From an uncultured Paraprevotella sp. (GTDB lineage Bacteria > Bacteroidota > Bacteroidia > Bacteroidales > Bacteroidaceae), in NCBI GenBank assembly GCA_944321975.1, contig CALUNJ010000006.1, forward strand, positions 1 to 49,048: a stretch of 49,048 nt of DNA. The letters are read 5' to 3'. Position 1 is the first letter of the stretch. Each line of letters opens with the position of its first letter. The position numbers were made by a program, and so were the translations under genes. Under the pieces are notes generated by a model that did not search any database, had not been told where the DNA came from, and was given only the letters and a program-made list of their open reading frames with translations. Positions 1-49,048 of the stretch are shown piece after piece.

Positions 1-149
1 GTCGGACGACGAGATCCCGCCCACTTCCTTGTTGCGGGAGTTTGTGGGAGGCAGTTCGTTCCAATATTGACCGCTGCCACCGAGGAAGAGGGGGGATACA
101 CGGTGGGGGCAGTCTAAAAGTCTGCGGCGTTGAAGCGGGGGAGTCCTTT

Positions 150-385
150 ACGGCCAGGCGGGGGAAAAGACAGCGTGGCGGAACAGGACAAAACCGGTCT
201 CAAGAGGAACACCAATTTCCTTCAGGCGATTCACATTTTTTTTGCTTGAGAAAAAAATGTGAATCGCCTGAAGAAAAACTGCGTCTTTCAAAAATTTCTT
301 GTCCGGTTGATTATCAATGAAATAAGTTTTCCCCTCCCCAACAGGGGCATAGGCCGGGGAATGGAATTTGCGGAAAGGAACAGGG
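150..385 (-). repeat. 22-bp phased intergenic repeat, copy 1 (reverse orientation)
   Basis: Non-coding element downstream of the PAP2 pseudogene. Five 8-bp sites begin at 199 (CTCAAGAG), 221 (TTCAGGCG), 243 (TGCTTGAG), 265 (CGCCTGAA) and 287 (TTCAAAAA), exactly 22 bp apart. Spacers 229-242 (ATTCACATTTTTTT) and 251-264 (AAAAAAATGTGAAT) are reverse complements, so 221-242 pairs perfectly with 251-272 (22 bp stem, 8-nt loop). One arm holds GGACAAAACCGG (186-197); the other holds GATTATCAATGAAATAAG (309-326), shared with copies 2 and 5. Boundaries are approximate. The rest of 1-397 has no gene that I can support; small ORFs here are repeat-derived. Confidence 0.85.
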
Positions 386-397
386 GGTGGTTTAGGT

Positions 398-1370
398 CTA
401 CCGGTTTGGAACGGCTTTCTGGAAAATCCATTGGCTGAGCCTGTAAACGGGGTAGGCTGTGAGCACACCGGCTATGGCATCCACCAGGTAATGCGCCTGG
501 ATATAGACCGTGGCCATGGCCAGCAGGACGGAGAACGGCAACAGGATGTAGAACAGTCGCCGGCTTTGCGGATAGACCATTAGCAACAGAATGAGCGTGA
601 TGCCGATGTGGGAGGAAGGAAAGGCGGCCGTGGGACTCTTCCCCCATCTCCTGGGCTTGCTCCACGAGACGGTGGAAGAGTCCTGCGGGATTGCCCGGTG
701 AGGGGAGCATGTCCGTATGCAGGTTGAAATAGGTGCCCAAGGGCGGGTACTGTCCGGTTGCGATGAGGTCGGGCGAAACGGCCCAAAAATAGAATTGGGG
801 GCCGGCTACCAGCAACACCAAATAGACAAGGTAGTAGAGGAAGAAGGAACACAGCACGACGAAAGAGGCTTTTTCGTAGGACTTGTTACGGTAAAGGAAA
901 AAGAAGACCATGACCGTGACAATCATCGGATAGTAGGAAAAGTAGCCCATGTGGACCGCTTCGCTGAACCACGGCCACGGGCATGAGCGGTGGAACTCCA
1001 TGGCCGGCTAGCAGCCGAAAAGAAACGCGTCGCAACGGGCGAAAAAGTGGTCCAAGTTGGGCAACGTGCTGTTGAACTCATAGGTGTCGGGGTACCAATA
1101 GCATAACAGGCTCATTTGCGCGGTGATGCGGACAAACGTCATCCACCTGCAAGGCCATAGCGTGTAAATCCCCCATACCAGGAGCGTGGCGGCCAAGATG
1201 TATGCCCGGTCGGCCAGCATGCCCAGAGGGTGGTCCATCTGTGGCCATAGCACACCTAAATACAATGACGTGATGCCACTGTAGGACACAGCCAGCCACT
1301 CGATGGGCCAAAGCCCGCGCGGCATGCCGTCGTTGGCCGCGAGCCATTGGAGCCGGGAGGCTACAGCCAT
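398..1370 (-). pseudogene. PAP2 / Aur1-like membrane phosphatase, disrupted by a stop and a frameshift
   Basis: The reading frame encodes a multi-spanning membrane phosphatase of the PAP2 superfamily (inositolphosphotransferase/Aur1-like branch), which would act on lipid or prenyl phosphates at the membrane. The first part (1370-1011) ends at an in-frame TAG (1008-1010) in the context FGC-stop-PAMEFHRSCPWPWF; a single C-to-T change from CAG would explain it. The same frame then runs to about 630, where the frame must shift by one base to recover the catalytic motif PTAAFPSSHIG and then VYIQAHYLVDAIAG, ending at 398. The shift lies in TCCCACGG; one lost C restores the motif. It is last in a run with the CDF and epimerase genes and its ATG overlaps the epimerase stop. 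The alternative is sequencing or assembly error, but two independent lesions favour real decay. Confidence 0.8.
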
Positions 1371-2398
1371 CCTTCCTTTTGATACCATGCGACGGTTTCT
1401 TTCACGCCGCGGTCCAGCGGATATTCCGGGTGGTAGCCCAGTTCGTCGATGGCCGGTGTGATGTCACATTGCCAATTGCGCTGACAAAGGATGTGGAACT
1501 TGTCGAGGTTCAGAGTGGCTGTCTTGCCGCGCCATTGGGCGATGCGGTCGCTTGCGGCGCACACGATGCGGAGAAACCACACGGGGGCTTTGATGCGCAC
1601 CATGAAGGGGTGCCCCAAGGCTTTGCGGATCAGGTCGCTGAATTCTGTGCTGTGGTAAATCCCGCCGTCGCTGATGAAAAATTCACGGCGTGCCACGTCT
1701 TTGTCCATGGCGGCATAGACGGCCTGCACGAGGTCTTTCACATACACGAAGGTGATTTCCTGCGGTTTGTAGCCGACGCAGAAGTCCACGTGCTGCCTGA
1801 TGCTTTGTGCCATGACGAAGTAGTCTTTCTCGCGTGGCCCGTACACTCCGGTAGGGCGGAGGATGACGTAGGGGAAATCGGGCAATGACTTGAGGTAGCG
1901 TTCGGCTTGCAGCTTGCTTTCCCCGTAGGCCGTGTTGGGGCGCGGCGTGTCGCCCTCTTGGATGGGGGCGTAAGTCCAGGGATGGCCGGGAGCGGCTTTC
2001 CGGACGGGTTGTTCGCGTATGGCTCCATAAACGCTGAGCGAGCTGATAAAGATGAAACGTCGCGGCACCATCTTTAATTCCCTGAGCGCGTCTGCGAAAT
2101 TTCGCGTCCCCTTGTAGTTGGCATCGAAGAAGCCTTCGCGCCGGAGGCATTTCGTGGCGCCGGCTGCATGGACCACGATGTCCCATCCCCCACATTCGGC
2201 TTTGCAGGCAGCCAGTTGCGCTTTCAAGGTTTCGGGGTGTGCGAGATCCAGTTCTGCGAATCTGATGTTCGGGTCGGTCAGATATTGTTTGCTGCTGGTG
2301 CTCCGCATGCCGGCCCAGACCTCATGTCCCCGTCTCAGGCCTTCTTCCACGATGAAACTTCCGATGAAGCCGCTGGCTCCTGTGACTAATATCTTCAT
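1361..2398 (-). CDS. NAD(P)-dependent epimerase/dehydratase (extended SDR family)
   Basis: 345 aa cytoplasmic protein of the extended short-chain dehydrogenase/reductase family. The N-terminus MKILVTGASGFIGS has the Rossmann GxxGxxG dinucleotide-binding motif, followed by the acidic strand-2 end (ELDLAHPE), and the catalytic set is visible: Ser in SSLSVYG (about residue 119) and the YxxxK motif in TAYGESK (about residues 158-163). The C-terminal half holds the substrate domain (RPTGVYGPREKDYF, a typical SDR segment). Family members act on nucleotide sugars or on steroid/flavonoid-like substrates; the sequence does not fix the substrate. It lies 32 nt after the CDF gene and overlaps the decayed PAP2 gene, so the three were probably co-transcribed. 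Start chosen at the ATG directly before the Rossmann strand. Confidence 0.88.
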   Translation of the reverse strand: MKILVTGASGFIGSFIVEEGLRRGHEVWAGMRSTSSKQYLTDPNIRFAELDLAHPETLKAQLAACKAECGGWDIVVHAAGATKCLRREGFFDANYKGTRNFADALRELKMVPRRFIFISSLSVYGAIREQPVRKAAPGHPWTYAPIQEGDTPRPNTAYGESKLQAERYLKSLPDFPYVILRPTGVYGPREKDYFVMAQSIRQHVDFCVGYKPQEITFVYVKDLVQAVYAAMDKDVARREFFISDGGIYHSTEFSDLIRKALGHPFMVRIKAPVWFLRIVCAASDRIAQWRGKTATLNLDKFHILCQRNWQCDITPAIDELGYHPEYPLDRGVKETVAWYQKEGWL

Positions 2399-2430
2399 GT
2401 TCGTTTTCTGATTTGCGTTTCTTGCTGGAT

Positions 2431-3348
2431 TTATAAACCGTAGGTGCCATCCGGCTTTTTTATCGGCTCTACGTGGATGCCCACGTGCGTGTCCTTCCCG
2501 AACATTTCTTTGAGCCGTTGCTCGATGAAGGATGCTTTGGTGTGTGCTTCGTAGAGTGTCAGGTGGCCGTCCATGCGTATGTGCATTTCAATGGCATAGT
2601 GATTGCCTATGCGGCGGGTGCGCAGGTTGTGCAGTTCGGACACGTCCGGGGTGTTTTCCACGATGTGGACGATTTGCTGTTCCACGTTGTCGGGGAGTGA
2701 ACTTTCCGTGAGTTCGTCTATGCACGGTTTCAGTAGTTGTATGGAGACTTTAATGATAAAGAAACTGACCCCGATGGCGGCCATGGGGTCGAGCACCCTC
2801 CATGACTCGCCCAGCCAAATGGCTCCTCCGATGCCGATGGCTGTCCCGACAGACGAAAGTGCGTCGCTGCGGTGATGCCATGCGTTCGCCACGACCGCGT
2901 TTGAGTGGGTCTTGTGGCCCACGTGTATGGTGTAGCGGTAAAGCAGTTCTTTGGAAACAATGGAAACGGCGGCACCCCAAAAAGCCAGCATGCCCGGTGG
3001 GGGGAGGGTGCCGCCACGCCACACGGTCTGTATGGCCAATAACCCGTTCCAGCAAATTCCCACCCCGACGGCGAAAAGGGCGATCCCGATGATCGCGGTG
3101 GCCAGAGTTTCATATTTCCCATGGCCATAGTCATGGCTTTTGTCCTGGGGCTTGTTGGAAATGCGGGTAAAGACGAGCACCACGATGTCTGTGGCGAAGT
3201 CGGACAGTGAGTGTACGGCATCGGCAATCATGGCCGCGCTGTGTCCCGCGATGCCGGCCAAAAATTTGAATACGACCAACAGAAAGTTGACGAGGCTTCC
3301 GGTCCACGTCACTTTATAGATGGCTTTTTCTCGTTCGGTCTGTCCCAT
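2431..3348 (-). CDS. cation diffusion facilitator (CDF) family metal transporter
   Basis: 305 aa inner-membrane antiporter of the CDF family, exporting divalent metal ions (Zn, Fe, Mn or Cd) in exchange for protons. The N-terminal half has about six membrane segments. The metal site of the YiiP/FieF type is present: H46 and D50 (HSLSD) in the second segment and H158/D162 (HHRSD) in the fifth. The C-terminal 90 residues form the soluble regulatory domain (ESSLPDNVEQQIVHIVENTPDVSELHNLRTRR, continuing to HVEPI). Zn sites commonly use HxxxD on both helices, as here, which fits zinc or iron but does not prove it. It is first in the minus-strand run and is divergent from rnr, with a good -7 promoter element upstream. 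Confidence 0.9.
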   Translation of the reverse strand: MGQTEREKAIYKVTWTGSLVNFLLVVFKFLAGIAGHSAAMIADAVHSLSDFATDIVVLVFTRISNKPQDKSHDYGHGKYETLATAIIGIALFAVGVGICWNGLLAIQTVWRGGTLPPPGMLAFWGAAVSIVSKELLYRYTIHVGHKTHSNAVVANAWHHRSDALSSVGTAIGIGGAIWLGESWRVLDPMAAIGVSFFIIKVSIQLLKPCIDELTESSLPDNVEQQIVHIVENTPDVSELHNLRTRRIGNHYAIEMHIRMDGHLTLYEAHTKASFIEQRLKEMFGKDTHVGIHVEPIKKPDGTYGL

Positions 3349-3370
3349 TTGTTTTTAAGTTACGGAGGTG

Positions 3371-3378
3371 CAAAGATA
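3371..3378 (-). promoter_or_regulatory. Bacteroidota -7 promoter element for the CDF gene
   Basis: Minus-strand TATCTTTG matches the Bacteroidota sigma-ABfr -7 consensus TAnnTTTG, 22 nt upstream of the CDF start. No clear TTTG -33 element is seen at the usual spacing. The divergent rnr gene has only a weaker candidate, TAACTTGC at 3433-3440, one base short of the consensus. Confidence 0.65.
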
Positions 3379-3479
3379 AGCATTTTCAGAAAAAATAAGA
3401 TAGAAAAGGACGCGCGAATGGATAAATATGCTTAACTTGCAGTAAGATTAAAGACAACGCACCTCTAAAGAGTGAATCT

Positions 3480-5705
3480 ATGGGAAAAACAGGAAAGAAG
3501 GGCGGCAAGCGCCTGAAGAAAAAAGAGATGGCGAAGATGTTGCTGGAACTTTTCCAGCGTAACCCTGCAGAGGTTTACGACATCAAGCGCATTTTTGCGG
3601 AGTTGAAATTGACCACCCATCCGTCGAAGTTGATTTGCATGGATTTGTTGGATGATTTGGCAAAGGAAGATTATATCAAGGAAACCGGGAGCCTGCATTT
3701 TCAGTTGAACACGACGGGCCAGGTCTTTGAAGCCATCTTCAACCGTAAGGCGAATGGGAAGAACACGGTGTCGCCCCTTGAAGGGGGAGAACCGGTGTTT
3801 GTGGCCGAGCGCAACTCGCTGCATGCCATGGACGGCGACAAGGTGAAAGCCAGTTTGTTGGCCCGGAGGAAACATCATCTGCGGGAAGCGCAGGTCGTGG
3901 AAATCCTGAAACGGAGCGACAAAACGTTTGTCGGGCGGTTGGAAGTGCGGAAGGACTATGCATTCTTGTTGACAGAGAACCGCACTTTGGCGAATGACAT
4001 TTTTATTCCAAAGAACGCTTTGAATGGTGGAAAAAACGGCGATAAGGCCGTGGTGAAAATCACCGAATGGCCGGATTCGGCCAAGAATCCCATCGGAAAG
4101 GTGGTGGACATCTTGGGGCGGAGCGGCGACAACACGACGGAAATGCATGCCATCCTGGCAGAATACGGCTTGCCTTATTCTTATCCGGAGGCGGTGGAAA
4201 AAGAGGCCGACAAGATAGATCCAGGCATCACACCGGAGGAAATCGGGCGGCGTGAGGACATGCGCGGGGTGACGACGTTCACCATCGATCCCCGTGACGC
4301 CAAAGACTTTGACGATGCCCTGTCCATCCGCAAGACGGCCGACGGGTTGTGGGAGGTCGGCGTGCACATTGCGGATGTGTCGCACTATGTGAAAGAAGGC
4401 AGCATGATCGACAAAGAAGCGGTGAAGAGGGCCACGAGTGTGTATTTGGTGGACCGCACGGTCCCGATGTTGCCCGAACGTCTTTGCAACTTCGTCTGTT
4501 CCTTGCGTCCCAATGAGGAAAAGCTGACCTATAGTGTGATTTTTAAGTTGGACGAAAAGGCCGTGGTGCGGGATTGGCATCTGGCCCACACGGTCATCAA
4601 AAGCGACCGCCGTTTCACTTACGAGGAGGTGCAGAAAGTGTTGGAAGACCATCACGAGGCTTCTCCTGAAGACTACCGCAAACCGGGCGACCATGCGTCC
4701 GATCCTAATTTCAGCGGTCCGGATGTGCTCCCGGCTGAGAACTTTGCCACAGAGCTGATCACGTTGAACCGCTTGGCCAAGCAGCTCCGTGCCCGCCGTT
4801 TTGAAAATGGAGCCATCAATTTCGACCGTGAGGAAGTGCGCTTCGACATTGACGAGAAGGGCAAGCCTCTCGGCGTGTATTTCAAGCTGGCGAAGGATGC
4901 CAACAAACTGGTGGAGGAGTTCATGCTGTTGGCCAATCGGACCGTGGCGGAGAGCGTAGGCAAAGTTCCCAAGAACCGGAAACCTAAGACCCTGCCTTAT
5001 CGCATCCATGACCAGCCCGATCCGGAAAAATTGAGAAACCTGAGCGAGTTCATCGTGAAGTTCGGCTATAAATTGCGTCTTGGCGGATCGAAGGAAGACG
5101 TGGCCAAGGGGTTGAACCACCTGCTCACGGAGGTGAGAGGGAAGAAAGAGCAAAACTTGATCGAAACAGTGTCGCTCAGGGCCATGATGAAGGCGCGGTA
5201 TAGCACTTTTAATATCGGCCATTATGGCTTGGCTTTTGATTATTACACCCATTTCACCTCGCCTATCCGCCGTTATCCGGACGTGATGGTCCACCGGCTG
5301 CTTACCCGCTATGCGGATGGCGGACGCAGCGCGAGCCAGAGCAAGTACGAGGAGCTATGCGAGCATTGCAGTGCGATGGAGCAATTGGCGGCTACGGCCG
5401 AACGCGCCAGCATCAAGTACAAACAAGTGGAATTCATGAGCGACAAACTGGGACAAGTGTTCGAAGGCACGATCAGTGGCGTGACGGAATTTGGCTTGTA
5501 TGTGGAAATTAATGAAAACAAATGCGAGGGGATGGTGCCGATTCGTGATCTGGGTGACGATTATTATGAGTTTGATGAGCGTAATTACTGCCTGCTCGGA
5601 CGCAAACGTCATCACCGTTATTCCTTGGGTGATGTCGTGAAAATCAAGGTGGCCAGGGCCAATCTGGAGAAGAAACAGCTGGACTACGCTTTGGTGGCGG
5701 AATAA
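3480..5705 (+). CDS. rnr: ribonuclease R (3'-5' exoribonuclease)
   Basis: 741 aa, the normal length for RNase R, a processive 3'-5' hydrolytic exoribonuclease that degrades structured RNA, mRNA fragments and defective rRNA in the cytoplasm. Order of domains: N-terminal Lys-rich segment and winged-helix region (1-75), cold-shock OB folds (about 80-240), the RNB catalytic domain beginning at FTIDPRDAKDFDDALS (about 266) with the Asp cluster that binds Mg, HFTSPIRRYPD near 590, and a C-terminal S1 domain (about 657-740, GTISGVTEFGLYVEI). It stands alone, divergent from the CDF gene, with rpoN starting from its own promoter 90 bp downstream. Start is the first ATG after the divergent promoter region. 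A long antisense ORF across it is a codon-bias shadow. Confidence 0.96.
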   Translation: MGKTGKKGGKRLKKKEMAKMLLELFQRNPAEVYDIKRIFAELKLTTHPSKLICMDLLDDLAKEDYIKETGSLHFQLNTTGQVFEAIFNRKANGKNTVSPLEGGEPVFVAERNSLHAMDGDKVKASLLARRKHHLREAQVVEILKRSDKTFVGRLEVRKDYAFLLTENRTLANDIFIPKNALNGGKNGDKAVVKITEWPDSAKNPIGKVVDILGRSGDNTTEMHAILAEYGLPYSYPEAVEKEADKIDPGITPEEIGRREDMRGVTTFTIDPRDAKDFDDALSIRKTADGLWEVGVHIADVSHYVKEGSMIDKEAVKRATSVYLVDRTVPMLPERLCNFVCSLRPNEEKLTYSVIFKLDEKAVVRDWHLAHTVIKSDRRFTYEEVQKVLEDHHEASPEDYRKPGDHASDPNFSGPDVLPAENFATELITLNRLAKQLRARRFENGAINFDREEVRFDIDEKGKPLGVYFKLAKDANKLVEEFMLLANRTVAESVGKVPKNRKPKTLPYRIHDQPDPEKLRNLSEFIVKFGYKLRLGGSKEDVAKGLNHLLTEVRGKKEQNLIETVSLRAMMKARYSTFNIGHYGLAFDYYTHFTSPIRRYPDVMVHRLLTRYADGGRSASQSKYEELCEHCSAMEQLAATAERASIKYKQVEFMSDKLGQVFEGTISGVTEFGLYVEINENKCEGMVPIRDLGDDYYEFDERNYCLLGRKRHHRYSLGDVVKIKVARANLEKKQLDYALVAE

Positions 5706-5734
5706 AAAGAGGACAAGGGAAAAGGCCTGAGAAA

Positions 5735-5766
5735 TTTGGCATTTCCCTTGCCTTGCGTTAACTTTG
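5735..5766 (+). promoter_or_regulatory. rpoN promoter (TTTG ... TAACTTTG)
   Basis: A TTTG at 5735-5738 and TAACTTTG at 5759-5766 (TAnnTTTG) are separated by 20 bp, a good match to the Bacteroidota -33/-7 arrangement. Transcription would start near 5773, about 20 nt before the rpoN ATG at 5796. This also argues against the longer reading frame opening at 5736, which would lie inside the promoter. Confidence 0.75.
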
Positions 5767-5795
5767 CATGTGGAAACTTTTCAGTTAGTGATGTT

Positions 5796-7316
5796 ATGGC
5801 TCAGAAATTAGTCCAGACTCAGGCCCTGCAACAAGTGCAGACGCTTTCCCCGCAGCAGGTGTTGCAAGTGCGTTTGTTGGAAATGCCGGTCTCCGAGTTG
5901 GAACAACGGGTGAAAAATGAATTGATAGATAACGGAGCCTTGGAAGAACGTTTGGGAGCTCCTGAGGATGGCGAACCGAGAGGAGGGGACGAGCCTTATG
6001 ATGACACTGATGTTCCTTCCGGTGAGGATATGGATGGTGAAGACGGCGGTCTGCCGTCCGATGATTATCGTCCGGCAGACGTGAGACAGGCGATGGACGA
6101 TTACCGGACCCCCGATGACGTGCCGGACTACCTTTTGCAGGCCAGAAGCGGGAAGGACCGTCCGGAGACCATGGAATATGGCGACACGACCTCGTTCTAT
6201 GAGCAAATGACGGAACAGATGAATGAATGCGACCTTACTCCGCATGAGAAAGAGTTGATGGTTTATCTGATTGGTTCATTGGAGAGCGACGGGCTGCTGA
6301 AAAAGAAACTTTCCACGATAGCGGATGAACTGGAAATCTACAATGGCGTGAATACCTCCGAGGAGGAATTGGAAAAGGTCTTGGCCAAACTGCAAGGTTT
6401 TGACCCTCCCGGTATCGGTGCCCGCGACTTGCGTGAATGCTTGTTGCTTCAGATCCGGCGGGATGCGAATTTCAACACGCGCTTGAAGCAACAGGAATAT
6501 GAGATTATCGACAAGATGTTTGACGAGTTTACCCATAAGCGTTGGGACAAGATCCGTCAGAAGATGCGTTTGACGGAAGGAGAGGCCGAGCGCCTGCAAA
6601 AGGATTTGAAACGGCTGAACCCGCGTCCGGGAAGTGCTATGGGCGAGGTGGCCGGCCACAACTTTCAACAAGTGGTGCCGGATTTCAGGGTGGAGACGGA
6701 CGACGATGGGAATATTACGATGGCCTTTAACAAGGGTGACGTGCCGGAATTGCGCATCAGCCCGTCGTTTATGGAAATCTTGGACCAAGCGGATAAGGGG
6801 CGTGCGAAAATGGGGCGTGCCGAACGCGAAGCCTTGCAGTACACGCGCCAGAAGATAGAGAAGGCGCAAGGTTTCATTGAAGCGGTCAAGCAGCGGCGCA
6901 GGACTTTGACCACCGTGATGCAGGCCATCATTGACTTGCAACGTCCTTTCTTCCTTGAGGGAGATGAGGCACTTTTGCGTCCGATGATCCTGAAAGACGT
7001 GGCGGAACGCACGGGGCTGGACATTTCGACCGTGAGCCGTGCGGCGGGCAGCAAATACGTAGAGACGCGTTATGGCACTTATCCTCTGAAGTGGTTCTTC
7101 AGTGACGGTTATGTGACAGAAGACGGACAGGAGATAGCTACCCGCAGGATCCAGGCTGCGCTGAAAGAGCTTGTGGAGGCTGAAGACAAGAAGAAGCCGC
7201 TTTCCGACGAAGTGCTCACGACCATGTTGAACGAGAAGGGATTCCCCATAGCACGGCGCACGGTGGCCAAATACCGCGAGCAATTGGGGATTCCCGTAGC
7301 AAGACTGAGGAAATGA
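5796..7316 (+). CDS. rpoN: RNA polymerase sigma-54 factor
   Basis: 506 aa sigma-54, which directs core RNA polymerase to -24/-12 promoters and needs AAA+ activators to open them. Region I is the Gln/Leu-rich N-terminus MAQKLVQTQALQQVQ to VRLLEMP. Region II is an acidic stretch with many Asp and Glu (about 50-110). Then follow the core-binding domain and the DNA-binding C-terminus, which carries the HTH (DISTVSRAAGSKYVET) and the RpoN box ARRTVAKYRE at about 485-494, fully canonical. The start at 5796 is chosen because the frame upstream lies in the promoter and does not resemble sigma-54. The stop overlaps the ATG of the next gene (ATGA), so translation is probably coupled. No sigma-54 activator gene is in the window. 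Confidence 0.96.
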   Translation: MAQKLVQTQALQQVQTLSPQQVLQVRLLEMPVSELEQRVKNELIDNGALEERLGAPEDGEPRGGDEPYDDTDVPSGEDMDGEDGGLPSDDYRPADVRQAMDDYRTPDDVPDYLLQARSGKDRPETMEYGDTTSFYEQMTEQMNECDLTPHEKELMVYLIGSLESDGLLKKKLSTIADELEIYNGVNTSEEELEKVLAKLQGFDPPGIGARDLRECLLLQIRRDANFNTRLKQQEYEIIDKMFDEFTHKRWDKIRQKMRLTEGEAERLQKDLKRLNPRPGSAMGEVAGHNFQQVVPDFRVETDDDGNITMAFNKGDVPELRISPSFMEILDQADKGRAKMGRAEREALQYTRQKIEKAQGFIEAVKQRRRTLTTVMQAIIDLQRPFFLEGDEALLRPMILKDVAERTGLDISTVSRAAGSKYVETRYGTYPLKWFFSDGYVTEDGQEIATRRIQAALKELVEAEDKKKPLSDEVLTTMLNEKGFPIARRTVAKYREQLGIPVARLRK

Positions 7317-7933
7317 CGGGGCAAAGGGGATTGATGGTGGCAGCCCGGGTGTTGTCGGTCGTGTCAAGGCCGTATTACATGCCGGTGGTGGGATTCTTGG
7401 CGTTGTTTACGTTTACCTATCTTAGTTTGTTGCCGTTGATTTACAAAGTGACGGTCTTGTTGATGGTGCTGGCTTTTACGGTGCTATTGCCGCGTTTGTG
7501 CATTTTCGTCTACCGCAAGTTGAACGGGTGGGCGCCGGTGCAGTTGCGCTTGCGTGAGAACCGGGTTGTGCCCTACGTGATTTTCATGATGTCCTATGCG
7601 GCTTGCCTTCATCTGATGTTTCATCTTCACATGCCGCATTACATGTGTGGCATCTTGTTGGCTGCTTTGTTGATTCAGGGGGTGTGCATCGTGGTGAACA
7701 TATGGTGGAAAATCAGCATGCATTGTGCGGGAGCCGGTGGCATCATCGGGGCTTTGCTGGCCTATTCGGTGTTGTTCGTTTTCAATCCGGTGGGATGGCT
7801 GTGTGTGTTGATCTTGTTTTCCGGGGCGGTCGGCACGGCCCGCATGTTGCTTCGTCAGCATAGTTTGGCGCAGGTGGTGGCCGGCACGTTGGTAGGGGTG
7901 GCCGGCAGTGTGGCCGGCATTTTGCTGATTTGA
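7313..7933 (+). CDS. PAP2-like integral membrane protein with degenerate active site
   Basis: 206 aa protein with about six hydrophobic segments. The layout resembles small PAP2-superfamily membrane phosphatases often found after rpoN in this group, but the acid-phosphatase motifs are eroded: where PSGH is expected the sequence reads MHCAGAGGIIGA (about 139-150), and the SRxxxxxHxxxD motif appears as ARMLLRQHSLAQVVAG (about 176-191), keeping R and H but not the Asp. It is therefore either a non-enzymatic homologue or a divergent phosphatase. The ATG overlaps the rpoN stop by 4 nt, and purE follows after 31 nt, so it belongs to the rpoN-purE-ispG-cysS run. Family assignment is by motif remnants and context only. 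Confidence 0.7.
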   Translation: MTGQRGLMVAARVLSVVSRPYYMPVVGFLALFTFTYLSLLPLIYKVTVLLMVLAFTVLLPRLCIFVYRKLNGWAPVQLRLRENRVVPYVIFMMSYAACLHLMFHLHMPHYMCGILLAALLIQGVCIVVNIWWKISMHCAGAGGIIGALLAYSVLFVFNPVGWLCVLILFSGAVGTARMLLRQHSLAQVVAGTLVGVAGSVAGILLI

Positions 7934-7964
7934 TGAATCATCTAAGAAAAAAAGATATATAGTC

Positions 7965-8471
7965 ATGAAACCAATCGTAAGTATTATCATGGGCAGCACA
8001 TCGGATCTTCCGGTGATGGAAAAGGCTGCCAAGTTTTTTGACGAGATGGAAATCCCGTTTGAGATGAATGCGTTGTCGGCACATCGTACGCCGGCCGAGG
8101 TCGAAAGGTTTGCCCGCGAGGCGGCGGGCCGTGGGTTGAAGGTGATTATAGCGGGTGCGGGCATGGCCGCCGCTCTTCCGGGGGTGATTGCGGCTAACAC
8201 GGTGCTGCCGGTCATCGGCGTGCCTATAAAAGGCATGCTTGACGGTTTGGACGCCATGCTTTCCATCATTCAGATGCCTCCCGGAATCCCGGTGGCCACG
8301 GTGGGGGTGAACGGGGCGCAGAACGCTGCTATTTTGGCGGCACAGATGCTGTCGCTTTCCGACGAGGCGTTGGCTGCACGCATGGCGGCTTACAAAGAGA
8401 ATCTGAAGCAGAAGATCGTGAAAGCCAATGAGGATTTGGCCGGGGTGCAATATAAGTTCAAGTGCAACTGA
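7965..8471 (+). CDS. purE: N5-carboxyaminoimidazole ribonucleotide mutase (PurE)
   Basis: 168 aa, class I PurE length. It moves the carboxylate of N5-CAIR to C4 to give CAIR in de novo purine synthesis. Seen directly: the N-terminal substrate loop IIMGSTSDLPVME (residues 6-18), SAHRTP (about 44-49) with the catalytic His, the AGAGMAAALPGV segment that contacts the ribose phosphate, and VPIKGMLDGLDAMLSIIQMPPGIPVATVG, the C-terminal part of the octamer interface. The class I form normally works with PurK, which is not in the window. It starts 31 nt after the PAP2-like gene and ends 12 nt before ispG, so it is co-transcribed with both. Another purine gene, purD, lies in a different operon at 29567. 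Confidence 0.96.
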   Translation: MKPIVSIIMGSTSDLPVMEKAAKFFDEMEIPFEMNALSAHRTPAEVERFAREAAGRGLKVIIAGAGMAAALPGVIAANTVLPVIGVPIKGMLDGLDAMLSIIQMPPGIPVATVGVNGAQNAAILAAQMLSLSDEALAARMAAYKENLKQKIVKANEDLAGVQYKFKCN

Positions 8472-8483
8472 CAGAGGATTGGT

Positions 8484-10361
8484 ATGAATCTGTTTGATTA
8501 TCAGCGCAGGCCGACTGTTGAAGTTCAGATTGGCGGCACGCCGTTGGGGGGGAAGAACCCGATAAGGTTGCAGAGCATGACGAACACGTCCACGTTGGAC
8601 ACCCAAGGGAGCGTGGCGCAGACCTTGCGCATTGCTGCCGCGGGCGGGGAATATGTCCGGCTGACGACCCAAGGGGTGCGCGAGGCCGAGAATCTCCGTG
8701 CGATTAACGCCGGAGTGCGGGCTGCGGGCTGCGACGTGCCTTTGGTGGCCGATGTGCATTTCAATCCGCAAGTGGCCGAAGTGGCTGCGCTTTATGCCGA
8801 GAAAGTGCGCATCAATCCGGGAAATTATGTGGATGCCGCGCGCACGTTCAAACATGTGGAGTACACGGATGAAGAATATGCCCGGGAATTGGAGAAAATC
8901 GCGGCGCGTTTTGTGCCTTTCCTGCAGATTTGCCGGGAACATCACACTGCCATCCGCATCGGGGTGAACCATGGTTCGCTTTCTGACCGCATCATGAGCC
9001 GTTACGGCGACACGCCGGAAGGCATTGTGGAGAGTTGCATGGAGTTCTTGCGCATCTGCGTCCGCGAACATTTCATGGACGTGGTGGTGTCTGTCAAGGC
9101 CAGCAACACGGTGGTGATGGTGCAGAGCGTGCGGCTTTTGGTCCATGCGATGGAGCAGGAGGGCATGGCTTTCCCCCTTCATTTGGGCGTGACGGAGGCT
9201 GGCGACGGCGAGGACGGCCGGATCAAGAGTGCCGTGGGGATCGGCGCGTTGCTGGCCGACGGCATCGGCGACACGGTGCGCGTGTCATTGAGCGAGGCCC
9301 CGGAGGCGGAGATTCCCGTGGCGCGCAAGTTGGTGGATCATGTGTCCCGCCGCGAAGGGGCGATGATGATTCCCGGCATGGCGGCTGAAGGTTTTGACTG
9401 GCTGCGTCCCGTGCGGCGCCACACGGTGGCCGTGCGCAATATCGGGGGAGGTCAGGCGCCGGTCGTGGTGGCCGACCGCATGGACCTGTCGGCTTCCGGC
9501 CGCTTGAAGGGTTTCAGCGCGCATCCCGATTTCCAGCCCGATTATATTTATTGCGGGCGCGACTTGCCGCCGGCCGGCGAGCGTGAGCCAGCGGCATATA
9601 TTGTGGACGCCGATGTGTGGACCGGGGAACCGGGCACTTATCCGGCTTTCCCCTACAACTTGTTGCCCTTTTTAGGCTCTTGTGCGGCAGACCTGAAATT
9701 CCTTTTCCTCACTTATGGGGCATTGGACGAAGAGGTGCGCGCCTGTCTCAGGCATCATCCCGAAGTGGTGGTGGTTTCGCAGAGCAATCACCAGAACCGT
9801 TTGGGAGAGCACCGGGCGTTGATTCACGAGCTGACCCGCGAGGGGCTGGCCAATCCTGTGGTCGTGTTCCAACAGTATGCCCACAGCATGGAGGAGAAGG
9901 AAGATTTCCAAATCGAAAGCGCGGCCGACATGGGGGCATTGTTGTTTGACGGCCTGTGCGACGGCCTTTATCTGTATAATAGCGGGACGCTTGGCCATCG
10001 TGACATTGACGCCACGGCTTTCGGCATTCTTCAGGCTGCGCGTTTGCGCACCTCGAAGACGGAATACATCTCCTGCCCCGGTTGCGGGCGGACGCTTTAC
10101 GACTTGCAGGCCACCATTGCCCGTGTCAAGGCGGCTACCGGCCATCTGAAGGGGCTGAAGATAGCCGTCATGGGCTGCATTGTCAACGGGCCGGGCGAGA
10201 TGGCCGATGCCGATTACGGCTACGTCGGCGCGGCGCGGGGCAAAGTGAGCCTTTACAAGAAGAAGACTTGCGTGGAGCGCAACATCCCGGCCGAAGAGGC
10301 TGTCGAGAAGTTGCTTCGCCTGATCCGGGAGAACGGCGACGACCCGGAATATTCAGTTTAG
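8484..10361 (+). CDS. ispG: 4-hydroxy-3-methylbut-2-enyl diphosphate synthase (long form)
   Basis: 625 aa IspG (GcpE), the [4Fe-4S] enzyme that reduces MEcPP to HMBPP in the MEP isoprenoid pathway. The N-terminal TIM barrel begins at about residue 15 (VQIGGTPLGGKNPIRLQSM). About 250 extra residues sit between the barrel and the C-terminal iron-sulfur domain, the long three-domain form known from Bacteroidota, Chlamydiae and plants, against about 370 aa in E. coli. Cluster ligands are visible in SCPGCGRTLYD (about 530) and CIVNGPGEMADADYGYVG (about 565), including the Glu of NGPGE. It lies between purE (12 nt) and cysS (18 nt) in one transcription unit. Start is the ATG with the closest spacing to purE. 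Confidence 0.95.
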   Translation: MNLFDYQRRPTVEVQIGGTPLGGKNPIRLQSMTNTSTLDTQGSVAQTLRIAAAGGEYVRLTTQGVREAENLRAINAGVRAAGCDVPLVADVHFNPQVAEVAALYAEKVRINPGNYVDAARTFKHVEYTDEEYARELEKIAARFVPFLQICREHHTAIRIGVNHGSLSDRIMSRYGDTPEGIVESCMEFLRICVREHFMDVVVSVKASNTVVMVQSVRLLVHAMEQEGMAFPLHLGVTEAGDGEDGRIKSAVGIGALLADGIGDTVRVSLSEAPEAEIPVARKLVDHVSRREGAMMIPGMAAEGFDWLRPVRRHTVAVRNIGGGQAPVVVADRMDLSASGRLKGFSAHPDFQPDYIYCGRDLPPAGEREPAAYIVDADVWTGEPGTYPAFPYNLLPFLGSCAADLKFLFLTYGALDEEVRACLRHHPEVVVVSQSNHQNRLGEHRALIHELTREGLANPVVVFQQYAHSMEEKEDFQIESAADMGALLFDGLCDGLYLYNSGTLGHRDIDATAFGILQAARLRTSKTEYISCPGCGRTLYDLQATIARVKAATGHLKGLKIAVMGCIVNGPGEMADADYGYVGAARGKVSLYKKKTCVERNIPAEEAVEKLLRLIRENGDDPEYSV

Positions 10362-10379
10362 AATTTAATTTTTTGACTT

Positions 10380-11867
10380 ATGGAACAGAAACTCTTTATT
10401 TACAATACACTTTCCCGCAAGAAGGAAGAGTTTAAACCCATCACGCCGGGGCGTGTCGGGATGTACGTGTGTGGCCCCACCGTGTATGGCGACGCCCATT
10501 TGGGGCATGCCCGTCCGGCCATCACTTTCGACTTGTTGTTCCGCTATTTGCAGCATGTGGGCTACAAGGTGCGTTACGTGCGCAACATAACGGATGTGGG
10601 CCACTTGGAACACGACGCAGACGAGGGCGAGGACAAGATCGCCAAGAAAGCCCGGCTGGAGCAACTGGAGCCGATGGAGGTGGCACAGTATTACACCAAC
10701 CGTTTCCATGCGGCCATGCAGGCACTCAACGTGCTGCCGCCCAGCATCGAGCCTTGCGCTTCCGGGCATATCATCGAGCAGATCGAGCTGGTGAAGCAGA
10801 TCCTGGCGAACGGATTTGCCTACGAGAGCCAGGGGAGTGTGTATTTCGACGTGGAAAAATATAACCAGCAATACCACTATGGCAAACTGTCTGGCCGTAA
10901 CCTGGAGGACGTGATCAACAATTCCCGAGAATTGGACGGCGTGGGGGAGAAGCGCAACCAGGTGGATTTCGCCTTGTGGAAGAGGGCGCAGCCTGAACAC
11001 ATCATGCGCTGGCCCAGTCCGTGGAGCGACGGCTTTCCCGGGTGGCACTGCGAATGCACGGCCATGGGGCGCAAGTATCTGGGCCAGCATTTCGACATCC
11101 ACGGCGGAGGCATGGACCTCATCTTCCCGCATCATGAATGTGAGATCGCACAGGCGGTGGCCAGCCAGGGCAGCGACATGGTGAACTATTGGATGCACAA
11201 CAACATGATCACCATCAACGGCCAGAAGATGGGCAAGAGCTTGGGTAATTTCATTACTCTGGCGCAGTTCTTCACCGGCAGCCACGAAAGCCTGGCGCAG
11301 GCTTACAGTCCCATGACCATACGTTTCTTCATCCTCCAGGCGCACTACCGCAGCACGGTGGATTTCAGCAACGAGGCTTTGCAGGCCAGCGAGAAGGGCT
11401 TGGCACGGCTGATGGAGGGCGTGGCCAACCTGAAGCGAATTGTGCCAGTGGAGGGAGACGGCAGCGTGGGGATGGCCTATGTGGACGAACTCCGCGCCAA
11501 ATGTTATGAGGCGATGAACGACGACTTGAACTCGCCTGTGGTCATCAGCCATTTGTTTGAGGCCTGCAGGGTGGTCAACTCGGTGCTGGACAAGAAAGCC
11601 ACCGTCAGCCAGGCGGTGTCGGAGGCTCTTTCCGACGTGTTCCACACCTTCGCGTTTGATATCCTCGGCCTTAAAGAGGAGGCTGGCAACGAGGGGGCGC
11701 GTGAGGAAGCCTTCGGCAAGGTGGTCGACATGTTGCTGGAGCAGCGCATGAAAGCCAAGGCCAACAAAGATTGGGCCACGAGCGACATGATTCGCGACAG
11801 CCTGGCAGCCTTGGGCTTCGAGGTGAAGGACACCAAGGACGGTTTCGCCTGGAAACTGAACCGATAG
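10380..11867 (+). CDS. cysS: cysteinyl-tRNA synthetase
   Basis: 495 aa class Ia synthetase charging tRNA-Cys. The HIGH signature is HLGH (about residue 40, in [15 protein letters not shown]), and KMSKS appears as KMGKS (about 283). Zinc ligands are seen as CGPTVYG (Cys near 31), WHCECTAMG and HHECE. The C-terminal helical anticodon domain ends in [13 protein letters not shown]. It is the last gene of the rpoN run; after its stop comes a 655-bp non-coding region with repeat copy 2 and then convergent pyrH. Length and all motifs are normal for the family. Confidence 0.97.
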
Positions 11868-11929
11868 GCATCTTGGCCCGCCTGGAAACCAGGGGGAGGG
11901 AGGGGGCGGCAGGAAATGCGTGGAGATAG

Positions 11930-12215
11930 CCATGGTGCTTGGCGATTCTTGAAACAGGCGGATTTTCTGCTGCCCTCTTTTTCATGGATAGGAAGTGCGT
12001 GGCGGAATAGGACAAAACCGCTCTCTTGAGTCACGCAAATTTCCCTCAGGCGATTCACATTTTTTTCTCAAGCAAAAAAAATGTGAATCGCTTGAGAAAA
12101 ATCCACATGCTTCAAGAGATTTTTACTTTTTTGATTATTAATAGGATAAGATTTTCCTTCAAAATAGGACCATATAGGCTTTGGAATAGGTCTTGCGGAA
12201 AGGAAAGGGGAGCGA
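11930..12215 (-). repeat. 22-bp phased intergenic repeat, copy 2 (reverse orientation)
   Basis: Lies between the convergent cysS and pyrH genes. Five 8-bp sites begin at 12023 (CTCTTGAG), 12045 (CTCAGGCG), 12067 (CTCAAGCA), 12089 (CGCTTGAG) and 12111 (TTCAAGAG), all 22 bp apart. Spacers 12053-12066 and 12075-12088 are the same two sequences as in copy 1, but the site between them (CTCAAGCA) is the exact reverse complement of copy 1's TGCTTGAG. One arm has AATAGGACAAAACCG (12006-12020), the other GATTATTAATAGGATAAG and ATAGGACCATATAGG. The rest of 11868-12522 holds no gene I can support; 12216-12522 has only GC-rich inverted repeats (e.g. GAGGGAGG ... CCTCCCTC near 12437-12468 and CCGCGGCCGCGG near 12500) which may end pyrH or cysS transcripts. 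Confidence 0.88.
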
Positions 12216-12522
12216 TGAGGCCCGGGCCGGACGGGTGCCGATCCTTCTTCTTGGAAAGGAGCGGTCTTGAAAGAAGCCTTTATGTGGAAGCCTTTTTTAA
12301 GTGTCTTGCCACAGGAGGACGGAGTTTTCCCGGGCTGGCCTGCGCGGGGATGAGAACGGCTGCCCGTTTCTTGGTGCGGGATAAGGAAGGCGCATCTTCC
12401 CACGGGGGTTCAGCCGCTCCGGAATAAGACGGAACCGAGGGAGGGGCATGGCTTGGCGCCTCCCTCCCTCCCTCGTGGTGGTTCATGCCTTCCTTTTGCC
12501 GCGGCCGCGGGGGGATGTTTGC

Positions 12523-13233
12523 TCAGTTGTGTACCAATGTGCCGATATTTTCCCCTTCCATCACCTTTTTCAGGTTGCCATAGACATCCATGTTGAACAC
12601 ATAGATGGGAAGGTTGTTTTCCTTGCACATCGTGGTGGCGGTGAGATCCATCACCTTTAATCCGCGGTTGTAGATTTCATCATACGTGATTTCATTGAAT
12701 TTTGTGGCGGTGGGGTCTTTTTCGGGGTCGGCGGTGTAGACTCCGTCCACGCGGGTGCCCTTCAACATCACGTCGGCTTCGATTTCAATGCCGCGCAGCG
12801 AGGAGCCGGTGTCTGTGGTGAAGTAAGGATTCCCCGTGCCGCCGCTCATGATGACCACTTCGCCGGCTTCCATGCATTCGATGGCTTTCCATTTGCTGTA
12901 GAACTCGCCGATGGGTTCCATGCGGATGGCTGTCAGCACGCGGCTCTTCACTCCGATGGCGCCTAATGCGCTGCTCAGGCCGAGGGAGTTGATGACGGTG
13001 GCACACATGCCCATTTGGTCGCCTTTCACACGGTCGAAGCCTTTTCCGGCTCCGGTCAGTCCGCGGAAGATGTTGCCTCCGCCGATGACGATGCCGATCT
13101 GCACGCCCATGTCGTGGACTTCTTTGATTTGTTGGGCATATTCACCCAGACGTTTTTCGTCGATGCCGTAGCGTTGTTCTCCCATGAGGCTCTCGCCACT
13201 CAGTTTGAGGAGGATGCGTTTGAATTTAGCCAT
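12523..13233 (-). CDS. pyrH: UMP kinase
   Basis: 236 aa bacterial UMP kinase (amino-acid kinase fold), phosphorylating UMP to UDP with ATP; hexameric and usually feedback-inhibited by UTP. Motifs in order: MAKFKRILLKLSGES (phosphate loop, K and SGE), IGIVIGGGNIFRG (residues about 46-58), GVKSRVLTAIRM, and MSGGTGNPYFTTDT (about 129-142) for the nucleotide. The C-terminal DLTATTMCKENNLPIYVFNM is typical. It begins 14 nt after birA and is the third gene of the yraN-birA-pyrH operon, with no promoter-like box in the gap. All key residues are present and the length is normal. Confidence 0.96.
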   Translation of the reverse strand: MAKFKRILLKLSGESLMGEQRYGIDEKRLGEYAQQIKEVHDMGVQIGIVIGGGNIFRGLTGAGKGFDRVKGDQMGMCATVINSLGLSSALGAIGVKSRVLTAIRMEPIGEFYSKWKAIECMEAGEVVIMSGGTGNPYFTTDTGSSLRGIEIEADVMLKGTRVDGVYTADPEKDPTATKFNEITYDEIYNRGLKVMDLTATTMCKENNLPIYVFNMDVYGNLKKVMEGENIGTLVHN

Positions 13234-13247
13234 GATTCTTACTGTGT

Positions 13248-14042
13248 TTAGAGGTTTGAAAAATCTTGTTTGTCGTTCGGCGCGAGAAAGCGCACTTCCT
13301 TGAAGGCATATCGCCTCAGCCGGCCGTTTCTGTCCGCCAGGACGAGGTGCCCTGATGGCTCCACTTCGTGTATCTCCGCTTCAAAGCAACCGTCGGAATC
13401 CTCGTAGCGGTGGAATCCTTCGCGCCGGTAGAGCCTGGAAGCGTAATGTCGCGCGATTTCGTCCGTGTCTTCTTTTTGGAGCTTCTGCCAAAAGTTCTTG
13501 AACCGTTTGATGACCGCGGCCAGGATGAAGACCGTTTCGTGCGTCTTTCCTGTGACTTGGCAGAGCGACACGGGGTTGGGCGCGTCGCTCCTGAACACGG
13601 TCTGGTTCACGTTGAGTCCCACCCCGATGATGCAGTCTTCAATGTGCTGCCCCATCAAAGTGTTTTCGATGAGCATGCCGCAAATCTTTCGGTCCTGCCA
13701 ATAGATGTCGTTGGGCCATTTGATGCTGAATCCGTCTCCATATTCGGCGAGGGTTTCGCACACGGCAAGCGCGATGGCCTGGGAAATCACGAACTGGCGG
13801 GCGGCGTTTATCTCTCTCGGGTGTATTTTCAGGCTGAACAGCAGGTTTTTCCCCGTTTCCGATTCCCACGGATGCCCCGCTTGCCCCCGTCCGGCTGTCT
13901 GGTATTCGGCCGTGGCCAAGGTCATGTCCTTGGGGGTCACGGGGTGGTAATGTTTCAGGAAGTTGTTGGTGGAGTCGGCAGATGCGAGTTGGATCCATTC
14001 GAACCAAGGGGAGTCATCCAGCGTGTAAAGTGCGTAGTCCAT
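13248..14042 (-). CDS. birA: biotin--[acetyl-CoA-carboxylase] ligase
   Basis: 264 aa biotin protein ligase, which activates biotin to biotinyl-AMP and attaches it to the carrier protein of biotin-dependent carboxylases. The conserved biotin/AMP loop reads YQTAGRGQAGHPW (GRGxxG, about residues 47-59), followed by LLFSLKIHP, and then the KWPNDIYWQDRKICGMLIE active-site segment containing the catalytic Lys (KWPND). There is no N-terminal helix-turn-helix, so it is a monofunctional (class I) ligase and not a repressor. It sits between yraN (14 nt) and pyrH (14 nt) on the same strand, forming one operon. Confidence 0.94.
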   Translation of the reverse strand: MDYALYTLDDSPWFEWIQLASADSTNNFLKHYHPVTPKDMTLATAEYQTAGRGQAGHPWESETGKNLLFSLKIHPREINAARQFVISQAIALAVCETLAEYGDGFSIKWPNDIYWQDRKICGMLIENTLMGQHIEDCIIGVGLNVNQTVFRSDAPNPVSLCQVTGKTHETVFILAAVIKRFKNFWQKLQKEDTDEIARHYASRLYRREGFHRYEDSDGCFEAEIHEVEPSGHLVLADRNGRLRRYAFKEVRFLAPNDKQDFSNL

Positions 14043-14056
14043 AGTCCTTTTTTTGA

Positions 14057-14455
14057 TTAATCGTAATGGGGAAGAGGCGGAAAGTGGCCGTAGAGCGGAG
14101 CCTGGAAGGCGTTCTCGATGTGTCTCAGCTGTGGTTCGTTCGGGTCGTTGACGACGACGGTGATGAGGTCGAACCGCACGGGGAGGCCGGTCGCGTAGCG
14201 TTTCACGTAGGTTTCCGCCGTGTGCACGATGTGGCGTATTTTCTCAGCGGTGAGGGCTTCTTCCGGTGGGCCGTAGAGGGTGCTGCGGCGGGTTTTTACT
14301 TCCACGATGACCAAGGTGCGGTTTTTTTCCGCCACTATGTCCAGCTCTTGGTGTCCCCACCGCCAGTTCCTGTGGCGTATGGCATAACCTTTAGCCAGCA
14401 GATGCGCCGTGGCCAAGTCCTCGCCGGTAAGCCCCAATTCGTTGTGTGCAGCCAT
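14057..14455 (-). CDS. YraN family (UPF0102) putative endonuclease-like protein
   Basis: 132 aa protein of the YraN/UPF0102 family, which has a restriction-endonuclease-like fold of unknown cellular role. Seen: the typical start NELGLTGEDLATAHLLAKGYAI, then RNWRWGHQELDIVAEKNRTLVIVEVKTR, which supplies the D/E...EVK nuclease-type motif (E about 38, D about 40, ExK about 52-54). First gene of the yraN-birA-pyrH operon. A -7 promoter element lies 20 bp upstream, facing the divergent tadA promoter. Confidence 0.88.
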   Translation of the reverse strand: MAAHNELGLTGEDLATAHLLAKGYAIRHRNWRWGHQELDIVAEKNRTLVIVEVKTRRSTLYGPPEEALTAEKIRHIVHTAETYVKRYATGLPVRFDLITVVVNDPNEPQLRHIENAFQAPLYGHFPPLPHYD

Positions 14456-14475
14456 TCGTTTTGTTTTCTGTATTG

Positions 14476-14483
14476 CAAATATA
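14476..14483 (-). promoter_or_regulatory. -7 element for the yraN-birA-pyrH operon
   Basis: Minus-strand TATATTTG fits TAnnTTTG and lies 20 bp before the yraN start. No TTTG is seen at -33; the closest is a CTTTCC at about the right distance. Confidence 0.55.
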
Positions 14484-14645
14484 TTGAAAATATCCGGAAA
14501 GGCCGCATAAAATTCGGGTAAAACGGGAGCGTTGTCGGAAAGTTCCCGGCAGTGGCGGACGGAGGCTTTTCGTGGCTTGCGGGAAATTTGGCGGTTGGGG
14601 TGAATTTTCTTTGCCCCATCCGTTGGCAGGGAACTGCGGAAAGCT

Positions 14646-14653
14646 TATTTTTG
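14646..14653 (+). promoter_or_regulatory. -7 element for tadA
   Basis: TATTTTTG fits TAnnTTTG, with TTGGC at 14623-14627 about 19 bp upstream as a possible -33 element. It supports the tadA start at 14678 and argues against the longer frame that opens at 14552, because that would begin upstream of the promoter. Confidence 0.55.
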
Positions 14654-14677
14654 TTTTCCAAAACGGAAAAGAAGGCA

Positions 14678-15112
14678 ATGGATAGCGACGGGTTTTACAT
14701 GAAGAAGGCACTTGAAGAGGCGCAAAAGGCATATGAAGAAGGTGAGATTCCCGTGGGGGCAGTGGTGGCCTGTGGCGGGCGGATCTTGGCGCGGGCGCAT
14801 AATCTGACGGAGACGTTGACCGACGTGACGGCGCATGCGGAGATGCAGGCGCTCACGGCGGCAGCCAATTCCATTGGCGGGAAGTATCTGAATGATTGTA
14901 CGTTGTATGTCACGGTGGAGCCTTGTGTCATGTGTGCCGGTGCCATCGGTTGGGCACAGGTGAAACGCTTGGTTTATGGTGCGGCGGACGAGAAGCGCGG
15001 TTACCGCAAGTTTGCTCCCGCAGCCTTGCATCCGCGCACGGAAGTCGTGGCTGGCGTCATGGCCGAAGAGGCGGCCGCCTTGATGAAGGCCTTTTTCAAG
15101 GAACGGCGTTGA
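14678..15112 (+). CDS. tadA: tRNA adenosine(34) deaminase
   Basis: 144 aa cytidine-deaminase-fold enzyme, most likely TadA, converting A34 to inosine in tRNA-Arg(ACG). The zinc site is complete: H53-A-E55 (HAEMQA) and P82-C83-V-M-C86 (PCVMCAGAI). The C-terminal helices (VVAGVMAEEAAALMKAFFKERR) match the tRNA deaminase branch more than guanine deaminases. The start is set at 14678 because a promoter-like box lies just upstream and the extra N-terminus of the longer frame has no family resemblance. It stands alone, divergent from yraN and convergent with the DUF4834-like gene. Confidence 0.93.
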   Translation: MDSDGFYMKKALEEAQKAYEEGEIPVGAVVACGGRILARAHNLTETLTDVTAHAEMQALTAAANSIGGKYLNDCTLYVTVEPCVMCAGAIGWAQVKRLVYGAADEKRGYRKFAPAALHPRTEVVAGVMAEEAAALMKAFFKERR

Positions 15113-15162
15113 GGGCTTGTCTTCTTTTGCTTGGTGATGCCCGCAGAAAGTTCAGGCCTGGA

Positions 15163-15435
15163 TCATTTGATTTCTTCGAAGTCTACATATTCTCCTTCGT
15201 TGTCCTCGAAGATCTTTTTGTGCCTGCGGGAGGAGGTGCGTGAAGACGATGCGTCGCTGTGGGTGGCGTTTCTGGGGCCGTCGTAGGCGTTGCCAGCAGA
15301 CTGCCGTTGTGTCTTGCGGGGTGAAAAGGCAGACGAGATGGTGTCTTTTACCTTCTTGGCCATATTGAGGGCAGCGATGAAGACGAAAGCCAGAATGGCA
15401 ATCAGTATGCCGAATAAACATCCGAACGGATTCAT
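15163..15435 (-). CDS. small membrane-anchored protein, DUF4834-like
   Basis: 90 aa. One N-terminal hydrophobic segment (about residues 3-24, GCLFGILIAILAFVFIAAL) is followed by a basic, Ser/Arg-rich linker and an acidic end (FEDNEGEYVDFEEIK). The shape, size and position next to pssA and psd resemble the DUF4834 family of Bacteroidales, whose function is unknown; I recall this from gene order and pattern, so the family name is tentative. It is 57 nt after pssA, probably last in the psd-pssA operon, and may work in or near the membrane. Confidence 0.6.
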   Translation of the reverse strand: MNPFGCLFGILIAILAFVFIAALNMAKKVKDTISSAFSPRKTQRQSAGNAYDGPRNATHSDASSSRTSSRRHKKIFEDNEGEYVDFEEIK

Positions 15436-15492
15436 TATATCTTGTTCTTCTTATGGTTTGCTACTGAGGAGCATACAACAATCGTGCCATAA

Positions 15493-16206
15493 TCATTTCC
15501 AATGGAAGCGTGCGGCCAACAGCGAGAGTACGACGTACCATGCGATAATGGCGGCAAAACAACTGAGTTTCAGGAAAATGATCATGGGAATGCAGGTGAG
15601 GATGAATATGAATTTGATTTTATTGTCGCGCCAAGAAAGATTCTTGAATTTCAGGGCGAACATGGGGATTTCCGCGATGAGCAGGAAACACGACAGGAGC
15701 ATGGCGAAAAACAAAAAGAATGCGTTGAATTTCTCCGATACCAAAAAGGCGTGACTGCCTACGATGAGTGAGGCCCAAAACAAAGTGTTGGCCGGTGTGG
15801 GCACGCCGATGAACGAGCTGGTCTGCCGGGTGTCGAGATTGAACTTGGCCAGCCGGAGTGCGGAAAAAGCTGCGATGAGAAAAGCCGTGTAGGGGAGAAT
15901 GTCACGCAAGGGCTCCATGAAAGCCGGGTAGACCACAAAATGGAACAGATGAAAGAGCATGGCCGAGGGCGCGACGCCAAATGTCACGACATCGGCCAGC
16001 GAATCCAGTTCTTTTCCAATAGGCGAGGACACGCCCAGCAGGCGCGCCGACATGCCGTCGAAGAAATCAAACACGGCACCGATGAAAATCAGCAGGAATG
16101 CCCATCCATAGTTGCCATAAAAAGCGGCTCCCGTAGCCATGCAGCCCGAAATGAGGTTGCAGCAAGTGATGCTGTTGGGGATGTGCCGCGTGATGAGGTT
16201 TGCCAT
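15493..16206 (-). CDS. pssA: CDP-diacylglycerol--serine O-phosphatidyltransferase
   Basis: 237 aa inner-membrane enzyme of the CDP-alcohol phosphatidyltransferase family, making phosphatidylserine from CDP-diacylglycerol and serine. The family signature DGxxAR...G...D...D is present: FDFFDGMSARLLGVSSPIG followed by KELDSLADVVTFG (about residues 46-80), with about six to eight membrane segments after it. The start MANLITRHIPNSITCCNLISGC is typical of the Bacillus-type PssA. It lies 15 nt after psd, which decarboxylates its product to phosphatidylethanolamine, so the two form a phospholipid operon. Confidence 0.94.
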   Translation of the reverse strand: MANLITRHIPNSITCCNLISGCMATGAAFYGNYGWAFLLIFIGAVFDFFDGMSARLLGVSSPIGKELDSLADVVTFGVAPSAMLFHLFHFVVYPAFMEPLRDILPYTAFLIAAFSALRLAKFNLDTRQTSSFIGVPTPANTLFWASLIVGSHAFLVSEKFNAFFLFFAMLLSCFLLIAEIPMFALKFKNLSWRDNKIKFIFILTCIPMIIFLKLSCFAAIIAWYVVLSLLAARFHWK

Positions 16207-16221
16207 AATCGGGTGATTTTC

Positions 16222-16908
16222 TTAAAGTTTGGCGATAACTGTCTCGTTCCCCACGGTCTTTTGTCCCAATTTCACGTTGACTTTTGTGCCGGCGGGCAGG
16301 TAGAGGTCTACCCTTGAGCCGAATTTGATAAAGCCCAGATGTTCGTCGATGTAGCAGTCTTCGCCGGCGTGGGGATAGGTGACGATGCGGCGCGCCATGG
16401 CACCTGCGATTTGCCGTGCCATGATGTCTATGCCGTCAGGGGTTTCGATGACGATGGTGGACCGCTCGTTTTCGAGGCTGGCTTTGGGAAGCCAGGCGCG
16501 GTGGTAGTTGCCGTTTTGGTGGGTCACCAGTTTCACCGTGCCGTCCACTGGAATCCAATTGGCATGCACGTTGGTCAGACTCATGAAAATGGAGACCATC
16601 ATGCGCCGGTCATGGAAATATTCGTTTTCATCCACTTCCTCGACCACGACCACCTTGCCGTCGGCCGGTGCGACCACGACATTTTCCGTGTCTCCTTCAA
16701 ACCGGCGTATGGGGCAGCGGAAGAAATTCACCACGATAAAGTAGACGACCGCGCAGATGACGAGCAGGATATAGAACGGGATTTTACTTTCAAAAGCGTA
16801 ATAGACGCCTGCATTGAGCAACAGCAAGGCGACGGCACCTGCAATCAGCGTGTGGGTGCCTTCCCGGTGTAGTCTGATTTTCTTTAGTTTGTTCAATTTG
16901 CGTCCCAT
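16222..16908 (-). CDS. psd: phosphatidylserine decarboxylase proenzyme
   Basis: 228 aa short-form decarboxylase that turns phosphatidylserine into phosphatidylethanolamine using a pyruvoyl group made by self-cleavage. The cleavage site is seen near the C-terminus as FIKFGSRVD (Gly-Ser, about 190), with the usual preceding HLGF. Two hydrophobic segments near the N-terminus (about 20-60) anchor it. I chose the ATG at 16908 ([19 protein letters not shown]) rather than the one at 16935: the shorter form has the family's usual length and N-terminus, and the upstream ATG is only two bases past the -7 promoter box. pssA follows after 15 nt. Confidence 0.93.
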
Positions 16909-16932
16909 GGAGCTTTCCCTTGTATTAGTGGA

Positions 16933-16940
16933 CAAAGGTA
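16933..16940 (-). promoter_or_regulatory. -7 element for the psd-pssA operon
   Basis: Minus-strand TACCTTTG fits TAnnTTTG, 24 bp before the chosen psd start at 16908. Its position supports that start over the in-frame ATG at 16935, which overlaps it. Confidence 0.65.
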
Positions 16941-17055
16941 GCTATATTCTGTTAAAAAGCAAAATCCTGTATTTTATTTTTATGTTTATATCCTTTTAAA
17001 AAGCCTTTCATATAAAAAAATGAGTTCTTCTGTTGCTTCTTTCCGCAAGGTGACG

Positions 17056-17063
17056 TAACTTTA
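17056..17063 (+). promoter_or_regulatory. possible -7 element for dnaE
   Basis: TAACTTTA differs from TAnnTTTG only at the last base and is 33 bp upstream of the dnaE ATG. A weaker candidate than the others in the window. Confidence 0.4.
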
Positions 17064-17095
17064 CCTCGTTTTTATCCTTTTAATTTTGATTCGAC

Positions 17096-20000
17096 ATGCA
17101 GGATTTCGTACATCTTCACGTGCATACCCAGTATTCCATCTTGGACGGTCAGGCCAGCATTCCGAAACTGGTGGATAAGGCCATGAAGGACGGCATGAGG
17201 GGAATGGCGGTGACCGATCATGGCAACATGATGGGAATCAAAGAGTTCTTCAATTACGTCACGAAAAAGAACAGCGGGACGAATGGAGACATCAAGACGT
17301 GGAAAAAACGCATTGCTTTGCTTGAAAAGGGCGAGGACGCAGCCCGGAAGGAGTGGCTGGATGGCCAGGACCAGAAGCGGAAAGAGGCCGAAGAACGGAG
17401 GCGGAAGGCGGAGGCGAACGGGGAAGGCGTGCCTCCGGAAGACGTTTTCGTGCCTGAGGAACAGCCGGATTTCCCTTCGCCCGAGGCGCAACTTGCCACG
17501 GCACGCACGGAATTGGAAGCCGCGCGGAAGCGGTTGTTCAAGCCCATATTCGGCTGTGAGATGTACGTGGCTCCCCGCCGCCTGTACCAGATGGATAAGG
17601 ACAAGGACGGGCGGCGTTACCATCTGATCGTGCTGGCCAAGAACGAGAAAGGCTATCATAACCTGGTCAAGCTGGTGTCGAAGGCGTGGACTGAAGGCTT
17701 CTACACCCGTCCCCGCACGGACCGCGAGGAATTGGAGGCGCACAGCGAAGGGCTGATTGTTTGTTCCGCCTGCATTGCCGGAGAGGTGCCGCGCAAGATA
17801 TTGGACGGCGACCTGGAAGGAGCGGAGGAAGCTGTCCGATGGTATAAACGGGTCTTTGGGGATAATTACTATTTGGAATTGCAACGTCACGAGGTGAAAG
17901 ACCCCAACCAGCGCGCCAACCGGGAGACGTATCCCTTGCAGCAGCGCGCCAATGCGGAACTGATGAAGTTGGCAAGGAAGTATGGCGTGAAGCTGGTCTG
18001 TACCAATGACTGCCACTTCGTGAACGAGGAAGACGCGGAGGCGCACGACCGGCTGATTTGCCTGAGCACGAACCGTGATTTGGACGACCCCAAGCGCATG
18101 CTCTATTCCAAGCAGGAATGGTTCAAGACTCGGGCGGAAATGAATGAAATCTTCGCCGACGTGCCGGAGGCGATGGCCAACACGTGTGACATCTGTGACC
18201 AAGTGGAATTCTACAGCATCGACCATGCGCCCATCATGCCTAACTTTTCCATTCCCGAGGAGTTTGGCACGGAGGAGGAATACCGCAAGAAATATACCGA
18301 CCAGGACTTGTTCGAAGAGTTCACGCGGGATGAGAACGGAAATGTGGTGCTGAGCGAAGAAGAGGCCCAGGAAAAGGTGAGAAAGCTGGGAGGGTGCGAC
18401 AAGCTCTACCGGTTGAAGCTGGAGGCCGACTACCTGGCCAAGCTGGCTTATGCGGGAGCGGTCAAGCTCTATGGCGACCCCCTGCCTGACCATGTGCGCG
18501 AACGCATCAACTTTGAGCTGCACGTGATGAAAACGATGGGTTTTCCCGGCTACTTCCTCATCGTGCAGGACTATATCAATGCGGCCCGCCACGAGTTGAA
18601 CGTGTCTGTGGGCCCCGGGCGCGGGTCGGCTGCAGGCTCCGCCGTGGCCTATTGCCTGGGGATCACGAAAATCGACCCTATTGCTTATGACCTGCTGTTT
18701 GAGCGATTCCTGAACCCCGACCGCATCTCGTTGCCCGATATCGACGTGGACTTTGACGACGACGGGCGCGGCAAGGTGCTGAGCTGGGTGACGCAGAAAT
18801 ATGGGGAAGAAAAGGTGGCGCACATCATCACCTATGGCACAATGGCGACGAAATTGGCCATCAAGGACGTGGCGCGTGTGGAGAAACTCCCGCTGGACAT
18901 TTCCAATGGCTTGTGCAAACTCATTCCGGACAAGCTCCCGGAAGACGAGAACGGCAAGCCGCGCAAGATGAATCTGCCGAATGCCATCGCCTGCATCCCT
19001 GAACTGCAACAGGCCGAGGCTTCGCCCAATCCCCTGCTGCGCGACACCATCCGTTATGCACGCATGCTGGAAGGCAATGTGCGCAACACGGGCGTGCATG
19101 CCTGCGGGGTGATTATCTGCCGCGACGACGTGTCCGACTGGGTTCCGGTCAGCACGGCGGAAGACAAGGAAACGGGCGAGAAGCTCCGCTGCACGCAGTA
19201 TGAAGGTTCGGTCATCGAGGACACGGGCCTGATCAAGATGGACTTCCTGGGCCTGAAAACCTTGTCCATCATCAAGGAATGCCAGGCTAACATCAAAGAC
19301 AGCTTGGGCATGGACATCGACGTGGACACGCTGGACATCACCGATCCGGCGACTTACCGCCTGTATTGCGACGGGCGCACCATCGGCACTTTCCAGTTTG
19401 AGTCGCCCGGCATGCAGAAATATCTGCGCGAGCTGCAACCTTCCACCTTCGAGGACCTGATTGCCATGAATGCGCTCTACCGCCCGGGGCCGATGGATTA
19501 CATTCCCGACTTCATCGACCGCAAGCAAGGGCGTAAGCCTGTGGAGTACGATATTCCCTGCATGGAGAAATACCTGAAGGACACTTATGGCATCACGGTC
19601 TACCAGGAGCAGGTCATGCTGCTTTCCCGCCAGTTGGCCAATTTCACCCGCGGCGAGAGCGACACGCTCCGCAAGGCGATGGGGAAGAAGCTGATTGAGA
19701 AACTGAACCACATGTATCCCAAATTCATCGAGGGAGGGAAGAAGAACGGCCATGACCCGAAGATCCTGGAGAAAATCTGGGCCGACTGGAAGAAGTTTGC
19801 CTCGTATGCCTTCAACAAGAGCCATGCCACGTGCTATTCCTGGGTGGCCTATCAGACGGCCTACCTGAAGGCCAACTTCCCGGCGCAATATATGGCGGCC
19901 GTCATGAGCCGAAGCCTGGCGAACATCAGCGACATCACGAAGTTGATGAGCGAATGCAAGAGCATTGGCATCAACACTTTGGGACCCGATGTGAATGTCA

Positions 20001-21046
20001 GCCGCCGCACGTTCAGCGTGGATGAGGACGGCAACATCCGTTTCGGGCTTGGAGCGGTCAAGGGGCTGGGCGACTCGGCGGTGGACGCCATCGTGAAGGA
20101 GCGCGAGGAAAACGGCCCTTATAAGGATATCTTCGACTTCATCCAGCGGGTGCCGAACAGCTCGGTGAAGCGGAACAACGTGGAAAGCCTCGTGCTTTCG
20201 GGCGCGTTCGACTGCTTCAAGGGCATCACGCGGGAGCAGTTCTTCGCGCAGAACAGCAAGGGGGAAACGTTCATCGAGTCCCTGGTGCGCTACGGGGTGC
20301 GTTACCAGACCGACAAAGGCACGGCCCTGAATTCCCTTTTCGGCGACATGGAGATGGTGGAGATCGCCACGCCGGAAATCCCCCAGGCCGAACCTTGGAG
20401 CGCGCTCGAGCGCCTCAACAAGGAGCGCGAGCTGGTGGGCATTTATCTTTCGGCCCATCCGTTGGATGAGTTTGCCGTGATATTGCAAAACGTTTGCAAC
20501 GCCCACATGGCCGATTTGAAGGAGCTTGCGCCGTTTGCCAATATGGACCTCACGTTGGGCGGCATGGTGACGGGGGTGCGCAAGGGGGTGTCAAAGACCG
20601 GAAAGCCTTATGGCATCGTCACGCTGGAAGACTACAGCGGGTCCTATGAGCTGGCTCTTTTCGGACAGGACTGGCCCACGTGGGGGTCTTACATGGACGT
20701 GGGGAACACCTTGTATATTACGGCCAAATGCCAGCCCAAACAGTGGGATCCTTCCAAACTTGAACTGCGCATCGGGCGCATTGACTTCCTGGCCGATGTG
20801 AAGGACACGCTCGTGGAGCGGATCACCATCACGGTGGCCTTGGACGCGCTCGACGAAGACACGGTGCTCTCTTTGGCGGACATCGTGAAGGATTCGCCGG
20901 GCAAGACTGACCTTTATTTTCACATCCTCGATCCTTTGGGACAGATGAATCTGACCATGCAATCCAAGCAGGCGAAGGTTTCCGTTAAAAAGGATTTAAT
21001 TTCCTATATTCAGAGCAAACCCGCCTTGTCGTATAAAATAAATTAG
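17096..21046 (+). CDS. dnaE: DNA polymerase III subunit alpha
   Basis: 1316 aa replicative polymerase (C-family). The PHP domain begins at once (FVHLHVHTQYSILDGQAS). The catalytic palm holds VGPGRGSAAGS (about 507) and PDIDVDFDDDGRG (about 548), the Asp pair that binds Mg; the fingers and beta-binding region follow (FQFESPGMQKYL about 765, NALYRPGPMDYIPDF about 795), then an OB domain near 1150 (LTLGGMVTGVRKGVS). It is longer than E. coli DnaE (1160 aa), partly because of a charged insert of about 90 residues in the PHP domain (about 58-150), rich in Lys, Glu and Arg and probably coiled coil. Alone on its strand after divergent psd; trxA follows from its own promoter. The 1144-codon antisense frame is a shadow. 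Confidence 0.97.
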   Translation: MQDFVHLHVHTQYSILDGQASIPKLVDKAMKDGMRGMAVTDHGNMMGIKEFFNYVTKKNSGTNGDIKTWKKRIALLEKGEDAARKEWLDGQDQKRKEAEERRRKAEANGEGVPPEDVFVPEEQPDFPSPEAQLATARTELEAARKRLFKPIFGCEMYVAPRRLYQMDKDKDGRRYHLIVLAKNEKGYHNLVKLVSKAWTEGFYTRPRTDREELEAHSEGLIVCSACIAGEVPRKILDGDLEGAEEAVRWYKRVFGDNYYLELQRHEVKDPNQRANRETYPLQQRANAELMKLARKYGVKLVCTNDCHFVNEEDAEAHDRLICLSTNRDLDDPKRMLYSKQEWFKTRAEMNEIFADVPEAMANTCDICDQVEFYSIDHAPIMPNFSIPEEFGTEEEYRKKYTDQDLFEEFTRDENGNVVLSEEEAQEKVRKLGGCDKLYRLKLEADYLAKLAYAGAVKLYGDPLPDHVRERINFELHVMKTMGFPGYFLIVQDYINAARHELNVSVGPGRGSAAGSAVAYCLGITKIDPIAYDLLFERFLNPDRISLPDIDVDFDDDGRGKVLSWVTQKYGEEKVAHIITYGTMATKLAIKDVARVEKLPLDISNGLCKLIPDKLPEDENGKPRKMNLPNAIACIPELQQAEASPNPLLRDTIRYARMLEGNVRNTGVHACGVIICRDDVSDWVPVSTAEDKETGEKLRCTQYEGSVIEDTGLIKMDFLGLKTLSIIKECQANIKDSLGMDIDVDTLDITDPATYRLYCDGRTIGTFQFESPGMQKYLRELQPSTFEDLIAMNALYRPGPMDYIPDFIDRKQGRKPVEYDIPCMEKYLKDTYGITVYQEQVMLLSRQLANFTRGESDTLRKAMGKKLIEKLNHMYPKFIEGGKKNGHDPKILEKIWADWKKFASYAFNKSHATCYSWVAYQTAYLKANFPAQYMAAVMSRSLANISDITKLMSECKSIGINTLGPDVNVSRRTFSVDEDGNIRFGLGAVKGLGDSAVDAIVKEREENGPYKDIFDFIQRVPNSSVKRNNVESLVLSGAFDCFKGITREQFFAQNSKGETFIESLVRYGVRYQTDKGTALNSLFGDMEMVEIATPEIPQAEPWSALERLNKERELVGIYLSAHPLDEFAVILQNVCNAHMADLKELAPFANMDLTLGGMVTGVRKGVSKTGKPYGIVTLEDYSGSYELALFGQDWPTWGSYMDVGNTLYITAKCQPKQWDPSKLELRIGRIDFLADVKDTLVERITITVALDALDEDTVLSLADIVKDSPGKTDLYFHILDPLGQMNLTMQSKQAKVSVKKDLISYIQSKPALSYKIN

Positions 21047-21054
21047 TAAATTTG
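21047..21054 (+). promoter_or_regulatory. -7 element for trxA
   Basis: TAAATTTG fits TAnnTTTG and begins at the dnaE stop codon. CTTGTC at 21025-21030 lies about 16 bp upstream as a possible -33 element. A transcript would begin about 25 nt before trxA. Confidence 0.6.
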
Positions 21055-21087
21055 TCCGCAGTAACAAACTCTTAAAAAGGAAATAAA

Positions 21088-21402
21088 ATGGCATTAGCGA
21101 TTACAGATTCTAATTTTGAGGAATTGGTGGCTTCAGGCAAGCCCGTGGTGGTGGATTTCTGGGCTACGTGGTGTGGCCCGTGCAAGAAAATCGGGCCGGA
21201 TATCGAGGCGTTGGCTGAAGAATACAAGGACAAGGCCGTCATCGGAAAATGCGACGTGGAGGAGAACGACGGGCTGGCGATGCGTTTCGGCATACGCAAT
21301 GTGCCTACCGTGTTGTTCCTCAAAGGCGGGCAGGTGGTCGACAAGCAAGTCGGCGCGGCTCCCAAGAGCGTGTTCGAAGACAAGTTGAAAGCCATTCTCT
21401 AA
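21088..21402 (+). CDS. trxA: thioredoxin
   Basis: 104 aa cytoplasmic thioredoxin, a general disulfide reductase reduced by thioredoxin reductase. The active site WCGPC (C29, C32) follows VVDFWAT, and the cis-proline loop is seen in GIRNVPTVLFLKGGQVV (about 70-86). No signal peptide, so it is the intracellular form. Its own promoter sits at the dnaE stop, and the small acidic gene follows after 14 nt, probably on the same transcript. Confidence 0.96.
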   Translation: MALAITDSNFEELVASGKPVVVDFWATWCGPCKKIGPDIEALAEEYKDKAVIGKCDVEENDGLAMRFGIRNVPTVLFLKGGQVVDKQVGAAPKSVFEDKLKAIL

Positions 21403-21416
21403 AAAGAAACGAAGCC

Positions 21417-21758
21417 ATGGACAGTTTTGAACAGGAACTCCTGCAGGACGCGGAAGACGATGCCCGCACGGTGGCGTTTATCAAGAATTACCTGCCCCAG
21501 GAAGTGAAAGACAAGTTCACGGATGAGGAACTTTATTACTTTTTGGACGTGATTGTGGAGTATTATGCCCAAAGCGGGGTCTTGGACGAAACGCCAGACC
21601 ATGACGGATTCATTGAGATCGACCAGGAAAAAGTGGTGGACTATGTCATCCGCCAAGCCCGGAAAGACAAGATGGGCGAGTACCTGCCCGATGATGTCTT
21701 GTGGGTGGTGCAGGGTGAAATGGAATATGCCGAGTCGTTGGACGAGGATGAAGCGTAA
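21417..21758 (+). CDS. small acidic conserved-type protein of unknown function
   Basis: 113 aa, strongly acidic (SFEQELLQDAEDDARTV at the start, AESLDEDEA at the end), with predicted helices and no signal peptide or membrane segment. A middle part (KFTDEELYYFLDVIVEYYAQSGVLDE) has many aromatic and acidic residues. I do not recognise a named family. The start at 21417 is chosen because it follows trxA by 14 nt; the longer frame (from 21249) runs back through trxA and is a shadow there. An intrinsic terminator follows directly. Co-transcription with trxA is the only hint of role. Confidence 0.85.
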   Translation: MDSFEQELLQDAEDDARTVAFIKNYLPQEVKDKFTDEELYYFLDVIVEYYAQSGVLDETPDHDGFIEIDQEKVVDYVIRQARKDKMGEYLPDDVLWVVQGEMEYAESLDEDEA

Positions 21759-21792
21759 ACAGCTTCTCCTTTCCGAGGACGGACAAAAAAGG

Positions 21793-21830
21793 AATCCCGG
21801 AGAGCCGGAAGGCTTTGGCGGGATTTTTTG
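21793..21830 (+). terminator. intrinsic terminator after trxA unit
   Basis: AATCCCG (21793-21799) pairs with CGGGATT (21819-21825), with an inner AGCC/GGCT pair, followed by TTTTTTG. A standard stem and U-tract 35 bp after the stop. Confidence 0.85.
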
Positions 21831-21939
21831 TTTAACCTCACGCATGGCTCCAAGAAGTAAGCGTGGGATGTACATTGCTCACGCCGTACCTGCCATATGC
21901 CTGCACACTTTACATTTTGAGAGGCCCGGATGGCGGGAG

Positions 21940-22085
21940 AAAGGCGCGGGGAGGCGGGGGATTTCCGGTTCGCTTGAGTCATATTTTTCTTTCGCTTGAG
22001 AAAAAATAATTTCTCGCTTGAGAAAAAAATGTGAATCGCTTGAGAGAAATCCCTGTATTTCAGGGACTGTTTATTCCTTCTGGAA
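21940..22085 (-). repeat. 22-bp phased intergenic repeat, copy 3 (reverse orientation, direct-repeat form)
   Basis: Between the trxA unit terminator and convergent dusB. Four identical CGCTTGAG sites begin at 21971, 21993, 22015 and 22037, each exactly 22 bp apart, and a fifth, diverged site (TTCAGGGA) at 22059 keeps the phase. The spacers differ: TCATATTTTTCTTT, AAAAAATAATTTCT and AAAAAAATGTGAAT. Since all four sites point the same way and only one spacer is the standard one, no long hairpin forms. The arms are poorly conserved relative to copies 1, 2, 4 and 5. The remaining part of 21831-22258 shows no gene; GGCGGAATCCGCC (22221-22233) and GCGGGGA/TCCCCGC (22236-22253) are short hairpins downstream of dusB. 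Confidence 0.85.
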
Positions 22086-22220
22086 ATCAGGTGCTTGTGG
22101 TTCCGTGGATTGCAGGTTGGATACTGTTTGCCCGGCGAGGGCGGTTAAGCCGCATGAGGCTTTGAAATATCTTTATGGATTTGAGCGTAGCCTGCCGTCT
22201 TTCCTCGGGTGTGCGACACG

Positions 22221-22253
22221 GGCGGAATCCGCCGTGCGGGGAGGGATCCCCGC
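22221..22253 (-). terminator. two GC hairpins downstream of dusB, possible terminator
   Basis: GCGGGGA-ggga-TCCCCGC (22236-22253) and the palindrome GGCGGAATCCGCC (22221-22233) lie just past the dusB stop on the minus strand. There is no clear U-tract, so termination is only a suggestion. Confidence 0.35.
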
Positions 22254-22258
22254 GGTTC

Positions 22259-23290
22259 TCATGCGGAAGCCTCTTTGTTTTTCCTCACGGCTTCCCGTGC
22301 CTGCTCGATGATGGAGAACAGTTCGTCCACGGTGGTGGCCCGCAGCATGGCGATGCGGGTCTCGCGGAAATTGGGAATGCCCTTGAACACCGGCGAGGCG
22401 GCCAAATGGCGGCGGCTGTGGAGGATGCCCCGGTACTCGTCGATGCGGCGCACGCTGGTGAGCACTTGTTCCTTGAGTACGTCGATTTTCCAGTCGTCGC
22501 TCATGGGCGGATAATCGCTCCGCACGGCTTGTTCCGCCGCGACCTGCCCGGGACACAGTCCGTCCATGATTTCCTTGAAAATCCACGGGCGGCCGAAGGT
22601 GGCGCGCCCCACCATGACGGCGTCCACTCCGTAGCGTTCGAAACACTCCCGCGCCCGTTGGGGCGACGTGATGTCGCCGTTGCCGATGACGGGAATCTTC
22701 ATCCGCGGGTTGCGCTTCACCTCGCCGATAAGCGTCCAGTCGGCTTCCCCCGTGTACATCTGCGCGCGGGTGCGGCCATGGATCGTGAGGGCTTGGATGC
22801 CGCAGTCCTGCAGTTGTTCGGCCAAGTCGACAATCACCTTGCTGCCCTCGTCCCATCCCAGGCGGGTCTTCACCGTGACCGGCACGGGCACGGCCTCGAC
22901 CACGGCGCGCGTGATGGCCAGCATCCTGGGAATGTCCTGCAGCAGTCCCGCCCCGGCTCCTTTGCCGGCCACCCGCTTCACCGGGCAGCCGAAGTTCAGG
23001 TCGAGCACGTCGGGATGCGCGCGTTCCACCACGATGCGGGCGGCGTCGGCCACCGGGCCGGGTTCCTTGCCGTAAATCTGAATGGCCACCGGGCGTTCGT
23101 CGTCGCACACGGCCAGTTTCTCGAGGCTGCGGTTGACCATGCGCACCAAGGCGTCGGCCGCCACGAATTCGGAATACACCATGGCGGCCCCCAGGCGTTT
23201 GCACAGCAGGCGGAAGCCGATGTCCGTCACGTCCTCCATAGGGGCGAGGAACACCGGATAAGGCCCAAATTCCAAGTTTCCAATTTTCAT
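22259..23290 (-). CDS. dusB: tRNA-dihydrouridine synthase, DusB type
   Basis: 343 aa FMN-dependent reductase making dihydrouridine in tRNA. The TIM barrel starts with VFLAPMEDVTD (residues 12-22), then DLNFGCPVKRV with the catalytic Cys (about 97), VKTRLGWDEG, and TIHGRTRAQMYTGEADW (about 165-181). IPVIGNGDITSP and VMVGRATFGRPWIF are the usual FMN phosphate segments. Length is normal for DusB. Its -7 promoter box ends only six bases before the ATG, so the mRNA may have almost no leader. Start is unambiguous because MKIGNLEFG is the family N-terminus. Divergent from the U32 gene and convergent with the trxA unit. Confidence 0.94.
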   Translation of the reverse strand: MKIGNLEFGPYPVFLAPMEDVTDIGFRLLCKRLGAAMVYSEFVAADALVRMVNRSLEKLAVCDDERPVAIQIYGKEPGPVADAARIVVERAHPDVLDLNFGCPVKRVAGKGAGAGLLQDIPRMLAITRAVVEAVPVPVTVKTRLGWDEGSKVIVDLAEQLQDCGIQALTIHGRTRAQMYTGEADWTLIGEVKRNPRMKIPVIGNGDITSPQRARECFERYGVDAVMVGRATFGRPWIFKEIMDGLCPGQVAAEQAVRSDYPPMSDDWKIDVLKEQVLTSVRRIDEYRGILHSRRHLAASPVFKGIPNFRETRIAMLRATTVDELFSIIEQAREAVRKNKEASA

Positions 23291-23295
23291 GGATG

Positions 23296-23303
23296 CAAAG
23301 ATA
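23296..23303 (-). promoter_or_regulatory. -7 element for dusB, unusually close to the start codon
   Basis: Minus-strand TATCTTTG is followed by GCATCC and then the dusB ATG. With transcription starting about 5-8 nt past the box, the mRNA would begin at or next to the ATG. Confidence 0.65.
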
Positions 23304-23379
23304 CGTCAAGCCGGGCAAAAGAGAAAAGGAAAACGGCAAAAAAGACATCCGCTTCCGCGGCATGTCGGGGAAAAGGACG

Positions 23380-23387
23380 TATCTTTG
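23380..23387 (+). promoter_or_regulatory. -7 element for the U32 family gene
   Basis: TATCTTTG fits TAnnTTTG. It lies 18 bp before the ATG at 23406, and inside the longer frame that opens at 23289, so it decides the start. Confidence 0.65.
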
Positions 23388-23405
23388 CAGTCAAAATCCA
23401 TTGGC

Positions 23406-24656
23406 ATGACAAGAAACGATTTTGAAATCATGGCGCCGGCCGGCTCGCCCGAATCGTTGGCGGCCGCGCTGAAGGCCGGGGCGGACTCGGTGTACTTCGG
23501 CATCGAGAACCTGAACATGCGGGCACATTCGGCCAGCACGTTCACCCTCGACGACCTGAAGGAGATAGCCCGCACGTGTGACGCACAAGGGGTGAAAAGC
23601 TATCTGACCGTGAACACGATCATCTACGACCAGGATCTGGCGCTGATGCGCACCATCGTCGACGCGGCCAAGGCAGCGGGCATCTCGGCCGTGATCGCAT
23701 CGGACGTGGCGGTGCTGGCTTACTGCCGCGAGGTGGGGCAGGAAGTGCACTTGTCCACCCAGCTGAACATCAGCAATGTCGAGGCGTTGAAATTCTATGC
23801 GCAGTTTGCCGACGTGGTGGTGCTGGCCCGCGAGTTGAACCTGCAGCAGGTGGCCGGGATCCACCGCCAGATAGAGGCGCAGCGCATTTGCGGGCCCGGC
23901 GGCGGGCCGGTGCGCATCGAAATGTTCTGCCACGGCGCGCTTTGCATGGCCGTGAGCGGGAAATGCTACTTGAGCCTGGACAACACGGGGCGGTCAGCCA
24001 ACCGGGGAGAGTGCATGCAAGTGTGCCGCCGGGCCTACCTGGTGAAGGACCGCGACTCGGACCTGGAACTTGAAATCGACAACAAGTACATCATGAGCCC
24101 CAAAGACCTGAAGACCATCCGCTTCATGGATCGCATGATGGAAGCCGGCGTGCGGGTGTTCAAGATAGAAGGGCGCGCGCGCGGGCCTGAATATGTCCAC
24201 ACGGTGGTGAGCTGCTACCGTGAAGCCATCCAAAGCGTGTTGGACGGCACTTTCACCGAGGCGAAGAAGGAGGACTGGGACGAACGGCTGGCGCGGGTGT
24301 TCAACCGCGGTTTCTGGGACGGATATTATCTGGGACAAAAGCTGGGAGAATGGTCGAAGAACTACGGCTCGTCGGCCACGGAGAAGAAAGTGTATGTGGG
24401 CAAGGCCGTCAAATACTTCTCCAAGCTCGGAGTGGGGGAATTCCAGGTCGAAGCCGCCGAAATGAGCGTGGGCGACAAGCTGCTGGTCACCGGCCCCACC
24501 ACCGGGGCCTTATACCTGGAGCTGGAGGAAGTGCGCCATGACCTGCAGCCCGTGGAGACCGTGGGCAAAGGCATGCGGGTGTCGTTCAAGGTGCCCGATA
24601 AGATCCGGCCGAGCGACAAGCTCTATAAACTCGTGAAAAGCGGGCGGCAGGCTTGA
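23406..24656 (+). CDS. U32 family protein (RlhA/TrhP-like RNA hydroxylase or peptidase family)
   Basis: 416 aa. The N-terminus FEIMAPAGSPESLAAALKAGADSVYFGIENLNMRA is the U32 signature region with a TIM-barrel start. The Cys-containing core EMFCHGALCMAVSGKCYLS and GECMQVCRRAY (about 178-210) matches the group where such Cys residues bind an iron-sulfur cluster. Members of this family in E. coli (TrhP, RlhA) hydroxylate tRNA or rRNA bases; older annotation is peptidase U32. Which RNA is modified cannot be read from the sequence. The start at 23406 is chosen because the promoter box lies within the extra 39 codons of the longer frame. Neighbouring dusB is also an RNA-modification gene. Confidence 0.9.
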   Translation: MTRNDFEIMAPAGSPESLAAALKAGADSVYFGIENLNMRAHSASTFTLDDLKEIARTCDAQGVKSYLTVNTIIYDQDLALMRTIVDAAKAAGISAVIASDVAVLAYCREVGQEVHLSTQLNISNVEALKFYAQFADVVVLARELNLQQVAGIHRQIEAQRICGPGGGPVRIEMFCHGALCMAVSGKCYLSLDNTGRSANRGECMQVCRRAYLVKDRDSDLELEIDNKYIMSPKDLKTIRFMDRMMEAGVRVFKIEGRARGPEYVHTVVSCYREAIQSVLDGTFTEAKKEDWDERLARVFNRGFWDGYYLGQKLGEWSKNYGSSATEKKVYVGKAVKYFSKLGVGEFQVEAAEMSVGDKLLVTGPTTGALYLELEEVRHDLQPVETVGKGMRVSFKVPDKIRPSDKLYKLVKSGRQA

Positions 24657-24697
24657 AAAGATGCGTGCGTAGCGGCAAACCGCCCTGTTTGGCAAAT

Positions 24698-24735
24698 AAT
24701 CAGGCATTTTTTTTAGGAAGAATGCCTGATTTGTT
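24698..24735 (+). terminator. intrinsic terminator after the U32 gene
   Basis: AATCAGGCATT (24698-24708) and AATGCCTGATT (24721-24731) form an 11-bp perfect stem with a 12-nt loop, followed by TGTTTAACTTTTC. It ends the U32 transcript just before the cysE -7 box. Confidence 0.7.
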
Positions 24736-24745
24736 TAACTTTTCT

Positions 24746-24753
24746 TATCTTTG
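24746..24753 (+). promoter_or_regulatory. -7 element for cysE
   Basis: TATCTTTG fits TAnnTTTG, 30 bp before the cysE ATG. TTTG at 24730-24733 is only 12 bp upstream, too close for a normal -33, and lies in the preceding terminator stem. Confidence 0.6.
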
Positions 24754-24783
24754 CACAGAGAATGTCACACATTTCAAAAATTG

Positions 24784-25692
24784 ATGAGTCCACAGAACTT
24801 CACGCATCTTTTGGCACAAACGGTCACGGAATTGTCCGAAAGTTCTTCCTTGAAAGGCTTGTTCCATGAACATAAAGACGGCGACCCGCTCCCTTCGGGG
24901 AAGGTGTTGCGCGAGGTCATCGAGTTGTGCCGTGCCATCCTTTTCCCGGGATTTTACGGGAAGTCCACGGTCAATTCGCATACCTTGGCCTATCATATAG
25001 GGGTCAATGTCGAGCGTCTTCACGGCCTGCTGGCCGAACAAATCCATGCCGGACTTTGTTTTGCGGCAGACGATGGCGACGGCGCGCCCGGCCATGCGGG
25101 AAGCGGGGATAAGCGTGAGAAGGCCATCGAGCTTTCCGGCCGGTTCGTCGGCCGGCTTCCGGCGTTGCGGCGCGTGCTGGCCACCGATGTCGAGGCGGCC
25201 TACAACGGCGACCCCGCGGCCGAATCCTACGGCGAGATCATCAGCTGTTATCCCGTGATCAAGGCGTTGGCGAATTATCGCGTGGCCCATGAGCTGCTCC
25301 TGCTCGGCGTGCCCCTGATTCCGCGCATCATCACCGAAATGGCCCATTCGGAAACGGGGATCGACATCCATCCGGCGGCGCAGATCGGCCATCACTTCAC
25401 CATCGACCACGGTACGGGGGTGGTGATCGGGGCCACCTGCATCATCGGCAACCACGTGAAGCTCTACCAGGGCGTGACGCTCGGGGCCAAGAGCTTCCCG
25501 CTGGACGAGAACGGGCATCCCATGAAGGGCATTCCGCGCCATCCCATTTTGGAGGACGAGGTGATCGTGTATTCCAACGCCAGCATCCTGGGGCGCATCA
25601 CCGTGGGGCGCGGCGCCACGATCGGGGGCAACATCTGGGTGACGGAGGACGTGCCGGCCGGCGCGCGCCTCGTGCAGAAGAAATACAAATAG
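24784..25692 (+). CDS. cysE: serine O-acetyltransferase
   Basis: 302 aa. It transfers an acetyl group from acetyl-CoA to serine, giving O-acetylserine for cysteine synthesis. The N-terminal half is helical; the C-terminal half is the left-handed beta-helix with hexapeptide repeats (GIDIHPAAQIGHHFTIDHGTG, about 190-210, then VVIGATCIIGNHVKLYQGVTLGA). The catalytic His in DIHPAA and in FTIDHGTG are present. The protein is the long SAT type common in Bacteroidota. Start: the ATG at 24784 follows the promoter; the longer frame opening at 24751 overlaps the promoter. The RNA methyltransferase follows after 56 nt. Confidence 0.93.
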   Translation: MSPQNFTHLLAQTVTELSESSSLKGLFHEHKDGDPLPSGKVLREVIELCRAILFPGFYGKSTVNSHTLAYHIGVNVERLHGLLAEQIHAGLCFAADDGDGAPGHAGSGDKREKAIELSGRFVGRLPALRRVLATDVEAAYNGDPAAESYGEIISCYPVIKALANYRVAHELLLLGVPLIPRIITEMAHSETGIDIHPAAQIGHHFTIDHGTGVVIGATCIIGNHVKLYQGVTLGAKSFPLDENGHPMKGIPRHPILEDEVIVYSNASILGRITVGRGATIGGNIWVTEDVPAGARLVQKKYK

Positions 25693-25748
25693 GAAAAATA
25701 TCTCTATAAATAAACAAAACAAGCATCCATCGAACGAAATCACACACA

Positions 25749-27323
25749 ATGGAAACCGAATTTGAACTCATCGCCAAGACTTTCCAAGGATTGGAAGAGG
25801 TCTTGGCCAAAGAGCTGACCGAACTGGGGGCAAACAATGTCCAGACGGGACACAGAATGGTGTCTTTCACCGGCGACAAGGAAATGATGTACCGTGCGAA
25901 CTTTGCCCTGCGCACAGCTATCCGCATCCTGAAACCCATCAAGCATTTCAAGGCGGAATCCGCCGATCAAGTATATAACGCGGTCAAGGCGATCGACTGG
26001 ACGGAGTATCTGACCGGCGAGACGAGCTTTGCCGTGGATTCAGTGGTGTTCTCCAAAGAGTTCCGCCACAGCAAGTTCGTGGCCTACAAGGTGAAGGATG
26101 CCATCGTGGATTTTTTCCGTGAGAAGACGGGCACGCGCCCCAATATCTGCGTGACGAATCCGGACTTGCAACTGAACATCCACATCGCGGAGAACGACTG
26201 CACGCTTTCGTTGGACAGTTCCGGCGAGTCGTTGCACCGCCGCGGCTACCGGCAGGAGTCGGTGGAAGCCCCGCTGAACGAAGTGCTGGCCGCCGGCATG
26301 ATCTTGCTCACGGGCTGGCACGGGGAGTGTGACCTGGTCGACCCCATGTGCGGGTCGGGCACCATTCCCATCGAGGCCGCCCTCATCGCCCGCGGCATTG
26401 CCCCCGGCGTGTTCCGCAAGGAATATGCTTTCGAGAAGTGGCCGGATTTCGACAAGGGGCTTTTCGAACGCATCTATGACGACGATTCGCAGGAACGGGA
26501 GTTCACACACAAGATCTATGGTTACGACATCAACCGGAATGCGGTGGAAATCGCCGTGCGCAACGTGAAGGCCGCCGGGTTGGGCAAAGAGATAGAAATC
26601 GCCCAGCAGGATTTCCGCCAATTCACGCAACCGGCAGAAAAGAGCATCATGATCACCAACCCGCCCTACGGGGAGCGCATTTCCGCCCCGGACCTGTTGG
26701 GGCTGTACCGCGCGATTGGCGAACGGCTGAAACACCAGTTCCAGGACAATGAGGCCTGGATTTTGAGCTACCGGGAGGAGTGCTTTGACCAGATCGGATT
26801 GAAACCCTCGTTCAAGATTCCGTTGTTCAATGGCTCGCTGGAGTGCGAGTTCCGCAAATATCAGATATTTAGCGGGAAATACAAGGACATGAGGGCGGAA
26901 GGCGGCGAGCTGAAGACCGAGGAGGAGCGGAAGCAGATGGCTGAGAAACGCCGCTTCAAAATGCACCGTGAATTTAAAAAGGCGATAGACGAGGACGAGA
27001 GCGAGGACTATCGCGTGAGGGGGCGCGGCTTTGACGACCGTGACGACCGTTTGCGCGGGGGGCGCCCGGCCAACCGCTGGGGGAAAGAAGACCGGGAACG
27101 GAGATTCTCCAGGCGTGACGAGAAGCCCTTCGGGCGTGACAGGCGGGATTATGGGCGCGACGGCGAAGACTATGGACGCGACCGGCGGGATTATGACCGT
27201 GAGCCGCGGTGGAATGGCCGTGACCGCCAGAGCTTCGGGCGCGACCGCCAAGGCGGCTTTGACCGTGGCAGGAAGCCTTTTCAGAAAGAGCGGAGGAACA
27301 GCCGGTATGAGGAAGAGGACTGA
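25749..27323 (+). CDS. THUMP domain class I SAM-dependent RNA methyltransferase (RlmL/YpsC-like) with charged tail
   Basis: 524 aa. The N-terminus (METEFELIAKTFQGLEEVLAKELTELG) and the segment up to about 160 form the ferredoxin-like plus THUMP RNA-binding part. The methyltransferase domain includes DPMCGSGTIPIEAALIA (SAM motif I, about 197-213) and the catalytic NPPYGERI (about 304), typical of m2G methylation as in RlmL/RlmK-N or TrmN. Target is probably 23S rRNA G2445 by family, but not proven. From about 400 to the end is a low-complexity tail rich in Arg, Asp, Gly and Tyr (repeated GRDRRDYGRD-like units), probably disordered RNA-binding. The last 17 nt overlap the DPP IV start. Confidence 0.9.
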   Translation: METEFELIAKTFQGLEEVLAKELTELGANNVQTGHRMVSFTGDKEMMYRANFALRTAIRILKPIKHFKAESADQVYNAVKAIDWTEYLTGETSFAVDSVVFSKEFRHSKFVAYKVKDAIVDFFREKTGTRPNICVTNPDLQLNIHIAENDCTLSLDSSGESLHRRGYRQESVEAPLNEVLAAGMILLTGWHGECDLVDPMCGSGTIPIEAALIARGIAPGVFRKEYAFEKWPDFDKGLFERIYDDDSQEREFTHKIYGYDINRNAVEIAVRNVKAAGLGKEIEIAQQDFRQFTQPAEKSIMITNPPYGERISAPDLLGLYRAIGERLKHQFQDNEAWILSYREECFDQIGLKPSFKIPLFNGSLECEFRKYQIFSGKYKDMRAEGGELKTEEERKQMAEKRRFKMHREFKKAIDEDESEDYRVRGRGFDDRDDRLRGGRPANRWGKEDRERRFSRRDEKPFGRDRRDYGRDGEDYGRDRRDYDREPRWNGRDRQSFGRDRQGGFDRGRKPFQKERRNSRYEEED

Positions 27324-29550
27324 TTTTTTGTTGTGGCTTATGTTTTTGCCTCTGTTGCTCGCGGCGCAAGGAAAGAAGAGCTTTTCTTTGGACGACTTGT
27401 TGCCCGGAGGGCGCACGTTTTCCCAATTGCAGCCTCAGAGCCTTTACGCGGAGTGGTGGGGAGACCGTTGCGTCGAAACCCGGATCGACAGTTGCTGGGA
27501 GATTGACGTGGACAACGGGAAACGGGAAGTCCTGTTCACGCTGGAACAGCTCAATCAATGGCTGGGGGCACCGGCCGGCAAGCCGTGGGTGCGCAGTTGC
27601 TACAACGTGTCTTTCCCGAAACCGGGATTGCCCTATGTGGCTGTTACCGTGTCGGGCCGTCCGCAGGCCGACGGAACTCCTACGCGGACCTATGTGGTGG
27701 TCGACTTTAGGAAAGGGGAGAAAGTCTATGAACAGACTTACCCTGCCGGCGCAGGGGCTTTGGACCGGGCAGAAGCCACCGGAAGCCTGGCCTTCGTGAA
27801 AGCACAGAACTTGTATGTCGTCAGGGGGACGGACGGAAAAACCGTGGCGGTGTCGACCGACGGAAGCGATGATCTTGTGTACGGGCAGGCGGTGCACCGC
27901 AATGAATTCGGCATCACGAAGGGCACTTTCTGGAGCCCGGACGGGCGGAAGCTGGCTTTCTACCGGATGGACCAGAGCATGGTGCCCGACTATCCGCAGG
28001 TGGACATCACCACACGCATCGCCACCACATATTCGTGCAAATATCCCATGGCCGGCGAGAAAACGCATAATGTGACCGTCGGGGTGTTTGACCCGTCCAC
28101 GGAGCAGACCGTCTGGCTCCAGGCCGGTGATCCGGCCGACCGCTATTTCACCAATATCAGCTGGAGTCCCGACGGGCGCAAAATCTATATGATAGAACTG
28201 AACCGAGACCAGAACCATGCGGAACTGGCCTGTTACGATGCTGTTACGGGGAAAAAAGAAGGGATCCTCTATGAGGAAACCCACCCCAAGTATGTGGAGC
28301 CGCAACACGGATTGGTGTTTTTGCCTTGGGACCATTCCAAGTTCCTTTATCAAAGCCAGCGCGATGGTTACAACCACCTTTATTTGTTTGACCTGGCTGT
28401 TCCGCAGGACGGGGACGAACGGCAGACAGCCAACGGGGGAACCTGTCGCGAGCGGGTGAAGGTTAGCCCGCTGACATCCGGCAAATGGGTGGTGAAGGAA
28501 GTGCTCGGCTTTGACCGGGAAAGCAAGAGCCTGTTGATTGGCAGCAACGAACGCCACCCCTTGCAGACCAATCTTTATAAGGTGGCGCTCAAGGACGGCC
28601 GTCGCACCCTGTTGGATGAGGGGGACGGCGTGCATTATGCCAGCTTGAGCGAAAGTGGAAAATACTTGTTGGACACCTATTCTTCTCCTACCGTGGTGCG
28701 GCGGGTGAATCTTGTTTCTACCCGTAAGGGAAGGTGCCTGAATCTGCTTGATGCGGAAGACCCGTGGAAGGGATATGCCGTGCCGGAAATCAGCTGTGGC
28801 AGTATCAAGGCGGCCGATGGCGTGACAGACCTTTATTATCGCATGGTGAAGCCGGTGGGTTTTGATGCCACGAAGAAATATCCTACGGTCATTTATGTGT
28901 ATGGCGGCCCGCATGCCCACAACGTGGAGGCCAGCCGCAATTATCTGGCCCGTGGATGGGAAATCTATATGGCGCAGAAGGGATATTTGTTATTCATCCT
29001 TGACAACCGCGGCTCGGACAACCGCGGGTTGGATTTTGAGAATGTCACGTTCCGTCATCTCGGGGAGGAGGAGATGAAAGACCAGATGGAGGGAGTGAAA
29101 TTCCTGAAATCGCTGCCTTACGTGGATGCGGGACGGATTGGCGTGCATGGATGGTCGTTTGGCGGTTTCATGACCACCAACCTGATGCTGACTTATCCTG
29201 ACGTGTTCAAGGTGGGCGTGGCCGGCGGCCCGGTCATAGACTGGCAATATTATGAGGCCATGTACGGGGAGCGTTATATGGACACGCCGCAAGCCAATCC
29301 CGACGGTTACGAAGGCAGCAACTTGCGCCTGAAGGCCGGCAACCTGAAAGGCAAACTGCAAATCATCATTGGTTATAATGACCCGGTTTGCGTGCCGCAA
29401 CATTCCTTGTCGTTTATGCGGGCCTGCATTGATGCCGGTACGCAGCCGGACTTCTTTGTCTATCCGGGCGACGAGCACAACATGATGGGTACCGACCGCG
29501 TGCATCTGCATGAACGCATCACACAATATTTTGAAGATTACCTGAAATAA
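27307..29550 (+). CDS. S9 family dipeptidyl peptidase IV-like serine protease, secreted
   Basis: 747 aa. An N-terminal signal peptide ([22 protein letters not shown]) sends it to the periplasm. Residues about 25-480 form the DPP IV beta-propeller; the alpha/beta hydrolase follows. The catalytic triad is visible: Ser in HGWSFGGFM (about 614), Asp in YNDPVCVPQ (about 692) and His in PGDEHNMMG (about 723). Such enzymes remove X-Pro or X-Ala dipeptides from peptide N-termini and help asaccharolytic or proteolytic growth. The ATG at 27307 is chosen for its signal peptide; the frame is open upstream to 27031 but only through the methyltransferase tail in another frame. It overlaps the methyltransferase gene by 17 nt; purD follows 16 nt later. 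Confidence 0.93.
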
Positions 29551-29566
29551 AATAGGAGAAAACGAG

Positions 29567-30835
29567 ATGAACATATTACTTTTAGGCGGTGGAGGGCGTG
29601 AACATGCCTTGGCTTGGAAAATGGCCCAAAGCAAGAAGGTGGAGAAACTTTATATTGCCCCCGGCAACGCGGGAACCGCCGTGGTGGGGCAGAATGTGCC
29701 TCTCAAGGCCGATGACTTTGAAGGCATCAAAGATTTCGTGCTCGGTCATGAGATCCAGATGGTGGTGGTCGGGCCGGAAGACCCTTTGGTGAAAGGCGTG
29801 TATGACTTCTTCAAACAGGATGAACGGCTGAAGGATATTCCCGTGATCGGCCCGTCCAGGCAAGGCGCCGTGTTGGAGGGAAGTAAGGATTTTGCCAAAG
29901 GCTTCATGCAGCGTCACAGTATCCCGACGGCCGCTTACCGCACTTTCACCAGCGAAACCCTGGAGGACGGGTTGAAGTTCCTCGAAACCCTGAGCGCTCC
30001 TTATGTGTTGAAGGCTGACGGGTTGTGTGCCGGGAAGGGTGTGCTTATTTTGCCCACATTGGAAGAAGCCCGCAGGGAGTTGAAGGAGATGCTGGGCGGC
30101 ATGTTTGGATCGGCTTCTTCGTCGGTGGTCATTGAAGAATTCTTGAGCGGTGTGGAATGTTCCGTTTTTATCCTGACCGACGGTCGGCATTATAAGATTC
30201 TTCCGGAAGCAAAAGACTACAAACGCATCGGGGAGCACGACACCGGTTTGAACACGGGCGGTATGGGAAGCGTGTCGCCCGTGCCGTTTGCCACGCCTGA
30301 ATGGATGCGCAAGGTGGAAGACCGCATCATCCGTCCGACGGTGGAAGGCCTGGCAGAAGAGGGCATTGACTATAAGGGATTCATCTTTTTCGGATTGATC
30401 AACGTGGATGGCGATCCGAAGGTCATTGAATATAATGTCCGCATGGGCGATCCGGAAACGGAGAGTGTCATGTTGCGCATCAAGAGCGACTTGGTCGACT
30501 TGTTGGAAGGCGTGGCCCAAGGCGATCTGGATCAGCGGACATTGGAAATCGATGACCGCAGTGCCGTGTGTGTCATGTTGGTGTCGGGTGGTTATCCGGA
30601 GGCTTATGAAAAAGGTTTCCCCATTACGGGCATTGAAAATGTGACGGACAGCATTGTCTTCCATGCCGGCACGGCATGGAAAGACGGACAGGTGGTGACG
30701 GCCGGAGGACGGGTTATTGCCGTCAGTTCCTATGGCCGAGACAAGGATGAGGCTTTGAAGCTGTCTTTCGAACAGGCACGGAAAATCAATTTTGAGAAGA
30801 AATATTTCCGCTCAGACATCGGGCAAGACTTGTAA
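29567..30835 (+). CDS. purD: phosphoribosylamine--glycine ligase (GAR synthetase)
   Basis: 422 aa ATP-grasp enzyme joining phosphoribosylamine and glycine in de novo purine synthesis. Seen: N-terminal [35 protein letters not shown] (about 65-77), the ATP-grasp lid [15 protein letters not shown] (about 146-160), [25 protein letters not shown] and [14 protein letters not shown] (about 225-238), and [12 protein letters not shown] (about 286-297) for Mg binding. All expected residues are present. It sits 16 nt after the peptidase gene and 2 nt before the next membrane gene, so it is in the middle of a mixed operon. Confidence 0.97.
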
Positions 30836-30837
30836 GC

Positions 30838-31788
30838 ATGATGCGGAAAAACAGGTTCCAAAACAAAGTGGCGACGAGCGGTTACACGCTGCCCGTCGCC
30901 GCCTTGTTATCCACTCTCTTGTGGTGTGCGGAAGGGGTATTCACGTCTGCCATGCTGGGAGGTTGGCTCTTGTGCGGACTGACGGCTTATCTGTGGATGG
31001 AGACCGGCAATGCCAATTCGCTTGTGCGTGTCCGTAGCTTGCTGACACCGGCCACGTATGTTGCCATGATGGGAGCCGCTTACAGCCTGCATGCGTGGCA
31101 GCCTGCTACGGTGGCGGCTTGCGCGATGTTGGCTTCTTACAATTTGCTGTTCAGGTCCTACCAGCGGACGGACGCGGTGTCTCCGTTGTTCCATTCCTTT
31201 TTGTGCCTTAGTATCGGCAGTTTGTTTTTTCCGCAATTGCTCTTTTTTGTGCCTTTCTATTTGTGTTATGCCGCCATTTATTTCCGTTCATTGACTTGGC
31301 GCACGTTTTGGGCGGCTGTCGTAGGAGTCTTATTGCCTTACTGGTTCGTGGCGGGTTATGAGCTTTATGCGGGCGAGGTAGGCCGCTTTGTGGCGCATTT
31401 TGCGGATTTGGTCGATTTCCAGCGGTTGCAAGTGGAAAGTTATCAGCATCTCAACGGCTTTCAGTTGGGCTTCGCGATTTGGGTGATTCTTTTGTCGTTG
31501 GTGGCTGCAGTTCATTGTGCCCGCACCAGTTTCAACGACAAGATACGCACGCGCATGTTGCTTCGTTTTCTCATGGTCCAGGAATTGCTTATTGTGGCTT
31601 TTATGGCTTTGCAACCGGCTCGTTTCACGGTGCTTTTCGCCTTGTTGCTTATGAATTCCGCTCCGCTTCTTGCTCATTATTTTGCCTTGACGGGTAGTCG
31701 TTTCTCCAATTCCTTGTTTGTCATATCTCTTTTCATTTTGTGTGCTTTGGCACTTTCCGGCTTATGGATGCGTTTGTCGATCTTTTAA
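30838..31788 (+). CDS. polytopic membrane protein of unknown function
   Basis: 316 aa with about eight to nine hydrophobic segments over nearly the whole length (for example SLLTPATYVAMMGAAYSLHAW, FFVPFYLCYAAIYF, FWAAVVGVLLPYWFVAGYEL, and the C-terminal LFVISLFILCALALSGLWM). No catalytic motif was recognised; the pattern resembles uncharacterised Bacteroidales membrane proteins following purD. The ATG comes 2 nt after the purD stop, and the end overlaps the next gene by 25 nt, which supports translation coupling in one operon. No function can be inferred beyond membrane localisation. Confidence 0.82.
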   Translation: MMRKNRFQNKVATSGYTLPVAALLSTLLWCAEGVFTSAMLGGWLLCGLTAYLWMETGNANSLVRVRSLLTPATYVAMMGAAYSLHAWQPATVAACAMLASYNLLFRSYQRTDAVSPLFHSFLCLSIGSLFFPQLLFFVPFYLCYAAIYFRSLTWRTFWAAVVGVLLPYWFVAGYELYAGEVGRFVAHFADLVDFQRLQVESYQHLNGFQLGFAIWVILLSLVAAVHCARTSFNDKIRTRMLLRFLMVQELLIVAFMALQPARFTVLFALLLMNSAPLLAHYFALTGSRFSNSLFVISLFILCALALSGLWMRLSIF

Positions 31789-32216
31789 TACAGTATGGCT
31801 ATTGGGGCATGTTCTTGGCAGCTTTTCTTGCGGCCAGTGTTTTTCCGTTCAGTTCTGAGGCGGTCATGGTCGGGCTGCAGGTGGCCGGACTTTCTCCGTT
31901 TCCTTTGTTGTTGTGGGGCACGGCAGGCAACGTGGCCGGAAGCATGTTTAATTATAGCATCGGACGGCTGGGGCGTATTGAGTGGATTGAGAAATACTTG
32001 CATGTGAAAAGGGAAAAGATGGAACGCGCACAGCGTTGGATGGAGCGTAAAGGCGCATGGGTGGGCGGATTCCTTTGTTTCGTGCCTGTCGTGGGGGATG
32101 CCATTTCGGTGGCGTTGGGATTCATGCGGGCGAATTGGCTCATCTGTTTGTTCTCCATCACGCTTGGAAAGTTTTCTCGTTATGCAATCTTGGTCTATAC
32201 CGTCACTTTATTCTGA
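31764..32216 (+). CDS. YqaA-type VTT/DedA-like membrane protein
   Basis: 150 aa inner-membrane protein of the VTT (SNARE-associated, formerly DedA) superfamily, YqaA branch, by length and motif. It has FLAAFLAASVFPFSSEAVMVGLQ (about 14-36) with the early Pro-Phe-Ser-Ser-Glu motif, NVAGSMFNYSIGR, and CFVPVVGDAISVALGFMRANW (about 100-120), which contains the conserved Pro/Gly/Asp of the re-entrant hairpin. Relatives handle lipid carriers such as undecaprenyl phosphate; the role here is unknown. I chose the ATG at 31764 (MDAFVDLLIQYGYWG) as it gives the family N-terminus; an upstream ATG in the same frame at 31740 would add eight residues inside the previous gene. Confidence 0.85.
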   Translation: MDAFVDLLIQYGYWGMFLAAFLAASVFPFSSEAVMVGLQVAGLSPFPLLLWGTAGNVAGSMFNYSIGRLGRIEWIEKYLHVKREKMERAQRWMERKGAWVGGFLCFVPVVGDAISVALGFMRANWLICLFSITLGKFSRYAILVYTVTLF

Positions 32217-32223
32217 AAGCCCA

Positions 32224-33129
32224 ATGAAACGTTATTGGTATTTGTGGATTGTGGTGTCCTGTCTCATCGGTTTGTGGACAGGATGTAAGCCGGCGGGCGG
32301 CACCGACGCTGGCGAGAAGACCCTCATGGTGTCTATCGAGCCGTTACGTTACGTGACACAGCGGGTAGCCGGCGATGTTTTCCGTGTGGTCACCCTCGTG
32401 CCGAAAGGCAGTAGCCCGGAGACTTACGAACCGACGCCGGAGCAGATGATGCGGCTCGGCGGAAGTACGGCTTACTTCTGTGTGGGGGAACTGGGTTTTG
32501 AGCGTGTGTGGCTGGAAAAGTTCCGGCAGGGCGCCCCACGTGTGACGTTTGTCCGTGCGGCTGAAGGCATCGCTCCCTTGTCCGGTGCGTGCGGTCAGGG
32601 TCGTGCGGAGAATGCGGCAGATCCGCATGTGTGGACTTCACCCCGCAACATGGCTGTGATGGCGCAAAACGTGTGTGCTGCTCTTTGCCGGCTTGACACG
32701 GCTCATGCCGCTGTTTTCCGCGCCAACTTGCAAGCCACATTGGCAGAGATTCAGACGGTGGACGACAGCATCCGCGCCCTGACGGCCGGGTTGCCGTCCA
32801 AGGCGTTTCTCATCTATCATCCTGCGCTCACTTATTTTGCACGCGACTATGGGCTGGTCCAGTTCGCCATTGAGACGGATGGAAAGGAACCGTCTCCGTC
32901 TCAAGTGGTCCGTCTGGTGGAGCTTTGCAAGGCACAGGGGGTGCGCACGGTTCTCGTGCAGCAGGAGTTTGACCGGAAGAATGCCGCACTCATTGCCCGG
33001 GAGGCGGGAGCAAGCGTCGTCACGGTCAATCCCCTTGCTTATGACTGGCCTGTTGAAATGTTGAGGATTGCCCGTGCGCTAAGCGGGAAGGCTGCCGATG
33101 GCCGTCCCATGGCGGAAGGCATGGAATGA
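32224..33129 (+). CDS. metal ABC transporter substrate-binding lipoprotein (ZnuA/TroA type)
   Basis: 301 aa periplasm-facing lipoprotein; lipobox LWTGC with C21 as the lipidated residue. It belongs to the zinc/manganese cluster A-I binding proteins: VSIEPLRYVTQRVAGD at the start, then GSSPETYEPTPEQM (the first metal position is Glu rather than His), DPHVWTSPRNM (His, about 139) and YHPALTYFARDYGL (His, about 200), and a C-terminal VTVNPLAYDW. There is no His-rich loop. Probable substrate is Zn, with Mn or Fe possible. It starts 7 nt after the VTT gene and is followed after 83 nt by the ATPase gene. The first ATG of the longer frame (32098) lies in the preceding gene and lacks a signal peptide. 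Confidence 0.9.
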   Translation: MKRYWYLWIVVSCLIGLWTGCKPAGGTDAGEKTLMVSIEPLRYVTQRVAGDVFRVVTLVPKGSSPETYEPTPEQMMRLGGSTAYFCVGELGFERVWLEKFRQGAPRVTFVRAAEGIAPLSGACGQGRAENAADPHVWTSPRNMAVMAQNVCAALCRLDTAHAAVFRANLQATLAEIQTVDDSIRALTAGLPSKAFLIYHPALTYFARDYGLVQFAIETDGKEPSPSQVVRLVELCKAQGVRTVLVQQEFDRKNAALIAREAGASVVTVNPLAYDWPVEMLRIARALSGKAADGRPMAEGME

Positions 33130-33212
33130 GGATCCGATGACGCGGCATGCATGTTTGTGGGGATGTAAAAGACGTATTCACGGCGGATTCCGTGGGAAAG
33201 GACATATGATGT

Positions 33213-33974
33213 ATGGAAAAAGAACCTTTGATCGAACTTCGGAAAGTTTGTGCCGGTTATGGGCGCAAGCAAGTGTTGCGTGACATCGACCTGACGGTTT
33301 ACGAGTGTGATTTCCTCGGCGTAATCGGTCCGAACGGAGGAGGGAAGACCACGCTGGTGAAAACCATTCTTGGATTGAAGAAGCCCTTGTCGGGCACGCT
33401 GGTGTTCTATCATGGCGGGCAGCCCGTGCCGTCTATCCGTATGGGCTATTTGCCGCAATACAACCGGATCGACCGCGACTTTCCCATTTCGGTTTATGAA
33501 GTCGTGCTTTCCGGCTTGAGGAAGAGGGCTTGGCGGCCTTATCCAGCCCAAGCGCATGCCGCCGTGCAGGCCATGCTCCGCCGCATGGGGCTGGAAGACC
33601 TTTCCCGGCGTCCGATAGGCACTCTTAGCGGCGGGCAGTTGCAGCGTGCCTTGCTGGCCCGCGCCATTGTGGCTGAGCCGGATGTGGTCATTTTGGATGA
33701 GCCGAGCACTTATATTGATAAGCGTTTCGAGACCCAACTTTATCAGTTGTTGGACGACATCAACCGCGAATGTGCCATCATCCTTGTGAGCCACGACCTG
33801 GGTTCCGTGCTCCAGAACGTGCGCACCATCGCTTGTGTCAACGAAACTCTCGACTATCATCCTGATACGGAACTTCCCGAAGGCTGGTTGGAAGAGAAAT
33901 TCAATTGTCCGATAGACTTGATCGGGCACGGGAACTATCCCCACAGGGTACTAAAATGTCACAAACAAAGTTAA
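33213..33974 (+). CDS. metal ABC transporter ATP-binding protein (ZnuC type)
   Basis: 253 aa ABC ATPase. Walker A GPNGGGKTT (about 41-49), Q-loop LPQYNRID (about 80-87), signature LSGGQLQRALLARA (about 140-153), Walker B DVVILDEPS (about 160-168) and the switch SHDL. The subfamily is the Zn/Mn type (ZnuC/TroB-like), consistent with the ZnuA gene upstream. The membrane partner (ZnuB-type permease) is not in the window; the next gene, 109 bp later with its own promoter, is the DUF2723 enzyme. The permease must therefore be encoded elsewhere, or the pair pairs with another permease. Confidence 0.92.
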   Translation: MEKEPLIELRKVCAGYGRKQVLRDIDLTVYECDFLGVIGPNGGGKTTLVKTILGLKKPLSGTLVFYHGGQPVPSIRMGYLPQYNRIDRDFPISVYEVVLSGLRKRAWRPYPAQAHAAVQAMLRRMGLEDLSRRPIGTLSGGQLQRALLARAIVAEPDVVILDEPSTYIDKRFETQLYQLLDDINRECAIILVSHDLGSVLQNVRTIACVNETLDYHPDTELPEGWLEEKFNCPIDLIGHGNYPHRVLKCHKQS

Positions 33975-34013
33975 AAAGGCGGACAAGGGTGGTTGCCATA
34001 TGCGAAATGACCG

Positions 34014-34041
34014 TTTGGAATGGAAATAGTTATTAACTTTG
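34014..34041 (+). promoter_or_regulatory. promoter of the DUF2723 gene (TTTG ... TAACTTTG)
   Basis: TTTG at 34014-34017 and TAACTTTG at 34034-34041 are 16 bp apart. This gives a -33/-7 pair upstream of the DUF2723 gene (ATG at 34084) and separates it from the ABC genes. Confidence 0.65.
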
Positions 34042-34083
34042 CATTTCGAGTGAATTTATCATAAACAAAATAGACACAAAACA

Positions 34084-37000
34084 ATGAAACAGTTCAAGCT
34101 GGTGAACAACCTTTTGGGTTGGATCACGTTTGCCATCGCTGCGTGGGTTTATTGCTCCACGATTGAGCCTACCGCAAGTTTCTGGGACTGTCCGGAGTTT
34201 ATCACCACCGGCTACAAGCTGGAAGTAGGCCATCCCCCCGGCGCACCTTTCTTCATGCTCACGGCCAACCTTTTTTCACAATTCGCCAGTGACCCTTCGC
34301 AGGTAGCCCGGATGGTGAACACCATGTCGGCCCTGATGAGTGCGGGGTGCATTTTGTTCCTTTTCTGGAGTATCACGCATTTGACGCGCCGGTTGGTGTG
34401 TCCCGACTATGCGCAAATGACCACAGCCCGGCTCATCACCATCATGGGGAGCGGATTGGTGGGCGCTTTGGTTTACACCTTTAGCGACACGTTCTGGTTC
34501 AGTGCCGTCGAAGGCGAAGTCTACGCCTATTCCTCGTTGTTTACGGCTGTGGTCTTCTGGCTGATCCTGAAATGGGAAGAACATGCCGACGAGCCGCATA
34601 GCGACCGTTGGCTCGTGCTCATCGCCTACCTGACGGGGTTGTCCATTGGCGTGCACTTGCTCAACCTGCTTTGCTTGCCGGCCATTGTGCTGATTTGGTA
34701 TTACAAGAAGCATCCCGATGCCAATGTGAAAGGTTCGTTGTGGGCGTTGGTCTGCTCTTTTGTCCTTGTGGCCGCCGTGCTCTATGGCATTGTGCCGGGC
34801 ATTGTGAAGGTGGGCGGATGGTTTGAGCTGCTTTTCGTGAACACGTTGGGTCTTCCATTCAACACGGGGCTTATCTTCTATATCTTCTGTCTCGTTGCCG
34901 TGGTGCTTTGGGCCATTCGCGAGACCATCGTGCAACGCAGCCGCCGGCGCATGAACATTTCCTATCTCGTGGCCGTGGCCATGCTTGGCATACCTTTCTA
35001 TGGCTATGGCTGGACCAGTTTCGTCGTGGGAGTCGTCGTCTTGGGCGCGTTGGCTTTCTTGCTGAACCGCAAGGTGCTCGGAAAGCCTCTCGTGAGTCCC
35101 CGCGTGATGAACACGTCCTTGCTCTGCATGCTGATGATCATGATGGGGTACAGCTCGTATGCCGTCATCGTCATCCGTTCCACGACCAATCCGCCAATGG
35201 ATCAGAACTCGCCGGAAGACATCTTTACGCTCGGTTCCTACCTCAATCGCGAACAATATGGCAGCCGTCCGCTGTTCTACGGCCAGGCTTTTGATTCGAA
35301 AGTGGTCTTTGAGCCCACGGGCGACGGCTTCTGCGTGCCCAAATACAAAGAAGGGGCGCCGGTGTGGCAGCGTGTGGAAAAGCGTTCGGCCGACGAAAAG
35401 GATGCCTATCATGTGGTCTATCATGACCGGGAACCGGTCTATGGGCAGAACATGTTCTTCCCCCGCATGTATTCCGACCGTGCCGACCATGTGAGGGCTT
35501 ATGAAGACTGGATGGGCGGCGTGAAAGGCCGGCAGGTGGCTGCCGACCAGTGCGGGCAGACCGTCATGGTGAAAATGCCCACACAATGGGAAAACCTGCG
35601 CTTTTTCTTCAGCTACCAGCTGAATTTCATGTACTGGCGTTACTTCATGTGGAATTTCGCCGGCCGGCAAAACGACATACAGGGCCACGGCGAGCTGGAG
35701 CATGGCAACTGGCTCACGGGCATTCCGTTCTTGGACAACGCCCGTTTGGGCGACCAGGCCAAGCTGCCTTCGGACTTGCAGGACAACAAGGGACGCAATG
35801 TGTTCTACTGCCTGCCGTTGCTGTTGGGGCTTATCGGGCTTTTCTGGCAAGCCTACAAGAATCAGGAAGGCGTGCGTCAGTTCTGGGTGGTGTTCTTCCT
35901 GTTCTTCATGACAGGCATTGCCATTGTGGTCTACCTCAACCAGACGCCCTTGCAGCCGCGTGAGCGCGACTATGCCTATGCAGGCTCGTTCTATGCTTTT
36001 GCCATTTGGGTGGGCATGGGCGTGGCCGGCATTGTCGACGGGCTGCGCCGGCTGAAAGTGCCGGAGCTGGGAGCCGCCTTGGCCAGCCTGCTCGCTGTGT
36101 TCGTGCCGATACAGATGGCGGGACAGACGTGGGACGACCACGACCGCAGCGGGCGCTACACTTGCCGTGATTTCGGACAGAACTACCTGAATTCGCTTCC
36201 GGAGAAGGGAAATCCTGTGATTTTCACCAACGGGGACAACGACACCTTCCCCTTGTGGTATAACCAGGAAACGGAAGGGGTGCGCACGGATGCCCGCGTC
36301 TGCAACCTGAGCTATCTGCAGACCGACTGGTATATCGACCAGATGCGGCGCCCGGCTTACGATTCGCCTTCATTGCCCATCAGTTGGAAGCGGATAGACT
36401 ATGTGACAGGGGTGCATGAGGCCATTCCGGTGCAGGCCGACGCTTTGGCGCAGGTGACCGACTACTACAAGGACAATCCGGAGGAACTGAAACGGATCTT
36501 GGGCGACAATCCTTATGAACTGAAGAACATCGTCAAGTTTTGGATCCTGAACGAGAATCCCGATTTGCAGATCATTCCCACGGACAGCATCGTGGTGACG
36601 GTGGACAAGGAGTCTGTCCGGCGGTCGGGCATGATGGTCGCGGCCGATTCCATCCCCGACGTGATGCACATTTCCCTCAAGGGAAAGCGTGCCGTGTACA
36701 AGAGCGAGATGATGATGCTCGAGATGATTTCGCATGGCGACTGGGAGCGCCCGCTTTACATATCGACCACTGTGGGACCGGACAACTACGGCCATTTGGG
36801 CGACAACTTCGTGCAGGAGGGGCTGGCCTGCCGCATTACTCCGTTTGACACGAAAGCCAGCGGACGCACGGTGGACACCGAGCGGATGTATGACAACATG
36901 ATGAACAAATTCAAATATGGCGGTCTGAAGGAGAATCCGGACGTTTATCTTGACGAGACGGTCATCCGCATGTGCTACACCCATCGCCGCCTCTTCGGCC

Positions 37001-37401
37001 AGTTGGCACAGGAATTGCTGAAGGAAGGCAAGGACGACAAGGCTTTGGCCGTCGTGCGGCGCGCCGAAGAGGAGCTTCCGCCTTCTGTCGTGCCTCATGA
37101 ATACGAGCTGGGCGGGTCGTTGGACTTGGCCGAAGTGTGGTTGCAGACAGGACATCCTTCCGAAGGGGGAAAGATCCTTGAGGCTGTGGGCAAGAATGCC
37201 AAGGAATATCTCGACTGGTATCTCAGCCTGAGCACTCCGCGGTTGTTGCAGTCGAAGCGGGAATGTTTCTTGGCCGTGGCCATGCTCAGCGGCATTTCTC
37301 AGGCCTACAAGCCGGTGGATGCGAAGAAGTCGGAGGCCTGGTCCGCGGAGATGAACCGTTATCTCATGGAATGTCATCGGCGGGGGCTTGAATTCTATTG
37401 A
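34084..37401 (+). CDS. DUF2723 (GT117 family) integral membrane protein, putative glycosyltransferase
   Basis: 1105 aa. The first 350 residues hold about ten membrane segments with the DUF2723 signature near the start: STIEPTASFWDCPEFITTGYKLEVGHPPGAPFFML (written in part; D and E in WDCPE are the GT-C type acidic pair). A second membrane cluster (about 575-680, GLIGLFWQAYKNQEGV and PLQPRERDYAYAGSFYAFAIWVG) and a long soluble C-terminal part with ENGDNDTFP-like FTNGDNDTFPLWY and helical repeats complete it. The family is classed as GT117, thought to be polyprenyl-phosphate-sugar dependent; substrate unknown. It heads a unit with the deacetylase and queG; its promoter is clear. Bacteroidota typically carry one or more copies. 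Confidence 0.88.
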   Translation: MKQFKLVNNLLGWITFAIAAWVYCSTIEPTASFWDCPEFITTGYKLEVGHPPGAPFFMLTANLFSQFASDPSQVARMVNTMSALMSAGCILFLFWSITHLTRRLVCPDYAQMTTARLITIMGSGLVGALVYTFSDTFWFSAVEGEVYAYSSLFTAVVFWLILKWEEHADEPHSDRWLVLIAYLTGLSIGVHLLNLLCLPAIVLIWYYKKHPDANVKGSLWALVCSFVLVAAVLYGIVPGIVKVGGWFELLFVNTLGLPFNTGLIFYIFCLVAVVLWAIRETIVQRSRRRMNISYLVAVAMLGIPFYGYGWTSFVVGVVVLGALAFLLNRKVLGKPLVSPRVMNTSLLCMLMIMMGYSSYAVIVIRSTTNPPMDQNSPEDIFTLGSYLNREQYGSRPLFYGQAFDSKVVFEPTGDGFCVPKYKEGAPVWQRVEKRSADEKDAYHVVYHDREPVYGQNMFFPRMYSDRADHVRAYEDWMGGVKGRQVAADQCGQTVMVKMPTQWENLRFFFSYQLNFMYWRYFMWNFAGRQNDIQGHGELEHGNWLTGIPFLDNARLGDQAKLPSDLQDNKGRNVFYCLPLLLGLIGLFWQAYKNQEGVRQFWVVFFLFFMTGIAIVVYLNQTPLQPRERDYAYAGSFYAFAIWVGMGVAGIVDGLRRLKVPELGAALASLLAVFVPIQMAGQTWDDHDRSGRYTCRDFGQNYLNSLPEKGNPVIFTNGDNDTFPLWYNQETEGVRTDARVCNLSYLQTDWYIDQMRRPAYDSPSLPISWKRIDYVTGVHEAIPVQADALAQVTDYYKDNPEELKRILGDNPYELKNIVKFWILNENPDLQIIPTDSIVVTVDKESVRRSGMMVAADSIPDVMHISLKGKRAVYKSEMMMLEMISHGDWERPLYISTTVGPDNYGHLGDNFVQEGLACRITPFDTKASGRTVDTERMYDNMMNKFKYGGLKENPDVYLDETVIRMCYTHRRLFGQLAQELLKEGKDDKALAVVRRAEEELPPSVVPHEYELGGSLDLAEVWLQTGHPSEGGKILEAVGKNAKEYLDWYLSLSTPRLLQSKRECFLAVAMLSGISQAYKPVDAKKSEAWSAEMNRYLMECHRRGLEFY

Positions 37402-37421
37402 TCCGAAAATCTCCGCGTGAC

Positions 37422-38033
37422 ATGTTCATTGAACAACCGGCAAGATTCTTGCGCTGGCTTTATCCTACGGCCATCTGGCGGATGAGCAGGAAGAAAAAAG
37501 TGGTCTATCTCACGTTCGACGACGGCCCTATCCCGGAGGTCACTCCGTTCGTGCTCGACACGCTGGACCGTTTTGGCGCCAAGGCCACGTTCTTCATGGT
37601 GGGCGACAATGTGCGCAAGCATCCCGAGGTCTACCGCATGGTGGTGGAACGGGGGCATCGCATCGGCAACCACACGTTCAACCACATTGGCGGATTCAGG
37701 CATTCTTGCCGGGAATATCTGGAGAACACCGACAAGGCCGACCAGTTGCTGCACACCAACCTGTTCCGTCCTCCGCATGGGTGGATGAGGCTGTTGCAGT
37801 TCAAATTGCTGCGCAAGCACTACCGCATTGTCATGTGGGATCTTGTGACGCGCGACTACAGCAAACGGGTGACGGCGAGAGACGTGGTGGACAATGTGAA
37901 ACGTTATGCCCGCAACGGGTCCATCATCACGTTCCATGATTCGCTCAAGAGCATCGACAAGCTGCGCACGGCCTTGCCCGAGTCATTGCAATGGCTCGAG
38001 GACCAGGGCTATGAGTTCAGGAGCTTGGATTAG
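37422..38033 (+). CDS. polysaccharide deacetylase family protein (NodB fold)
   Basis: 203 aa. The NodB motif 1 is VYLTFDDGPIPEVTP (about 29-43; first D is the catalytic base, second binds metal), motif 2 is GNHTFNH (about 85-91) with the two metal His, motif 3 is LFRPPHGW (about 116-123) and motif 5 holds ITFHDS (about 173). All residues needed for a metal-dependent carbohydrate N- or O-deacetylase are present. No signal peptide or membrane segment, so the target could be a precursor at the cytoplasmic side. The ATG at 37422 is chosen; a TTG 24 nt upstream (37398) overlaps the DUF2723 stop and is less likely. Confidence 0.9.
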   Translation: MFIEQPARFLRWLYPTAIWRMSRKKKVVYLTFDDGPIPEVTPFVLDTLDRFGAKATFFMVGDNVRKHPEVYRMVVERGHRIGNHTFNHIGGFRHSCREYLENTDKADQLLHTNLFRPPHGWMRLLQFKLLRKHYRIVMWDLVTRDYSKRVTARDVVDNVKRYARNGSIITFHDSLKSIDKLRTALPESLQWLEDQGYEFRSLD

Positions 38034-38053
38034 GAGGACAGGGGGGAAGAAGG

Positions 38054-39004
38054 ATGGAAGCGAATGTTTCTGGCATGCTATCCGCGATATTTGTCAAAGC
38101 CGAGGCGCGACGCCTCGGCTTTTCTGCTTGCGGGCTGGCTCCGGCCGGCCCCGTGGATCCCGCCCACGTCGCCTTCTTCAGGGACTGGCTCGCGCGGGGG
38201 TGCCAGGCGGGCATGGCTTATCTGGAGCGTCACGGCGACCTGCGCGCCGATCCGCGCCGGCTCATGGACGGTTGCCGCACGGTGGTCAGCGTGGCGCTGA
38301 ACTACCGCCCTGCGGAATCTGCACCGGACGGATGCCTGCAGCTGTCCTGGTATGCTTATGGGAAGGACTATCATGACGTGGTGCGCGCCAAGCTCCAGTC
38401 CCTGCTTTCCGCCTTGCAGGCCGTCTGTCCGGCCTTGCGCGGGCGTGCCTGTTGCGACACGGCACCCGTGCTCGAACGCTATTGGGCCTGGCGGTGTGGC
38501 GTGGGCTGGCTGGGCCGCCACACCCAGGTGGTCGTGCCCCGTGCGGGCAGCGCGTTTTTTCTCGGCGAACTTCTTCTCGATGTCCCGGCCGACCGCTACG
38601 ATGTGCCTCCGCGCGAGGGCTGCGGCAGTTGCATGCGCTGTGTGGAGTCCTGTCCCACCCATGCCCTTTCGGGGCAGGGATTGGATGCCCGCCGCTGCTT
38701 GAGTTACCTGACCATTGAGCATAAGGGGGAGATACCGGAGGAGGCTGCCGCGAAAATGTTTCCCTATTTCTATGGCTGCGACCGTTGCTTGCGTGCCTGT
38801 CCGCACTTGCGCTTCGCCCCGCCCGCCGCTGAACCCGCTTTTTCGCCCCTTCCGGGGATTTTGGCCCTGTCGGAGGAAGATTGGTTGCGCCTGGATGTGG
38901 AACAATATCGGCAACTTTTCCGGGGGTCGGCCGTGAAACGGGCCAAATATGAAGGGTTGAAGCGCAACCTGGAGGCGATTCGCAAAAGCCGTGAACCGCG
39001 TTGA
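38054..39004 (+). CDS. queG: epoxyqueuosine reductase
   Basis: 316 aa. It reduces epoxyqueuosine to queuosine in tRNA, using cobalamin and two [4Fe-4S] clusters. Ferredoxin-type ligands are CGSCMRCVESCPTHAL (about 192-208) and CDRCLRACPHLR (about 242-253). The DUF1730 N-terminal region carries MAYLERHGDLRADPRRLMDG and SVALNYRP. Length is a little shorter than E. coli QueG (379 aa), lacking the C-terminal HEAT repeat region, which is common in Bacteroidota. It is 20 nt after the deacetylase and ends the plus-strand unit. The convergent phosphoesterase gene follows after a 491-bp gap with repeat copy 4. Confidence 0.93.
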   Translation: MEANVSGMLSAIFVKAEARRLGFSACGLAPAGPVDPAHVAFFRDWLARGCQAGMAYLERHGDLRADPRRLMDGCRTVVSVALNYRPAESAPDGCLQLSWYAYGKDYHDVVRAKLQSLLSALQAVCPALRGRACCDTAPVLERYWAWRCGVGWLGRHTQVVVPRAGSAFFLGELLLDVPADRYDVPPREGCGSCMRCVESCPTHALSGQGLDARRCLSYLTIEHKGEIPEEAAAKMFPYFYGCDRCLRACPHLRFAPPAAEPAFSPLPGILALSEEDWLRLDVEQYRQLFRGSAVKRAKYEGLKRNLEAIRKSREPR

Positions 39005-39109
39005 GGCGGGTTTGTGTCCCGCTGGCTTGTTTGGGCTTCCGGGGGGGCTCGTACTTGTGGGTGCGGGCAAGGTCGCGCAGTGCCAGGGGTGTCCCGGCAG
39101 TCTTTTCCT

Positions 39110-39385
39110 GAGAATATATTGCCCTGTCTTGAAGAAAGAATTTATTTTGTTAATACCCAGTAAAATAAGTGGTGCCTCTTGAGCCCCTTGGATTTTTCTC
39201 AAGCGATTCACATTTTTTTCTCAAGAGATTCACATTTTTTTCTCAAGAGAGAATCTTGCGTTTCTCTTGAGAGTGGATTTGTGTTGTTCTGCCCAGTGCT
39301 TTTTTCCCGTAGCGAGGCGTAGAAATGCCTCCCCTCCTCGGCATCGCCAAGATGTAGGGCTATCGCCACTCCGTTCGGACTTCCT
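39110..39385 (+). repeat. 22-bp phased intergenic repeat, copy 4 (forward orientation)
   Basis: Between convergent queG and the phosphoesterase. Sites at 39176 (CTCTTGAG), 39198 (CTCAAGCG), 39220 (CTCAAGAG), 39242 (CTCAAGAG) and 39264 (CTCTTGAG), all 22 bp apart. Spacers 2 and 3 (39206-39219 and 39228-39241) are both ATTCACATTTTTTT in direct order, so the long hairpin of copies 1 and 2 cannot form. The left arm has GTTAATACCCAGTAAAATAAG-like sequence; the right arm has GAGGC-GTAGAAAT-GCCTC, a small hairpin with loop GTAGAAA, and GGCATCGCC. Boundaries are approximate. The rest of 39005-39495 holds the strong hairpin at 39419-39462 and no gene. Confidence 0.88.
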
Positions 39386-39418
39386 GGTTTTCTCTGCGCT
39401 CCAATCCCGGAAAACGAG

Positions 39419-39462
39419 GCGGGGCGCAGCCTGTTTGCCGATGGGAACAGGCTGCGCCCCGC
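39419..39462. terminator. perfect 17-bp hairpin between convergent genes, likely terminator
   Basis: GCGGGGCGCAGCCTGTT (39419-39435) pairs perfectly with AACAGGCTGCGCCCCGC (39446-39462), loop of 10 nt. It lies between queG and the phosphoesterase stop. On the minus strand CTCGTTTTCC follows, a weak U-tract, so it most likely ends the phosphoesterase transcript and could act in both directions. Confidence 0.65.
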
Positions 39463-39495
39463 GCAATGGACAGTCCGATGTGCGAGCGTGTGTGT

Positions 39496-40431
39496 TTATT
39501 TTGTGCGTTTGATGGTGTGGACCACCTTGCCGTTTTTGTCCATCATGTGCAGGTCCAGTTCCTTCTGGCCCACCGTGATGAGCGAGAAGCCCGTGGCGGA
39601 GCTGCAGAACACCGTGCCGTCGGTGGGTTTCACTTCGCGGCTGAGCGAGCCCGAGGTGTTGACCACATAGTCGATGCCGCATCCCGGCTTGCGGATGTGC
39701 TGGAAGTTGTGGATATGCCCGCAGAGGTACATGTCCACGTTCTTGTGGCGGCGCAGGATGGTGTCCACGTTCTTCTGCATGTCCGTGCGTTCCGATTCGC
39801 TTTTGTCCGTGTCGGCATAGATGGGATGGTGTCCCACGACGAGCACCCAGTCTTCCTTGGCCGAGGTCAGCACGGAGTCGAGCCACGTGAGCTGTTTTTG
39901 CCAGTCCTGCTTGCAGGCATCAGGATATTTTTCCGTGTCCTTGCGGTATTTTCCGAGCAGGGGCGGTGTGTCGATCATGACGAGGCGCAGCGTGGTGCCG
40001 TCTTCTTCCATCACCTTGGTGTAGTAGCGTGCGGGCACGTTCCAGCGTGCGCTCACCTGGGTGTAGTCCACCACGGCCTGCGTGTTGCCGCGGTATTCGT
40101 GGTTGCCGCAGATGGCGTACCAGGGCAGCATGAGGTCGGGATGGCTGTAGATCAGCTCGTAGTTGGTCATCCAGAGCGGGTCGGCGGTGCTGCGCACGCC
40201 TTCGAAGTGGTGCACGTCGCCGGCGGCCACGACGAACTCGATGTCGATGGCTTCGGCCATGCGTCCCATGGTCTCGGCGATGGGTTTCTGGTCGTAATAG
40301 CCGTTGCGGCCCAGGTCGTTGCAGAGATAGAAGTTCAGGGGCTTCTCAAGGGCTTTCCAGGTGGCGGCGTCTTGCGCCGGAGCGAGGACAGCGGACAAGG
40401 CCAGCGTCAGGCTCAGAAATAAATTCTTCAT
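39496..40431 (-). CDS. secreted metallophosphoesterase (purple acid phosphatase-like)
   Basis: 311 aa. A signal peptide (MKNLFLSLTLALSAVLAPAQ) precedes a calcineurin-like phosphoesterase. Metal motifs in order: NDLGRNGYYDQ, AGDVHHFEG (GD), CGNHEYRG (GNHE), VVGHHPIYAD (GHHP) and LCGHIHNFQ (GHxH). The order and sizes recall tartrate-resistant/purple acid phosphatases. It would release phosphate from esters in the periplasm. The start at 40431 is chosen for its signal peptide; the longer frame (40521) adds 30 residues without one. It is 108 nt after the beta-helix lipoprotein gene and may be in the same unit as the TonB receptor. Confidence 0.9.
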   Translation of the reverse strand: MKNLFLSLTLALSAVLAPAQDAATWKALEKPLNFYLCNDLGRNGYYDQKPIAETMGRMAEAIDIEFVVAAGDVHHFEGVRSTADPLWMTNYELIYSHPDLMLPWYAICGNHEYRGNTQAVVDYTQVSARWNVPARYYTKVMEEDGTTLRLVMIDTPPLLGKYRKDTEKYPDACKQDWQKQLTWLDSVLTSAKEDWVLVVGHHPIYADTDKSESERTDMQKNVDTILRRHKNVDMYLCGHIHNFQHIRKPGCGIDYVVNTSGSLSREVKPTDGTVFCSSATGFSLITVGQKELDLHMMDKNGKVVHTIKRTK

Positions 40432-40539
40432 AAGTGTTACGTTTGGTTGTTTTGAAAACCCCGCTTCCCATAGGGCTGTTGTGCGGCTCGCAGAGAAGCG
40501 GGAAATGAATGTTTGTTTCACTCGTTTTTGGGGGAGGGA

Positions 40540-42030
40540 TTAGTTGGCGGCGTAGCGGCCGAACCAAGCGCCCACGGCGGGCGAGTTGTAGGTCTTTCCG
40601 CCCACGCTCAGGCCATTGGCGGCGAAGTGGGGCTGTGCGAACGAAGCGTTGCCGCTATATGCTCCCTGCAGGTTCACGGTCGGCGTGAAATCCCAGTTGT
40701 CATTGTAAATCACGTTGCTCGTCTTGTTGCCGTCGAGGTCGTAGTTGCGGAACTGCGGGTTGTAGAATTCCGTGCCGTCGGCAATCAGGCTATGGCTGTC
40801 CACAGCCGGTACGGTGACTGTGACTTTGGTCCCGTCTTCCAATTCCATTTGTGCTTCGCTGGGCGCCATGTGGTAGTCCTCGTGGTCATAGGTGTAGCCC
40901 TGCCAAGCGAAATGGATGCCTTGGCCTTCGACAATTTCGCCGTCGTCTTCCCACTCGGCAATGTAGAGGTCGGTTTCCGTGGTGGCCGATACATAGCAGT
41001 TGTAGTCAATAGTGGACTGGTAGGCAAATCCGCCGTCCGTGTTGTTCGGGTCGTCCCAGCTCGGCACTTGTGCGCGGTATTTGCAGTTGACCATCATGTT
41101 GTTGAACACGTTGGCCAGCACGTTTTCTTCTACATAGATGCTGCCTCCCTTTTCGCCGTCGCGGCGCCAGCCTGCGTTGATGATGGTGTTGTTGTAGGCC
41201 GTTACTTCAGCCTGGTAGCGTGAGCCGCCTTGGCCGCCGCTGGAGAGCTTCAGGCCGTTGGTGTTGGGCGAGTACATGGTGTTGTAGGCCACGTCCACAT
41301 GGCATCCCGATTTCACGTTCACGGCTTCTTCGCCGTCGTAGCCGTTGCCGGCGAAGATGTTATTGGCGATGATGCCGCGTCCGCCCATCATGTAAATGCC
41401 GTCGGATTGCCCGTAGCGGATCACGCTGTTGGTGATGACGTAGCGTCCGTTCGGGTTGTTGGTCGTGATTTGCGGGTAGATGTCGTCTCCAGCCTCGTAG
41501 TAGCCTGCGGATGCGGCCGGAGAACCTTGTATCACTTCGCCGCCGGTGTATTCGATGACGACATGGTCGATGAGCATTTCCTCGCAGGATTCATAGGCCA
41601 CGATGCCGCCCCATTGGTGTTCGGCGTTGTGGATGTTGGCCGTGGTGCGCTCCTCTTCCGGGATGGTCATCAGGATGGGCTTTTCGGCTGTGCCTTGGCA
41701 GTAGAGGTTGCCTTTCACTTCAAATTCCACGGGGACGCGGTTTGTGCCTACCCCGTCCGTGGTGAATATGATGGTTACCCCTTCTTCGATGGTCAGGCTG
41801 GAGTCTTCGGGCACGATGATGTGGCCGGTCACTCCGACTACGCTGCCCGCAGCCCATGTGCCGGACACGTTGCCGGACACGGTAAAGGTAGCCCCTTCGG
41901 TGGCATCGCCTTTCGTTTCGTCATCCTCGTTTTCGATGGGTGCCGTTTCTTCGTCATCGTCACACGCGGTGGTGGACATTCCCAGTGTTGCCAGCATGGC
42001 AACGGCATACAAATAATGTTTGAAATTCAT
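40540..42030 (-). CDS. surface lipoprotein with parallel beta-helix repeats
   Basis: 496 aa. Lipobox at MSTTAC (C23) followed by DDDEE, the acidic signal that in Bacteroidota sends lipoproteins to the cell surface. After an acidic linker (about 25-50), the main part holds repeated short strands typical of a right-handed beta-helix (for example GRYVITNSVIRYGQSDGIYMMGGRGIIANNIFAGNG, quoted in part as VITNSVIRYGQSDGIYM and IIANNIFAGNG; then VDVAYNTMYSPNTNGLKLSS). No catalytic motif of a known lyase is obvious. Directly downstream of the TonB receptor (49 nt), so it probably works with it as a substrate-binding or -cleaving partner, filling the place that SusD holds in other systems; no SusD gene is present. 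Confidence 0.82.
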   Translation of the reverse strand: MNFKHYLYAVAMLATLGMSTTACDDDEETAPIENEDDETKGDATEGATFTVSGNVSGTWAAGSVVGVTGHIIVPEDSSLTIEEGVTIIFTTDGVGTNRVPVEFEVKGNLYCQGTAEKPILMTIPEEERTTANIHNAEHQWGGIVAYESCEEMLIDHVVIEYTGGEVIQGSPAASAGYYEAGDDIYPQITTNNPNGRYVITNSVIRYGQSDGIYMMGGRGIIANNIFAGNGYDGEEAVNVKSGCHVDVAYNTMYSPNTNGLKLSSGGQGGSRYQAEVTAYNNTIINAGWRRDGEKGGSIYVEENVLANVFNNMMVNCKYRAQVPSWDDPNNTDGGFAYQSTIDYNCYVSATTETDLYIAEWEDDGEIVEGQGIHFAWQGYTYDHEDYHMAPSEAQMELEDGTKVTVTVPAVDSHSLIADGTEFYNPQFRNYDLDGNKTSNVIYNDNWDFTPTVNLQGAYSGNASFAQPHFAANGLSVGGKTYNSPAVGAWFGRYAAN

Positions 42031-42079
42031 AAAATAAGAATTTAAATGTGTAATAATATTGAGTTTCCGGTTTCTTGCT

Positions 42080-44716
42080 TCAGAGCTTATAGCGCAGGCC
42101 GATCATGAACGTGCGTCCGTTCCACGATTCGCGTTCCACCACGTTGCCGTTGTCGCGGCGTGAGGTGACGTTCATTGTGTGGTTGCCCTTGTGGATATAG
42201 CGTAAGATGGGCGTGTCGATCAGGTTGGACGCCTTGGCAAAGACCGTCAGGCCGAATTTGAATCCTTTTTCCAGGGAGGCGTCGAGTTGGAAAAAGCCTT
42301 TTTCCCAAATGTCATCGTCTTCCCACGTGGAGATGTCGGCGAGCCGTTTTCCCGTGTAGGTTCCCAGGACTTGTCCTTCCCAGGCATGTTTCTTGCTCTT
42401 GAAGAGGAGCGAGAGGTTGGCCACGTGGGCTGCTTGTCCGAAGAGCGGGCGGGTCTGTTCCACCATGACCACCTCGTTGCCCGCCATCTTTTGCTTTTGA
42501 GTGGTGATGGACGAATGCGTGTAGGTGTAGTTGGCCTTCACGCCGAACCAATTGAAGTATTTCATGAGATCCACTTCCACGCCAAAGTTGGTGGCTGTGC
42601 CGAAGTTCATGGGTTTGTATGTGAGGTCTTGCCCTTCGGTCATCAGTCCGTATTCGATGGGATCCTGGATGTTCTTGTAGAACACGCCCACCATGAATTG
42701 CTCGCTCGTGCGGGGGAAGAACTCGTAGCGCAAGTCGAGGTTGTCGGCCACGGTGTGTTGCAACTCGGGATTTCCTTCTTCGCTGTAATCGTCTCCCACG
42801 AGGCTGTAGGGCACGATTTCGAAGAAGCTGGGGCGGTTCACGGCGCGATAGTAGGAAAAGTGCAGGTTGGCATTCTCATGCACGTGGTATTTCAAATGTG
42901 CGCTGGGCAGCCAGTCCCAATATTTTTGTGAGCCTTCGGGGTCGGAGTTGTCTTCGGCGAACTTTAGCGTATAGCCTTGGTCGGTGTGTTCGGCGCGCAA
43001 CCCCGCGTTGAATTCCCACGACGGGCGGGTGTACTTGACCATGAGATAGGCGGCACCGATGCGTTCAGAGGCGTCGTAGTTGAGCGGGTCGGCAATGTTG
43101 CCGTAGCGGCGGCGCGGGGTGAACGCTATGTCGTCGAAGTTTTCCCAATCGTAGCCGGTTTCGGAGTTGAACGTGTAGCTGTTGTAGAAACTTTCGCGTT
43201 GCTTGTCGCGGTAGAGTCCGCCCACTTTGAAGTCCATGGATTGCCCCCCGTTCATTTTCATCTTGTAGGCCAGGTTGGCTTGAGCCGAAAGGTCGCGGTC
43301 GGAGTTGTGCTCCCAACGGCGTTCCGCGCTGTTTTGTGAATAGACCCGGCGTCCGTTGAACTCCATTTTCACTTGGTCGGGCGTTTCGTTGTAGGCTTTT
43401 GACCCGTTGAGTCCCCAGTCCAGCATCAAGGCACCGTCCTTCAGGAACTTGTGTTCGCCTTTGAGGGTGGAGTTGAAAATATATTGGTGATTCCATTTCA
43501 GGCGCACTTCGCGATCCATCTCGTCGGCTCCGTCGCGCACTTCGCCTTCGCGCAGATCCATGTAGCCGTTATACCACGTCAGTTTGTGGGCTTCGTTCAC
43601 GTGGTAGTCCAGCTTCAGGTGCGCTCCCGTGCGGGTTTGTCGCACGGAGTAGTTGCGGTGCAGGGTGCCGTGCTGGGATTCTCCCGGTTTGTATTCAATG
43701 TCGCTTTCGCGTCCCCGGTTGGTGTTTTGGAAACTTCCGGCGAGCATGACCCCCAAATGTCCGTCGAAGAAACGGTCGCCATAGGAGAGTCCGGCTGTGA
43801 GGTCGGGCATGGCCGCTTTCTCTGTCACATGGAGTGGGGCGCGGTTGAAATATTCGCTCTGCATCACGCTTCCTGTTCCTGTGGTGCCGAGGCGTTCATC
43901 GGGCGATTCTTTATTGATCTTGTCCCAGGCAAACGACTGGAAGTCGCGGCCGAAGAACATGCTGTTGTAACCCGTGGAAATGTTGGCCGTGAACTGGCGT
44001 TCCGTGGGCGCGTCTTTCATCACGAGGTTTACGGCTCCGCCGATGCCGTCGCCTTCCATGTCGGCGGTGAGCGATTTGGCCACTTCCAGGCGGTCGAGCA
44101 TTTCGCTGGGGAAGATGTCGAGCGGCACGAAACGGTTTTTATTGTCGGGGCTGGAGATTTTCACGCCGTTCACGAGCGTGTAGTTGTAACGCTTGTCCAT
44201 GCCGCGCAGGATGGCGTATTGCCCCTCTCCGCTGGCATTGCGCTCTACGGTGACCCCGCTCATGCGTTGGATGACGTTGGCCACGGTGATGTCCGGCGAC
44301 AGTTCGATGGCCTTGGCGCTCATGACGTTCACCACGCTCATGGCGTTTTTCTCGATGAGCCGTGCGCCTGCTTCGCTGCGGCCTGGATTGTGCGCCGTGA
44401 CGGTCACGCCTTTCAGTTCGATTTCTTTGCTGACGAGGGGGATTTCGATGTTTTCATTTTCTGAACGCACTTCCACTTCGAAAGGCTGGTAGCCCATGTA
44501 AGTGCAGACTAATGTGAATGCGTTCTGTCCTACGGAGAGGTTGAAACTTCCGTCCAGTCCGCTGACAACGGCTTTCGAGGGGTCGCCTTTCACTTGGATC
44601 CGGGCACCGATGATTTCCTCTCCGGTCTGCGCGTCGCGGATTTTGCCTTTGATAATCTTGCCTTCGGCCTGCAGGGCGAGCATGCCGCAGACAAGCAATG
44701 GCCAACATCTTTTCAT
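42080..44716 (-). CDS. TonB-dependent outer-membrane receptor with CarboxypepD_reg-like domain
   Basis: 878 aa. A signal peptide (MKRCWPLLVCGMLALQAEG) is followed by a carboxypeptidase-regulatory-like domain (KGKIRDAQTGEEIIGARIQVKGD to YMGYQPFEVEV, about 22-90), the plug domain (VIQRMSGVTVERNASGEGQYAILRGMDKRYNYTLVNGV, quoted in short as QRMSGVTVERNASGEG, about 150-190), and a 22-strand-type barrel ending in aromatic RTFMIGLRYKL. It imports a ligand across the outer membrane with TonB energy. SusC-family proteins usually come with SusD; here the partner is the beta-helix lipoprotein. The promoter is 40 bp upstream. The ligand is unknown; the phosphoesterase downstream makes a phosphorylated compound plausible. 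Confidence 0.93.
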   Translation of the reverse strand: MKRCWPLLVCGMLALQAEGKIIKGKIRDAQTGEEIIGARIQVKGDPSKAVVSGLDGSFNLSVGQNAFTLVCTYMGYQPFEVEVRSENENIEIPLVSKEIELKGVTVTAHNPGRSEAGARLIEKNAMSVVNVMSAKAIELSPDITVANVIQRMSGVTVERNASGEGQYAILRGMDKRYNYTLVNGVKISSPDNKNRFVPLDIFPSEMLDRLEVAKSLTADMEGDGIGGAVNLVMKDAPTERQFTANISTGYNSMFFGRDFQSFAWDKINKESPDERLGTTGTGSVMQSEYFNRAPLHVTEKAAMPDLTAGLSYGDRFFDGHLGVMLAGSFQNTNRGRESDIEYKPGESQHGTLHRNYSVRQTRTGAHLKLDYHVNEAHKLTWYNGYMDLREGEVRDGADEMDREVRLKWNHQYIFNSTLKGEHKFLKDGALMLDWGLNGSKAYNETPDQVKMEFNGRRVYSQNSAERRWEHNSDRDLSAQANLAYKMKMNGGQSMDFKVGGLYRDKQRESFYNSYTFNSETGYDWENFDDIAFTPRRRYGNIADPLNYDASERIGAAYLMVKYTRPSWEFNAGLRAEHTDQGYTLKFAEDNSDPEGSQKYWDWLPSAHLKYHVHENANLHFSYYRAVNRPSFFEIVPYSLVGDDYSEEGNPELQHTVADNLDLRYEFFPRTSEQFMVGVFYKNIQDPIEYGLMTEGQDLTYKPMNFGTATNFGVEVDLMKYFNWFGVKANYTYTHSSITTQKQKMAGNEVVMVEQTRPLFGQAAHVANLSLLFKSKKHAWEGQVLGTYTGKRLADISTWEDDDIWEKGFFQLDASLEKGFKFGLTVFAKASNLIDTPILRYIHKGNHTMNVTSRRDNGNVVERESWNGRTFMIGLRYKL

Positions 44717-44757
44717 AAATTAAAACTTATACCTTTACCTTGTTCTGAATTCTGCCG

Positions 44758-44765
44758 CAAAGGTA
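44758..44765 (-). promoter_or_regulatory. -7 element for the TonB receptor unit
   Basis: Minus-strand TACCTTTG fits TAnnTTTG, 41 bp before the receptor ATG. The rest of 44717-44984 has no gene; it holds this promoter and the terminator of the DUF3843-like gene. Confidence 0.65.
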
Positions 44766-44903
44766 TGCTGGCGGTGTTACGTTGGCATTACGCAGGAATG
44801 AAAAATTAATGAACTTTGTTAAAAGGGTGTTTGGAAGGCCGGAAATCCAAGATGTCTCCAGAATTGGGGTTACGGCACGGGTGGAATGGTGCCCGTGCGG
44901 GGA

Positions 44904-44954
44904 AAAGAAAAGACATTGCCCCTTCTCCCGTAATCTTTTGAGGGGCAATGTCTT
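44904..44954 (-). terminator. intrinsic terminator after the DUF3843-like gene
   Basis: AAGACATTGCCCCT (44910-44923) and AGGGGCAATGTCTT (44941-44954) form a 14-bp perfect stem with a 17-nt loop. On the minus strand TTCTTTTCC follows, giving a U-rich tract 31 bp after the stop of the 44985-46520 gene. Confidence 0.85.
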
Positions 44955-44984
44955 GTGTGTGGGTTTTGCAGATGGCTGAAGGGG

Positions 44985-46520
44985 TCATGGCGTAGTGAAA
45001 GCATCTTCGTCATAGTCCTTTTCCCGGCATTTGCGGAAGAAATAGTCCGTGATGAAGTTACGATTCTGTTGCAAAAAAGATCGGCCGTATTCTTTTCCTT
45101 TCAAACTATTCAGGCCCGCGTCGGTGAGCATGCCCTTGTCTTGGAGGTAACAACACAGTTCGTAGGGGAGTGCTTCGGGGTTGGCATAGAGCATTAGCCC
45201 GTTCTTTCTGGCTTTCTGTTCATCGTAGAAAGGATTCTCGGGCGATTTGATGCAGGGTATTCCCGCATTGAGGATTTGCATCCCGGCATTTGGGGTGGCT
45301 GTGGCCATGCATCCTGTTTTTTCATCCACCCGTGGGATTTCCACGCCTTTTTCCAAGGTGAATCCCATTTTTGCCGTGAGGAAGTCTTTCAGTGCGTCTT
45401 GGCTTTTGAGGATGACGTAAGGCCGTCCTCCGGACGCTTTCCGGAAAGTTTCGAAATCCCGGCGTGTGGTGGCCTTTTCGCGCCTGTCTCTTTCCTCGTC
45501 TAAGATGAGCCGGTCGTCTCCCTGCTGTTCGTTGCTATATGTCAGCATGCCGTTTTGCCACCAGCAGCCCCCGTAGGCGACCAGTTGGCATTTTAACATG
45601 CTTTTGCCAGCAATCCAATGGTTGCCGCCGACTTCGCTTTTTATAGAGAGTTTGCTGACCGCCAGTCTTTCTCCGTTGCCCGTGATATCTTTGAGATAGA
45701 CGAATCGCAGGTCTTCTCCGTCGTATAGGAAATAAAAGCCCGGATGCAGCCGGACATCTTTCCATGTGGCCAGTCCGGGGAGGTCGCCGGCCATCCGCGC
45801 CATCCATTCCGGCGAGCTGAAGGCCATAAGCGGGTTCCGGCTGCGGAACAACAGTTCTTGCCGGATGGCATATATCAGGATGTACGGGTCGTGGTTTTCT
45901 ATGAAGTCGTTTATGTTCTTGTGCTCGGCCAATTGTTCGATGTGGTCTTCCAATTCGTCCTGGGCCAGCACGTTGAAATAGGATTGGTAGTGAAACCACT
46001 GGAGGATCTCGCGGTAACGATAGAAATCTTCCGGGCCATAGGATTGCCCGTATAATGCTTCATACAGCGGTTCGTTTTCGGGAGCGGTTTCGTATTCCTG
46101 TTCAAGCAAGGTGCAGACCTGGCTTGCTACGGCCTGGATGCCAGGGTTTTCCGGATTGAGCACCCGCTCGCCGTTGCAGTAGCTTTGCATGTTGTGCCAA
46201 AGCAGGAAAGCGATGTCTTCGAAGTTCACTTCTCCCGGAATGTAATTTTCATCCAGTTTGTAGAAAGGCAGATAGGCTCCATATCGTTGCTTGCACGCCT
46301 TGGTAAAGGTCGTCCAGATGCGTGTTTCCGAGATGATGTCTTCGAACCATTCCGTGAGGCGGATGCCGATGCTGCGCAGGTCAAAGAGGTCGTCTTCCAA
46401 GTGGGCTGCTGTTAGAACCTTGTTGATTCGCGTGGCTAAGTCGGCATAGTAGCGGTCGGCTTCTCCGCTGTGTTTGTAGGGATGTTGTGTGACCCATTCG
46501 ACCGGATATACTTTTTTCAT
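44985..46520 (-). CDS. DUF3843-like cytoplasmic protein of unknown function
   Basis: 511 aa, no signal peptide or membrane segment, acidic and aromatic-rich. The N-terminus (MKKVYPVEWVTQHPYKHSGEADRYYADLATRINKVL) looks like the DUF3843 family of Bacteroidales; I give the family name from memory, so it is tentative. A middle segment (LHPGFYFLYDGEDLRFVYLKDITGN) has the shape of a beta domain. No catalytic motif is recognised. The gene is monocistronic: it has its own terminator downstream, and upstream lies a 626-bp gap with repeat copy 5. An imperfect -7 box (TACTTTTA) is seen about 20 bp before the ATG. Confidence 0.78.
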   Translation of the reverse strand: MKKVYPVEWVTQHPYKHSGEADRYYADLATRINKVLTAAHLEDDLFDLRSIGIRLTEWFEDIISETRIWTTFTKACKQRYGAYLPFYKLDENYIPGEVNFEDIAFLLWHNMQSYCNGERVLNPENPGIQAVASQVCTLLEQEYETAPENEPLYEALYGQSYGPEDFYRYREILQWFHYQSYFNVLAQDELEDHIEQLAEHKNINDFIENHDPYILIYAIRQELLFRSRNPLMAFSSPEWMARMAGDLPGLATWKDVRLHPGFYFLYDGEDLRFVYLKDITGNGERLAVSKLSIKSEVGGNHWIAGKSMLKCQLVAYGGCWWQNGMLTYSNEQQGDDRLILDEERDRREKATTRRDFETFRKASGGRPYVILKSQDALKDFLTAKMGFTLEKGVEIPRVDEKTGCMATATPNAGMQILNAGIPCIKSPENPFYDEQKARKNGLMLYANPEALPYELCCYLQDKGMLTDAGLNSLKGKEYGRSFLQQNRNFITDYFFRKCREKDYDEDAFTTP

Positions 46521-46759
46521 TGCTGGTAACTTTTACAGGAGTAAAAGTAGGACTTTTGCGGTGAATGTGCAATATCTGAATGTCTTTTCTTTATGCCAAT
46601 GGCGTGGAAATGTTTCTTTTGTGGTTTTGCTTTTTCCAATGGTCTTATTTCCAACGGAGGTTGCCCAGGCCGGGGCTTTCTGGGGCAGCCCTTGCCGGAA
46701 CCCACGCGGACCTTCCCTTTCCGCGCCCTTTTCCCTTCCGTAAGCCCCATCTCCGAAGT

Positions 46760-47010
46760 CCATATGGTCCTATCTTGAAGGGGAGCCTTATTCTGTTAAT
46801 AATCAGCAAAATGAAAACAACTTTGGATCACACGGATTTCTTTCAAGCGATTCACTTTTTTTTCGCTTGAGAAAAAAATGTGAATCTCAAGAGAGAAATT
46901 TGCGTGCCTCTTGAGCGCGATTTTGTCCTATTCCTCCGCGTGTTCTTTTTCTTCACGAGGCGGTAGAAACGCCTTCCGCTTCTGGCATCGCAAACTTTCA
47001 GGCTATCCCC
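46760..47010 (+). repeat. 22-bp phased intergenic repeat, copy 5 (forward orientation)
   Basis: Between the DUF3843-like gene start and the end of the next minus-strand gene. Sites at 46842 (TTCAAGCG), 46864 (CGCTTGAG), 46886 (CTCAAGAG) and 46908 (CTCTTGAG), 22 bp apart; the expected first site at 46820 is degenerate (ACTTTGGA). Spacer 2 is ATTCACTTTTTTTT and spacer 3 AAAAAAATGTGAAT, forming a hairpin with one mismatch. The left arm has CATATGGTCCTATCTTGAAG (46771-46790) and TTCTGTTAATAATCAG, matching the reverse complement of copy 2; the right arm has ATTTTGTCCTATTCC and the hairpin AGGCG-GTAGAAA-CGCCT. The rest of 46521-47146 has no gene, only the terminator at 47076-47124. Confidence 0.88.
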
Positions 47011-47075
47011 CCGCTAAATGCCTGCCTGCTCCCGTATTCTGGACGAGCCCGTGAAAGGGCGAGGCACCAAGGGTC

Positions 47076-47124
47076 AAAAAGGAAACGGGAGAAGCGGACA
47101 TCAAATCCGGCTTCCCCCGTTTCC
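47076..47124 (-). terminator. intrinsic terminator after the last (secreted) gene
   Basis: GGAAACGGGAGAAGCGGA (47081-47098) pairs with TCCGGCTTCCCCCGTTTCC (47106-47124) with one bulge and one mismatch. On the minus strand TTTTTGACC follows. It lies 22 bp past the stop codon of the 47147 gene. Confidence 0.8.
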
Positions 47125-47146
47125 CGCTCATTTAGGTGTCAATTCA

Positions 47147-49048
47147 TCATTTGACTTGCACTTTGCGCACTTCTTTTCCGCATTTCACCAGATAGATGCC
47201 CGGAGTCAAACCTTGTGTGCGGTTGATGGCCATCCCGGAAAGGTTATACACGGTGTAGGGCGCATCGGCGTACACTTGGATGCAGCCTTTCCCGCCGATG
47301 ACACGGAATGCGTCTTGTGCGGACAGGGCGGTTTCCACGTCGGTCGCTTCGCCTGACACGTAGAACAGGCGGAAGTCGTCGGCGGAGAACCAAGTGCCGG
47401 TCCATTCTTTGCCGGTGACAAAACTGTCATTGGTGAAGCCGATGTCCAGGCGGTTGTCCGTCACCGTGATGCCCGTGATTTCGATGGTTTGCCAGCCAAA
47501 TCCTCGGCCTCCGTTGGCATTCTTCTCGGCCGAACCGGCCTCGGCGTTCTCCCAGATGGGGCCGGCGTCGTTGCCTTCGGTGCCATATCTGGTGATTTCC
47601 TGCTTCAGGTCCTGCGTGGCCGTGCGGGCGGTGATGAAGGAGCCTTCGCCGCTCGTGCGGGCGGCGCACTTCAGCGTGTAAGTGCCGTTGGGGATGCCCG
47701 TCACGGTCTGGCGGCCGGTGTAGTAGAGCGTGATCAAGATTCCCCGGTCGGTGCGGGTGTTGCAGTAGGAGTCGAAGTAGTGGTTGCCTCCGTTGCCGCT
47801 GTAGTGCTGGCCGGTCTTCACCTTGCCGTCGCCGTTGGTCACGTTCAGTTCCCAACCCAGGGGGTCGCCGTTCGCGCCGAAGGTCTCCACGTCGGGCGAC
47901 AGGATGGCGAAGGTGTAATCCGAGTCGTCGCCCGGCAGTTGCGTCTTGCGCACGAGGAGCATGGCCTCGTTCAACTCGCGGATCAGGTCGGAGAAGGCCG
48001 TTGCATTGGTAATCAGCCGGAGCAGCGCGGATTGCTCTCTTATGGTTTCCCGCAATACTGTCCGTTCGTATTCCGCATACGTTTCATCTTCCGTGTAAGC
48101 CGCCGCTTCGTCTAACAACGTGAAATATGGCGTAGAAGCCTGGAGCAGCGTGGCGCACTGGTTCACGGTTTCAGCCGTGGCTTCCGTGTCGTGGACTTGC
48201 TCGTGTTGCAAATCCAGAAACTCCAGCAATCTTTCCACGGCTTCTTCCGAGGCCAGGGTTTCTTCCAGGGTTTCGGTCTCTTCAGCCACAAGGTTGTAGG
48301 TCGTCATGGCTGCATTGGAGGCCGATACGTCCGACAAGGCTGTTTCCAGTGCGGAGAGGGCGGTTTTCAATTGTTGCAGGTTGGCCGCGTCGTTGCCGGC
48401 CACGGCCTGTGCTTCGTCCATGGCAGTTTGCAGGCGGGTCTTGTCGGCGGGCAATTGTGCGCCGGGCAATGCCGTTTCGGCTTCCTGCAACCGTTCGGAC
48501 AACGATTGCCGCACCTGGGCGGTTTCTTCCTCGCTCGCTTCCTCGCCGGAGTAGGTCAGGCGGAAATCCGTGACGCAGAACCAGCCCTTGGTGCCGCCGC
48601 CCGAGGTGGAGGCATAGCCGATGCGCAGCTTGCCGTCCTCGCCCACATAGATTTTTTCAGTGGTCTGTTCTTCCCAGCCATTCTCGCTCCAATCGCCAAT
48701 GGCCTTCACAGGCGAGACGGCGGTCACTCCGCCGCTGGTGGCGTAGGCATGCTGGTCGTTGATCTCACCATCTCCGCACAGCGACTGGCAACTCATCTGG
48801 TACCAGCCTGGCAACAATCCTTCGAGGTCTTGGTAAAAGTCCATAGAAGTAAAGTTGTCCGACCAGTTGTTATAGCAAGTCTTGCCCAGGACCGTCCACG
48901 CTTTGCAGTCGCCGCTCGCCATGACGTTGGCCTGGGTCCAGCCGTTGTCCCAGTCCGTGAGGCCGGCGTTCTGGATGAAGGCGGTGAAGTCGGCGGGATT
49001 CTCGTTTGTGGCGCCCGCAGATTGGAGATACGTGCGGATGGCTTCGTC
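47147..49048 (-). CDS. large secreted multidomain protein with probable T9SS sorting domain (5' end outside window)
   Basis: Partial: the frame is open to the window edge (633 residues visible), so the start and any signal peptide are missing. From the visible N-terminal side: a segment reading FIQNAGLTDWDNGWT and a jelly-roll-like domain ending FCVTDFRLTYSG; a helical region of FIVAR-like repeats (AQVRQSLSERLQEAETALPG to LKTALSALETALSDV); more helices; a second jelly-roll, carbohydrate-binding-like domain (WELNVTNGDGKVKTGQHYSGN to FSADDFRLFYVSG); and a C-terminus VYNLSGMAINRTQGLTPGIYLVKCGKEVRKVQVK (quoted in part as LTPGIYLVKCGKEVRK), which resembles type IX secretion sorting domains. Such proteins are often extracellular glycan-active or adhesion proteins. 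No catalytic domain is in the visible part. Confidence 0.8.
   Translation of the reverse strand, partial: DEAIRTYLQSAGATNENPADFTAFIQNAGLTDWDNGWTQANVMASGDCKAWTVLGKTCYNNWSDNFTSMDFYQDLEGLLPGWYQMSCQSLCGDGEINDQHAYATSGGVTAVSPVKAIGDWSENGWEEQTTEKIYVGEDGKLRIGYASTSGGGTKGWFCVTDFRLTYSGEEASEEETAQVRQSLSERLQEAETALPGAQLPADKTRLQTAMDEAQAVAGNDAANLQQLKTALSALETALSDVSASNAAMTTYNLVAEETETLEETLASEEAVERLLEFLDLQHEQVHDTEATAETVNQCATLLQASTPYFTLLDEAAAYTEDETYAEYERTVLRETIREQSALLRLITNATAFSDLIRELNEAMLLVRKTQLPGDDSDYTFAILSPDVETFGANGDPLGWELNVTNGDGKVKTGQHYSGNGGNHYFDSYCNTRTDRGILITLYYTGRQTVTGIPNGTYTLKCAARTSGEGSFITARTATQDLKQEITRYGTEGNDAGPIWENAEAGSAEKNANGGRGFGWQTIEITGITVTDNRLDIGFTNDSFVTGKEWTGTWFSADDFRLFYVSGEATDVETALSAQDAFRVIGGKGCIQVYADAPYTVYNLSGMAINRTQGLTPGIYLVKCGKEVRKVQVK

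Follow-up and report, generated by a model that had tools for sequence, protein, structure and literature searches.

The genome of an uncultured Paraprevotella species carries a family of interspersed intergenic arrays in which near-palindromic 8-bp sites recur at a fixed step of 22 bp. The sites are symmetric and flip in place while the step is kept, the copies are numerous and avoid divergent gaps, and seven sampled congeners carry intergenic arrays of their own with the same design, at a step of 22 bp in five species, 21 bp in one and 23 bp in one. Whereas repeat families of high copy number between genes are normally recognised by sequence, what unites these arrays is their spacing. Our leading reading, which we hold tentatively, is that the arrays are phased sites for a putative dimeric DNA-binding protein, located at transcription-unit ends and spread as interspersed elements; a boundary role is likewise putative.

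Genomes and samples

The window is the whole stretch of 49,048 nucleotides that was analysed. Its genome (G000, completeness 86%) was compared with 17 other genomes of the genus (G001–G017; 18 in all). We scanned 641,348 bp of G000 in stretches chosen around matches to a spacer+site pattern; since these stretches were picked for array copies, copy density in them is biased upward. G000-type arrays were searched for in 149,401 bp of congener sequence, and six more congeners besides G017 were sampled at about 200 kb each. Gaps between genes were typed from the calls of a purpose-built simple gene caller based on hexamer scores.

Arrays of the window and its genome

All five predicted copies were located in the window. 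Copy 1 (199..294, plus strand) is an arm-bearing array of five sites at 22-bp steps with a model region at 175-334; its left arm (GTGGCGGAACAGGACAAAACCGGT) lies at 175..198 on the plus strand, and a sequence-only model of the family (R1) matches at 176-332. Copy 2 (12023..12118, plus strand), a five-site array in a convergent gap, is matched by the same model at 12000-12157, has family similarity over about 11993-12240 and is followed by a right arm (12119..12158, plus strand) that contains GATTATTAA. Copy 3 (21971..22066, strand unassigned) was found by the phase scan as a five-site array in a convergent gap, and the arm comparison places it among the copies without the shared arms. Copy 4 (39176..39271, minus strand) also has five sites and lies in a convergent gap; its two inner spacers have the same direction. 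Copy 5 (46820..46915, minus strand), with the degenerate site at 46820, is arm-bearing, lies in a tandem gap and is matched by the model at 46782-46937 on the minus strand; the five-site phase scan lists it, and some other copies, one unit out of register.

Across the scanned 641,348 bp, the five-site phase scan yields 73 array copies at a score of at least 9, and one shuffled copy of the G000 stretches yields none; no G000-type array is seen in the congener sequence scanned. At a score of at least 11, all 71 arrays have step 22, and steps 17-21 and 23-28 give none; three sites with at most one mismatch each give 63 arrays at step 22 and none at other steps of 16-29. The claim that further copies keep the 22-bp step survived this test on the own genome, which produced no off-step copies, and a chance origin of the arrays is rejected by the step scans, the shuffles and the lag tests. 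The spacer+site pattern has 314 matches in G000; as the stretches with the 73 copies hold 121 of these, we estimate about 190 elements genome-wide, more than the original prediction had envisaged when it called for many.

Extended in phase, the arrays contain four sites in 35 copies, five in 32, three in five and six in one. The common form, written with the GGCGGAATAGGACAAAA arm first, runs left arm, CTCAAGAG, gaatgcaaatttcc, CTCAAGCG, attcacattttttt, CTCAAGCA, aaaaaaatgtgaat, CGCTTGAG, aaaaatccgcgtgt, TTCAAGAC, right arm. Most inner spacers read ATTCACATTTTTTT or the reverse complement of it, and two adjacent ones are usually inverted relative to each other (F.R 40, R.R 9 and F.F 2, thus 11/51 pairs direct), which narrows the earlier claim of variable spacer content. 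Within an inverted spacer pair, the middle site has one direction 24 times and the opposite 16 times. These direction counts, together with the step scans, bear out a phase that is fixed while site direction varies.

The G000 site is CKCWWGMG, in effect a palindrome. Among 314 sites picked by likeness to four templates, positions 3 and 6 are C and G at frequencies of 0.99 and 0.98, positions 1 and 8 are C and G at 0.81 and 0.84, and the centre is AA in 155 and TT in 117; the alignment columns of arm-bearing copies agree with the symmetry of these template-selected sites. The flip-invariant core is C.C..G.G, with changes mainly at the centre (AA or TT) and at positions 2 and 7, and because this palindrome survives flips, site direction would be irrelevant to a symmetric reader.

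With the array masked, similarity grouping finds arms of about 300-400 bp in common to 38 of the 73 copies, one of which (L068 9515) is linked to the group solely by the arms of the copy next to it, at 9294. Nothing is detectably shared outside the array by the other 35, so that the array itself is the common part. The common descent read from the arms thus holds for four of the five window copies and for the 38 overall; the copy at 21971 and 34 others fall outside the group. BLAST among arm-bearing copies places the left edge of the element at about -110 from the array start and a ragged right edge at about +190 to +300.

Arrays of other sequence in related species

The lag test counts gaps, from 120 bp upward, in which an exact 8-mer that is not of low complexity recurs at a given lag between 9 and 60. 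The top lag is 22 in G000 (39/182 gaps; mean of 50 shuffles 1.2), G007 (13/54; 0.3), G002 (12/54; 0.3), G001 (8/47; 0.3) and G009 (6/48; 0.4, with another lag reaching 5). It is 21 in G017 (17/224; 1.6), 44 and then 22 in G012 (4/53; 0.2), and 46 and 23 are tied in G016 (lag 23: 4/41; 0.3). The signals of G009, G012 and G016 are each weak taken singly. Three phased sites occur at one step only in G002 (10 at 22) and G017 (13 at 21), as in G000 (63 at 22), with none at other steps of 16-29. The strict-site count is zero at every step in G001, G007 and G009 and one in G012; with a longer site and a looser threshold, chosen after the arrays had been seen, G007 has 13, G001 six, G012 four and G009 one, all at 22.

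The sequences differ between species. In G017, the most repeated intergenic 14-mers belong to families other than that of G000, and one family has CCGAGCCCCG sites in both directions with A/T-rich spacers at step 21. G002 has TTGCGCAA sites at 22 bp and 14-bp spacers that are not conserved between arrays: over 53 sites in 13 arrays, the sites hold 1.51 bits/bp and the spacers 0.39. The CTTTGCGGCAAG site is common to G001 and G007, and their spacers differ. The array site is ACTTGGGCAAGT in G009, and TCTGCGGCAAACGA and TCGGCTGAGATTGA in G012; site conservation does not exceed that of spacers in these two species (one and two arrays, respectively). The G016 arrays consist of 23-bp units and look more like an ordinary minisatellite. 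GC-rich sites alternate with AT-rich spacers in G000, G001 and G017; the spacers of G002, with a GC of 0.3-0.8 depending on position, are not AT-rich, and those of G007 are mixed. Ten further congeners (G003-G006, G008, G010, G011, G013-G015), sampled in stretches of 5-10 kb, show no clear array, and G013 and G015 no more than isolated word pairs at lag 22 (lags 20, 22 and 23 inspected). Eight congeneric species thus keep a step of 21-23 bp in their arrays; the sites are mostly different, G001 and G007 sharing one, and three of the eight species are weak singly. Because the congeners combine other sites with this rhythm, it may be the spacing, and not the sequence, that matters.

Position relative to genes

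Between two called genes lie 66 of the 73 G000 copies; six of the seven left unplaced, all except L044 1019, are close to the end of a stretch (about 300 bp or less). The gaps with a copy are 23 convergent, 37 tandem and five divergent. A copy is present in 17/17 convergent gaps of at least 400 bp and in 30/33 tandem gaps of at least 500 bp, both upper values since the stretches were selected for copies; among divergent gaps of these selected stretches, it is present in 0/34 at 150-599 bp and in 5/6 at 600 bp or more. The contrast between gap types is drawn within the same selected stretches. In six other species, arrays are found in 24/69 convergent, 33/284 tandem and 8/127 divergent gaps (convergent vs divergent, p=8e-7). 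In tandem gaps, arm-bearing copies are oriented against the genes in 10 of a small sample of 12. Intrinsic-terminator-like signals are about equally frequent at gene ends in array gaps (13/83) and in non-array gaps (15/85) of G000, and the arrays are rejected as a replacement of intrinsic terminators.

Phased sites for a putative DNA-binding protein

A dimeric array on one helix face appears to fit best, because phase, symmetry and position recur and the site sequence does not. Each element would offer about 3-6 sites to a putative sequence-specific, symmetric (dimeric) DNA-binding protein. With sites 21-23 bp apart, that is two helical turns, bound dimers would be aligned on one face of the DNA, and a palindromic site (CKCWWGMG in G000; TTGCGCAA, CTTTGCGGCAAG and CCGAGCCCCG in congeners) could flip direction without loss. 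The putative protein array would mark the border between transcription units, whether by insulation, blocking or topology. Part of the G000 copies would have spread within the interspersed elements of about 300-400 bp inserted in intergenic DNA, and in-place rewriting of sites and spacers probably proceeds by hairpin-templated copying, which would keep the phase.

Step specificity, the lag tests, site symmetry, site conservation in G002, placement and the lack of a strand preference in folding all argue for a protein array. Against it stand the better-than-shuffled folding of spacers in four species, a property not needed by an array that does nothing but bind protein, the divergence of sites within one genus, which is fast for a host protein, the sites of G009 and G012 that are no better conserved than spacers, and the arrays in divergent gaps (eight in other species, five in G000). 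Template switching at quasi-palindromes alone could also give flips and spacer complementarity without selection.

A broader form of the proposal, which is possible but somewhat doubtful, is a geometry conserved throughout the genus (near-palindromes every two turns at transcription-unit ends) in which the recognised sequence would be replaced per species, orthologous gaps would be rewritten, and a fast-evolving boundary or chromosome-architecture protein would track its own sites. The turnover of such a putative protein and its sites would be comparable in logic to that of satellites and centromere proteins. If a protein does bind the arrays, they would add a level to the organisation of chromosomes or transcription units that has gone unrecognised, and the species-wise replacement of sites would be a natural coevolution experiment over some 200 sites.

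Distribution and orthologous gaps

The sequence-only model scores all 29 candidates in G000 (E down to 2.8e-39) and gives marginal matches in five of the other 100 family genomes (best E 4.7e-4). In the 17 other genus genomes, the spacer+site pattern has no match in 14, one in G012 (with one mismatch), one in G009 and three in G017, and the matches in G009 and G017 are short arrays without arms. As judged by sequence, the exact array family of G000 is nearly confined to one species. In a wider survey, four CKCWWGMG sites at 22-bp steps occur in 51 stretches of 84,980 genomes, 22 of them in contigs taken as Bacteroidales (including five contigs of one genome); the pattern itself selects the sites, and among the matches listed many resemble ordinary 22-bp minisatellites. 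At the Bacteroidales loci, once the matched arrays are set aside, lag 22 is found in five windows vs four, two, two and one at lags 19, 20, 23 and 25; because it is not clearly enriched there, our claim for the design is limited to the genus.

The array-bearing gap is longer than its collinear gap elsewhere by a median of 188 bp (39 comparisons), and array-free collinear gaps differ by a median of 4.5 bp (92 comparisons); one gap can recur in these comparisons, and in some the opposite side is longer. For four copies with both flanks collinear in G017, the gap is 379-555 bp in G000 vs 12-28 bp in G017, so that all four sit at sites empty in the relative, the direction of gain or loss aside. 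Of 18 scorable copies, 15 lie where the adjacency seen in G017 is lost or the neighbour has no match, vs 17 of 39 copy-free gaps of at least 120 bp (p=0.009), an excess that is only suggestive because transcription-unit ends also tolerate breaks. Both species have an array of their own type in one orthologous gap in the pairs G000/G012 and G000/G001 (read from the sequences), and one convergent orthologous gap holds G001-, G002- and G007-type arrays. Such shared gaps are either favoured targets or places where arrays have been rewritten.

These empty sites, and the arms common to about half of the interspersed, species-specific copies, are what would be expected of mobile elements that are non-autonomous and contain a minisatellite, each species being colonised by a different element and the array being a by-product of slippage and palindrome-templated repair without host function. 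A precedent is BrickBuilt, a MITE of Porphyromonas gingivalis, for which the source (PMC4596501) describes 23-nt direct tandem repeats of 1 to 22.8 units, a leader and a tail of which some copies have only a part, 19 intergenic copies and IS5-like terminal inverted repeats. Like BrickBuilt as described there, the G000 arrays are intergenic, interspersed and species-restricted, with repeats of about two turns between flanks that some copies lack; unlike it, they have a 22-bp step, mostly 4-5 units, flipping sites and an estimated 190 or so copies. The G009 and G016 arrays, which look like ordinary minisatellites, fit a mobile element as well. We nevertheless regard this explanation as unlikely: slippage need not hold one step across eight species with mostly different sequences, G002 conserves sites and not spacers, and no terminal inverted repeat or target duplication was seen on reading the element ends and the four collinear empty sites. 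Even if the arrays are merely mobile elements, a search by phase instead of sequence could reveal such families elsewhere.

RNA folding and known repeat families

REP and BIME elements are extragenic, occur in high copy and lie at gene 3' ends rather than in divergent gaps. The G000 arrays are likewise extragenic, numerous and away from divergent gaps, and share with REP, BIME and REPIN elements the palindromic sequence, with sites in both directions; they differ in the fixed 22-bp step of 8-bp sites and in having neither a RAYT nor a tag in the core consensus. A GTAG or CGTC tag beside the palindrome is said to be a REP/REPIN feature, and neither is present in the core consensus of 29 copies, as read from it. 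The Y1 transposase profile (PF01797) has no match in G000 (86% complete) and one among the 18 genus genomes (G009, E 2.9e-7), in a search whose control was positive in 5 of 14 known genomes; RAYT-driven REPs are rejected, as G000 shows no RAYT and neither do 17 of the 18 genomes.

The arrays could still be selected as inverted repeats, either in RNA, as hairpins that stabilise or terminate transcripts at the 3' end, or in DNA, as cruciforms. Six single copies tested fold well as RNA (z -9.2 to -1.6), in each of the four species examined the spacers fold better than they do after shuffling in place (mean z -1.5 to -3.0), and both the inverted inner spacers and the placement at gene 3' ends would suit a hairpin. 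It is a rather unlikely explanation, since RNAalifold finds no consensus pair in 29 copies, adjacent spacer pairs are direct in more than a fifth of cases, the sense strand is the more stable in 27 of 43 tandem gaps (p=0.34; no strand preference), an exact 22-bp step is no requirement for a hairpin, and terminator-like signals are similarly common in array and non-array gaps. At gathering scores the window has no Rfam match, and a named or consensus-folded RNA is rejected by the Rfam and RNAalifold results. A phase-dependent function at the DNA level is favoured because the same design occurs with other sequences in congeners; the preference for DNA over an RNA fold in the original prediction is therefore partly supported, by this and by the missing consensus fold, and is weakened by the good folding of single copies and spacers.

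A helically phased DNA shape at transcription-unit ends, serving as BIME-2-like topoisomerase (gyrase) sites with otherwise free sequence, is improbable: the placement in G000 and six other species and the GC-rich/AT-rich alternation in G000, G001 and G017 fit it, as do two findings reported for E. coli (PMC6379681), the 10-bp phased G/C variation of the gyrase motif and an enrichment of cleavage sites both in BIME-2 and downstream of operons with high transcription, but spacers are not AT-rich in G002 and are mixed in G007, yet the sites are sequence-conserved in both.

Iterons of plasmid origins are direct repeats of about 20-22 bp that are helix-phased and protein-bound at an origin. The G000 arrays resemble them in their helix-phased repeats of about two turns, and differ as near-palindromes scattered over the chromosome without similar plasmid or phage sequence. 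Plasmid, phage or viral origin is rejected, as plasmid and phage records contain nothing similar to copy 2, and an exact 22-mer has no match in IMG/VR. No published description of the array design was found in the open-access journal literature searched. The host is taken as a member of the Bacteroidales, in view of the GC content of the window (55.7%), a DUF3843 protein and an IspG of the bifunctional type.

Right arm and gene order

By eye, the right arm of the canonical copies, for example that of copy 2 at window positions 12119-12158, resembles a short inverted repeat, TTATTTTGTT...AACAAAATAA; paired changes there are likewise seen by eye in some canonical copies. Compared with congeneric genomes, the window has its genes arranged differently at two array copies, those at 11863-12523 and 39004-39496: after the gene whose end lies at 11860 comes, in G001, the equivalent of window 39496-44804 and, in G017 and G009, that of 14455-12523, inverted.

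Arrays and other repeats in related genomes

Among the matches listed, two genomes titled Parabacteroides contain 22-bp arrays (L126 416-489, L123 7755-7828 and L144 3111-3184; positions within sampled stretches) which, in their flipped sites or varying spacers, resemble the arrays of the window's genus. A direct 22-23 bp minisatellite with the unit GGCCTGAAACACCCAGTTCCAAA is found in G009 (L072 1137-1380), and its step changes between 22 and 23 inside one array. G017 also contains additional intergenic families in stretches L151-L190 (examples at L159 8166 and L162 10527, both numbered along the reverse complement): a second, high-copy family is centred on CCTACAAGGCGGAG (24 copies in 800 kb), and a third on TGCGAGGCGGGACA (12 copies).
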